Source: Ascidia mentula
Taxonomy: Eukaryota > Chordata > Ascidiacea > Phlebobranchia > Ascidiidae
Length of the DNA stretch: 64,000 nucleotides
Assembly (NCBI GenBank): GCA_947561715.1
Contig: OX387201.1
Span: 7,334,001 to 7,398,000 of the forward strand
Direction: 5' to 3'
Shown: positions 1 through 64,000 of the stretch, in pieces
How positions within the stretch are numbered: the first letter of the stretch is position 1
How the letters are laid out: every line of letters begins with the position of its first letter
Program-made: the position numbers and the translations under genes
Notes under the pieces: model-generated
Databases searched by the model: none
Told to the model about the DNA's origin: nothing
What the model saw: the letters and a program-made list of their open reading frames with translations, nothing else

Positions 1-2
1 AT

Positions 3-1217
3 AAACCTGGCGCTGTCAACGAGCTGAAACCTGACACAATCGACGCCTGTCGATCAAAATCGGCCGCTGTTCCCCTCGATGTTGTTCTGTCACAACAGCG
101 CACGGACGACAAACAAGCTAACAATGAGCACTTCCCCTGTGATGCGGAGCAAAAAGGTGCAGCATTCAATACGATAAGATGCTGACATTCTTGTGGAGCG
201 TGCGCTAATCACGTTCTGTATTTGAATTTCAGCCTTCGCGCGAAAGTCCCCACCAGCCGACAGCTTCGACACCCCGAGTATGATCCATAAGCGCAAACCC
301 TTCAGCATGGTGCGCAACCACTACTTCGCTTTGGATGACCTGGACTGCGGACGCGACCAAGCACAGATATCCGACCCTGACACACCAGTTGGAAAAAGAG
401 AGGATGTATTTCACCAAAGTTCTTTTGGGTTGTAAGTAAACGGATGGAGTGCATGAGGGCGTCTGTCTTATTAATACGATTAGTTTGTTTTAAATTATCT
501 TCTACGTTTATCATCAGATCACCCCAGTCTGTGGATACGGAACCAAACAACCAACTTGAAAACGAAAATCGTGACGACGAACAGCCGCTAGCTGTCGTAA
601 CGGAGGTAAAGTCATTTCTGACATCAAATCATTTCTAAACAAACAGGATTACAATGATATATTCTCTTTTGAATAGATTATAGAAAGCCCACCTCAAAAC
701 GAAGGCGAAGAAAATGAAGGCGAAAAAATAGAAAGCAAACAATTTGATTCCGATCAGGGCGAACCTCTCGAAAACGAACGCGAACTGCTGGGCTATTTGG
801 CAGGAATTGCTCTTCCCCATTCCAGGGTAAGTGTTGTGTTGTATTTGGATCTTACACTGCACCATACTCCTTGTTTAAATCATGCTTGCCCCTCAAACAA
901 GATTAAGAAGCATTTTCCAGGCAAATACTTTGCAAATAATTATAAAGACAAGTACTGTTACGCACATCCGCACAAATAATATGCAACGGCGTTCACGGGA
1001 TCTAACGAGCTAAATTTAGATTACAGCACTGGAATTTTGCTGACCTTACGTTCTTCCACTTTTGCAGGAATTTCCCACCCGTGAAAATTTCCGATCTTAC
1101 TTGCAACACCTGCGTAAGTGCTGTCAAAACCTAAGTAATCCCGAAAACCTGTCACTGCTTAACGTCGTCCGCGAAACCGTGCCGCCGAACTTCGATTTGA
1201 GCAAGTTTATATCCTGA
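3..1217 (+). CDS. Unrecognised acidic protein, C-terminal part (3' five exons, partial gene)
   Basis: Five exons join in frame: before the window edge to 156, then 233-431, 518-605, 677-826 and 1068-1217, ending in TGA. The introns are 75-241 bp and run GT to AG, with donors GTGCAG, GTAAGT, GTAAAG and GTAAGT. The phases match at every junction (1, 2, 0, 0), which supports this chain over the short alternative frames. The predicted segment is about 212 residues. It has a basic stretch near MIHKRKPFSMVRN, then an acidic low-complexity region rich in Glu, Asn and Asp, and a better-ordered end containing ELLGYLAGIALPHSR and FRSYLQHLRKCCQNL that looks helical. I see no signal peptide or membrane span in this part, so an intracellular protein is likely. 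I do not recognise the family. The exons are clearly richer in GC than their introns. The gene runs towards mucin gene A on the opposite strand. Confidence 0.7.
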
Positions 1218-1650
1218 TCATCGTTCTTCAAGCTCTCGTCCGTGAAGTCTTCAAAGTTCTACCGTCCACCGCATTTGTACATTTCACGCTATTTTCCACG
1301 TTTTTGTTCACCTAAATGTTATTCGTGTATTATTGCTCCTATTTGTTTAGTTCAATCGCGAGCGCTTGCTCTCCCGCCGCCTGCCAATGCCCTTCACTTG
1401 CGACGACATCATTTTGTACTTCCCAGTCGTCGTGTGCTTCATTCTCGACGTAAACTGGTTCGCTTTGTAGTCTAGCATCATTTTTGCGCGGCTTTCACCG
1501 GTTTTAAGTACGAAAATCCGATCGTCCAGCTTACTTGTTGTTATATTGCTGTGCATCTCTCTTCCCGTGATGTTAATGTTTCGTAAAGCTCTGTTATGCT
1601 TAGTTTTTGTGTGCTTGTGACATAACGCTTCTACAAGAGATTAAATGTCA

Positions 1651-1656
1651 AATAAA
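1651..1656 (+). promoter_or_regulatory. Poly(A) signal AATAAA of the left-edge gene
   Basis: A canonical AATAAA hexamer lies 434 bases after the TGA at 1215-1217. No splice-consistent coding sequence lies between them, so 1218 to about 1680 is read as the 3' UTR of the + strand gene. Confidence 0.55.
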
Positions 1657-1679
1657 CGGAATCATGCTTTTGTGAGAAA

Positions 1680-2740
1680 AGGGGCCCAAATTTAAATAAT
1701 CGACATTCGCGACATTATTAAGTCATAACCATTGATAAGATCAGCAACCCGTTGATAATGTATTTGGAGTACAACTTAACAGCATATTAATGTGAAAATG
1801 CAACCGCTTTGAACAACATTAGTCGTTATGTTTGATGAGGATTAGTAGCTTGTCCCTCTTTAAAATGAAAACAGGCAAATACTAATTTAAAGACGATTTG
1901 CATTTTATTCAAGTCGATTTTAAGTTGCTTTTAACTTCGCAACCGAATGAATTTCACTTTAGTACACGTAACGACCTCTAGCGGAAAAGAGTTATGATGC
2001 GTATTCAGTTCAATGACATAAAAGTCCTTTCTAACAAGAATGTTTATTGGTTTAATAGGGGCCTAATTTACACGAATAATCTCCAGTGTTTTAACATTTC
2101 TTTTAGTTTCTATAAACAGAATATGTACAACAAAAGTTTAACATACTTGTCCTACGTGGAACGTTTCTATGGACATACTGTTGTAGTTACCCTCAAACAC
2201 GGTAATGCGTCGTTACGCAAATACAGGCGTGTAACGTAGGAATATATTGCGCAAATTCAATGATGTCAGGGTATTGTTTGTAGTTTGGGCGTTTAGATGT
2301 GGATACCACAGTAAAAGTCAATATTTAACTTTACGTGAGAGTCAAGTATCGCCGTCGTTATGCGCATTTGAAAGACTCCCGTCATACAACAAACATTCCA
2401 TTGAAACATAATTAAAATTATCCGTTTCGCGTTATGCGTTGCAATCCGTTTCCCGCGCTGTGGCATGAAATATTGTCTTGCTATGGGTATTTCAACTTGA
2501 TCCATAAAAACGTTTTAAATGTACAGTCATCAATGTTAAACCAAAAGACAAGGCAATATAAGGGTAAATAAGACAATGAGTATGGCACAGATATATATTT
2601 TTGGGGACGCAATACGAACCGCTTCTTCTCCTTGATGCTTAGTTGATCAAACAGTTATTGCTATAAGAGACCAAAACATAGAAATCACAGTTCATATGCG
2701 ACGTGTGTATATATAGTTGTGTAGTCAAAAATCTCATCTT
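1680..2740. other. Intergenic region between convergent genes
   Basis: AT-rich sequence between the 3' end of the + strand gene and the stop of mucin gene A on the - strand. It should contain the 3' UTR of gene A. I found no clear AATAAA on the - strand close to the gene A stop. The 81-codon open frame at 1994-2239 has no support. I see nothing else in this stretch. Confidence 0.5.
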
Positions 2741-5700
2741 TCAATCAGAGGCGAAAGTGTAGGGGTCCGATGTTCTGAATGTCTCCTGAAAATTGGTAAG
2801 CGTTGATATTATACCTTACCCAAAACATGTATTACTTTTGTTTCTTTTACCATAGTGGTAGGGACCTGCGCACGCATGCTGGAAAATGAATGTCCAAAGG
2901 GGTTCTGCGAAGTATTTTACAATGTTTAAGCATGTTAAGTACTGGAAGACACATTGTACACCCACCCAGAAATCATTTGTATCAAGATTAAATTCGTCAA
3001 GATCAACTTCTTTTCTTTGACTTCTGCGTTTTACACACACAACGGTCAGCGCTATTAGTGCTATTCCTCCTACGGTGGTGGCGCATACCACAAATACCAG
3101 AAGCCAAGCTGCACAATAAAAGACAAACAGTGCGAAAGTTTCGTACGATATGACGTAACGGCAGTCGTGCTTACGGCTCTGACACACTGTGCCCTCGATT
3201 CCAAATGTACACAAGCATTCTCCAACACCATTGTTTGCCTTGGGGTCGCAAGTACCGAATGGATGATTACAGTGTGTGTTAGTTGAGCACAGAACAGCTA
3301 AAATACGTAACACATTTTAGAAAAGATTACAAAACTATTTCAATGGCATGGGTTTCGGACACATATTATATTTCAAAGTAAGAGTTTACACGCAACATGT
3401 TTATAAATTTTGTTGAATAATTTGTCACTGTAGGCTCCTTTTCATATATGTAACTGTAACAATAATATCCTGTGGTAAACGGTCTACAAGTTCAAAATTT
3501 AGAAAGAAACGGTCGAAACACTTCATTGAAATTAATGTTTTCGTTTCACGATTTAATCAAACAAACCCATTTTTTTTCAAAATAAGCACAGCTTTTAATG
3601 AAGGAGGTAGAACAAATTTTACTTCATACCTTGGCATGTTCGTTCGTTTTCAGGTATTAAAACAAAGTTGGTCAAACAATCACATTGTACTGCTCCATTT
3701 GCGGCCATGCATTTTGTGGTGGAATTGTCACAATAGGACGCTGCGTTTTCAGATTCGCATATCACAGAATTTACAGCTGCACAAAAAATGGTTGTATGCA
3801 CACAACATGTTAAAACACCCAACGTACTCCCTGCATCTTGTATTGATTTATCCACTTCTACTGATAAATTCCCACATTTACCTTCGAGGCACTAAACGAC
3901 ACAAAATGATTACCAGGTATTAACGAAGTTACCATCTGGTTGTCTTACTTCATCATTAATGTAACTTCGAAAAGTGTCCTGTACTGTTTTGGCTGTTAGT
4001 TCGCTGTTTGATGTGAAGAAAACTTCGTAGGGCCACACTTGTGTGTTGTTCTGAACAGAACTGGCCATAACTTTCGTTCCCAGGTACTCACTCATGTTGT
4101 AGGCCAGTGTCAACTAAACACATAAGGAATATTTACTCGAAACAAAATGTCAGCACCATATGGAAGAAATTTGTCAAATATTGTCCAGACTAAACAACAA
4201 ATTCACTTACTAAATTTTCCACTTCATTTTTGGTTTCAAGGCTCTGTCTTCGAACAAATGTAATGTTAAGATACAATCTTCCTCCAAATACTATTGCTAA
4301 AATGAAACCAGATGGTTTAAAGACAAACCAGAGAAGGGAACTGCAGAGTCTCACCAAAAATACATTGCCCGTTTGGTTCTGCAAAAAATCCGGGTATACA
4401 TTGACAACGATAACCGGGGTTTGTGTCAACGCAATATGTGAGTGGGTTTTTGCATGGATTCTGCGTTGTTATGCATGATTCAGTCGCAGCAAGCGTAGTT
4501 TCCACTTGGGTAGTTTCTTTTGATGTGGTTGTAGTGTCCATGGAAGTGACTGATGTATTCATGGAAGTGGCTGCTGTGCCATTGAATGTGGTTGCAGAGT
4601 CCGTGGATGTAGTTGCAGTGTCACTGGATGTGGTTGCGGTGTCCATGGTTGTGGCTGTTGTGTCCATGGATGCGGTTGCAGTGTCCGTGTGTGTGGTTGC
4701 AGTATCCGTGGATGTCGATGCAGTATCCGTGGATGCGGTTGCAGTGTCCGTGGATGTAGTTGCAGTGATCGTGGATGCGGTTGCAGTGTCCGTGGATGTA
4801 GTTGCAGTGTCCGTGGATGTAGTTGCAATGTCCGTGGATGCGGTTGCAGTGTCCATGGTTGTGGCTGATGTGTCGATGGATGTAGTTGCAGTGTCCGTGG
4901 ATGCGGTTGCAGTGTCCGTGGATGTCGATGCAGTGTCCGTGGATGCGGTTGCAGTGTCCGTGGATGTAGTTGCAGTGATCGTGGATGCGGTTGCAGTGTC
5001 CGTGGATGTAGTTGCAGTGATCGTGGATGCGGTTGCAGTGTCCGTGGATGTCGTTGCAGTATCCGTGGAAGTAGTTGCAGTGTCAATGGATGTGGTTGCA
5101 GTGTCCATGGTTGCGGCTGATGTGTTCATGGATGCGGTTGCAGTGTCCGTGGATGTAGTTGCAGTGTCCGTGGATGTAGTTGCAGTGTCCGTGGATGTAG
5201 TTGCAGTGTCCGTGGATGTAGTTGCAGGGTCCGTGGGTGTGGTTGCAGTGTCCGTGGATGCGGTTGCAGTGTCCATGGTTGTGGCTGATGTGTCGATGGA
5301 TGTAGTTGCAGTGTCCGTGGGTGTGGTTGCAGTGTCCGTGGATGTGGTTGCAGTGCCCATGGATGTGATTGCAGTGTCCATAGATGTAGTTGCAGTGTCC
5401 GTGGATGTGGCTACAGTGTCCGTGGATGTAGTTGCAGTGTCCATGGATGTAGTTGCAGTGTCCGTGGATGTGGTTACAGTGTCCATAGATGTAGTAGCTG
5501 TATCCGTGGATGTAGTTGCAGTGTCCGTGGATGTGGTTGCAGTGCCCATGGATGAGATTGCAGTGTCCGTGGATGTAGTTGCAGTGTCCGTGGAGGTGGT
5601 TACAGTGTCCGTGGATGTAGTTGCAGTGTCCATGGATGTAGTTGCAGTGTCCGTGGCTGTGGTTACAGTTTCCGTGGATGTAGTTGCAGTGTCCATGGAT

Positions 5701-6098
5701 GTCGTTGCAGTGTCCTTGGATGTAGTTGCAGTGTCCGTGGATGTAGTTGCAGTGTCTGTGGATGTGGTTGCAGTGTCCTTGGATGTAGTTGCAGTGTCCG
5801 TGGATGCAGTTGCAGTGTCCGTGGATGTAGTTGCAGTATCCGTGGATGTGGTTGCTGTGACAAAAGTTCCTGTGGTGGCAGCGTCCATGGTCGTGGCTGC
5901 AGTGTCCATTCCAGAACCTGTTGGTCTTTCTGTGGGCGTGTCATCTGTGTTCCCACTTGCCGAGTACGTAAGGTCGTTTGATTCCGTGTTATTATTTATA
6001 TAGGTTGTTGTCTCCGCCGACAACGACCGCATCGTCGTATTGTAGATGAGCAGCACAAACAATAATGAGGCAAAGATATTCGCCTGCTTTATAATCAT
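2741..6098 (-). CDS. Mucin gene A: transmembrane mucin with 21-bp repeat, EGF1, SEA-like, EGF2, EGF3, membrane span
   Basis: Eight exons: 6098-4355, 4296-4211, 4113-3949, 3891-3828, 3776-3630, 3297-3175, 3108-2966 and 2785-2741. They total 2517 bp and encode 838 aa. ATG at 6098 starts a signal peptide (MIIKQANIFASLLFVLLIYN). Residues about 62-526 are a Thr/Ser/Asp 7-residue repeat. EGF1 (six Cys) is about 542-581, the SEA-like module 583-690, EGF2 693-734, EGF3 739-774 and the membrane span about 778-803. KRRSQRK and a 28-residue tail follow. Intron positions and phases match genes B and C, except that EGF1 sits in the repeat exon with no intron between. The last exon (ETFRTSDPYTFASD) follows a good TTTTCAG acceptor and has counterparts downstream of B and C. 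The role is inferred: a heavily O-glycosylated surface mucin of MUC3/12/17-like order. The donor GTGGGT at 2965 is weaker than the others, and reading through it would give a different tail. Confidence 0.83.
4247..4252 (-). other. Short dibasic site in the SEA-like exon of gene A
   Basis: Residues FVRRQSLE follow the conserved FGGRLYL strand of the SEA-like module. At the same place genes B and C have RRRR and RRRRR. Gene A keeps only RR, so any furin-type cleavage proposed for B and C would be weak or absent here. Confidence 0.5.
4519..5914 (-). repeat. 21-bp coding minisatellite (7-residue TTSTDTA unit) in gene A
   Basis: About 65 tandem copies of a 21-bp unit, read on the - strand as variants of TTSTDTA (TTSMDTA, TASTDTA, TTSKDTA, TASTITA, SATTMDTA). 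Unlike the arrays of genes B and C, this one contains serine and aspartate and no glutamate. The period is a multiple of three, so copy number can change without shifting the frame. Antisense and shifted frames over the same stretch stay open only because of this periodicity. Confidence 0.95.
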
Positions 6099-8112
6099 GT
6101 TCCGTTTTTTCTAATAATATAGGCGATGATTCACTCGTGCGCAGATAATTTCTAACCGGCTGCAAATCAGGTGGCACACCTGCTAAACACCATTGAGCGA
6201 TATGTAGTTTAATTGTTAATGTAAGAGAAATGTTTGTGTTATTTTTATGTTTATTTTGCACAGTGTCTGCGACATAAAGCTAAAGCAATATCTGCTACCA
6301 AAATTTTATAAATGTGATGTTCAAGGTTTGCTTAAATTGGTTTCAGTATGGGTAACATAGATGCGTCACAGAATGCGCCTTATTTTACTCGAAACAGGTT
6401 CCACAGACATAAATAAACCTTTGCTTTGTACTTTAAATGTAATAACCTTTCCATTACTTTGGTAATATAGAACAAACTAATTTGGTAATACATTTTTAGC
6501 GTTTTACATGTTGTAAAATACATATTATAAACTTGCTTCTAATCTACTGTTCCTGCTGATTTGATAACTGTCTTATTTTCCATATTTTCTCTCCCAACGA
6601 AATGTAACAAATGTTACTGAAGTTGATGTGTTGAGCCTTTCTTGGCCGTTGTTAAGATATAAAAGAAGCTTCTGAACAAGAAAACTGTTTGCTTTAACCT
6701 CGTTAACCTACAGCATTGATGTGCCTTGTGTTTGTTCAATAATCCCACGTAAGAATTTAAGACTAAATCCAGTTTCACTTTGACGTACAATGATGATTCC
6801 GGAAGCCACTGAGTTTATGAAAAATAACGTACAGGTTATGTGCAGACGAACACACTTCAACCCTTTAAGTCACTATGAGTCTTTAAAGAAAATTTTTAAA
6901 CAATATGTAAAAGGAACCGTGCTAAATACGAGTGTATACTGAGTTATCAAATTCTGGTAACTATCACCGTTGAAACCCCGTTAATCTAATAGCTGAATTT
7001 CCAAATTCTAACAAGTTTTGCGCCTACTCGGATGGGTCACCATGTAGTTGGAAGTGTTTACGACTAATATAGGCTGAGAAAGCAATGTGCATTTTGGAAA
7101 AGGCTACAAGAAAAAGTACTAACGTAAAATTCTGCGGCAGGGTCGCGCGTTCCAAAGGATCGCCACCGAAACACAGCACAGCTAAAAGTGGCCGCTTACG
7201 TTCATATCTCACCAAAAGTTTGATTGTTTGTTTTTATCGCGTCGATTTCGGGGGCAAATCTGGTTATTCTGACGGATTTTGGTGTATGCCTAGTTTTAAG
7301 ATGGGTCAGTGTTTATTTAAGTGTTGACGCTGCATTGTTTATATCTCCTACATTATCTAAAAATTAGAAGTTACTTCATATCGTGTTTGCGGTGTTTATT
7401 CGCACACAGTTATTTGAAACCATACGAATATTTTCATTTGTTTTCTTACATTGCCACACTTTTACCAGCGCAATGCACATAAATGAAAATGCTAAATGCG
7501 TTCAACCAATATTCGGACAACCTATTCACCCAAAATCTTTTTTGTAATGTTTGATCATCCAACATCAAATGTAGTACGTTTGATCCAAAGCGTAGAAATG
7601 TGGACAATGGATAACAAAACTCAACTGACAACGACAGACAGGTCGGCTATAAATGGCATATGGGTTATAGCATTTCTTGCTTATATAGCAGCTAACTGTG
7701 TCATGTCGCAAGAAATTTTACGATACAAGACTACGTTTAATATTTACAGCAGTTACATTAACAAAAGCGCTCACAGTCGAGAAAGGTGAAAGTCAATAAT
7801 TAACGCCGCCCTCGGTGACGTCATGATATTTACCTTTTTGGCAAACACTCTTTCCAAAACGAGAACAAACATCAATGGGGAGGGGGCTTGAAGGCATTTT
7901 TAAACCATAAAAAAGATAAACTTGAACATTTAAAGAGCGTGGCAACAAGAAACGTGTAGTCAGCAGCGATGAAATAAAAACGCTCTTATAAGTTAATACA
8001 AATTTTCCTGTCGCTGCAGATTAAGCAAGATGAAAAACGATGTATAACTTGTGTATTTTTCGTGCGCTTTCGAAGTTTTGTTTCAGAACTTGTGTGATTC
8101 CTGTTCAGAATG
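6099..8112. other. Intergenic region, 5' side of gene A and 3' side of gene B
   Basis: AT-rich, with no splice-consistent coding exon that I can support. It should hold the promoter and 5' UTR of gene A at its left end and the 3' UTR of gene B at its right end. A full palindrome TGACGTCA lies at 7816-7823, and a TTTATAAA motif lies near 6304. On the - strand, an AG 14 bases before the gene A ATG (TTATTAG, then AAAAAACGGAAC) could be a splice acceptor for a 5' leader or a trans-spliced leader. That cannot be told from sequence alone. Confidence 0.4.
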
Positions 8113-11100
8113 TCATCTAAAATAAAATTAGGAAAGTTTAGTGACAATAGTCATGTCAGGATGACTTTAAATATTTTATACCAGGTGTTCGGGTACTCTT
8201 GCGCGCATGCTCGTATGCATTCGGAATGAAGATTCTCCGTAGCGGTCCTGTTAGCATATTGATGTTAGATACCCGAAAACTCACGCAAAATCACTTGCCT
8301 CTTTCATAAATTCTTCAAAATCAACTTCTTTTTTCCGTTTTCGTCTCACACAGAAAACAACTAGAATGATGATGGCTATGCCCCCAACAGTACATGCGCA
8401 GACAACGAAGATAAGGAGCCACGCTAAAAAGGTATTTTAAGAGGTTTGTGCCTACACGAATAGGTTGCAACGTGGTTTTGTGCTTACGGCTGTGGCAGGT
8501 GGCACCCTCTATTCCGAACGTACAAGAGCAAACTCCAACGCCATCGTCCGCCGCGGGATCGCAGGTTCCAAATGGGGAATTGCAGTGCGTATCATCAGAA
8601 CATAGAACAGCTGAATTCGAGATAGGCGGCGGTTAAATCTCAAGACAAATTTTTATTAGCCCAACAGGCAAATATAACCTCGGAAATACCTGATGTTGTC
8701 GAGTATATTCTATTACGATTTCAATAAACAATATCGTAAACGTCTGTATACAAAGAACAGCAATAAACAATTAAGACAAGCACTAATTCTTTGCCACAAA
8801 TCAGAAACAAAATTATATTTTAAACCAGTGTTTCCAAAACATTTTTGTCCGAGGAGCCCTTCAAGCTTATTAGGTAAACTAGGATCTAACATATTAGATT
8901 TTGCTGAAACCAACCCACTTTGAAAATCGCTGTTTAGGCCATCACAATATGTAGTACTGCAAAGCCTCACCGTTTTACTCATTGAATTTATTTTGTTGTT
9001 TATAAATACAGTTTGCTACCCATTGATAGCTTTTTCGCAGCACAGGAGTACAAAAAGCAACTTTATGACCACTGTTTCATACCATGATTTACAAAACACA
9101 CAATAAACACCTTGACAAACTTGTGCGTTTCCCGGCAATGGCGCAAAGTTGCTCACACAACTACACTTAACGATTCCGTTACTTGCTGTGCAACTTGATG
9201 TGATGTTGTCACAATAAGATGCACCGCTTCCAAAGTCACATACGACGGAACTTACATCTGCGCAATGAGGCATAATATTAATTTGGATAAGCGGGTGTGT
9301 TTAACAAAACGTGGTATATGTCATACTTCCTGCGTTGCTAATAGACAGCTCCACGTTTATGGACAAAGTTTCCCCCGTAACGTTACACTGGCCATCAGGA
9401 CACTGCAAAAGTATGAGATGTATTAGCCCGACAACGTATAAAATGAAATTAATTGGAAATAAAAAAATGATTTACATTAGCCTCCACATAATTTTGAAAT
9501 ATGGATTGCACATCATTTTCTTGCAATGCATCCTTGGAGTTAAAGTACACTTCGTAGGGCCATGTATCACTGTTATTGCCAAGTACAGTTACTTGCAGAA
9601 GCAACCCCGTTGAGTTGTATGACAATGCTAACTGAAATTAAGAAACTATCAAGTTCAGTAAACCATTCAGAAAAGCAAAAGAAATTAATTTATGAAAGTT
9701 GACATGATTGTTTCGATTTAATCAAATTCAATCTTACGTTTTCACACATATCTACCGTAACATCTCCACACTCTATTACAATAAAATCAATCGAATTTGA
9801 GAAAATAGGAGCATACGAAATTTTGGACGTTGGTTCCTATGTCAGTGGTAGCACTACGACGCCTTCTCGCCAAATTGGATAGATACAATCTTCCGCCAAA
9901 TACTGAAGCTACAAATATACATGGCAATGGTAAGAAATGGCTAGACACGGACAAGCAAAAAATGGTTTTACCGAATGTACATTCCAAGTTCTGCCCCAGA
10001 AAGAAACCAGGTAAACATTGACATTCAAAACCCGCGTTTGTGTTTAAACAAAATGTAGTTGGATCAATGCACGGATTAGTAGCAGATTCGCAGGTTTCTA
10101 AGCATAAAGTTTACAATAATCCAAAGCACACAAATCAGTATTTCGCATCAACAAAAAGAAAGACCTTACGTAAATAAATATATAGAATTAAAAAAAACAT
10201 GTTTTGTTAAACTAACCGAACAACACGTTATCTCAATATAAACAGTATTACCAGGTGAAGTGGTCACATTTGCGGATGACGTCACACCATTGGTCGCCGA
10301 AATGCCCTCCGTAATTACAGCATCAGTTGCAATTGTCGTAGCACCGGATTCTGTAGCTGCTTCTGGTGTTGCGATTGTAGTCGCAAAGCCTTCAGAGGTT
10401 GCAGCCTCAGTTGCAATTGTCGTAGCTTCGACTTTTGTAGTTGCTTCTTGTGTTGCGATTGTGGTCCAAAAGCCTTTAGTGGTTGCAGCAATTGTCGTAA
10501 GTTCGGCTTCTGTAGTTGCTACTTCGGTAGCGATTGTGGTCGCGAAGCTTTCAGTGGTTACAGCCTCAGTTGCAATTGTCGTAGCACCGGATTCTGTAGT
10601 TGCTTCTTGTGTTGCGATTGTGGTCGCAAAGCCTTCCGTGGTTGCAGCCTCAGTTGCAATTGTCGTAGCTTCGGATTCTGTAGTTGCTTCTTCGGTTGCG
10701 ATTGTGGTCGCAAAGCCTTCAGAGGTTGCAGCATCAGTTGCAATTGACGTAGCTTCGACTTCTGTATTTGCTTCTGGTGTTGCCATTGTGGTCGCAAAGC
10801 CTTCAGTGGTTACAGCCTCAGTTGCAATTATCGTAGCTTCGACTTCTGTACTTGCTTCTTCGGTTGCGATTGTGGTCGCAAAGCCTTCAGAGGTTGCAGC
10901 ATCAGTTGCAATTGTCGTAGGTTCAACTACTGTAGTTGCTTCTTGTGTTGCGATTGTGGTCGCAAAGCCTTCAGTGGTTGCAGACTCAGTTGCAATTGTC
11001 GTAACTTCGACTTCTGTAGTTGCTTCTTCGGTTGCGATTGCGGTCGCAAAGCCTTCAGAGGTTGCAGCCTCAGTTGCAATTGTCGTAGCTTCGACTTCTG

Positions 11101-14100
11101 TACTTGCTTCTTCGGTTGCGATTGTGGTCGCAAAGCCTTCAGAGATTGCAGCAATTGTCGTAGGTTCGGCTTCTGTAGTTGCTTCTTCGGTTGCCATTGT
11201 GGTCGCAAAGCCTTCAGTGGTTACAGCCTCAGTTGCAATTGTCGTAGCTTCGACTTCTGTACTTGCTTCTTCGGTTGCGATTGTGGTCGCAAAGCCTTCA
11301 GAGATTGCAGCAGATGTCGTAGGTTCGGCTTCTGTAGTTGCTCCTTTTGTTGCGATTGTCGTCGCAAAGCCTTCAGTGGTTGCAGCAATTGTCGTAGGTT
11401 CGGCTTCTGTAGTTGCTGCTTCTGTTGCGATTGTGGTCGCAAAGCCTTCCGTGGTTACAGCCTCAGTTGCAATGGTCGTAGCTTCGACTTCTGTAGTTGC
11501 TTCTTCGGTTGCCATTGTGGTCGCAAAGCCTTCAGAGGTTGCAGAAATTGTCGTAAGTTCGGCTTCTGTAGTTGCTACTTCGGTAGCGATTGTGGTCGCG
11601 AAGCTTTCAGTGGTTACAGCCTCAGTTGCAATTGTCGTAACACCGGATTCTGTAGTTGATTCTTGTGTTGCGATTGTGGTCGCAAAGCCCGTGGTTGCAG
11701 CCTCAGTTGCAATTGTCGTAGCTTCGGATTCTGTAGTTGCTTCTCCGGTTGCGATTGTGGTCGCAAAGCCTTCAGAGGTTGCAGCATCAGTTGCAATTGT
11801 CGTAGCTTCGACTTCTGTAGTTGCTTCTGGTGTTGCGATTGTGGCCGCAAAGCCTTCCGTGGTTACAGCCTCAGTTGCAATTGTCGTAGCTTCGACTTCT
11901 GTAGTTGCTTCTTCGGTTGCCATTGTGGTCGCAAAGCCTTCAGAGGTTGCAGCAATGGTCGTAGCTTCAACTTCTGTAGTTGCTTCTTCGGTTGCGATTG
12001 TGGTCGCAAAGCCTTCAGAGGTTGCAGCATCAGTTGCAATTGTCGTAGCTTCGACTTCTGTAGTTGCTTCTGGTGTTGCGATTGTGGTCGCAAAGCCTTC
12101 CGTGGTTACAGCCTCAGTTGCAATTGTCGTAGCTTCGACTTCTGTAGTTGCTTCTTCGGTTGCCATTGTGGTCGCAAAGCCTTCAGAGGTTGTAGCAATG
12201 GTCGTAGCTTCGACTTCTGTAGTTGCTTCTTCGGTTGCCATTGTGGTCGCAAAGCCTTCAGAGGTTGCAGCAATGGTCGTAGCTTCGACTTCTGTAGTTG
12301 CTTCTTCGGTTGCCATTGTGGTCGCAAAGCCTTCAGAGGTTGCAGCAATGGTCGTAGCTTCGACTTCTGTAGTTGCTTCTTCGGTTGCCATTGTGGTCGC
12401 AAAGCCTTCAGAGGTTGCAGCAATTGTCGTAAGTTCGGCTTCTGTAGTTGCTTCTTCAGTTGCAATTGTCGTCGCAAAGCCTTCAGAGGTTGCAGCAATT
12501 GTCGTAAGTTCGGCTTCTGTAGTTGCTTCTTCAGTTGCCATTGTGGTCGCAAAGCCTTCAGTGGTTACAGCCTCAGTTGCAATTGTCGCAGCACCGGATT
12601 CTGTAGTTGCTTCTTGTGTTGCGATTGTGGTCGCAAAGCCTTCCGTGGTTGCAGCCTCAGTTGCAATTGTCGTAGCTTCGACATCTGTAGTTGCTTCTTC
12701 GGTTGCCATTGTGGTCGCAAAGCCTTCAGTGGTTACAGCCTCAGTTGCAATGGTCGTAGCTTCGATATCTGTAGTTGCTTCTTCGGTTGCCATTGTGGTC
12801 GCAAAGCCTTCCGTGGTTGCAGCATCAGTTGCAATTGTCGTAGATTCGACTTCTGTAGTTGCTTCTTGTGTTGCGATTGTGGTCGCAAAGCCTTCAGTGG
12901 TTACAGCCTCAGTTGCAATTGTCGTAGCTTCAACTTCTGTAGTTGCTTCTTCGGTTGCCATTGTGGTCGCAAAGCCTTCAGTGGTTACAGCCTCAGTTGC
13001 AATTGTCGTAGCTTCGACTTCTGTAGTTGCTTCTTCAGTTGCGATTGTGGTCGCAAAACCTTCAGAGGTTGCAGCATCAGTTGCAATTGTCGTAGCTTCA
13101 ACTTCTGTAGTTGCTTCTTGTGTTGCGATTGTGGTCGCAACGCCTTCAGTGGTTACAGCCTCAGTTGCAATTGTCGTAGCTTCGACTTCTGTAGTTGCGT
13201 CTTCGGTTGCCATTGTGGTCGCAAAGCCTTCAGAGGTTGCAGCATCAGTTGCAATTGTCGTAGCTTCGACTTCTGTAGTTGCTTCTGGTGTTGCGATTGT
13301 GGTTGCAAAGCCTTCAGTGGTTACTGCATCAGTTGCAATTGTCGTAGCTTCAACTTCTTTAGTTGCTTCTTCGGTTGCAATTGTGGTCGCAAAACCTTCA
13401 GTGGTTACAGCCTTAGTGGCAATTGTCGTAGCTTCGACTTCTGTAGTTGCTTCTTGTGTTGCGATTGTGGTCGCAAAGCCTTCAGTGGTTACAGCCTCAG
13501 TTGCAATTGTCGAAGCTTCGACTTCTGTAGTTGCTTCTTCGGTTGCGATTGTGGTCGCAAAGCCTTCAGAGGTTGCAGCATCAGTTGCAATTGTCGTTGT
13601 TTCGACTTCTGTAGTTGCTTCTGGTGTTGCGATTGTGGTCGCAAAGCCTTCAGTGGTTACAGCCTCAGTTGCAATTGTCGTAGCTTCAACTTCTGTAGTT
13701 GCTTCTTCGGTTGCCATTGTGGTCGCAAAGCCTTCAGTGGTTACAGCCTCAGTTGCAATTGTCGTAGCTTCGACTTCTGTAGTTGCTTCTCCGGTTGCGA
13801 TTGTGGTCGCAAAGCCTTCAGAGGTTGCAGCATCAGTTGCAATTGTCGTAGCTTCGGCTCCTGTAGTTGCTTCTGGTGTTGCGATTGTGGTCGCATAGCC
13901 TTCAGTGGTTGCAGCATCAGTTGCAATTGTCGTAGCTTCAACTTCTGTAGTTGCTTCTTGTGTTGCGATGGTGGTCGCAAAGCCATCAGTGGTTGCAGCA
14001 TCAGTTGCAATTGTCGTAGCTTCAACTTCTGTAGTTGCTTCTTGTGTTGCGATTGTGGTCGCAAAGCCTTCAGAGGTTGCAGTATCAGTTGCAATTGTCG

Positions 14101-17100
14101 TAGCTTCGACATCTGTAGTTGCTTCTTCGGTTGCCATTGTGGTCGCAAAGCCTTCAGTGGTTACAGCCCCAGTTGCAATGGTCGTAGCTTCGACATCTGT
14201 AGTTGCTTCTTCGGTTGCCATTGTGGTCGCAAAGCCTTCCGTGGTTGCAGCATCAGTTGCAATTGTCGTAGATTCGACTTCTGTAGTTGCTTCTTGTGTT
14301 GCGATTGTGGTCGCAAAGCCTTCAGAGGTTGCAGCATCAGTTGTATTTGTCGTAGCTTCAACTTCTGTAGTTGCTTCTTGGGTTGCGATTGTGGTCGCAA
14401 AGCCTTCAGTGGTTGCAGCCTCAGTTGCAATTGTCGTAGCTTCGGCTCCGGTAGTTGCTTCTTGTGTTGCAATTGTGGTCGCAAAGCCTTCAGTGGTTAC
14501 AGCCTCAGTTGCAATTGTCGTAGCTTCGACTTCTGTAGTTGCTTTTTCGGTTGCGATTGTGGTCGCAAAGCCTTCAGAGGTTGCAGCATCAGTTGCAATT
14601 GTCGTAGCTTCGGCTCCTGTAGTTGCTTCTTGTGTTGGGATTGTGGTCACAAAGCCTTCAGTGGTTGTAGCATCAGTTGCAATTGTCGTAGCTTCAACTT
14701 CTGTAGTTGCTTCTTGTGTTGCGATGGTGGTCGCAAAGCCTTCAGAGGTTGCAGCATCAGTTGCAATTGTCGTAGCTTCAACTTCTGTAGTTGCTTCTTG
14801 TGTTGCGATTGTGGTCTCAAAGCCTTCAGTGGTTGCAGCCTCAGTTGCAATTGTCGTAGCTTCAACTTCTGTAGTTGCTTCTTCGGATGCCATTGTGGTC
14901 GCAAAGCCTTCAGTGGTTACAGCCTCAGTTGCAATTGTCGTAGCTTCGACTTCTGTAGTTGCTTCTGGTGTTGCGATTGTGGTCGCAAAGCCATCAGTGG
15001 TTACAGCCTCAGTTGCAATTGTCGTAGCTTCGATTTCTGTAGTTGCTTCTGGTGTTGCGATTGTGGTCGCAAAGCCTTCAGTGGTTGCAGCATCAGTTGC
15101 AATTGTCGTAGCTTCGGCTTCTGTAGTTGCTTCTGGTGTTGCGATTGTGGTCGCAAAGCCTTCAGTGGTTGCAGCATCAGTTGCAATTGTCGTAGCTTCG
15201 ACTTCTGTAGTTGCTTCTGGTGTTGCGATTGTGGTCGCAAAGCCTTCAGAGGTTGCAGCATCAGTTGCAATTGTCGTAGCTTCGATTTCTGTAGTTGCTT
15301 CTGGTGTTGCGATTGTGGTCGCAAAGCCTTCAGTGGTTGCAGCATCAGTTGCAATTGTCGTAGCTTCGACTTCTGTAGTTGCTTCTGGTGTTGCGATTGT
15401 GGTCGCAAAGCCTTCAGAGGTTGCAGCATCAGTTGCAATTGTCGTAGCTTCGGCTTCTGTAGTTGCTTCTTGTGTTGCGATTGTGGTCGCAAAGCCTTCA
15501 GAGGTTGCAGCATCAGTTGCAATTGTCGTAGCTTCGACTTCTGTAGTTGCTTCTTGTGTTGCGATTGAGGTCGCAAAGCCTTCCGTGGTTACAGCCTCAG
15601 TTGCAATTGTCGTAGCTTCGACTTCTGTAGTTGCTTCTTCGGTTGCCATTGTGGTCGCAAAGCCTTCAGTGGTTACAGCCTCAGTTGCAATTGTCGTAGC
15701 TTCGACTTCTGTAGTTGCTTCTTCGGTTGCCATTGTGGTCGCAAAGCCTTCAGTGGTTACAGCCTCAGTTGCAATTGTCGAAGCTTCGACTTCTGTAGTT
15801 GCTTCTTCGGTTGCCATTGTGGTCGCAAAGCCTTCAGAGGTTGCAGCATACGTTGCAATTGTCGTAGCTTCAACTTCTGTAGTTGCTTCTTGTGTTGCGA
15901 TTGTGGCCGCAAAGCCTTCAGAGGTTGCAGCCTCAGTTGCAATTGTCGTAGCTTCGACTTTTGTAGTTGCTTCTTGGGTTGCGATTGAGGTCGCAAAGCC
16001 TTCAGAGGTTGCAGCATACGTTGCAATTGTCGTAGCTTCAACTTCTGTAGTTGCTTCTTGTGTTGCGATTGTGGCCGCAAAGCCTTCAGAGGTTGCAGCC
16101 TCAGTTGCAATTGTCGTAGCTTCGACTTTTGTAGTTGCTTCTTGGGTTGCGATTGAGGTCGCAAAGCCTTCCGTGGTTACAGCCTCAGTTGCAATTGTCG
16201 TAGCTTCGACTTCTGTAGTTGCTTCTTCGGTTGCGATTGTGGTCGCAAAGCCTTCACAGGTTGCAGCATACGTTGCAATTGTCGTAGCTTCAACTTCTGT
16301 AGTTGCTTCTTGTGTTGCGATTGTGGCCGCAAAGCCTTCAGAGGTTGCAGCCTCAGTTGCAATTGTCGTAGCTTCGACTTTTGTAGTTGCTTCTTGGGTT
16401 GCGATTGAGGTCGCAAAGCCTTCCGTGGTTACAGCCTCAGTTGCAATTGTCGTAGCTTCAACTTCTGTAGTTGCTTCTTCGGTTGCCATTGTGGTCGCAA
16501 AGCCTTCATAGGTTGCAGCATCAGTTGCAATTGTCGTAGCTTCGACTTCTGTAGTTGCTTCTGGTGTTGCGATTGTGGTCGCAAAGCTTTCATTGGTTAC
16601 AGCCTCAGTTGCAATTGTCGTAGCTTCAACTTCTGTAGTTGCTTCTTCGGTTGCCATTGTGGTCGCAAAGCCTTCAGTGGTTACAGCCTCAGTTGCAATT
16701 GTCGTAGCTTCGACTTCTGTAGTTGCTTCTTCGGTTGCGATTGTGGTCGCAAAGCCTTCAGTGGTTACAGCATCAGTTGCAATTGTCGTAGCTTCGACTT
16801 CTGTAGTTGCTTCTGGTGTTGCGATTGTGGTCGCAAAGCTTTCAGTGGTTACAGCCTCAGTTGCAATTGTCGTAGCTTCAACTTCTGTAGTTGCTTCTTC
16901 GGTTGCCATTGTGGTCGCAAAGCCTTCAGTGGTTACAGCCTCAGTTGCAATTGTCGTAGCTTCGACTTCTGTAGTTGCTTCTTCGGTTGCGATTGTGGTC
17001 GCAAAGCCTTCAGAGGTTGCAGCATCAGTTGCAATTGTCGTAGCTTCAACTTCTGTCGTTGCTTCTTGTGTTGCGATTGTGGTCGCAAAGCCTTCAGAGG

Positions 17101-18205
17101 TTGCAGCCTCAGTTGCAATTGTCGTAGCTTCGACTTTTGTAGTTGCTTCTTGGGTTGCGATTGAGGTCGCAAAGCCTTCAGTGGTTACAGCCTCAGTTGC
17201 AATTGTCGTAGCTTCGACTTTTGTGGTTGCTTCTTGGGTTGCGATTGAGGTCGCAAAGCCTTCAGAGGTTGCAGTATCAGTTGCGATTGTCGTAGCTTCG
17301 ACTTCTGTAGTTGCTTCTGGTGTTGGGATTGTGGTCGCAAAGCTTTCAGTGGTTACAGCTTCGGTTGCAATTGTCGTAGCTTCGACTTCTGTAGTTGCTT
17401 CTTCGTTTGCGATTGTGGTCGCAAAGCCTTCGGAGGTTGCAGCATCAGTTGCAATTGTCGTAGCTTCATCTTCTGTAGTTGCTTCTTGTGTTGCGATTGT
17501 GGTCGCAAAGGCTTCAGAGGTTGCAGCATCAGTTGCAATTGTCGTAGCTTCGACTTCTGTAGTTGCTTGTTCGGTTGCGATTGTCGTCGCAAAGCCTTCA
17601 GAGGTTGCAGCATGAGTTGCAATTGTCGTAGCTTCAACTTCTGTAGTTGCTTCTTGTGTTGCGATTGTGATCGCAAAGTTTTCAGTGGTTGCAGCCTCAG
17701 TTGCAATTGTCGTAGCTTCGACTTCTGTAGTTGCTTCTTGTGTTGCGATTGTGGTCGCAAAGCCTTCAGTGTTTACAGCCTCAGTTGCAATTGTCGAAGC
17801 TTCGACTTCTGTAGTTGCTTCATGTGTTTTGATTGTGGTCGCAAAGCCTTCAGTGGTTACAGCCTCAGTTGCAATTGTCGTAGCTTCGACTTTTGTAGTT
17901 GCTTCTTGGGTTGCGATTGAGGTCGCAAAGCCTTCAGTGGTTACAGCCTCAGTTGCAATTGTCGTAGCTTCGACTTCTGTAGTTGCTTTTTGTGTTGCAT
18001 TTGTGATCGCAAAGCCTTTAGAGTTTGCAGTATCAGTTGTGATTGTCGTAGCTTCGGCTTTTGTAGTTGCTTCTGGTGTTGCGATTGTGGTCGCAAAGCC
18101 TTCAGTGGTTACAGCCTCAGTTGCGTTTACGGGTGATGCCATTATCACGATGACAATATTTGTTACCAACACAATATGAACCAAGTTTATGTTTTTGTTG
18201 ATCAT
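8113..18205 (-). CDS. Mucin gene B: transmembrane mucin with 84-bp repeat, EGF1, SEA-like, EGF2, EGF3, membrane span
   Basis: Nine exons: 18205-10252, 10097-9972, 9908-9817, 9631-9476, 9402-9327, 9257-9111, 8610-8488, 8423-8285 and 8116-8113. They total 8817 bp and encode 2938 aa. ATG at 18205 starts MINKNINLVHIVLVTNIVIV, a signal peptide or signal anchor. Repeats fill about residues 25-2640. EGF1 starts at C2654. The SEA-like module is about 2695-2805 (SVFGGRLYL, later TWPYEVYF) and contains RRRR at 2708-2711. EGF2 and EGF3 have six Cys each. WLLIFVVCACTVGGIAIIIL and following residues form the membrane span, and RRKRKKEVDFEEF begins the tail. The tail ends SDFA whether the last GTGAGT donor is used (GCA TGA) or read through (GCG TGA). 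The EGF2 donor at 9110 (GTGTTT) is weak, but its position is fixed by comparison with A and C, where the exon is also 147 bp. The surface-mucin role is inferred from domain order. Confidence 0.83.
9856..9867 (-). other. RRRR site in the SEA-like exon of gene B (possible proprotein convertase site)
   Basis: LARRRRSATTD follows FGGRLYL. RRRR followed by S fits the R-x-(R/K)-R pattern of furin-like convertases. The module shows no GSVVV-like autoproteolysis motif where SEA domains usually cleave, so this is the best cleavage candidate visible. Use of the site is inference. Confidence 0.35.
10290..18130 (-). repeat. 84-bp coding minisatellite with 75-bp variants in gene B
   Basis: Roughly 95 copies, read on the - strand as a 28-residue unit built on GFATTIATQEATTEVEA followed by a TTIATEAVTTE-type half. 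Variants include TEEATTEVE, TPEATTE, EAATSE and MATEEA. Several units, mainly between 10480 and 12560, are 75 bp and lack nine bases in the GTTGCAGCA/TCAGTTGCA stretch (+ strand). Short higher-order structure is visible: a GCATACG-bearing variant recurs at 15847, 16015 and 16267, spaced by two and three units. Confidence 0.95.
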
Positions 18206-18540
18206 CTTCCCCGATATATATATGTTTTGTATTTAACTATAAAACTATTTGTATTTTCAACTAAAATTTGAACTGTGTATTCTGAAAAAATAAAGTTTAG
18301 TCACAGCCTCTGCTTCTCTAGATTGTCGTGTATATTTTTCTTTTTCTTCTGTATCGCATCCTTTTATGTCTCGCATTGAATTTGGAAAGATTTTTTGCCA
18401 GATCTTTACACTTGCTCCTGCACGACCAATAATTTCACCTGATGCTAATCTTTTCTCGCCTAATACTAAAAGTTACGTCCCCTTGATTGAAATTTATATG
18501 TGTTTAATGGTAATAATACAACAACTATCATAGATATGTG
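18206..18540. other. Region just upstream of gene B
   Basis: It should contain the gene B promoter and 5' leader. It is AT-rich, with a TATATATAT run ending about 15 bases before the gene B ATG. A stretch at about 18298-18332 shares ACAGCCTC and ATTGTCGT with the gene B repeat unit at similar spacing; this is weak and may be chance. I see no coding exon. Confidence 0.35.
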
Positions 18541-18544
18541 AAGG

Positions 18545-18795
18545 TTGCCTGACAAGTTGTGCGCTTGCGCACCAATGAACCCTGGTCGAGCGTTGGGCCT
18601 GGTTGGCCCAGGGTCCTGAGTTTAAATCTTACCGGGAGCTTGATTTTTTAAATCTCGCTCCGACTATTCAGGAAAAAAGTGCCTGATCCAGCTAGGCTGC
18701 AATGCCTGGGCTGACAAGCCTGTAAACCTAAGGATCGCGTTACGATAGCTATGATCGCCAAGGACCTGCGCAGGGGGGCGATCCTTTTAATCATG
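18545..18795 (+). mobile_element. tRNA-derived SINE-like element
   Basis: TGGTCGAGCGTTGG resembles a tRNA A box and GAGTTTAAATCTT resembles a B box, about 35 bases apart, as in an internal RNA polymerase III promoter. A GC-rich body with short inverted segments follows (AAGGATCGC with its partner in GATCGCCAAGG, and GCGATCC), to about 18795. Base composition is unlike the AT-rich surroundings. I see no clear simple 3' tail or target-site duplication. It could also be a decayed tRNA pseudogene joined to unrelated sequence. The family name is not known to me from sequence alone. Confidence 0.42.
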
Positions 18796-19436
18796 CCAAT
18801 GCATGAAATATTCTTCCGTACTTCGATCGAAAACGTACATTTTCATGACAAAACTTATGTTGCTTGAACTGTAACGTGAACATGAAAAAACATTGTAGAA
18901 GGTTACAAACCTCCATACACATTATTAGCATTAAAATATAGATTGTCGTTTACCCACAAAAACACGCATCATAGGCACACTCGTTTCTTTTTTTCCTTCA
19001 ACTCATTGTTGTGTTGTGCTGACAAAATTATACATATATGATGTCATGTCTGATATCTAACCTCATAAGGTTTGATAATCACTTTCCTGTCAAGAGTGTA
19101 GATTCTAATGGTCCTGTGGCACTTCATTGTTTAACTACAAACTCAATGACCCATCTTATCCATTTACGTTTGCTGCCATGATACATACGCTTATTTCTGG
19201 CTTTTTTTGGTGACTGGTCTTACGTCTTGGTAATCTAACCCAAGTGAAACCAAAGTATACCTTGCATACAAACGTTTCTGAGTAAAGATACATAAAATAT
19301 CGCCACATCTTTTGTTGTGTGAAATGGTTTGCCTTTGAGGCGTGTTAGAAGGCACCCTTATTGACTTATAGCAAACAAGCATCGCGATAAAAGGAAAAAA
19401 TTCTCAATGGCGCCTAGACCGGGAAAATTATCCTTA

Positions 19437-19812
19437 CCGTATTTACTCGATTGTAAGCCGCCCTCGATTGTAAGCCGCATGCGACGGTGTTCAAAAATTA
19501 ATATAAGCCGCCCTCGAATGTAAGCCGCACGTTGATGTTAAAGACAAACTTAGGTGCCCTACAACAATAATTGTCAACAAATCTGTCGTTTAAAATTGTC
19601 AGATACGCTGACAACCTTGGGCGATAAAACATACTGGTACGATGGAGCGAGTTGATGGTAAATTTCATTAAAAAACAGAGCGCAGACAAAATATCTGCGT
19701 GACAATAAATGATGTAAGCCACCCTCGAATATAAGCCGCCCTCGATCGTAAGCCGCACAAACGGTAGGTTAAAAAACTTTATAAGCCGCGGCTTACAATC
19801 GAGTAAATACGG
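19437..19812. mobile_element. Non-autonomous inverted-repeat element (MITE-like) with TAAGCCGC subrepeats
   Basis: The left end CCGTATTTACTCGATTGTAA and the inverted right end TTACAATCGAGTAAATACGG match exactly over at least 24 bases when extended with GCCG. Inside each end there are further copies of a TAAGCCGCCCTCGA-type motif (near 19456, 19475, 19504, 19523, 19714, 19733, 19750 and 19785). There is no transposase coding capacity in 376 bp. I could not see a confident target-site duplication and do not assign a superfamily. Confidence 0.7.
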
Positions 19813-21755
19813 CATGCAAATAGGGAATTCCATGTTATGCCTCAGTCAGTCGTAGCCTCAACTCGATCGTTTTACCAGCATTGTACCTGTAACAACAGGT
19901 TCGACATTTTCTTTCATAAGAAAAACGGCCCAAAGAGATTTTGCATTCGAAACGACAAAGATTTGCAAATTCTTGTAAAAAGCAGGTCCGTTAACAAGCC
20001 GAAAAATTTGTTCTAAAAGTTACTTAAAAGTGAAATTTTTAACTAAAGCTTTTAGATTTTAATTCTTTAATAACTGACTCCAAAGCCAACATTTCACATG
20101 AAATCCAAACGTTTTGAGCATCGATGTTCTTATAGGCGTATCATGTAGTAAAATACAATATAAATTGTAACTCATATTCCGTGTTGTAATGTTCATGTAC
20201 ATGACGGCAGCAACATTATAAGTACAGTATGCTCTGAATATAATTATTCATGCCACAATGACAAGTCACACCTTATTACGTACATGTTATACGGTTGGTG
20301 ACCTATGACAACGGAAAATGTTTGGTATGAATAATTGGTAACAACGGAAAAACCTCCCATTGGCAAGGAAATCAAACCCTTTTAAAGTTGATCTTGAAAA
20401 CCAGCAACATTGTAGGAATATCTAAAATATTTCTATTCAAATGTAGTTTACCCTATATTATTTCCTGGGATTTTGGGCGTTTTCAGAAAACTATGTATCG
20501 TTGTAGCTAGAGGTAATATTTGCAATCTGTTCTCGCCGTTTCTGTAAACACCGATCCCAGCATATCTTTTCAGCATACCTTTACGGGCACACCATAAACG
20601 GACCGCAACCTATTACATTTGCTCAGGCCATAGCACTGACGTATGGGCCAAATTACATAAGTGCGCACAGCTCAGGGATTGTAACGAGAATAAAGAACGC
20701 CGATCGAAATTTTATGGGAAAACCTTTCCATCCAGTCGCTGAAATTGAGCACATGTCTCTACCTCCGAATAAAGAAGCACTAAAACGCACAAACACGGAT
20801 ACGTGTAACACACTTTGGGTTTCTTTGAAATACAGAGAAAGGCATTGTTTCTTCATACTAGATACCTCGGCTTAACCTATAGCACATTTATCAAATCACA
20901 TTTTAAATAGTCAAACAAAATTTAACACTGGGAACTTAAGTCAGAAAACCGATCTTTGTTGACAAACCGAACTTACCTCAATATATTCCCACCAATATTC
21001 TTATTTTGAATAGATTTTACGTTACTGGCACCAGACTGTTGCACACACAACACAGTTCAATCCAAACAACAGTTTAAAAAACATGTTTTGGTTGACATTC
21101 GTGACAGCTTCACACTCGCAATTTTACATGTTTGCTAAGTAAATAAATAAATAAAAAATAAGAATTTTATGACGTAACCCTCGTGTATCACTGGTTCATA
21201 CGAACACAACGTTCCAGTTGAACGCAATGTGTATCCAATGAAATGAAGTCTAATGACAACATCTGAAGAAAATCCCTAATTCAACCACGCCATCTGTTTG
21301 AAGATGGTCAGTGGCAGAATCCAAAGTAAAAAAAAATAATAAAATAGTTTTGCAAAAAATAAGATGGTCAGTGGCAGAATCCAAAGTAGAAGTCGTTACG
21401 ATCAGAAGAATGTTTTTTTATTTCAAATGGATTTCACGTAATTTGCAAAAAAGATGGTTAATAAAGTTACGCGTTCCAAATATTTCAAAATTACAAAAAC
21501 AGCGATATCAGGTTTGTTCGCCTATTTAATGTTTTGCATTGCTTGAAAAACGGCGCAAAAAGTCGCCACATGGCAAGGAATAATATTTTATAGTGCAACG
21601 ATCGCTGCACTTCATTCGCAATACACACAAACTTAAAAAAAACTGGACGTAAGACGTGTTGAAACTCAAAGCATGGATTGCAAAAAATATAAGATCTTAT
21701 AAAATAGAAGTGCAATTCGGAAACATTAAAAACTGCCTTCACCGCCGATATCCGG
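19813..21755. other. Intergenic region downstream of gene C
   Basis: AT-rich, with no supported coding exon. It should contain the 3' UTR of gene C. Candidate - strand poly(A) signals are ATTAAA at 21530-21525 and AATAAA at 21422-21417, 226 and 334 bases past the gene C stop. A 28-base direct repeat lies at 21301 and 21361. Confidence 0.4.
21301..21388. repeat. 28-bp direct repeat with A-rich spacer
   Basis: AAGATGGTCAGTGGCAGAAT and the next eight bases occur identically at 21301-21328 and 21361-21388, separated by an A-rich 32-base spacer. This looks like a local duplication in the 3' flank of gene C. Confidence 0.8.
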
Positions 21756-24700
21756 TCAACGTCTGGCTGCGAGCGTTTCCTAAATAAAAAGCATATGTAA
21801 CTTCAAACATTTTTTCTAAAGCACATAGTGAGTTATATTTACCAATACGCTGGAAGGAACTTTGGCGCGCAAACGCCTTGACATGCCAAATAAGGCAAGG
21901 GCATTTGAGTTTTCAAAATTTACCTGCAAACAATGGTAACAGTTTAAAACCCTGTTTTTTTCATTAATGCAAGTTTTTGCAACTTACGCCGAAACCTGTT
22001 TCCAGAATCTCATGTTTATGCTTCTTTCGCTTCATTCTTCTCACACAAAGAAATGTAACGACGATAATTGCAACAGCACAAGCGGTACTTGCAAATACAA
22101 CAAACACCAGAAGCCAAGCTACAGTAAAAGAGGTGATAAGTGTCTATTCTTGGATGCCTACCTGAAAAGGATTCATTTGAATAAACTTACGACTATGACA
22201 GGTCGCGCCCTCAACTCCAAAAGAACAAGAACATACACCAACACCGTTGTTAGCTGTTGAGTCACACTTCCCAAAAGGATAATTGCAATGCATATCAACA
22301 GAACACAGAATGGCTAAAAACAAAAAGTTTTTCTTCCATAATCACGTTGCAAAACAAAGAAAAATCGGAAAATGAAGTTTTTAAAGACACATCTATTTAA
22401 AATTGCCATCGCTAGCCTATAGTTAGCTGCCAAGTGTTTTCTCATTAGTCATGTCACATAGTAAAATGGAGTCAATACACTATTTGTTAAAACTGAGTCA
22501 ACACTTCGGTGTACCTTGACACGTTCTATCGTTTTCAGGCAAAGGAAGATAGTCATTCATGCAGTTGCACTCGACCACGCCGTTGCTTGCATGGCATTGG
22601 GAGGTAACGTTGTCGCAATAAGACGATCCATCACCAGAATCGCAAATCACCGAACTTACCGCTATGGAAGAAAAATGTTACTGTGTATTTTATTTATTTG
22701 CCAAGCATGTATGCTTTCCATACTTCCAGCGTCTTGTACTGATTTCTCAGCGTCGACAGTAGATCCTCCAATCTCACATGTTCGGTTTGGACACTTAACA
22801 CAAACAAAAGAAAATTAAAATTAACGTTCAGAAAAATCGTACACGATTTTTTTCTATTTACCGATGTGTTAACATAAGAATCAAATATGCTCTGGACATC
22901 TGTTTCTGCGAAACCACTCGATGAGTCAAAATAAACTTCGTAGGACCAAACATCATTGCTGCCATCAAAATTGCTGTCAATGATATTTGTACCCAAATAC
23001 ATTGTAGAATTGTACGCCTGCGACAACTGAAAACGAAGAGAACAAACAATAAGGAATGGAAATTAACGCGCATATTTTCCCAAACAAAATACATAAGTAT
23101 GAACACTTGTGTTAAAAAGAGAGTTTTCCATGTAACTGAAAAAAGATAAATATTCTTTAGATTTTGTAGGTGATCAAAAAGAAAAGAATTAGAAACGAAA
23201 ACCAATCAAATGACGTACAAATACAGCAACGTCATTTCGAGTGTCACGACGCCGTCTGCGAGATGCAAGCACAACCAAATACAGTTTTCCACCAAAAACA
23301 GAAGCTGCAAATAAACAGTTTAAACAGCAATCAAACATGGCACGCAAGAATTACAAACCGAATAGACATTCCGAATTTGGTCCCATAAAAAATCCAGGGA
23401 TGCACGAACACTGAAAACCCGTAACTGTGTTTACACAATACGTGAGAGGATTGCTACAAGGATCAGAAAGAGAGTCGCAGTTACCAAAACCTAAACAAAG
23501 AGTGAATAAAAAACATGGTACAACAGTAAACACACAACACATGTGTCATTTAGCATTTTATGGGTGTTAATGCTATGTTTGTTATTGGCCACTACGGAGA
23601 CCTAAATTTAGCGATCACTGGGATCATAGGGTTGAATGGAAGAAATATTAGCAAATAGCACCGTTAGTGGCCAACACCTCTCCTCACCGCAATGCCAACG
23701 AACACCATACAGTACAACACTCAATCCAAGGATATGCAAAGTATATCAATATGGGTGAAGTGAAAACGCACCAGTAGAAGAAAAAATTGAGTTGCTTGTA
23801 GATTGGACATCAGTAACACTGACAGTGATAGTGGTCGAAACGCCTTTAGTGGTTACAGCAATTGTCGTAGGTTCGGCTTCTGTAGTTGCTTCTTCAGTTG
23901 CGATTGTCGTCGCAAAGCCTACAGAGGTTGCAGCAATTGTCGTAGGTTCGGCTTCTGTAGTTGCTTCTTCAGTTGCGATTGTCGTCGCAAAGCCTTCAGT
24001 GGTTGCAGCAATTGTCGTAGGTTCGGTTTCTGTAGTTGCTTCTTCAGTTGCGATTGTCGTCGCAAAGCCTTCAGTGGTTGCAGCAATTGTCGTAGGTTCG
24101 GCTTCTGTAGTTGCTTCTTCAGTTGCGATTGTCGTCGCAAAGCCTTCAGTGGTTGCAGCAATTGTCGTAGGTTCGGCTTCGGTAGTTGCTTCTTCAGTTG
24201 CGATTGTCGTCGCAAAGCCTTCAGTGGTTGCAGCAATTGTCGTAGGTTCGGCTTCGGTAGTTGCTTCTTCAGTTGCGATTGTCGTCGCAAAGCCTTCAGT
24301 GGTTGCAGCAATTGTCGTAGGTTCGGCTTCTGTAGTTGCTTCTTCAGTTGCAATTGTCGTCGCAAAGCCTTCAGTGATTGCAGCAATTGTCGTAGGTTCG
24401 GCTTCTGTAGTTGCTTCTTCAGTTGCGATTGTCGTCGCAAAGCCTTCAGTGGTTGCAGCAATTGTCGTAGGTTCGGCTTCGGTAGTTGCTTCTTCTGTTG
24501 CGATTGTCGTCGCAAAGCCTTCAGTGGTTGCAGCAATTGTCGTAGGTTCGGCTTCTGTAGTTGCTTCTTCAGTTGCGATTGTCGTCGCAAAGCCTTCAGT
24601 GGTTGCAGCAATTGTCGTAGGTTCGGCTTCTGTAGTTGCTTCTTCAGTTGCGATTGTCGTCGCAAAGCCTTCAGTGGTTGCAGCAATTGTCATAGGTTCG

Positions 24701-27700
24701 GCTTCTGTGGTTGCTTCTTCAGTGGCGATTGTCGTCGCAAAGCCTTCAGTTGTTGCAGCAATTGTCGTAGGTTCGGCTTCTGTAGTTGCTCCTTCAGTTG
24801 CGATTGTCGTCGCAAAGCCTTCAGTGGTTGCAGCAATTGTTGTAGGTTCGGCTTCTGTAGTTGCTCCTTCAGTTGCGATTGTCGTCGCAAAGCCTTCAGT
24901 GGTTGCAGCAATTGTCGTAGGTTCGGCTTCTGTAGCTGCTACTTCCGTTGCAATTGTCGTCGCAAAGCCTTCAGTGGTTGCAGCAATTGTCGTAGGTTCG
25001 GCTTCTGTAGTTGCTTCTTCAGTTGCGATTGTCGTCGCAAAGCCATCAGTTGTTGCAGCAATTGTCGTAGGTTCGGCTTCTGTAGTTGCTTCTTCAGTTG
25101 CAATTGTCGTCGCAAAACCTTCAGTGGTTGCAGCAATTGTCGTAGGTTCGGCTTCTGTAGTTGCTTCTTCAGTTGCGATTGTCGTCGCAAAGCCATCAGT
25201 TGTTGCAGCAATTGTCGTAGGTTCGGCTTCTGTAGTTGCTTCTTCAGTTGCAATTGTCGTCGCAAAGCCTTCAGTGGTTGCAGCAATTGTCGTAGGTTCG
25301 GCTTCTGTAGTTGCTTCTTCAGTTGCGATTGTCGTCGCAAAGCCTTCAGTGGTTGCAGCAATTGTCGTAGGTTCGGCTTCGGTAGTTGCTTCTTCAGTTG
25401 CGATTGTCGTCGCAAAGCCTTTAGTGGTTGCAGCAATTGTCGTAGGTTCGGCTTCTGTAGTTGCTTCTTCAGTTGCGATTGTCGTCGCAAAGCCTTCAGT
25501 GGTTGCAGCAATTGTCGTAGGTTCGGCTTCGGTAGTTGCTTCTTCTGTTGCGATTGTCGTCGCAAAGCCTTCAGTGGTTGCAGCAAATGTCGTAGGTTCG
25601 GCTTCTGTAGTTGCTTCTTCAGTTGCGATTGTCGTCGCAAAGCCATCAGTTGTTGCAGCAATTGTCGTAGGTTCGGCTTCTGTAGTTGCTCCTTCAGTTG
25701 CGATTGTCGTCGCAAAGCCATCAGTTGTTGCAGCAATTGTTGTAGTTTCGGCTTCTGTAGTTGCTTCTTCTGTTGCGATTGTCGTCGCAAAGCCTTCAGT
25801 GGTTGCAGCAATTGTCGTAGGTTCGGCTTCTGTAGTTGCTTCTTCAGTTGCGATTGTCGTCGCAAAGCCTTCAGTGGTTGCAGCAATTGTCGTAGGTTCG
25901 GCTTCTGTAGTTGCTTCTTCAGTTGCGATTGTCGTCGCAAAGCCATCAGTTTTTGCAGCAATTGTCGTAGGTTCGGCTTCTGTAGTTGCTCCTTCAGTTG
26001 CGATTGTCGTCGCAAAGCCATCAGTTGTTGCAGCAATTGTTGTAGGTTCGGCTTCTGTAGTTGCTCCTTCAGTTGCGATTGTCGTCGCGAAGCCTTCAGT
26101 GGTTGCAGCAATTGTCGTAGGTTCGGCTTCTGTAGTTGCTTCTTCTGTTGCCATTGTCGTCGCAAAGCCTTCAGTGGTTGCAGCAATTGTCGTAGGTTCG
26201 GCTTCTGTAGTTGCTTCTTCTGTTGCGATTGTCGTCGCAAAGCCTTCAGTGGTTGCAGCAATTGTCGTAGGTTCGGCTTCTGTAGTTGCTTCTTCTGTTG
26301 CCATTGTCGTCGCAAAGCCTTCAGTGGTTGCAGCAATTGTCGTAGGTTCGGCTTCTGTAGTTGCTTCTTCTGTTGCGATTGTCGTCGCAAAGCCTTCAGT
26401 GGTTGCAGCAATTGTCGTAGGTTCGGCTTCTGTAGTTGCTTCTTCTGTTGCAATTGTCGTCGCAAAGCCTTCAGTGGTTGCAGCAACTGTCGTAGGTTCG
26501 GCTTCTGTAGTTGCTTCTTCAGTTGCGATTGTCGTCGCAAAGCCTTCAGTGGTTGCAGCAATTGTCATAGGTTCGGCTTCTGTAGTTGCTTCTTCAGTGG
26601 CGATTGTCGTCGCAAAGCCTTCAGTGGTTGCAGCAAATGTAGTAGGTTCGGCTTCTGTAGTTGCTTCTTCAGTTGCGATTGTCGTCGCAAAGCCTTCAGT
26701 GGTTGCAGCAATTGTCGTTGGTTCTGCTTCTGTAGTTGCTTCTTCCATTGCGATTGTCGTCGCAAAGCCTTCAGTGGTTGCAGCAATAGTCGTAGGTTCG
26801 GCTTCTGTAGTTGCTTCTTCAGTTGCGATTGTGGTCGCAAAGCCATCAGTTGTTGCAGCAATTGTCGTAGGTTCGGCTTCTGTAGTTGCTCCTTCAGTTG
26901 CGATTGTCGTCGCAAAGCCTTTAGTGGTTGCAGCAATTGTCGTAGGTTCGGCTTCTGTAGTTGCTTCTTCTGTTGCCATTGTCGTCGCAAAGCCTTCAGT
27001 GGTTGCAGCAATTGTCGTAGGTTCGGCTTCTGTAGTTGCTTCTTCTGTTGCGATTATCGTCGCAAAGCCTTCAGTGGTTGCAGCAATTGTCGTAGGTTCG
27101 GCTTCTGTAGTTGCTTCTTCTGTTGCAATTGTCGTCGCAAAGCCTTCAGTGGTTGCAGCAACTGTCGTAGGTTCGGCTTCTGTAGTTGCTTCTTCAGTTG
27201 CGATTGTCGTCGCAAAGCCTTCAGTGGTTGCAGCAATTGTCATAGGTTCGGCTTCTGTGGTTGCTTCTTCAGTGGCGATTGTCGTCGCAAAGCCTTCAGT
27301 GGTTGCAGCAAATGTAGTAGGTTCGGCTTCTGTAGTTGCTTCTTCAGTTGCGATTGTCGTCGCAAAGCCTTCAGTGGTTGCAGAAATTGTCGTTGGTTCG
27401 GCTTCTGTAGTTGCTTCTTCTGTTGCGATTGTCGTCGCAAAGCCTTCAGTGGTTGCAGCAATTGTCGTAGGTTCGGCTTCTGTAGTTGCTTCTTCAGTTG
27501 CGATTGTCGTCGCAAAGCCTTCAGTGGTTGCAGCAATTGTCGTAGGTTCGGCTTCCGTAGTTGCTTCTTCAGTTGCGATTGTCGTCGCAAAGCCATCAGT
27601 TGTTGCAGCAATTGTCGTAGGTTCGGCTTCTGTAGTTGCTCCTTCAGTTGCGATTGTCGTCGCAAAGCCTTCAGTGGTTGCAGCAATTGTTGTAGGTTCG

Positions 27701-30700
27701 GCTTCTGTAGTTGCTCCTTCAGTTGCGATTGTCGTCGCAAAGCCTTCAGTGGTTGCAGCAATTGTCGTAGGTTCGCCTTCTGTAGCTGCAACTTCCGTTG
27801 CAATTGTCGTCGCAAAGCCTTCAGTGGTTGCAGCAATTGTCGTAGGTTCGGCTTCTGTAGTTGCTTCTTCAGTTGCGATTGTCGTCGCAAAGCCATCAGT
27901 TGTTGCAGCAATTGTCGTAGGTTCGGCTTCTGTAGTTGCTTCTTCAGTTGCAATTGTCGTCGCAAAACCTTCAGTGGTTGCAGCAATTGTCGTAGGTTCG
28001 GCTTCTGTAGTTGCTTCTTCAGTTGCGATTGTCGTCGCAAAGCCATCAGTTGTTGCAGCAATTGTCGTAGGTTCGGCTTCTGTAGTTGCTTCTTCAGTTG
28101 CAATTGTCGTCGCAAAGCCTTCAGTGGTTGCAGCAATTGTCGTAGGTTCGGCTTCTGTAGTTGCTTCTTCAGTTGCGATTGTCGTCGCAAAGCCTTCAGA
28201 GGTTGCAGCAATTGTTGTAGGTTCGGCTTCTGTAGTTGCTCCTTCAGTTGCGATTGTCGTCGCGAAGCCTTCAGTGGTTGCAGCAATTGTCGTAGGTTCG
28301 GCTTCTGTAGTTGCTACTTCTGTTGCAATTGTCGTCGCAAAGCCTTCAGTGGTTGCAGCAATTGTCGTAGGTTCGGCTTCTGTAGTTGCTTCTTCAGTTG
28401 CGATTGTCGTCGCAAAGCCATCAGTTGTTGCAGCAATTGTCGTAGGTTCGGCTTCTGTAGTTGCTCCTTCAGTTGCGATTGTCGTCGCAAAGCCTTCAGT
28501 GGTTGCAGCAATTGTCGTAGGTTCGGCTTCTGTAGTTGCTTCTTCAGTTGCGATTGTCGTCGCAAAGCCATCAGTTGTTGCAGCAATTGTCGTAGGTTCG
28601 GCTTGTGTAGTTGCTTCTTCAGTTGCGATTGTCGTCGCAAAGCCATCAGTTGTTGCAGCAATTGTCGTAGGTTCGGCTTCTGTAGTTGCTACTTCTGTTG
28701 CAATTGTCGTCGCAAAGCCTTCAGTGGTTGCAGCAATTGTCGTAGGTTGGGCTTCTGTAGTTGCTTCTTCAGTTGCGATTGTCGTCGCAAAGCCTTCAGT
28801 GGTTGCAGCAATTGTTGTAGGTTCGGCTTCTGTAGTTGCTTCTTCAGTTGCGATTGTCGTCGCAAAGCCATCAGTTGTTGCAGCAATTGTCGTAGGTTCG
28901 GCTTCTGTAGTTGCTTCTTCAGTTGCGATTGTCGTCGCAAAGCCTTCAGTGGTTGCAGCAATTGTCGTAGGTTCGGCTTCTGTAGTTGCTATTTCTGTTG
29001 CAATTGTCGTCGCAAAGCCTTCAGTGGTTGCAGCAATTGTCGTAGGTTCGGCTTCTCTAGTTGCTACTTCTGCTGCAATTGTCGTCGCAAAGCCTTCAGT
29101 GGTTGCAGCAATTGTCGTAGGTTCGGCTTCTGTAGTAGCTTCTTCAGTTGCGATTGTCGTCGCAAAGCCTTCAGTGGTTGCAGCAATTGTCGTAGGTTCG
29201 GCTTCTGTAGTTGCTTCTTCAGTTGCGATTGTCGTCGCAAAGCCTTCAGTGGTTGCAGCAATTGTCGTAGGTTCGGCTTCTGTAGTTGCTTCTTCAGTTG
29301 CGATTGTCGTCCCAAAGCCTTCAGTGGTTGCAGCAATTGTCGTAGGTTCGGCTTCTGTAGTTGCTTCTTCAGTTGCGATTGTCGTCGCAAAGCCATCAGT
29401 TGTTGCAACAATTGTCGTAGGTTCGGCTTCTGTAGTTGCTTCTTCAGTTGCGATTGTCGTCGCAAAGCCTTCAGTGGTTGCAGCAATTGTCGTAGGTTCG
29501 GCTTCTGTAGTTGCTTCTTCAGTTGCGATTGTCGTCGCAAAGCCATCAGTTGTTGCAGCAATTGTCGTAGGTTCGGCTTCTGTAGTTGCTTCTTCAGTTG
29601 CGATTGTCGTCGCAAAGCCTTCAGTGGTTGCAGCAATTGTCGTAGGTTCGGCTTCTGTAGTTGCTTCTTCAGTTGCAATTGTCGTCGCAAAGCCTTCAGT
29701 GGTTGCAGAAATTGTCGTAGGTTCGGCTTCTGTAGTTGCTTCTTCAGTTGCGATTGTCGTCGCAAAGCCTTCAGTGGTTGCAGCAATTGTCGTAGGTTCG
29801 GCTTCTGTAGTTGCTTCTTCAGTTGCAATTGTCGTCGCAAAGCCTTCAGTGGTTGCAGCAATTGTCGTAGGTTCGGCTTCTGTAGTTGCTTCTTCAGTTG
29901 CGATTGTCGTCGCAAAGCCATCAGTTGTGGCAGCAATTGTCGTAGGTTCGGCTTCTGTAGTTGCTCCTTCAGTTGCGATTGTCGTCGCAAAGCCTTCAGT
30001 GGTTGCAGCAATTGTCGTAGGTTCGGCTTCTGTAGTTGCTTCTTCAGTTGCAATTGTCGTCGCAAAGCCTTCAGTGGTTGCAGCAATTGTCGTAGGTTCG
30101 GCTTCTGTAGTTGCTTCTTCAGTTGCGATTGTCGTCGCAAAGCCATCAGTTGTTGCAGCAATTGTCGTAGGTTCGGCTTCTGTAGTTGCTTCTTCAGTTG
30201 CGATTGTCGTCGCAAAGCCTTCAGTGGTTGCAGCAATTGTCGTAGGTTCGGCTTCTGTAGTTGCTTCTTCAGTTGCGATTGTCGTCGCAAAGCCTTCAGT
30301 GGTTGCAGCAATTGTCGTAGGTTCGGCTTCGGTAGTTGCTTCTTCTGTTGCGATTGTCGTCGCAAAGCCTTCAGTGGTTGCAGCAATTGTCGTAGGTTCG
30401 GCTTCTGTAGTTGCTTCTTCAGTTGCGATTGTCGTCGCAAAGCCTTCAGTGGTTGCAGCAAATTTCGTAGGTTCGGCTTCTGTAGTTGCTTCTTCAGTTG
30501 CGATTGTCGTCGCAAAGCCTTCAGTGGTTGCAGCAATTGTCGTAGATTCGGCGTCGGTAGTTGCTTCTTCTGTTGCGATTGTCGTCGCAAAACCTTCAGT
30601 GGTTGCAGCAAATGTCGTAGGTTCGGCTTCTGTAATTGCTTCTTCAGTTGCGATTGTCGTCGCAAAGCCTTCAGTGGTTGCAGCAATTGTCGTAGTTTCG

Positions 30701-33700
30701 GCGTCGGTAGTTGCTTCTTCTGTTGCGATTGTCGTCGCAAAGCCTTCAGTGGTTGCAGCAATTGTCGTAGGTTCGGCTTCTGTAGTTGCTTCTTCAGTTG
30801 CGATTGTCGTCGCAAAACCTTCAGTGGTTGCAGCAAATGTCGTAGGTTCGGCTTCTGTAATTGCTTCCTCAGTTGCGATTGTCGTCGCAAAGCCTTCAGT
30901 GGTTGCAGCAATTGTCGTAGGTTCGGCGTCGGTAGTTGCTTCTTCTGTTGCGATTGTCGTCGCAAAACCTTCAGTGGTTGCAGCAAATGTCGTAGGTTCG
31001 GCTTCTGTAATTGCTTCTTCAGTTGCGATTGTCGTCGCAAAGCCTTCAGTGGTTGCAGCAATTGTCGTAGTTTCGGCGTCGGTAGTTGCTTCTTCTGTTG
31101 CGATTGTCGTCGCAAAGCCTTCAGTGGTTGCAGCAATTGTCGTAGGTTCGGCTTCTGTAGTTGCTTCTTCAGTTGCGATTGTCGTCGCAAAGCCTTCAGT
31201 GGTTGCAGCAATTGTCGTAGTTTCGGCGTCGGTAGTTGCTTCTTCTGTTGCGATTGTCGTCGCAAAACCTTCAGTGGTTGCAGCAAATGTCGTAGGTTCG
31301 GCTTCTGTAGTTGCTTCTTCAGTTGCGATTGTCGTCGCAAAGCCTTCAGTGGTTGCAGCAATTGTCGTAGGTTCGGCTTCGGTAGTTGCTTCTTCTGTTG
31401 CGATTGTCGTCGCAAAGCCTTCAGTGGTTGCAGCAATTGTCGTAGGTTCGGCTTCTGTAGTTGCTTTTTCAGTTGCGATTGTCGTCGCAAAGCCTTCAGT
31501 GGTTGCAGCAAATTTCGTAGGTTCGGCTTCTGTAGTTGCTTCTTCAGTTGCGATTGTCGTCGCAAAGCCTTCAGTGGTTGCAGCAATTGTCGTAGTTTCG
31601 GCGTCGGTAGTTGCTTCTTCTGTTGCGATTGTCGTCGCAAAACCTTCAGTGGTTGCAGCAAATGTCGTAGGTTCGGCATCTGTAGTTGCTTCTTCAGTTG
31701 CGATTGTCGTCGCAAAGCCTTCAGTGGTTGCAGCAATTGTCGTAGTTTCGGCGTCGGTAGTTGCTTCTTCTGTTGCGATTGTCGTCGCAAAGCCTTCAGT
31801 GGTTGCAGCAATTGTCGTAGGTTCGGCTTCTGTAGTTGCTTCTTCAGTTGCGATTGTCGTCGCAAAGCCATCAGTTGTTGCAGCAATTGTCGTAGGTTCG
31901 GCTTCTGTAGTTGCTCCTTCAGTTGCGATTGTCGTCGCAAAGCCATCAGTTGTTGCAGCAATTGTTGTAGGTTCGACTTCTGTGGTTGCTCCTTCAGTTG
32001 CGATTGTCGTCGCGAAGCCTTCAGTGGTTGCAGCAATTGTCGTAGGTTCGGCTTCTGTAGTTGCTACTTCTGTTGCAATTGTCGTCGCAAAGCCTTCAGT
32101 GGTTGCAGCAATTGTCGTAGGTTCGGCTTCTCTAGTTGCTACTTCTGTTGCAATTGTCGTCGCAAAGCCTTCAGTGGTTGCAGCAATTGTCGTAGGTTCG
32201 GCTTCTGTAGTAGCTTCTTCAGTTGCGATTGTCGTCGCAAAGCCATCAGTTGTTGCAGCAATTGTCGTAGGTACGACTTCTGTGGTTGCTCCTTCAGTTG
32301 CGATTGTCGTCGCGAAGCCTTCAGTGGTTGCAGCAATTGTCGTAGGTTCGGCTTCTGTAATTGCTACTTCTGTTGCAATTGTCGTCGCAAAGCCTTCAGT
32401 GGTTGCAGCAATTGTCGTAGGTTCGGCTTCTCTAGTTGCTACTTCTGTTGCAATTGTCGTCGCAAAGCCTTCAGTGGTTGCAGCAATTGTCGTAGGTTCG
32501 GCTTCTGTAGTTGCTTCTTCAGTTGCGATTGTCGTCGCAAAGCCATCAGTTGTTGCAGCAATTGTCGTAGGTTCGGCTTCTGTAGTTGCTTCTTCAGTTG
32601 CGATTGTCGTCGCAAAGCCTTCAGTGGTTGCAGCAATTGTCGTAGGTTCGGCTTCTGTAGTTGCTTCTTCAGTTGCAATTGTCGTCGCAAAGCCTTCAGT
32701 GGTTGCAGCAATTGTCGTAGGTTCGGCTTCTGTAGTTGCTTCTTCAGTTGCGATTGTCGTCGCAAAGCCTTCAGTGGTTGCAGCAATTGTCGTAGGTTCG
32801 GCTTCTGTAGTTGCTTCTTCAGTTGCAATTGTCGTCGCAAAGCCTTCAGTGGTTGCAGCAATTGTCGTAGGTTCGGCTTCTGTAGTTGCTTCTTCAGTTG
32901 CGATTGTCGTCGCAAAGCCATCAGTTGTGGCAGCAATTGTAGTAGGTTCGGCTTCTGTAGTTGCTCCTTCAGTTGCGATTGTCGTCGCAAAGCCTTCAGT
33001 GGTTGCAGCAATTGTCGTAGGTTCGGCTTCTGTAGTTGCTTCTTCAGTTGCAATTGTCGTCGCAAAGCCTTCAGTGGTTGCAGCAATTGTCGTAGGTTCG
33101 GCTTCTGTAGTTGCTTCTTCAGTTGCGATTGTCGTCGCAAAGCCATCAGTTGTTGCAGCAATTGTCGTAGGTTCGGCTTCTGTAGTTGCTTCTTCAGTTG
33201 CGATTGTCGTCGCAAAGCCTTCAGTGGTTGCAGCAATTGTCGTAGGTTCGGCTTCTGTAGTTGCTTCTTCAGTTGCGATTGTCGTCGCAAAGCCTTCAGT
33301 GGTTGCAGCAATTGTCGTAGGTTCGGCTTCGGTAGTTGCTTCTTCTGTTGCGATTGTCGTCGCAAAGCCTTCAGTGGTTGCAGCAATTGTCGTAGGTTCG
33401 GCTTCTGTAGTTGCTTCTTCAGTTGCGATTGTCGTCGCAAAGCCTTCAGTGGTTGCAGCAAATTTCGTAGGTTCGGCTTCTGTAGTTGCTTCTTCAGTTG
33501 CGATTGTCGTCGCAAAGCCTTCAGTGGTTGCAGCAATTGTCGTAGTTTCGGTGTCGGTAGTTGCTTCTTCTGTTGCGATTGTCGTCGCAAAACCTTCAGT
33601 GGTTGCAGCAAATGTCGTAGGTTCGGCTTCTGTAATTGCTTCTTCAGTTGCGATTGTCGTCGCAAAGCCTTCAGTGGTTGCAGCAATTGTCGTAGTTTCG

Positions 33701-36700
33701 GCGTCGGTAGTTGCTTCTTCTGTTGCGATTGTCGTCGCAAAGCCTTCAGTGGTTGCAGCAATTGTCGTAGGTTCGGCTTCTGTAGTTGCTTCTTCAGTTG
33801 CGATTGTCGTCGCAAAACCTTCAGTGGTTGCAGCAAATGTCGTAGGTTCGGCTTCTGTAATTGCTTCTTCAGTTGCGATTGTCGTCGCAAAGCCTTCAGT
33901 GGTTGCAGCAATTGTCGTAGGTTCGGCGTCGGTAGTTGCTTCTTCTGTTGCGATTGTCGTCGCAAAACCTTCAGTGGTTGCAGCAAATGTCGTAGGTTCG
34001 GCTTCTGTAATTGCTTCTTCAGTTGCGATTGTCGTCGCAAAGCCTTCAGTGGTTGCAGCAATTGTCGTAGTTTCGGCGTCGGTAGTTGCTTCTTCTGTTG
34101 CGATTGTCGTCGCAAAGCCTTCAGTGGTTGCAGCAATTGTCGTAGGTTCGGCTTCTGTAGTTGCTTCTTCAGTTGCGATTGTCGTCGCAAAGCCTTCAGT
34201 GGTTGCAGCAATTGTCGTAGTTTCGGCGTCGGTAGTTGCTTCTTCTGTTGCGATTGTCGTCGCAAAACCTTCAGTGGTTGCAGCAAATGTCGTAGGTTCG
34301 GCTTCTGTAGTTGCTTCTTCAGTTGCGATTGTCGTCGCAAAGCCTTCAGTGGTTGCAGCAATTGTCGTAGGTTCGGCTTCGGTAGTTGCTTCTTCTGTTG
34401 CGATTGTCGTCGCAAAGCCTTCAGTGGTTGCAGCAATTGTCGTAGGTTCGGCTTCTGTAGTTGCTTCTTCAGTTGCGATTGTCGTCGCAAAGCCTTCAGT
34501 GGTTGCAGCAAATTTCGTAGGTTCGGCTTCTGTAGTTGCTTCTTCAGTTGCGATTGTCGTCGCAAAGCTTTCAGTGGTTGCAGCAATTGTCGTAGTTTCG
34601 GCGTCGGTAGTTGCTTCTTCTGTTGCGATTGTCGTCGCAAAACCTTCAGTGGTTGCAGCAAATGTCGTAGGTTCGGCTTCTGTAGTTGCTTCTTCAGTTG
34701 CGATTGTCGTCGCAAAGCCTTCAGTGGTTGCAGCAATTGTCGTAGTTTCGGCGTCGGTAGTTGCTTCTTCTGTTGCGATTGTCGTCGCAAAGCCTTCAGT
34801 GGTTGCAGCAATTGTCGTAGGTTCGGCTTCTGTAGTTGCTTCTTCAGTTGCGATTGTCGTCGCAAAGCCATCAGTTGTTGCAGCAATTGTCGTAGGTTCG
34901 GTTTCTGTAGTTGCTCCTTCAGTTGCGATTGTCGTCGCAAAGCCTTCAGTTGTTGCAGCAATTGTTGTAGGTTCGACTTCTGTGGTTGCTCCTTCAGTTG
35001 GTATTGTCGTCGCGAAGCCTTCAGTGGTTGCAGCAATTGTCGTAGGTTCGGCTTCTGTAGTTGCTACTTCTGTTGCAATTGTCGTCGCAAAGCCTTCAGT
35101 GGTTGCAGCAATTGTCGTAGGTTCGGCTTCTCTAGTTGCTACTTCTGTTGCAATTGTCGTCGCAAAGCCTTCAGTGGTTGCAGCAATTGTCGTAGGTTCG
35201 GCTTCTGTAGTAGCTTCTTCAGTTGCGATTGTCGTCGCAAAGCCTTCAGTGGTTGCAGCAATTGTCGTAGGTTCGGCTTCTGTAGTTGCTTCTTCAGTTG
35301 CGATTGTCGTCGCAAAGCCTTCAGTCGTTGCAGCAATTGTCGTAGGTTCGGCTTCTGTAGTTGCTTCTTCAGTTGCGATTGTCGTCGCAAAGCCTTCAGT
35401 GGTTGCAGCAATTGTCGTAGGTTCGGCTTCTGTAGTTGCTTCTTCAGTTGCGATTGTCGTCGCAAAGCCATCAGTTGTTGCAGCAATTGTCGTAGGTTCG
35501 GCTTCTCTAGTTGCTACTTCTGTTGCAATTGTCGTCGCAAAGCCTTCAGTGGTTGCAGCAATTGTCGTAGTTTCGGCGTCGGTAGTTGCTTCTTCTGTTG
35601 CGATTGTCGTCGCAAAACCTTCAGTGGTTGCAGCAAATGTCGTAGGTTCGGCTTCTGTAGTTGCTTCTTCAGTTGCGATTGTCGTCGCAAAGCCTTCAGT
35701 GGTTGCAGCAATTGTCGTAGTTTCGGCGTCGGTAGTTGCTTCTTCTGTTGCGATTGTCGTCGCAAAGCCTTCAGTGGTTGCAGCAATTGTCGTAGGTTCG
35801 GCTTCTGTAGTTGCTTCTTCAGTTGCGATTGTCGTCGCAAAGCCATCAGTTGTTGCAGCAATTGTCGTAGGTTCGGTTTCTGTAGTTGCTCCTTCAGTTG
35901 CGATTGTCGTCGCAAAGCCATCAGTTGTTGCAGCAATTGTTGTAGGTTCGACTTCTGTGGTTGCTCCTTCAGTTGGTATTGTCGTCGCGAAGCCTTCAGT
36001 GGTTGCAGCAATTGTCGTAGGTTCGGCTTCTGTAGTTGCTACTTCTGTTGCAATTGTCGTCGCAAAGCCTTCAGTGGTTGCAGCAATTGTCGTAGGTTCG
36101 GCTTCTCTAGTTGCTACTTCTGTTGCAATTGTCGTCGCAAAGCCTTCAGTGGTTGCAGCAATTGTCGTAGGTTCGGCTTCTGTAGTAGCTTCTTCAGTTG
36201 CGATTGTCGTCGCAAAGCCTTCAGTGGTTGCAGCAATTGTCGTAGGTTCGGCTTCTGTAGTTGCTTCTTCAGTTGCGATTGTCGTCGCAAAGCCTTCAGT
36301 CGTTGCAGCAATTGTCGTAGGTTCGGCTTCTGTAGTTGCTTCTTCAGTTGCGATTGTCGTCGCAAAGCCTTCAGTGGTTGCAGCAATTGTCGTAGGTTCG
36401 GCTTCTGTAGTTGCTTCTTCAGTTGCGATTGTCGTCGCAAAGCCATCAGTTGTTGCAGCAATTGTCGTAGGTTCGGCTTCTGTAGTTGCTTCTTCAGTTG
36501 CAATTGTCGTCGCAAAGCCTTCAGTGGTTGCAGCAATTGTCGTAGGTTCGGATTCTGTAGTTGCTTCTTCAGTTGCGATTGTCGTCGCAAAGCCTTCAGT
36601 GGTTGCAGCAATTGTCGTATGTTCGGCTTCGGTAGTTGCTTCTTCAGTTGCGATTGTCGTAGCAAAGCCATCAGTTGTTGCAGCAATTGTCGTAGGTTCG

Positions 36701-39700
36701 GCTTCTGTAGTTGCTCCTTCAGTTGCGATTGTCGTCGCAAAGCCATCAGTTGTTGCAGCAATTGTTGTAGGTTCGGCTTCTGTAGTTGCTCCTTCAGTTG
36801 CGATTGCCGTCGCGAAGCCTTCAGTGGTTGCAGCAATTGTCGTAGGTTCGGCTTCTGTAGTTGCTTCTTCTGTTGCGATTGTCGTCGCAAAGCCTTCAGT
36901 GGTTGCAGCAATTGTCGTAGGTTCGGCTTCTGTAGTTGCTTCTTCTGTTGCGATTGTCGTCGCAAAGCCTTCAGTGGTTGCAGCAATTGTCGTAGGTTCG
37001 GCTTCTGTAGTTGCTTCTTCTGTTGCAATTGTCGTCGCAAAGCCTTCAGTGGTTGCAGCAACTGTCGTAGGTTCGGCTTCTGTAGTTGCTTCTTCAGTTG
37101 CGATTGTCGTCGCAAAGCCTTCAGTGGTTGCAGCAATTGTCGTAGGTTCGGCTTCGGTAGTTGCTTCTTCTGTTGCGATTGTCGTCGCAAAGCCTTCAGT
37201 GGTTGCAGCAATTGTCGTAGGTTCGGCTTCTGTAGTTGCTTCTTCAGTTGCGATTGTCGTCGCAAAGCCTTCAGTGGTTGCAGCAATTGTCGTAGGTTCG
37301 GCTTCGGTAGTTGCTTCTTCTGTTGCGATTGTCGTCGCAAAGCCTTCAGTGGTTGCAGCAATTGTCGTAGGTTCGGCTTCTGTAGTTGCTTCTTCAGTTG
37401 CGATTGTCGTCGCAAAGCCTTCAGTGGTTGCAGCAATTGTCGTAGGTTCGGCTTCGGTAGTTGCTTCTTCTGTTGCGATTGTCGTCGCAAAGCCTTCAGT
37501 GGTTGCAGCAATTGTCGTAGGTTCGGCTTCTGTAGTTGCTCCTTCAGTTGCGATTGTCGTCGCAAAGCCATCAGTTGTTGCAGCAATTGTCGTAGGTTCG
37601 GCTTCTGTAGTTGCTCCTTCAGTTGCGATTGTCGTCGCGAAGCCTTCAGTGGTTGCAGCAATTGTCGTAGGTTCGGCTTCTGTAGTTGCTACTTCTGTTG
37701 CGATTGTCGTCGCAAAGCCTTCAGTGGTTGCAGCAATTGTCGTAGGTACGGCTTCTGTAGCTGCTACTTCCGTTGCAATTGTCGTCGCAAAGCCTTCAGT
37801 GGTTGCAGCAATTGTCGTAGGTTCGGCTTCGGTAGTTGCTTCTTCTGTTGCGATTGTCGTCGCAAAGCCTTCAGTGGTTGCAGCAATTGTCGTAGGTTCG
37901 GCTTCTATAGTTGCTTCTTCTGTTGCGATTGTCGTCGCAAAGCCTTCAGTGGTTGCAGCAATTGTCGTAGGTTCGGCTTCTGTAGTTGCTTCTTCAGTTG
38001 CGATTGTCGTCGCAAAGCCATCAGTTGTTGCAGCAATTGTCGTAGGTTCGGCTTCTGTAGTTGCTACTTCTGTTGCAATTGTCGTCGCAAAGCCTTCAGT
38101 GGTTGCAGCAATTGTTGTAGGTTCGGCTTCTGTAGTTGCTCCTTCAGTTGCGATTGTCGTCGCGAAGCCTTCAGTGGTTGCAGCAATTGTCGTAGGTTCG
38201 GCTTCTGTAGTAGCTTCTTCTGTTGCGATTGTCGTCGCAAAGCCTTCAGTGGTTGCAGCAATTGTCGTAGGTTCGGCTTCTGTAGTTGCTACTTCTGTTG
38301 CAATTGTCGTCGCAAAGCCTTCAGTGGTTGCAGCAATTGTCGTAGGTTCGGCTTCTGTAGTTGCTTCTTCAGTTGCAATTGTCGTCGCAAAGCCTTCAGT
38401 GGTTGCAGCAATTGTCGTAGGTTCGGCTTCTGTAGTTGCTTCTTCAGTTGCGATTGTCGTCGCAAAGCCATCAGTTGTTGCAGCAAATGTCGTAGGTTCG
38501 GCTTCTGTAGTTGCTTCTTCAGTTGCAATTGTCGTCGCAAAGCCTTCAGTGGTTGCAGCAATTGTCGTAGGTTCGGCTTCTGTAGTTGCTTCTTCAGTTG
38601 CGATTGTCGTCGGAAAGCCATCAGTTGTTGCAGCAATTGTCGTAGGTTCGGCTTCTGTAGTTGCTTCTTCAGTTGCGATTGTCGTCGCAAAGCCTTCAGT
38701 GGTTGCAGCAATTGTCGTAGGTTCGGCTTCGGTAGTTGCTTCTTCTGTTGCGATTGTCGTCGCAAAGCCTTCAGTGGTTGCAGCAATTGTCGTAGGTTCG
38801 GCTTCTGTAGTTGCTTCTTCAGTTGCGATTGTCGTCGCAAAGCCTTCAGTGGTTGCAGCAATTGTCGTAGGTTCGGCTTCGGTAGTTGCTTCTTCTGTTG
38901 CGATTGTCGTCGCAAAGCCTTCAGTGGTTGCAGCAATTGTCGTAGGTTCGGCTTCTGTAGTTGCTTCTTCAGTTGCGATTGTCGTCGCAAAGCCTTCAGT
39001 GGTTGCAGCAATTGTCGTAGATTCGGCTTCGGTAGTTGCTTCTTCTGTTGCGATTGTCGTCGCAAAGCCTTCAGTGGTTGCAGCAAATGTCGTAGGTTCG
39101 GCTTCTGTAGTTGCTTCTTCAGTTGCGATTGTCGTCGCAAAGCCTTCAGTGGTTGCAGCAATTGTCGTAGGTTCGGCTTCTGTAGTTGCTCCTTCAGTTG
39201 CGATTGTCGTCGCAAAGCCTTCAGTGGTTGCAGCAATTGTCGTAGGTTCGGCGTCTGTAGTTGCTTCTTCAGTTGCGATTGTCGTCGCAAAGCCATCAGT
39301 TGTTGCAGCAATTGTCGTAGGTTCGGCTTCTGTAGTTGCTTCTTCAGTTGCGATTGTCGTCGCAAAGCCTTCAGTGGTTGCAGCAATTGTCGTAGGTTCG
39401 GCTTCGGTAGTTGCTTCTTCTGTTGCGATTGTCGTCGCAAAGCCTTCAGTGGTTGCAGCAATTGTCGTAGGTTCGGCTTCGGTAGTTGCTTCTTCTGTTG
39501 CGATTGTCGTCGCAAAGCCTTCAGTGGTTGCAGCAATTGTTGTAGGTTCGGCTTCTGTAGTTGCTTCTTCAGTTGCGATTGTCGTCGCAAAGCCTTCAGT
39601 GGTTGCAGCAATTGTCGTAGGTTCGGCTTCGGTAGTTGCTTCTTCAGTTGCGATTGTCGTCGCAAAGCCTTCAGTGGTTGCAGCAATTGTCGTAGGTTCG

Positions 39701-42700
39701 GCTTCTGTAATTGCTTCTTCAGTTGCGATTGTCGTCGCAAAGCCTTCAGTGGTTGCAGCAATTATCGTAGGTTCGGCTTCTGTAGTTGCTTCTTCAGTTG
39801 CGATTGTCGTCGCAAAGCCATCAGTTGTTGCAGCAATTGTCGTAGGTTCGGCTTCTGTAGTTGATACTTCTGTTGCAATTGTCGTCGCAAAGCCTTCAGT
39901 GGTTGCAGCAATTGTCGTAGTTTCGGCTTCTGTAGTTGCTTCTTCTGTTGCGATTGTCGTCGCAAAGCCTTCAGTGGTTGCAGCAATTGTCGTAGGTTCG
40001 GCTTCTGTAGTTGCTTCTTCAGTTGCGATTGTCGTCGCAAAGCCTTCAGTGGTTGCAGCAATTGTCGTAGGTTCGGCTTCTGTAGTTGATACTTCTGTTG
40101 CAATTGTCGTCGCAAAGCCTTCAGTGGTTGCAGCAATTGTCGTAGTTTCGGCTTCTGTAGTTGCTTCTTCTGTTGCGATTGTCGTCGCAAAGCCTTCAGT
40201 GGTTGCAGCAATTGTCGTAGGTTCGGCTTCTGTAGTTGCTTCTTCAGTTGCGATTGTCGTCGCAAAGCCTTCAGTGGTTGCAGCAATTGTCGTAGGTTCG
40301 GCTTCGGTAGTTGCTTCTTCTGTTGCGATTGTCGTCGCAAAGCCTTCAGTGGTTGCAGCAATTGTCGTAGGTTCGGCTTCTGTAGTTGCTTCTTCAGTTG
40401 CGATTGTCGTCGCAAAGCCATCAGTTGTTGCAGCAATTGTCGTAGATTCGGCTTCTGTAGTTGTTTCTTCAGTTGCAATTGTCGTCGCAAAGCCTTCAGT
40501 GGTTGCAGCAATTGTCGTAGGTTCGGCTTCTGTAGTTGCTCCTTCAGTTGCGATTGTCGTCGCGAAGTCTTCAGTAGTTGCAGCAATTGTCGTAGTTTCG
40601 GCTTCTGTAGTTGCTTCTTCTGTTGCAATTGTCGTCGCAAAGCCTTCAGTGGTTGCAGCAATTGTCGTAGGTTCGGCTTCTGTAGCTGCTACTTCCGTTG
40701 CAATTGTCGTCGCAAAGCCTTCAGTGGTTGCAGCAATTGTCGTAGGTTCGGATTCTGTAGTTGCTTCTTCAGTTGCGATTGTCGTCGCAAAGCCTTCAGT
40801 GGTTGCAGCAATTGTCGTAGGTTCGGCTTCTGTAGTTGCTTCTTCAGTTGCGATTGCCGTCGCGAAGCCTTCAGTGGTTGCAGCAATTGTCGTAGGTTCG
40901 GCTTCTGTAGTTGCTCCTTCAGTTGCGATTGTCGTCGCGAAGCCTTCAGTGGTTGCAGCAATTGTTGTAGGTTCGGCTTCTGTAGTTGCTCCTTCAGTTG
41001 CGATTGTCGTCGCAAAGCCTTCAGTGGTTGCAGCAATTGTCGTAGGTTCGGCTTCTGTAGTTGCTCCTTCAGTTGCGATTGTCGTCGCGAAGCCTTCAGT
41101 GGTTGCAGCAATTGTCGTAGGTTCGGCTTCTGTAGTTGCTACTTCTGTTGCAATTGTCGTCGCAAAGCCTTCAGTGGTTGCAGCAATTGTCGTAGGTTCG
41201 GCTTCTGTAGTTGCTTCTTCAGTTGCGATTGTCGTCGCAAAGCCTTCAGTGGTTGCAGCAATTGTCGTAGGTTCGGCTTCTGTAGTTGCTTCTTCAGTTG
41301 CGATTGTCGTCGCAAAGCCATCAGTTGTTGCAGCATTTGTCGTAGGTTCGGCTTCTGTAGCTGCTACTTGCGTTGCAATTGTCGTCGCAAAGCCTTCAGT
41401 GGTTGCAGCAATTGTCGTAGGTTCGGCTTCTGCAGTTGCTTCTTCAGTTGCGATTGTCGTCGCGAAGCCTTCAGTGGTTGCAGCAATTGTCGTAGGTTCG
41501 GCTTCTGTAGCTGCTATTTCCGTTGCAATTGTCGTCGCAAAGCCTTCAGTGGTTGCAGCAATTGTCGTAGGTTCGGCTTCTGTAGTTGCTTCTTCAGTTG
41601 CGATTGTCGTCGCAAAGCCTTCAGTGGTTGCAGCAATTGTCGTAGGTTCGGCTTCTGTAATTGCTTCTTCAGTTGCGATTGTCGTCGCAAAGCCTTCAGT
41701 GGTTGCAGCAATTGTCGTAGTTTCGGCGTCGGTAGTTGCTTCTTCTGTTGCGATTGTCGTCGCAAAGCCTTCAGTGGTTGCAGCAATTGTCGTAGGTTCG
41801 GATTCTGTAGTTGCTTCTTCGGTTGCGATTGTCGTCGCAAAGCCTTCAGTGGTTGCAGCAATTGTCGTAGGTTCGGTCTCGGTAGTTGCTTCTTCCGTTG
41901 CGATTGTCGTCGCAAAGCCATCAGTTGTTGCAGCAATTGTCGTAGGTTCGGCTTCTGTAGTTGCTCCTTCAGTTGCGATTGTCGTCGCAAAGCCATCAGT
42001 TGTTGCAGCAATTGTTGTAGGTTCGGCTTCTGTAGATGCTCCTTCAGTTGCGATTGTCGTCGCGAAGCCTTGAGTGGTTGCAGCAATTGTCGTAGTTTCG
42101 GCTTCTGTAGTTGCTTCTTCTGTTGCGATTGTCGTCGCAAAGCCTTCAGTGGATGCAGCAATTGTCGTAGGTTCGGCTTCTGTAGTTGCTTCTTCAGTTG
42201 CGATTGTCGTCGCAAAGCCTTCAGTGGTTGCAGCAATTGTCGTAGGTTCGGCTTCTGTAGTTGCTTCTTCTGTTGCAATTGTCGTCGCAAAGCCTTCAGT
42301 GGTTGCAGCAACTGTCGTAGGTTCGGCTTCTGTAGTTGCTTCTTCAGTTGCGATTGTCGTCGCAAAGCCTTCAGTGGTTGTGGCAATTGTCATAGGTTCG
42401 GCTTCTGTAGTTGCTTCTTCAGTGGCGATTGTCGTCGCAAAGCCTTCAGTGGTTGCAGCAAATGTCGTAGGTTCGGCTTCTGTAGTTGCTTCTTCAGTTG
42501 CGATTGTCGTCGCAAAGCCTTCAGTGGTTGCAGCAATTGTCGTAGGTTCGGCTTCTGTAGTTGCTTCTTCTGTTGCGATTGTCGTCGCAAAGCCTTCAGT
42601 GGTTGCAGCAATTGTCGTAGGTTCGGCTTCTGTAGTTGCTTCTTCAGTTGCGATTGTCGTCGCAAAGTCTTCAGTGGTTGCAGCAATTGTCGTAGGTTCG

Positions 42701-45700
42701 GCTTCGGTAGTTGCTTCTTCTGTTGCGATTGTCGTCGCAAAGCCTTCAGTGGTTGCAGCAATTGTCGTAGGTTCGGCTTCTGTAGTTGCTTCTTCAGTTG
42801 CGATTGTCGTCGCAAAGCCTTCAGTGGTTGCAGCAGTTGTCGTAGGTTCGGCTTCGGTAGTTGCTTCTTCAGTTGCGATTGTCGTCGCAAAGCCTTCAGT
42901 GGTTGCAGCAATTGTCGTAGGTTCGGCTTCTGTAGTTGCTCCTTCAGTTGCGATTGTCGTCGCAAAGCCATCAGTTGTTGCAGCAATTGTTGTAGGTTCG
43001 GCTTCTGTAGTTGCTCCTTCAGTTGCGATTGTCGTCGCGAAGCCTTGAGTGGTTGCAGCAATTGTCGTAGGTTCGGCTTCTGTAGTTGCTACTTCTGTTG
43101 CAATTGTCGTCGCAAAGCCTTCAGTGGTTGCAGCAATTGTCGTAGGTTCGGATTCTGTAGCTGCTACTTCCGTTGCAATTGTCGTCGCAAAGCCTTGAGT
43201 GGTTGCAGCAATTGTCGTAGGTTCGGCTTCTGTAGTTGCTTCTTCAGTTGCGATTGTCGTCGCAAAGCCTTCAGTGGTTGCAGCAATTGTCGTAGGTTCG
43301 GCTTCTGTAGTTGTTTCTTCAGTTGCGATTGTCGTCGCAAAGCCTTCAGTTGTTGCAGCAATTGTCGTAGGTTCGGCTTCTGTAGTTGCTTCTTCAGTTG
43401 CGATTGTCGTCGCAAAGCCATCAGTTGTTGCAGCAATTGTCGTAGGTTCGGCTTCTGTAGTTGCTTCTTCAGTTGCAATTGTCGTCGCAAAGCCTTCAGT
43501 GGTTGCAGCAATTGTTGTAGGTTCGGCTTCGGTAGTTGCTTCTTCAGTAGCGGTTGTCGTCGCAAAGCCATCAGTTGTTGCAGCAATTGTCGTAGGTTCG
43601 GCTTCTGTAGTTGCTCCTTCAGTTGCGATTGTCGTCGCAAAGCCATCAGTTGTTGCAGCAATTGTTGTAGGTTCGGCTTCTGTAGTTGCTCCTTCAGTTG
43701 CGATTGTCGTCGCGAAGCCTTCAGTGGTTGCAGCAATTGTCGTAGGTTCGGCTTCTGTAGTTGCTTCTTCTGTTGCGATTGTCGTCGCAAAGCCTTCAGT
43801 GGTTGCAGCAATTGTCGTAGGTTCGGCTTCTGTAGTTGCTTCTTCTGTAGCGATTGTCGTCGCAAAGCCTTCAGTGGTTGCAGCAATTGTCGTAGGTTCG
43901 GCTTCTGTAGTTGCCTCTTCTGTTGCAATTGTCGTCGCAAAGCCTTCAGTGGTTGCAGCAACTGTCGTAGGTTCGGCTTCTGTAGTTGCTTCTTCAGTTG
44001 CGATTGTCGTCGCAAAGCCTTCAGTGGTTGTAGCAATTGTCATAGGTTCGGCTTCTGTAGTTGCTTCTTCAGTTGCGATTGTCGTCGCAAAGCCATCAGT
44101 TGTTGCAGCAATTGTCGTAGATTCGGCTTCTGTAGTTGTTTCTTCAGTTGCAATTGTCGTCGCAAAGACTTCAGTGGTTGCAGCAATTGTCGTAGGTTCG
44201 GCTTCTGTAGTTTCTTCTTCAGTTGCGATTGTCGTCGCAAAGCCTTCCGTGGTTGCAGCAATTGTCGTAGGTTCGGCTTCGGTAGTTGCTTCCTCTGTTG
44301 CGATTGTCGTCGCAAAGCCTTCAGTGGTTGCAGCGATTGTCGTAGGTTCGGCTTCTGTAGTTGCTCCTTCAGTTGCGATTGTCGTCGCAAAGCCATCAGT
44401 TGTTGCAGCAATTGTTGTAGGTTCGGCTTCTGTAGTTGCTCCTTCAGTTGCGATTGTCGTCGCGAAGCCTTCAGTGGTTGCAGCAATTGTCGTAGGTTCG
44501 GATTCTGTAGTTGCTTCTTCGGTTGCGATTGTCGTCGCAAAGCCTTCAGTGGTTGCAGCAATTGTCGTAGGTTCGGCTTCGGTAGTTGCTTCTTCAGTTG
44601 CGATTGTCGTCGCGAAGCCTTCAGTGGTTGCAGCAATTGTCGTAGGTTCGGATTCTGTAGTTGCTCCTTCAGTTGCGATTGTCGTCGCGAAGCCTTCAGT
44701 GGTTGCAGCAATTGTCGTAGGTTCGGATTCTGTAGTTGCTTCTTCGGTTGCGATTGTCGTCGCAAAGCCTTCAGTGGTTGCAGCAATTGTCGTAGGTTCG
44801 GCTTCGGTAGTTGCTTCTTCAGTTGCGATTGTCGTCGCAAAGCCTTCAGTGGTTGCAGCAATTGTCGTAGGTTCGGCTTCTGTAGTTGCTTCTTCTGTTG
44901 CGATTGTCGTCGCAAAGCCTTCAGTGGTTGCAGCAATTGTCGTAGGTTCGGCTTCTGTAGTTGCTTCTTCTGTAGCGATTGTCGTCGCAAAGCCTTCAGT
45001 GGTTGCAGCAATTGTCGTAGGTTCGGCTTCTGTAGTTGCCTCTTCTGTTGCAATTGTCGTCGCAAAGCCTTCAGTGGTTGCAGCAACTGTCGTAGGTTCG
45101 GCTTCTGTAGTTGCTTCTTCAGTTGCGATTGTCGTCGCAAAGCCTTCAGTGGTTGTAGCAATTGTCATAGGTTCGGCTTCTGTAGTTGCTTCTTCAGTTG
45201 CGATTGTCGTCGCAAAGCCATCAGTTGTTGCAGCAATTGTCGTAGATTCGGCTTCTGTAGTTGTTTCTTCAGTTGCAATTGTCGTCGCAAAGACTTCAGT
45301 GGTTGCAGCAATTGTCGTAGGTTCGGCTTCTGTAGTTTCTTCTTCAGTTGCGATTGTCGTCGCAAAGCCTTCCGTGGTTGCAGCAATTGTCGTAGGTTCG
45401 GCTTCGGTAGTTGCTTCCTCTGTTGCGATTGTCGTCGCAAAGCCTTCAGTGGTTGCAGCGATTGTCGTAGGTTCGGCTTCTGTAGTTGCTCCTTCAGTTG
45501 CGATTGTCGTCGCAAAGCCATCAGTTGTTGCAGCAATTGTTGTAGGTTCGGCTTCTGTAGTTGCTCCTTCAGTTGCGATTGTCGTCGCGAAGCCTTCAGT
45601 GGTTGCAGCAATTGTCGTAGGTTCGGATTCTGTAGTTGCTTCTTCGGTTGCGATTGTCGTCGCAAAGCCTTCAGTGGTTGCAGCAATTGTCGTAGGTTCG

Positions 45701-48700
45701 GCTTCGGTAGTTGCTTCTTCAGTTGCGATTGTCGTCGCGAAGCCTTCAGTGGTTGCAGCAATTGTCGTAGGTTCGGATTCTGTAGTTGCTCCTTCAGTTG
45801 CGATTGTCGTCGCGAAGCCTTCAGTGGTTGCAGCAATTGTCGTAGGTTCGGATTCTGTAGTTGCTTCTTCGGTTGCGATTGTCGTCGCAAAGCCTTCAGT
45901 GGTTGCAGCAATTGTCGTAGGTTCGGCTTCGGTAGTTGCTTCTTCAGTTGCGATTGTCGTCGCAAAGCCATCAGTTGTTGCAGCAATTGTCGTAGGTTCG
46001 GCTTCTGTAGTTGCTCCTTCAGTTGCGATTGTCGTCGCAAAGCCATCAGTTGTTGCAGCAATTGTGGTAGGTTCGGCTTCTGTAGTTGCTCCTTCAGTTG
46101 CGATTGTCGTCGCGAAGCCTTCAGTGGTTGCAGCAATTGCCGTAGGTTCGGCTTCTGTAGTTGCTTCTTCTGTTGCGATTGTCGTCGCAAAGCCTTCAGT
46201 GGTGGCAGCAATTGTCGTAGGTTCGGCTTCTGTAGTTGCTTCTTCTGTTGCGATTGTCGTCGCAAAGCCTTCAGTGGTTGCAGCAATTGTCGTAGGTTCG
46301 GCTTCTGTAGTTGCTTCTTCTGTTGCAATTGTCGTCGCAAAGCCTTCAGTGGTTGCAGCAACTGTCGTAGGTTCGGCTTCTGTAGTTGCTCCTTCAGTTG
46401 CGATTGTCGTCGCAAAGCCTTCAGTGGTTGTAGCAATTGTCATAGGTTCGGCTTCTGTAGTTGCTTCTTCAGTGGCGATTGTCGTCGCAAAGCCTTCAGT
46501 GGTTGCAGCAAATGTCGTAGGTTCGGCTTCTGTAGTTGCTTCTTCTGTTGCGATTGTCGTCGCAAAGCCTTCAGTGGTTGCAGCAATTGTCGTAGGTTCG
46601 GCTTCTGTAGTTGCTTCTTCAGTTGCGATTGTCGTCGCAAAGCCTTCAGTGGTTGCAGCAATTGTCGTAGGTTTGGCTTCGGTAGTTGCTTCTTCTGTTG
46701 CGATTGTCGTCGCAAAGCCTTCAGTGGTTGCAGCAATTGTCGTAGGTTCGGCTTCTGTAGTTGCTTCTTCAGTTGCGATTGTCGTCGCAAAGCCTTCAGT
46801 GGTTGCAGCAATTGTCGTAGGTTCGGCTTCGGTAGTTGCTTCTTCTGTTGCGATTGTCGTCGCAAAGCCTTCAGTGGTTGCAGCAATTGTCGTAGGTTCG
46901 GCTTCGGTAGTTGCTTCTTCTGTTGCGATTGTCGTCGCAAAGCCTTTAGTGGTTGCAGCAATTGTCGTAGGTTCGGCTTCTGTAGTTGCTCCTTCAGTTG
47001 CGATTGTCGTCGCAAAGCCATCAGTTGTTGCAGCAATTGTTGTAGGTTCGGCTTCTGTAGTTGCTCCTTCAGTTGCGATTGTCGTCGCGAAGCCTTCAGT
47101 GGTTGCAGCAATTGTCGTAGGTTCGGCTTCTGTAGTTGCTACTTCTGTTGCAATTGTCGTCGCAAAGCCTTCAGTGGTTGCAGCAATTGTCGTAGGTTCG
47201 GCTTCTGTAGCTGCTACTTCCGTTGCAATTGTCGTCGCAAAGCCTTCAGTGGTTGCAGCAATTGTCGTAGGTTCGGCTTCTGTAGTTGCTTCTTCAGTTG
47301 CGATTGTCGTCGCAAAGCCTTCAGTGGTTGCAGCAATTGTCGTAGGTTCGGCTTCTGTAGTTGCTTCTTCAGTTGCGATTGTCGTCGGAAAGCCTTCAGT
47401 GGTTGCAGCAATTGTCGTAGGTTCGGCTTCTGTAGTTGCTTCTTCAGTTGCGATTGTCGTCGCAAAGCCATCAGTTGTTGTAGCAATTGTCGTAGGTTCG
47501 GCTTCTGTAGTTGCTTCTTCAGTTGCAATTGTCGTCGCAAAGCCTTCAGTGGTTGCAGCAATTGTCGTAGGTTCGGATTCTGTAGTTGCTTCTTCAGTTG
47601 CGATTGTCGTCGCAAAGCCTTCAGTGGTTGCAGCAATTGTCGTAGGTTCGGCTTCGGTAGTTGCTTCTTCAGTTGCGATTGTCGTCGCAAAGCCATCAGT
47701 TGTTGCAGCAATTGTCGTAGGTTCGGCTTCTGTAGTTGCTTCTTCAGTTGCAATTGTCGTCGCAAAGCCTTCAGTGGTTGCAGCAATTGTCGTAGGTTCG
47801 GATTCTGTAGTTGCTTCTTCAGTTGTGATTGTCGTCGCAAAGCCTTCAGTGGTTGCAGCAATTGTCGTAGGTTCGGCTTCGGTAGTTGCTTTTTCAGTTG
47901 CGATTGTCGTCGCAAAGCCATCAGTTGTTGCAGCAATTGTCGTAGGTTCGGCTTCGGTAGTTGCTTCTTCAGTTGCGATTGTCGTCGCAAAGCCATCAGT
48001 TGTTGCAGCAATTGTCGTAGGTTCGGCTTCTGTAGTTGCTTCTTCTGTTGCGATTGTCGTCGCAAAGCCTTCAGTGGTTGCAGCAATTGTCGTAGGTTCG
48101 GCTTCTGTAGTTGCTTCTTCAGTTGCGATTGTCGTCGCAAAGCCTTCAGTGGTTGCAGCAATTGTCGTAGGTTCGGCTTCTGTAGTTGCTTCTTCTGTTG
48201 CAATTGTCGTCGCAAAGCCTTCAGTGGTTGCAGCAACTGTCGTAGGTTCGGCTTCTGTAGTTGCTTCTTCAGTTGCGATTGTCGTCGCAAAGCCTTCAGT
48301 GGTTGCAGCAATTGTCGTAGGTTCGGCTTCTGTAGTTGCTTCTTCTGTTGCAATTGTCGTCGCAAAGCCTTCAGTGGTTGCAGCAACTGTCGTAGGTTCG
48401 GCTTCTGTAGTTGATTCTTCTGTTGCGATTGTCGTCGCAAAGCCTTCAGTGGTTGCAGCAATTGTCGTAGGTTCGGCTTCTGTAGTTGCTTCTTCTGTTG
48501 CAATTGTCGTCGCAAAGCCTTCAGTGGTTGCAGCAGCTGTCGTAGGTTCGGCTTCTGTAGTTGCTTCTTCAGTGGCGATTGTCGTCGCAAAGCCTTCAGT
48601 GGTTGCAGCAATTGTCGTAGGTTCGGCTTCTGTAGTTGCTTCTTCAGTTGCGATTGTCGTCGCAAAGCCTTCAGTGGTTGCAGCAATTGTCGTAAGTTCG

Positions 48701-51700
48701 GCTTCGGTAGTTGCTTCTTCAGTTGCGATTGTCGTCGCAAAGCCTTCAGTGGTTGCAGCAATTGTCGTAGGTTCGGCTTCGGTAGTTGCTTCTTCAGTTG
48801 CGATTGTCGTCGCAAAGCCTTCAGTGGTTGCAGCAATTGTCGTAGGTTCGGCTTCGGTAGTTGCTTCTTCAGTTGCGATTGTCGTCGCAAAGCCTTCAGT
48901 GGTTGCAGCAATTGTCGTAGGTTCGGCTTCGGTAGTTGCTTCTTCTGTTGCGATTGTCGTCGCAAAGCCTTCAGTGGTTGCAGCAATTGTCGTAGGTTCG
49001 GCTTCGGTAGTTGCTTCTTCAGTTGCGATTGTCGTCGCAAAGCCTTCAGTGGTTGCAGCAATTGTCGTAGGTTCGGCTTCTGTAGTTGCTTCTTCTGTTG
49101 CGATTGTCGTCGCAAAGCCATCAGTTGTTGCAGCAATTGTCGTAGGTTCGGCTTCTGTAGTTGCTTCTTCAGTTGCAATTGTCGGCGCAAAGCCTTCAGT
49201 GGTTGCAGCAATTGTCGTAGGTTCGGATTCTGTAGTTGCTTCTTCAGTTGTGATTGTCGTCGCAAAGCCTTCAGTGGTTGCAGCAATTGTCGTAGGTTCG
49301 TCTTCGGTAGTTGCTTTTTCAGTTGCGATTGTCGTCGCAAAGCCATCAGTTGTTGCAGCAATTGTCGTAGGTTCGGCTTCGGTAGTTGCTTCTTCAGTTG
49401 CGATTGTCGTCGCAAAGCCATCAGTTGTTGCAGCAATTGTCGTAGGTTCGGCTTCTGTAGTTGCTTCTTCTGTTGCGATTGTCGTCGCAAAGCCTTCAGT
49501 GGTTGCAGCAATTGTCGTAGGTTCGGCTTCTGTAGTTGCTTCTTCAGTTGCGATTGTCGTCGCAAAGCCTTCAGTGGTTGCAGCAATTGTCGTAGGTTCG
49601 GCTTCTGTAGTTGCTTCTTCTGTTGCAATTGTCGTCGCAAAGCCTTCAGTGGTTGCAGCAACTGTCGTAGGTTCGGCTTCTGTAGTTGCTTCTTCAGTTG
49701 CGATTGTCGTCGCAAAGCCTTCAGTGGTTGCAGCAATTGTCGTAAGTTCGGCTTCGGTAGTTGCTTCTTCAGTTGCGATTGTCGTCGCAAAGCCTTCAGT
49801 GGTTGCAGCAATTGTCGTAGGTTCGGCTTCGGTAGTTGCTTCTTCAGTTGCGATTGTCGTCGCAAAGCCTTCAGTGGTTGCAGCAATTGTCGTAGGTTCG
49901 GCTTCGGTAGTTGCTTCTTCAGTTGCGATTGTCGTCGCAAAGCCTTCAGTGGTTGCAGCAATTGTCGTAGGTTCGGCTTCGGTAGTTGCTTCTTCAGTTG
50001 CGATTGTCGTCGCAAAGCCTTCAGTGGTTGCAGCAATTGTCGTAGGTTCGGCTTCGGTAGTTGCTTCTTCTGTTGCGATTGTCGTCGCAAAGCCTTCAGT
50101 GGTTGCAGCAATTGTCGTAGGTTCGGCTTCGGTAGTTGCTTCTTCAGTTGCGATTGTCGTCGCAAAGCCTTCAGTGGTTGCAGCAATTGTCGTAGGTTCG
50201 GCTTCTGTAGTTGCTTCTTCTGTTGCGATTGTCGTCGCAAAGCCATCAGTTGTTGCAGCAATTGTCGTAGGTTCGGCTTCTGTAGTTGCTTCTTCAGTTG
50301 CAATTGTCGTCGCAAAGCCTTCAGTGGTTGCAGCAATTGTCGTAGGTTCGGATTCTGTAGTTGCTTCTTCAGTTGTGATTGTCGTCGCAAAGCCTTCAGT
50401 GGTTGCAGCAATTGTCGTAGGTTCGGCTTCGGTAGTTGCTTTTTCAGTTGCGATTGTCGTCGCAAAGCCATCAGTTGTTGCAGCAATTGTCGTAGGTTCG
50501 TTTTCGGTAGTTGCTTCTTCAGTTGCGATTGTCGTCGCAAAGCCATCAGTTGTTGCAGCAATTGTCGTAGGTTCGGCTTCTGTAGTTGCTTCTTCTGTTG
50601 CGATTGTCGTCGCAAAGCCTTCAGTGGTTGCAGCAATTGTCGTAGGTTCGGCTTCTGTAGTTGCTTCTTCAGTTGCGATTGTCGTCGCAAAGCCTTCAGT
50701 GGTTGCAGCAATTGTCGTAGGTTCGGCTTCTGTAGTTGCTTCTTCTGTTGCAATTGTCGTCGCAAAGCCTTCAGTGGTTGCAGCAACTGTCGTAGGTTCG
50801 GCTTCTGTAGTTGCTTCTTCAGTTGCGATTGTCGTCGCAAAGCCTTCAGTGGTTGCAGCAATTGTCGTAGGTTCGGCTTCTGTAGTTGCTTCTTCTGTTG
50901 CAATTGTCGTCGCAAAGCCTTCAGTGGTTGCAGCAACTGTCGTAGGTTCGGCTTCTGTAGTTGCTTCTTCTGTTGCGATTGTCGTCGCAAAGCCTTCAGT
51001 GGTTGCAGCAATTGTCGTAGGTTCGGCTTCTGTAGTTGCTTCTTCTGTTGCAATTGTCGTCGCAAAGCCTTCAGTGGTTGCAGCAGCTGTCGTAGGTTCG
51101 GCTTCTGTGGTTGCTTCTTCAGTGGCGATTGTCGTCGCAAAGCCTTCAGTGGTTGCAGCAAATGTCGTAGGTTCGGCTTCTGTAGTTGCTTCTTCAGTTG
51201 CGATTGTCGTCGCAAAGCCTTCAGTGGTTGCAGCAATTGTCGTAAGTTCGGTTTCGGTAGTTGCTTCTTCAGTTGCGATTGTCGTCGCAAAGCCTTCAGT
51301 GGTTGCAGCAATTGTCGTAGGTTCGGCTTCGGTAGTTGCTTCTTCAGTTGCGATTGTCGTCGCAAAGCCTTCAGTGGTTGCAGCAATTGTCGTAGGTTCG
51401 GCTTCGGTAGTTGCTTCTTCAGTTGCGATTGTCGTCGCAAAGCCTTCAGTGGTTGCAGCAATTGTCGTAGGTTCGGCTTCGGTAGTTGCTTCTTCTGTTG
51501 CGATTGTCGTCGCAAAGCCTTCAGTGGTTGCAGCAATTGTCGTAGGTTCGGCTTCGGTAGTTGCTTCTTCTGTTGCGATTGTCGTCGCAAAGCCTTCAGT
51601 GGTTGCAGCAATTGTCGTCGGTTCGGCTTCTGTAGTTGCTTCTTCTGTTGCGATTGTCGTCGCAAAGCCTTCAGTGGTTGCAGCAAATGTCGTAGGTTCG

Positions 51701-54700
51701 GCTTCTGTAGTTGCTTCTTCAGTTGCGATTGTCGTCGCAAAGCCATCAGTGGTTGCAGCAATTGTCGTAGGTTCGGCTTCTGTAGTTGCTCCTTCAGTTG
51801 CGATTGTCGTCGCAAAGCCTTCAGTGGTTGCAGCAATTGTCGTAGGTTCGGCTTCTGTAGTTGCTCCTTCAGTTGCGATTGTCGTCGCAAAGCCATCAGT
51901 GGTTGCAGCAATTGTCGTAGGTTCGGCTTCTGTAGTTGCTTCTTCAGTTGCAATTGTCGTCGCAAAGCCTTCAGTGGTTGCAGCAATTGTCGTAGGTTCG
52001 GCTTCTGTAGTTGCTTCTTCAGTTGCGATTGTCGTCGCAAAGCCTTCAGTGGTTGCAGCAATTGTCGTAGGTTCGGCTTCGGTAGTTGCTTCTTCTGTTG
52101 CGATTGTCGTCGCAAAGCCATCAGTTGTTGCAGCAATTGTCGTAGGTTCGGCTTCTGTAGTTGCTTCTTCAGTTGCAATTGTCGTCGCAAAGCCTTCAGT
52201 GGTTGCAGCAATTGTCGTAGGTTCGGCTTCTGTAGTTGCTTCTTCAGTTGCGATTGTCGTCGCAAAGCCTTGAGTGGTTGCAGCAATTGTCGTAGGTTCG
52301 GCTTCTGTAGTTGCTTCTTCAGTTGCGATTGTCGTCGCAAAGCCATCAGTTGTTGCAGCAATTGTCGTAGGTTCGGCTTCTGTAGTTGCTCCTTCAGTTG
52401 CGATTGTCGTCGCAAAGCCATCAGTTGTTGCAGCAATTGTCGTAGGTTCGGCTTCTGTAGTTGCTTCTTCAGTTGCGATTGTCGTCGCAAAGCCTTCAGT
52501 GGTTGCAGCAATTGTCGTAGGTTCGGCTTCGGTAGTTGCTTCTTCTGTTGCGATTGTCGTCGCAAAGCCTTCAGTGGTTGCAGCAAATGTCGTAGGTTCG
52601 GCTTCTGTAGTTGCTTCTTCAGTTGCGATTGTCGTCGCAAAGCCTTCAGTGGTTGCTGCAATTGTTGTAGGTTCGGCTTCTGTAGTTGCTTCTTCAGTTG
52701 CGATTGTCGTCGCAAAGCCATCAGTTGTTGCAGCAATTGTCGGAGGTTCGGCTTCTGTAGTTGCTCCTTCAGTTGCGATTGTCGTCGCAAAGCCATCACT
52801 TGTTGCAGCAATTGTCGTAGGTTCGGCTTCTGTAGTTGCTCCTTCAGTTGCGATTGTCGTCGCGAAGCCTTCAGTGGTTGCAGCAATTGTCGTAGGTTCG
52901 GCTTCTGTAGTTGCTTCTTCTGTTGCGATTGTCGTCGCAAAGCTTTCAGTGGTTGCAGCAATTGTCGTAGGTTCGGCTTCTGTAGTTGCTCCTTCAGTTG
53001 CAATGGTCGTCGCAAAGCCTTCAGTGGTTGCAGCAATTGTCGTATGTTCGGCTTCTGTAGTTGCTTCTTCTGTTGCCATTGTCGTCGCAAAGCCTTCAGT
53101 GGTTGCAGCAATTGTCGTAGGTTCGGCTTCTGTAGTTGCTTCTTCAGTTGCGATTGTCGTCGCAAAGCCATCAGTTGTTGCAGCAATTGTCGTAGGTTCG
53201 GCTTCTGTAGTTGCTCCTTCAGTTGCGATTGTCGTCGCGAAGCCTTTAGTGGTTGCAGCAATTATCGTAGGTTCGGCTTCTGTAGTTGCTTCTTCAGTTG
53301 CGATTGTCGTCGCAAAGCCTTCAGTGGTTGCAGCAATAGTCGTAGGTTCGGCTTCTGTAGTTGCTTCTTCAGTTGCGATTGTCGTCGCAAAGCCATCAGT
53401 TGTTGCAGCAATTATCGTAGGTTCGGCTTCTGTAGTTGCTTCTTCAGTTGCGATTGTCGTCGCAAAGCCTTCAGTGGTTGCAGCAATAGTCGTAGGTTCG
53501 GCTTCTGTGGTTGCTTCTTCAGTGGCGATTGTCGTCGCAAAGCCTTCAGTGGTTGCAGCAAATGTCGTAGGTTCGGCTTCTGTAGTTGCTTCTTCAGTTG
53601 CGATTGTCGTCGCAAAGCCATCAGTTGTTGCAGCAATTATCGTAGGTTCGGCTTCTGTAGTTGCTTCTTCAGTTGCGATTGTCGTCGCAAAGCCTTCAGT
53701 GGTTGCAGCAGCTGTCGTAGGTTCGGCTTCTGTGGTTGCTTCTTCAGTGGCGATTGTCGTCGCAAAGCCTTCAGTGGTTGCAGCAAATGTCGTAGGTTCG
53801 GCTTCTGTAGTTGCTTCTTCAGTTGCGATTGTCGTCGCAAAGCCTTCAGTGGTTGCAGCAATTGTCGTAAGTTCGGCTTCGGTAGTTGCTTCTTCAGTTG
53901 CGATTGTCGTCGCAAAGCCTTCAGTGGTTGCAGCAATTGTCGTAGGTTCGGCTTCGGTAGTTGCTTCTTCAGTTGCGATTGTCGTCGCAAAGCCTTCAGT
54001 GGTTGCAGCAATTGTCGTAGGTTCGGCTTCGGTAGTTGCTTCTTCAGTTGCGATTGTCGTCGCAAAGCCTTCAGTGGTTGCAGCAATTGTCGTAGGTTCG
54101 GCTTCGGTAGTTGCTTCTTCTGTTGCGATTGTCGTCGCAAAGCCTTCAGTGGTTGCAGCAATTGTCGTAGGTTCGGCTTCGGTAGTTGCTTCTTCTGTTG
54201 CGATTGTCGTCGCAAAGCCTTCAGTGGTTGCAGCAATTGTCGTCGGTTCGGCTTCTGTAGTTGCTTCTTCTGTTGCGATTGTCGTCGCAAAGCCTTCAGT
54301 GGTTGCAGCAAATGTCGTAGGTTCGGCTTCTGTAGTTGCTTCTTCAGTTGCGATTGTCGTCGCAAAGCCATCAGTGGTTGCAGCAATTGTCGTAGGTTCG
54401 GCTTCTGTAGTTGCTCCTTCAGTTGCGATTGTCGTCGCAAAGCCTTCAGTGGTTGCAGCAATTGTCGTAGGTTCGGCTTCTGTAGTTGCTCCTTCAGTTG
54501 CGATTGTCGTCGCAAAGCCATCAGTGGTTGCAGCAATTGTCGTAGGTTCGGCTTCTGTAGTTGCTTCTTCAGTTGCAATTGTCGTCGCAAAGCCTTCAGT
54601 GGTTGCAGCAATTGTCGTAGGTTCGGCTTCTGTAGTTGCTTCTTCAGTTGCGATTGTCGTCGCAAAGCCTTCAGTGGTTGCAGCAATTGTCGTAGGTTCG

Positions 54701-57700
54701 GCTTCGGTAGTTGCTTCTTCTGTTGCGATTGTCGTCGCAAAGCCATCAGTTGTTGCAGCAATTGTCGTAGGTTCGGCTTCTGTAGTTGCTTCTTCAGTTG
54801 CAATTGTCGTCGCAAAGCCTTCAGTGGTTGCAGCAATTGTCGTAGGTTCGGCTTCTGTAGTTGCTTCTTCAGTTGCGATTGTCGTCGCAAAGCCTTGAGT
54901 GGTTGCAGCAATTGTCGTAGGTTCGGCTTCTGTAGTTGCTTCTTCAGTTGCGATTGTCGTCGCAAAGCCATCAGTTGTTGCAGCAATTGTCGTAGGTTCG
55001 GCTTCTGTAGTTGCTCCTTCAGTTGCGATTGTCGTCGCAAAGCCATCAGTTGTTGCAGCAATTGTCGTAGGTTCGGCTTCTGTAGTTGCTTCTTCAGTTG
55101 CGATTGTCGTCGCAAAGCCTTCAGTGGTTGCAGCAATTGTCGTAGGTTCGGCTTCGGTAGTTGCTTCTTCTGTTGCGATTGTCGTCGCAAAGCCTTCAGT
55201 GGTTGCAGCAAATGTCGTAGGTTCGGCTTCTGTAGTTGCTTCTTCAGTTGCGATTGTCGTCGCAAAGCCTTCAGTGGTTGCTGCAATTGTCGTAGGTTCG
55301 GCTTCTGTAGTTGCTTCTTCAGTTGCGATTGTCGTCGCAAAGCCATCAGTTGTTGCAGCAATTGTCGGAGGTTCGGCTTCTGTAGTTGCTCCTTCAGTTG
55401 CGATTGTCGTCGCAAAGCCATCACTTGTTGCAGCAATTGTCGTAGGTTCGGCTTCTGTAGTTGCTCCTTCAGTTGCGATTGTCGTCGCGAAGCCTTCAGT
55501 GGTTGCAGCAATTGTCGTAGGTTCGGCTTCTGTAGTTGCTTCTTCTGTTGCGATTGTCGTCGCAAAGCTTTCAGTGGTTGCAGCAATTGTCGTAGGTTCG
55601 GCTTCTGTAGTTGCTCCTTCAGTTGCAATGGTCGTCGCAAAGCCTTCAGTGGTTGCAGCAATTGTCGTATGTTCGGCTTCTGTAGTTGCTTCTTCTGTTG
55701 CCATTGTCGTCGCAAAGCCTTCAGTGGTTGCAGCAATTGTCGTAGGTTCGGCTTCTGTAGTTGCTTCTTCAGTTGCGATTGTCGTCGCAAAGCCATCAGT
55801 TGTTGCAGCAATTGTCGTAGGTTCGGCTTCTGTAGTTGCTCCTTCAGTTGCGATTGTCGTCGCGAAGCCTTTAGTGGTTGCAGCAATTATCGTAGGTTCG
55901 GCTTCTGTAGTTGCTTCTTCAGTTGCGATTGTCGTCGCAAAGCCTTCAGTGGTTGCAGCAATAGTCGTAGGTTCGGCTTCTGTAGTTGCTTCTTCAGTTG
56001 CGATTGTCGTCGCAAAGCCATCAGTTGTTGCAGCAATTATCGTAGGTTCGGCTTCTGTAGTTGCTTCTTCAGTTGCGATTGTCGTCGCAAAGCCTTCAGT
56101 GGTTGCAGCAATAGTCGTAGGTTCGGCTTCTGTAGTTGCTTCTTCAGTTGCGATTGTCGTCGCGAAGCCTTCAGTGGTTGCAGCAATTATCGTAGGTTCG
56201 GCTTCTGTAGTTGCTTCTTCAGTTGCGATTGTCGTCGCAAAGCCTTCAGTGGTTGCAGCAATAGTCGTAGGTTCGGCTTCTGTAGTTGCTTCTTCAGTTG
56301 CGATTGTCGTCGCAAAGCCATCAGTTGTTGCAGCAATTGTCGTAGGTTCGGCTTCTGTAGTTGCTTCTTCAGTTGCGATTGTCGTCGCAAAGCCTTCAGT
56401 GGTTGCAGCAATTGTCGTAGGTTCGGCTTCTGTAGTTGCTTCTTCAGTTGCGATTGTCGTCGCAAAGCCTTCAGTGGTTGCAGCAATTGTCGTAGGTTCG
56501 GCTTCTGTAGTTGCTTCTTCTGTTGCCATTGTCGTCGCAAAGCCTTCAGTGGTTGCAGCAATTGTCGTAGGTTCGGCTTCTGTAGTTGCTTCTTCTGTTG
56601 CGATTGTCGTCGCAAAGCCTTCAGTGGTTGCAGAAATTGTCGTAGGTTCGGCTTCTGTAGTTGCTTCTTCTGTTGCAATTGTCGTCGCAAAGCCTTCAGT
56701 GGTTGCAGCAACTGTCGTAGGTTCGGCTTCTGTAGTTGCTTCTTCAGTTGCGATTGTCGTCGCAAAGCCTTCAGTGGTTGCAGCAATTGTCGTAGGTTCG
56801 GCTTCTGTAGTTGCGATTGTCGTCGCAAAGCCTTCAGTGGTTGCAGCAATTGTCGTAGGTTCGGCTTCTGTAGTTGCTTCTTCAGTGGCGATTTTCGTCG
56901 CAAAGCCTTCAGTGGTTGCAGCAAATGTCGTAGGTTCGGCTTCTGTAGTTGCGATTGTCGTCGCAAAGCCTTCAGTGGTTGCAGCAATTGTCGTTGGTTG
57001 GGCTTCTGTAGTTGCTTCTTCTGTTGCGATTGTCGTCGCAAAGCCTTCAGTGGTTGCAGCAATTGTCGTAGGTTCGGCTTCTGTAGTTGCTTCTTCTGTT
57101 GCAATTGTCGTCGCAAAGCCTTCAGTGGTTGCAGCAATTGTCGTAGGTTCGGCTTCTGTAGTTGCTACTTCTGTTGCAATTGTCGTCGCAAAGCCTTCAG
57201 TGGTTGCAGCAAATGTCGTAGGTTTGGCTTCTGTAGTTGCTACTTCTGTTGCAATTGTCGTCGCAAAGCCTTCAGTGGTTGCAGCAATTGTCGTAGGTTC
57301 GGCTTCTGTAGTTGCTTCTTCAGTTGCGATTGTCGTCGCAAAGCCTTCATTGGTTGCAGCAATTGTCGTAGGTTCGGCTTCTGTAGTTGCTTCTTCAGTT
57401 GCGATTGTCGTCGCAAAGCCTTCAGTGGTTGCAGCAATTGTCGTAGGTTCGACTTCTGTAGTTGCTTCTTCAGTTGCGATTGTCGTCGCAAAGCCTTCAG
57501 TGGTTGCAGCAAATGTCATAGGTTCGGCTTCTGTAGTTGCTTCTTCAGTTGCGATTGTCGTCCCAAAGCCTTCAGTGGTTGCAGCAATTGTCGTAGGTTC
57601 GGCTTCTGTAGTTGCTTCTTCAGTTGCGATTGTCGTCGCAAAGCCATCAGTTGTTGCAGCAATTGTCGTAGGTTCGGCTTCTGTATTGGCTTCTTCAGTT

Positions 57701-60700
57701 GCGATTGTCGTCGCAAAGCTTTCAGTGGTTGCAGCAATTGTCGTTGGTTCGGCTTCTGTAGTTGCTTCTTCAGTTGCGATTGTCGTCGCAAACCCTTCAG
57801 TGGTTGCAGCAATTGTCGTAGGTTCGGCTTCTGTAGTTGCTTCTTCAGTTGCGATTGTCGTCGCAAAGCCTTCAGTGGTTGCAGCAATTGTCGTAGGTTC
57901 GGCTTCTGTAGTTGCTTCTTCAGTTGCGATTGTCGTCGCAAAGCCTTCAGTGGTTGCAGCAATAGTCGTAGGTTCGGCTTCTGTAGTTGCTTCTTCAGTT
58001 GCGATTGTCGTCGCAAAGCCTTCAGTTGTTGCAGCAATTGTCGGAGGTTCGGCTTCTGTAGTTGCTCCTTCAGTTGCGATTGTCGTCGCAAAGCCATCAC
58101 TTGTTGCAGCAATTGTCGTAGGTTCGGCTTCTGTAGTTGCTCCTTCAGTTGCGATTGTCGTCGCGAAGCCTTCAGTGGTTGCAGCAATTGTCGTAGGTTC
58201 GGCTTCTGTAGTTGCTTCTTCTGTTGCGATTGTCGTCGCAAAGCTTTCAGTGGTTGCAGCAATTGTCGTAGGTTCGGCTTCTGTAGTTGCTCCTTCAGTT
58301 GCAATGGTCGTCGCAAAGCCTTCAGTGGTTGCAGCAATTGTCGTATGTTCGGCTTCTGTAGTTGCTTCTTCTGTTGCCATTGTCGTCGCAAAGCCTTCAG
58401 TGGTTGCAGCAATTGTCGTAGGTTCGGCTTCTGTAGTTGCTTCTTCAGTTGCGATTGTCGTCGCAAAGCCATCAGTTGTTGCAGCAATTGTCGTAGGTTC
58501 GGCTTCTGTAATTGCTCCTTCAGTTGCGATTGTCGTCGCGAAGCCTTCAGTGGTTGCAGCAATTATCGTAGGTTCGGCTTCTGTAGTTGCTTCTTCAGTT
58601 GCGATTGTCGTCGCAAAGCCTTCAGTGGTTGCAGCAATAGTCGTAGGTTCGGCTTCTGTAGTTGCTTCTTCAGTTGCGATTGTCGTCGCAAAGCCATCAG
58701 TTGTTGCAGCAATTATCGTAGGTTCGGCTTCTGTAGTTGCTTCTTCAGTTGCGATTGTCGTCGCAAAGCCTTCAGTGGTTGCAGCAATAGTCGTAGGTTC
58801 GGCTTCTGTAGTTGCTTCTTCAGTTGCGATTGTCGTCGCGAAGCCTTCAGTGGTTGCAGCAATTATCGTAGGTTCGGCTTCTGTAGTTGCTTCTTCAGTT
58901 GCGATTGTCGTCGCAAAGCCTTCAGTGGTTGCAGCAATAGTCGTAGGTTCGGCTTCTGTAGTTGCTTCTTCAGTTGCGATTGTCGTCGCAAAGCCATCAG
59001 TTGTTGCAGCAATTGTCGTAGGTTCGGCTTCTGTAGTTGCTTCTTCAGTTGCGATTGTCGTCGCGAAGCCTTCAGTGGTTGCAGAAATTGTCGTAGGTTC
59101 GGCTTCTGTAGTTGCTTCTTCTGTTGCAATTGTCGTCGCAAAGCCTTCAGTGGTTGCAGCAACTGTCGTAGGTTCGGCTTCTGTAGTTGCTTCTTCAGTT
59201 GCGATTGTCGTCGCAAAGCCTTCAGTGGTTGCAGCAATTGTCGTAGGTTCGGCTTCTGTAGTTGCGATTGTCGTCGCAAAGCCTTCAGTGGTTGCAGCAA
59301 TTGTCGTAGGTTCGGCTTCTGTAGTTGCTTCTTCAGTGGCGATTGTCGTCGCAAAGCCTTCAGTGGTTGCAGCAAATGTCGTAGGTTCGGCTTCTGTAGT
59401 TGCGATTGTCGTCGCAAAGCCTTCAGTGGTTGCAGCAATTGTCGTTGGTTGGGCTTCTGTAGTTGCTTCTTCTTTTGCGATTGTCGTCGCAAAGCCTTCA
59501 GTGGTTGCAGCAATTGTCGTAGGTTCGGCTTCTGTAGTTGCTTCTTCTGTTGCAATTGTCGTCGCAAAGCCTTCAGTGGTTGCAGCAATTGTCGTAGGTT
59601 CGGCTTCTGTAGTTGCTACTTCTGTTGCAATTGTCGTCGCAAAGCCTTCAGTGGTTGCAGCAATTGTCGTAGGTTTGGCTTCTGTAGTTGCTACTTCTGT
59701 TGCAATTGTCGTCGCAAAGCCTTCAGTGGTTGCAGCAATTGTCGTAGGTTCGGCTTCTGTAGTTGCTTCTTCAGTTGCGATTGTCGTCGCAAAGCCTTCA
59801 TTGGTTGCAGCAATTGTCGTAGGTTCGGCTTCTGTAGTTGCTTCTTCAGTTGCGATTGTCGTCGCAAAGCCTTCAGTGGTTGCAGCAATTGTCGTAGGTT
59901 CGACTTCTGTAGTTGCTTCTTCAGTTGCGATTGTCGTCGCAAAGCCTTCAGTGGTTGCAGCAAATGTCATAGGTTCGGCTTCTGTAGTTGCTTCTTCAGT
60001 TGCGATTGTCGTCCCAAAGCCTTCAGTGGTTGCAGCAATTGTCGTAGGTTCGGCTTCTGTAGTTGCTTCTTCAGTTGCGATTGTCGTCGCAAAGCCATCA
60101 GTTGTTGCAGCAATTGTCGTAGGTTCGGCTTCTGTATTGGCTTCTTCAGTTGCGATTGTCGTCGCAAAGCTTTCAGTGGTTGCAGCAATTGTCGTAGGTT
60201 CGGCTTCTGTAGTTGCTTCTTCAGTTGCGATTGTCGTCGCAAAGCCATCAGTTGTTGCAGCAATTGTCGTAGGTTCGGCTTCTGTAGTTGCTTCTTCAGT
60301 TGCGATTGTCGTCGCAAACCCTTCAGTGGTTGCAGCAATTGTCGTAGGTTCGGCTTCTGTAGTTGCTTCTTCAGTTGCGATTGTCGTCGCAAAGCCTTCA
60401 GTGGTTGCAGCAATTGTCGTAGGTTCGGCTTCTGTAGTTGCTTCTTCAGTTGCGATTGTCGTCGCAAAGCCATCAGTTGTTGCAGCAATAGTCGTAGGTT
60501 CGGCTTCTGTAGTTGCTTCTTCAGTTGCGATTGTCGTCGCAAAGCCATCAGTTGTTGCAGCAATAGTCGTAGGTTCGGCTTCTGTAGTTGCTTCTTCAGT
60601 TGCGATTGTCGTCGCAAAGCCTTCAGTGGTTGCAGCAATAGTCGTAGGTTCGGCTTCGGTAGTTGCTTCTTCAGTTGCGATTGTCGTCGCAAAGCCATCA

Positions 60701-61674
60701 GTTGTTGCAGCAATAGTCGTAGGTTCGGCTTCTGTAGTTGCTTCTTCAGTTGCGATTGTCGTCGCAAAGCCTTCAGTGGTTGCAGCAATTGTCGTAGGTT
60801 CGGCTTCGGTAGTTGCTTCTTCTGTTGCGATTGTCGTCGCAAAGCCTTCAGTTGTTGCAGCAATTGTCGTAGGTTCGGCTTCTGTAGTTGCTTCTTCTGT
60901 TGCGATTGTCGTCGCAAAGCCTTCAGTGGTTGCAGCAATAGTCGTAGGTTCGGCTTCGGTAGTTGCTTCTTCAGTTGCGATTGTCGTCGCAAAGCCTTCA
61001 GTGGTTGCAGCAATAGTCGTAGGTTCGGCTTCTGTAGTTGCTTCTTCAGTTGCGATTGTCGTCGCAAAGCCTTCAGTGGTTGCAGCAATTGTCGTAGGTT
61101 CGGCTTCGGTAGTTGCTTCTTCTGTTGCGATTGTCGTCGCAAAGCCTTCAGTGGTTGCAGTAATTGTCGTATGTTCGGATTCTGTAGTTGCTTCTTCTGT
61201 TGCAATTGTCGTCGCAAAGCCTTCAGTGATTGCAGCAATTGTCGTAGATTCGGCTTCTGTAGTTGCTTCTTCTGTTGCGATTGTGGTCGCAAAGCCTTCA
61301 GTGGTTGCAGGCTCATTTGCAATGGTTGTATCTCCGGCTTCTGTAGTTGCATCTTCTGTTGCTGCAACTGATCGCTTTAACTCTTCGTTTTGTTTGATAT
61401 TGAGATGTGTTGTTGTCTTTGTCGCAGCTATCTGTAATATTCCGTGGTATGATTCAATCTCCCTTGTCTTGTTTTCGTCAGTTGTGATATGTGTCGCACT
61501 TTTTGTTTCCGCTTTTGTCAACTTTAAAGGTTTTGCATGTTGATCGGTTGGAATTTTTTTGATGTTGTCCGCAATTTCTGCAGCGACTTGTCTGTTGGAT
61601 GGCAACAGTTTTGGTTTTCCTTCTGCGAAGTCGCTTATTAAGGTGGTCGCAATTAACAAAACTATGACATTCAT
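21756..61674 (-). CDS. Mucin gene C: giant transmembrane mucin (12926 aa) with a 37.9-kb repeat exon
   Basis: Nine exons: 61674-23772, 23490-23359, 23304-23219, 23026-22862, 22793-22724, 22661-22515, 22313-22191, 22118-21988 and 21779-21756. They total 38781 bp, divisible by three. I chose the ATG at 61674 because MNVIVLLIATTLISDFAEGK is a signal peptide; the frame runs upstream to 61926 but would bury it. Residues 21-102 are a unique Lys-rich linker, about 103-12620 the 25-residue repeat, and 12638-12677 EGF1. The SEA-like module is about 12680-12788 (SVFGGKLYL, VWSYEVYF) with RRRRR at 12694-12698. EGF2 (YCDNVTSQC), EGF3, a membrane span from W12877 and RRMKRKKHKH follow, then a short tail ending ETLAARR. 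Exon phases match B throughout, and the 147- and 123-bp EGF exons are the same length. The donors GTGCGT (23771) and GTTTGT (23358) are not ideal. The final exon rests on a TTTATTTAG acceptor and similarity to gene A (ET at the same phase), and is the least certain part. The backbone mass is about 1.3 MDa before glycans (estimate). Confidence 0.82.
23246..23260 (-). other. RRRRR site in the SEA-like exon of gene C (possible proprotein convertase site)
   Basis: LASRRRRRDTRND follows FGGKLYL, at the same place as RRRR in gene B. It fits a furin-like R-x-(R/K)-R site. It lies between the giant repeat plus EGF1 and the membrane-side EGF modules, so cleavage would separate the glycosylated part from the anchor. 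This is inference from motif and position only. Confidence 0.38.
24691..27290 (-). repeat. Higher-order repeat, offset 2550 bp (34 units)
   Basis: The rare unit CATAGGTTCGGCTTCTGTGG followed by an AGTGGCGATT variant occurs at 24691 and again at 27241. The spacing is exactly 34 units. Neighbouring units also share GGCGATT and GTTGTAGGTT variants, so the copies are a duplicated block with later changes. Confidence 0.6.
29580..35400 (-). repeat. Higher-order repeat, two blocks offset by 3000 bp (40 units)
   Basis: Rare variants recur at an exact 3000-bp offset: AATTTCGTAG at 30461 and 33461, TCAGTTGTGGCAGC near 29930 and 32930, and TCTAGTTGCT at 32131 and 35131. The block from about 29580 to 32400 therefore repeats at about 32580-35400. 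Scattered single-base differences (for example GCGTCGG against GTGTCGG near 30550 and 33550) show it is old enough to have diverged slightly. Confidence 0.75.
44041..46290 (-). repeat. Tandem higher-order repeat, 1125 bp (15 units) x 2
   Basis: The rare changes CATAGGTTCG (44041, 45166), GTAGTTTCTTC (44208, 45333), AAAGACTTCAG and GTAGTTGCTTCCTC recur at exactly 1125 bp. The two blocks look nearly identical, so this is likely a recent duplication. Confidence 0.8.
51081..59100 (-). repeat. Higher-order repeat, about 2.6 kb, two exact-period blocks and a third altered one
   Basis: CAGCAGCTGT recurs at 51081 and 53706. The rare AGCCTTGAGT recurs at 52266 and 54891, and CGGAGGTTCG at 52741 and 55366. 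All are offset by 2625 bp, or 35 units. A third CGGAGGTTCG lies at 58042, 2676 bp on, which equals 36 units less two 12-base deletions. Three head-to-tail blocks are therefore visible, the third rearranged. Confidence 0.8.
57241..59963 (-). repeat. Higher-order repeat, offset 2451 bp, carrying 63-bp short units
   Basis: The GTTCGACTTCTG variant at 57448 recurs at 59899, and the GTATTGGCTTC, CCCAAAGCC and AAACCCTTCAG variants follow at nearly the same offset. 2451 equals 33 units of 75 less two 12-base deletions, matching the two 63-bp units inside each copy. Confidence 0.75.
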
Positions 61675-64000
61675 TTCAGTTTTTAGATAAATATTTCTGT
61701 TCCTGTCAAAGCAAAATTTATGTATTTCTCCAAACGTGTTTGCCTCTCTTGTTCGTTCGAACATTTTCCAACCGTTTTTGTTACATGTATTGTGTGGTGA
61801 CAATTTCGCAAATACACATATTTGGGGTTTAAGTATTCTATCGTATGTTTTAAAATAATATCCTTTTTTTGCTACCATGGCACACACAGTAACGAAAGTG
61901 TCATATGGCGCAGATACTATAAACAATTGTCATGAAATGATAGGAGAATTGGTGTTTAAAACACTATTGATTGCGCGGTAAATACTATACTTGTTTGTGC
62001 TGTACTGTTTTATATCACTAAAATGTATAGTGTTGCGTAATACTTGGATAAAGATACATTGATGGCTGCACCTACTCTCGTGCAATATAAACAAATCAGG
62101 TTGTTTCTGGACTAAGATATGTCTATTCAATGCATGAAAAATTGGCCCATTTATCATAACTGTTCCAGACTGTATAATTTTTCTTACATGCTGGTTTAAT
62201 ACAAACTGAGGTGACGCATCACTGCAACTTACCAAAACAGGGCAATTCCCATGATCCCATCCACATATCGCTGAGTAATTATTAAATTTTCAAGATTTGT
62301 TTTAACTTCTAGTTTTGCAAATCTTGAGTTAGAAATTTTCACACATAGGCGGGAACATTTAAACCGACCAATAACGCTAGAAATACGAAAGCCGTTTAAA
62401 AATGCAAAATATCTCAACCAAATACCATATGAGCTATTGCCTTCATTAAATCCTGTTACTGTCGAGCCCCCCAAAAAACTCATTAATCTACGCACCACTA
62501 CCAACACTCTATGTTTGCTTAGGAGTTGATCATTCATTTTTATAACTGCTTAGTGCTATACGCTGATGTTCGTCGCAAGGTGACTTTTACCGGATTTCAA
62601 CATTTGAGAAATACAACTTAGTCAATTCATAAGATTGTGCCATTCATATAACGCGCACACATGTAGCGACGTCAACGAACTGGTATTCACCAACAGTTAC
62701 TTTATGTTACGTTTTTTTTATTACGTAAAGAACCGAAATATTTGGAATCTTTTTTAAAACATAAACAAATATTTTGCTGGTGCATATTTAATTCAAAAAG
62801 AAAAGACCTGATATCCCAGACGAACTGGCGACTAACTTGACAAGGCATCAATAGAAAATATTTACGAAAAAACCTCCCGACTGGCTATTGAAACTCGGTT
62901 ACAAATTAAGGCATATCACGACCTGACACCCGAGCGCATACCTATTTGCAGTAATCAAGAAAACAAGTCACTGATGTGAACTTGTATGCAAACACACAGT
63001 TATAAAAACACTTAAACACTCAAAACCTAATATACGCAGTGCACACTAAGTTGACTCTCCTGATACCATTTAGTCCGGTTCGTTATATAGGTTCTGGTTG
63101 TTTGCGCTTGTCGAAACAAAGGTTTGGCTTCCGTCCTCGAGCCTATCCTTTTTCAAGGGTTTGAGACAACATATCTGTCACTGACGATGGGCTGCAAAAC
63201 TCAATAATCCCATATTTCACGCTACCTTCGTTGCATAAATCAGTAACCATATACGTATTTGCCCAAGAAAAGCTCCTGCGGCTGTTACTTTAAGTCATTT
63301 CAACTACATTTGTGCATAATGTTGTTACTTGAAGTCATTTACCCCTTCAAACAAACAACTAATTATCTGCTTGTTTATTGGGCAATTTTATGCTCATTGT
63401 AGAACATCTGAAATCGCTATTTGTCTCCAAATTATACACTTGTGTTGCACATATTTTTAAATTATTTGGGCTTAGTAGATGCGCTGTAAACATTGTTAGT
63501 GTGGGATCGAAGTATCTTAAATGTAATTCGGCTGAAAATATAATTTAACACGAACTGTGCGGTAGAAATCTCCTAGTTTTAAAGCAATTGTGGACATTCA
63601 TGAGATATTCGTTTGAGCCCTAATCCAACGAACTTACTGCACCCCCTAGTACTTTATTTTAAGGGTGTAGGATATAGGTGGTAAGCGAAAACCTCCGAAT
63701 GGTGCAATGAGATTTGGTATTGTAAAGCAATTAGTCGAAAAAGTTATTAGATACTCAAGTTTTTAGCAAACACAACACCGTAGACGTTGAAACCTGGCAC
63801 CGCCCATTCGGCAAATAGGTGTGCTAATACACGTAAGTCGTTGATTTGACATTTTTACAAATGGTTGGGCCGCACAATGAACCTTAAATACAACAATGGC
63901 AGTCAACTACAGATTATACTTATACATCAAAATGTTATGATTGTTTGTATATTTTTGGCACGTAAAACTTGCTCCTTGACCTTCAACCAGATGGAATTTT
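61675..64000. other. Upstream flank of gene C
   Basis: AT-rich, with no exon or RNA gene I can support. It should hold the gene C promoter and 5' leader. A TATAAAA motif on the - strand at 62014-62008 lies 334 bases upstream of the chosen ATG; this is weak evidence by itself. The frame open from 61926 down to the ATG is probably 5' leader. Open frames at 61930-62235 and 62229-62537 show no recognisable features. From 62540 to the window end I see nothing beyond AT-rich sequence. Confidence 0.4.

Follow-up and report, generated by a model that had tools for sequence, protein, structure and literature searches.

The open array exon of gene C

The window analysed here, a 64,000-nucleotide stretch of Ascidia mentula DNA, contains three members (A, B and C) of a group of five tandem paralogues, while D and E lie just right of it. 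On the minus strand, positions 61674 to 23772 of gene C form a 37,903-bp exon that begins with an ATG and continues for 12,634 codons plus one base with 0 stops to a usable splice donor, confirming the original prediction of an exon open from start codon to donor. The features of gene C are as follows.

61618..61674, minus strand: signal-peptide-like start MNVIVLLIATTLISDFAEG, recognised by eye
61351..61617, minus strand: unique N-terminal segment; a KR dibasic site (by eye) lies 7 residues ahead of the repeats
23857..61350, minus strand: repeat array of 496 units of 75 bp (ATTEGFATTIATEEATTEAEPTTIA), four of 63 bp and one 42-bp partial unit
23772..61674, minus strand: first coding exon, 37,903 bp, stop-free, phase 1 at its end
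23770..23771, minus strand: donor GT closing the array exon (ACTG/GTGCGT)
23359..23490, minus strand: exon 2, EGF-like domain 1 (EGF_CA, E 0.0013, below cut-off)
23219..23304, minus strand: exon 3, in which the SEA-like region begins (paralogue alignment; Pfam SEA matched by paralogue E only)
23246..23260, minus strand: RRRRR, putative furin-type motif, similar in paralogues B and E, absent in A and D
22862..23026, minus strand: exon 4, SEA-like region (phase and paralogue alignment)
22724..22793, minus strand: exon 5, in which the SEA-like region ends (phase and paralogue alignment)
22515..22661, minus strand: exon 6, EGF-like domain 2 (Cys pattern)
22191..22313, minus strand: exon 7, EGF-like domain 3 (Cys pattern)
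21988..22118, minus strand: exon 8, transmembrane helix (by eye) and start of the cytoplasmic tail

From stop to stop, the frame spans 23746-61926 (12,726 codons). Two more ATGs lie upstream in the same frame, at 61878 and 61764; by eye, a signal-peptide-like sequence follows the ATG at 61674 and neither of the other two.

Across the array, the three sense frames contain 0, 52 and 840 stops and the three antisense frames 3, 5 and 1,018, and the plus-strand open frames over the region are also long (6,093 and 5,353 codons). The number of distinct stop mutations expected in the sense frame is 1.1-3.0, depending on the ts/tv weight assumed and on the normalisation. The length of the open frame is not the result of chance. 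The absence of stops had been taken to imply purifying selection or very recent homogenisation; because only one to three are expected and two antisense frames have just three and five, it is by itself weak evidence of selection. Stop-free length as proof of selection is ruled out by this six-frame control together with the expected-stop count. The general lesson is that, where an array is homogenised, a lengthy open frame says little about selection until the remaining frames have been used as a control.

Tail exons and paralogues

The array exon is followed by seven short introns of 54-281 bp, across which the later exons join in phase. This in-phase join to exons that are kept in the paralogues bears out the proposal of one huge exon. 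By contrast, the suggestion that such an exon strains exon definition is unsupported: intron definition is an established mechanism for short introns and should serve here, so that exon definition is probably not strained. Exon borders were set by eye from GT-AG and phase with the paralogues as a guide, and paralogue E needed three tries. The putative signal peptide and single transmembrane helix were likewise seen by eye.

Downstream of the array, the domain order is EGF, SEA-like region, two EGF-like domains and transmembrane helix. EGF 1 matched Pfam EGF_CA at E 0.0005-0.02 and, in a profile search of PDB, a Notch EGF at E 8.7e-5, while EGF 2 and EGF 3 were identified through their conserved Cys pattern. 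No EGF match was above the Pfam cut-off, and the profile matches fall almost wholly on EGF 1. For the SEA-like region, PF01390 matched paralogue E alone among the five (E 0.0034, 17.9 bits, below the cut-off of 26.4); Pfam SEA had no match in the tails of A, B and D, the SEA-like region of C matched no Pfam family, and a five-way SEA profile had no match in PDB at E up to 10. The motif G[ST]V[VI] is absent from all five tails. The SEA self-cleavage motif is GSVVV and uncleaved SEA domains are known; thus, the missing motif alone does not exclude an SEA domain. We take the RRRRR motif to be of the furin type.

The paralogues in the window have the following exons.

10252..18205, minus strand: paralogue B first coding exon, 7,954 bp, 28-aa units related to those of C
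8285..10097, minus strand: paralogue B tail exons (paralogue alignment)
4355..6098, minus strand: paralogue A first coding exon, 1,744 bp, 7-aa units, EGF 1 fused to the exon
2966..4296, minus strand: paralogue A tail exons (paralogue alignment)

Tail order and intron phases (1,1,0,0,1,1,1) are common to B, C, D and E; A lacks intron 1, EGF 1 being fused to exon 1, and its remaining phases are as in B-E. The five-way tail alignment has 43 invariant columns, 19 of which are Cys, and the hydrophobic helix is retained across the paralogues. In the tails of A, B and C, pN is 0.29-0.31 versus a pS of 0.71-0.78, which is near saturation. Paralogue D has a single exon of 49,618 bp with 0 stops in frame versus 525-1,056 in the other five frames; the piN/piS of its array is 0.94, near neutral. 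Outside the cluster, weak EGF matches were found on C73 and C1; no frames of at least 200 codons were found at two of the three C73 places with such matches, nor in 6.44-Mb stretches.

Composition and variation of the repeat array

In the protein, the array segments into 496 units of 25 aa, four of 21 aa and one partial unit of 14 aa, in agreement with the roughly 500 units without an in-frame stop that had been predicted; TRF reported a period of 75, 500.4 copies, 95% matches and 0% indels. Exon 1 encodes 35.5% Thr, 0.4% Ser and 3.8% Pro, with 2,393 acidic versus 41 basic residues and an unmodified mass of 1,266 kDa. Thr/Ser/Pro-rich repeats, a feature of SEA-type transmembrane mucins, are represented in gene C through Thr alone. 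These Ser and Pro contents are low for a classical PTS domain.

Of the two explanations that the original prediction offered for the intact array, purifying selection or recent homogenisation, homogenisation is supported: the array is homogenised, with 172 of the 496 units distinct and a mean pairwise nucleotide identity of 0.951. Purifying selection within the array is weakly supported: piN/piS is 0.34 (0.40 among distinct units), but synonymous and non-synonymous changes number 36 and 64 among the distinct one-step codon variants (p 0.04-0.14). Minor alleles at codon positions 1, 2 and 3 number 171, 188 and 691. A higher copy number of synonymous variants within the array was sought and was not significant (p 0.21). 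Strong higher-order repeats were rejected; weak ones occur at offsets of 35, 40, 2 and 34 units, at which 6.9-9.5% of units are identical versus 2.7% at random.

An exact 14-mer of the unit has 412 matches genome-wide, 409 of them inside the window (exon 1 of C accounts for 338 and that of B for 71); hence, by exact 14-mer matches, the unit is not dispersed over many loci in the manner of satellite DNA. Among the three matches outside the window, one is on C52, and the other two, on the window's strand, are unplaced among the matches listed.

A candidate giant membrane mucin

Judged from its sequence features, gene C very probably encodes a giant membrane mucin that spans the membrane once and has all of its Thr-rich repeats in one exon. 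It shares with SEA-type transmembrane mucins a repeat domain in one large exon and EGF domains near the membrane, the latter mainly by virtue of EGF 1, and appears to be a very large representative of the membrane mucins. In the topology proposed here, the signal peptide and all of the Thr/Glu/Ala-rich repeats would come from the single exon. The exons that follow, across seven introns, would add an EGF domain, an SEA-like region containing a furin-type site, a further pair of EGF-like domains, the transmembrane helix and a cytoplasmic tail. About 4,500 threonines are predicted to be O-glycosylated, and the product may form a stiff, strongly acidic brush on the epithelial surface, possibly microns long given the rise per residue. 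Unequal exchange probably multiplied an in-frame 75-bp unit and kept its copies alike, which would account for the size of the exon. What selection would preserve is the open frame, the density of Thr and the tail, with a much weaker effect on unit sequence or copy number; across the five paralogues of the cluster, the tail is conserved, whereas the arrays vary in both unit and length.

It is extremely improbable that the array is a non-coding, satellite-like tandem with an open frame that is a by-product of a homogenised, stop-free 75-bp unit. The two antisense frames with few stops and the weak selection within the array would fit such a tandem; however, gene C has a signal-peptide-like start, an in-phase donor and acceptors and the same tail in five paralogues, the tail pN is far below pS, and the unit is nearly confined to this locus. 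We also regard as very unlikely that cryptic splicing or alternative starts remove or shorten the array in the mRNA, leaving the giant exon not translated whole, as the sense array contains no GTRNGT, GTAAG or GTGAG and no AATAAA or ATTAAA. The same signals are rare in recoded controls (means 0-2.2), and thus their absence reflects composition more than selection. The sense array retains 75 GT versus 353 under uniform codons; this depletion is mainly explained by one glycine codon nearly fixed in the unit (GGC in 476 of 559) and is not claimed as selection.

That gene C is real and its assembled copy number wrong, either expanded or collapsed, with an exon shorter or longer than 37.9 kb, is quite unlikely. 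The array exceeds the 12-20 kb fragment size of the source assembly (HiFi reads, 74-fold), and neighbour D holds a near-identical 8.94-kb tandem copy, but the longest exact repeat in the C array is 1,413 bp, and 10-kb stretches compared ungapped at offsets divisible by 3 show at least 348 differing sites. Moreover, in an off-register BLAST self-comparison of sampled 5-kb pieces, the best match was 97.7% identical with gaps allowed, and about a third of the units (172/496) are distinct. Thus, inflation of the array by the assembly is unlikely. Finally, the product could be a secreted or shed structural glycoprotein of tunic, glue or mucus net, cut at RRRRR, rather than a standing membrane brush. 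Shedding is favoured by the furin-type motif that C shares with B and E and by the KR site before the repeats of C, whereas A and D lack the motif and the paralogues retain a hydrophobic helix, and we consider this reading unlikely. Shedding is compatible with a membrane mucin if the cleaved subunits stay bound.

Viewed as a membrane mucin, gene C can be compared with human MUC3A, MUC12 and MUC17, the tails of which have the order EGF, SEA, EGF and transmembrane segment and the repeat unit of which differs from that of gene C. Unlike these, gene C is poor in Ser and Pro, has three EGF-like domains and a weakly recognised SEA region without G[ST]V[VI], and its signal peptide shares the repeat exon; furin-type sites occur in three of the five ascidian paralogues. 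According to passages of a 2026 preprint (PMC13345508), the three human genes are, like gene C, clustered (on chromosome 7) and carry their repeats in one large VNTR exon; in the same passages, MUC12 alleles encode 23,080 aa, and MUC12 is named as the gene that, in some people, has the largest single coding exon. MUC16 (coding exon of about 21.7 kb), the yardstick of the original prediction, is for this reason superseded. MUC16 resembles gene C as a very large membrane mucin, but has multiple SEA domains in the available text of PMC1552070 versus one SEA-like region, and its VNTR is given as the most degenerate of those compared in the preprint passages (PMC13345508), whereas that of gene C is homogenised. 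Spider aggregate spidroin AgSp1 is likewise a giant repetitive extracellular protein gene, with 42,270 bp of coding sequence; unlike gene C, it has two similarly sized exons and belongs to the silk family, and a membrane anchor is unmentioned in the portion of the source consulted (PMC6553539).

A search of the open-access literature listed no title on an ascidian or tunicate mucin gene of this kind. On a narrow open-access search, it is possible, if doubtful, that C (37.9 kb) and D (49.6 kb), neighbours within a single ascidian mucin cluster, have the two largest single coding exons outside some human MUC12 alleles. If so, tunicate and mammalian tethered mucins would have arrived at equally extreme exon sizes, by shared tail ancestry or independently. 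Provided that the exons are confirmed, sizes of 40-50 kb would not be peculiar to humans but would also occur among the tethered mucins of a basal chordate. The five neighbours, which share a conserved tail and have arrays of <2 kb to ~50 kb, would then form a natural series for comparing array growth, homogenisation and the relaxation of amino-acid constraint.

The first coding exon of gene C

The focal gene C, a minus-strand gene read as a giant tethered mucin, is open from the ATG at 61674 to the splice donor at 23772, i.e. for 37,903 bp and 12,634 codons with 0 stops, bearing out the original prediction of a single stop-free exon of about 37.9 kb. The first 108 codons of this exon 1 (throughout, the first coding exon) cover a stretch that is hydrophobic and signal-peptide-like, followed by unique sequence, and a possible acceptor, TTTGACAG, lies 28 bp upstream of the ATG. 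The array that follows is built from a 14-aa partial unit, 496 units that are 25 aa long (consensus ATTEGFATTIATEEATTEAEPTTIA) and four shorter, 21-aa units, and the frame is kept through these changes in unit length. The exon 1 product contains 35.5% Thr, 2,393 acidic versus 41 basic residues, and has an unmodified mass of ~1,266 kDa.

The exons after the array (132, 86, 165, 70, 147, 123 and 131 bp) join in phase without a stop across introns of, in order, 281, 54, 192, 68, 62, 201 and 72 bp; their borders were set by eye on GT-AG and phase with the paralogues as a guide. Short introns are recognised by intron definition. Because the introns of gene C are short (54-281 bp), intron definition should be sufficient for this gene, and the strain on exon definition suggested earlier is not supported. 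Scanning the sense strand of the array, we found no GTRNGT, GTAAG, GTGAG, AATAAA or ATTAAA. Recoded versions of the same protein contain on average just 0 to 2.2 of each motif, and we therefore conclude that their absence mostly reflects composition. Similarly, GT occurs 75 times on the sense strand of the array versus ~353 times in recoded versions, mainly because one glycine codon is fixed in the unit.

A five-gene paralogue cluster

The array and the four paralogues of gene C are as follows (plain positions are those of the window):

23857-61350, minus strand: repeat array of gene C
Within the window, minus strand: gene A, exon 1 of 1,744 bp, with EGF 1 carried inside exon 1
Within the window, minus strand: gene B, exon 1 of 7,954 bp
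OX387201.1:7408067-7457684, minus strand, right of the window: exon 1 of gene D, 49,618 bp, 16,539 codons, 0 stops
OX387201.1:7469698-7473430, minus strand, right of the window: exon 1 of gene E, 3,733 bp, with TTEAMATTQELQS-type repeats

The tail of gene C begins with an EGF-like domain; next comes a SEA-like region, with RRRRR close to its beginning, and after it two further EGF-like domains and a putative transmembrane helix with a basic flank. Genes A and B have the same exon order and phases, save that EGF 1 of A lies within exon 1. Searched against the genome, EGF 3 of B matched 9 places at E <=1, i.e. A, B, C, two places rightward on the same contig and four weak ones. D and E both have EGF, SEA-like, EGF and EGF exons with phases 1,1,0,0,1,1,1; exon 2 of D has two compatible donors, and the exon joins of E were reached on the third try. 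Tail identity to C is 54% for B, 50% for A, 31% for D and 33% for E, and the five-tail alignment has 43 invariant columns, 19 of which are Cys.

Pfam EGF_CA matched C, B and A with E values of 0.0013, 0.00052 and 0.02, all under the curated cut-off, and the best stretch falls on EGF 1. Searched against the PDB, a three-gene tail profile matched Notch EGF chains with a best E of 8.7e-5, EGF 1 once more being the part matched; EGF 2 and EGF 3 are putative calls that rest on the Cys pattern. The SEA-like region of E matched Pfam SEA at E 0.0034 and 17.9 bits, under the cut-off of 26.4; those of A, B, C and D gave no Pfam SEA match, a five-way profile of the region found nothing in the PDB, and the G[ST]V[VI] site is absent from all five tails. 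A furin-type motif is present in C, B and E and absent from A and D. We would file gene C as a tethered, EGF/SEA-like mucin without assigning it orthology to any MUC gene.

On the minus strand, downstream of the last resolved exon of C, the same 28-base stretch occurs twice at a spacing of 60 bp (21301-21328 and 21361-21388). Elsewhere on the contig, a weak EGF 3 relative (OX387201.1:6684204-6684302; E 0.0047) may represent a sixth, distant member; ~8 kb from it lies a 320-codon frame rich in Thr (6675567-6676526).

Coding capacity and selection

The absence of stops in the array had been taken to imply either purifying selection on the frame or very recent homogenisation. The unit consensus is stop-free in 4/6 frames, and stop counts across the array are 0, 52 and 840 for the sense frames and 3, 5 and 1,018 for the antisense frames. 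Based on one-step codon variants (36 synonymous and 64 non-synonymous over 496 units), 1.1 to 3.0 distinct stop mutations are expected in the sense frame, and 0 were observed. Thus, zero stops is weak evidence for selection. The synonymous share of unit variants is 0.36 versus an expected 0.277-0.306 (p 0.04 to 0.14), and copy numbers of synonymous and non-synonymous variants in the array did not differ (p 0.21). Minor alleles at codon positions 1, 2 and 3 number 171, 188 and 691. Within arrays, piN/piS is 0.34 in C (0.40 among distinct units), a value that hinges on a small number of common variants; B and A have 0.66 and 0.67, and D has 0.94.

The strong case for coding comes from the conserved in-phase tails of the five paralogues, from tail pN versus pS, and from the frame of D. 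Among A, B and C, tail pN is 0.29-0.31 versus a nearly saturated pS of 0.71-0.78. In exon 1 of D, the other five frames contain 525 to 1,056 stops; 3.5 to 5.1 distinct stops are expected in 70 of its units and 0 are present.

Origin, assembly and known counterparts of the array

The alternative offered originally, homogenisation, agrees with the array, in which 172 of the 496 units are distinct and mean pairwise identity is 0.951. Higher-order periods are weak (35, 40, 2 and 34 units). The C unit is 9 bp shorter than that of B and differs from it by five substitutions. The genome (195.84 Mb, 79 contigs) contains 412 exact copies of a 14-mer from the C unit, 411 on one strand and one on the other; 409 of them lie within the window, split between exon 1 of C (338) and exon 1 of B (71). 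The B-like unit, the unit diversity and the local 14-mer therefore fit a scenario in which tandem gene duplication would have been followed by expansion of a B-like unit through unequal exchange. Between B and C (19430-19810), a GCGGCTTACAATCGAG-like motif recurs in short copies, some direct and some inverted, perhaps the remnant of a mobile element.

The longest exact repeats within C are 1,413 and 1,130 bp. Shifted by multiples of 3 and compared ungapped, 10-kb stretches of the array have at least 348 mismatched positions. When gaps are allowed, the best match elsewhere for 5-kb segments sampled at 1,250-bp steps is 97.7%. COX1 carries 18 AGR codons, many of them where Gly is the conserved residue, as in the tunicate mitochondrial code; the mitochondrial contig measures 19,461 bp. 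The Ascidia mentula genome report lists 74-fold HiFi data from 12-20 kb fragments and QV 64.9 (PMC11109543). Reads of 12-20 kb are too short to span the array, yet can tile it via unit variants. Exon 1 of D exceeds that of C in size, and its repeats are spaced at 106 and 240 aa; its length is more doubtful than that of C because it holds an 8.94-kb tandem copy with ~99.9% identity.

Gene C is a very large representative of an already known kind of gene. According to a preprint (PMC13345508), every canonical mucin has a large VNTR exon, MUC3A, MUC12 and MUC17 form a cluster on chromosome 7, and MUC12 alleles reach 23,080 aa and in some humans form the largest single coding exon; compared by protein rather than exon length, the largest of these alleles exceed both C and D. 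In contrast to the one repeat exon of C, the 42,270 bp coding sequence of AgSp1 is split over two exons (PMC6553539).
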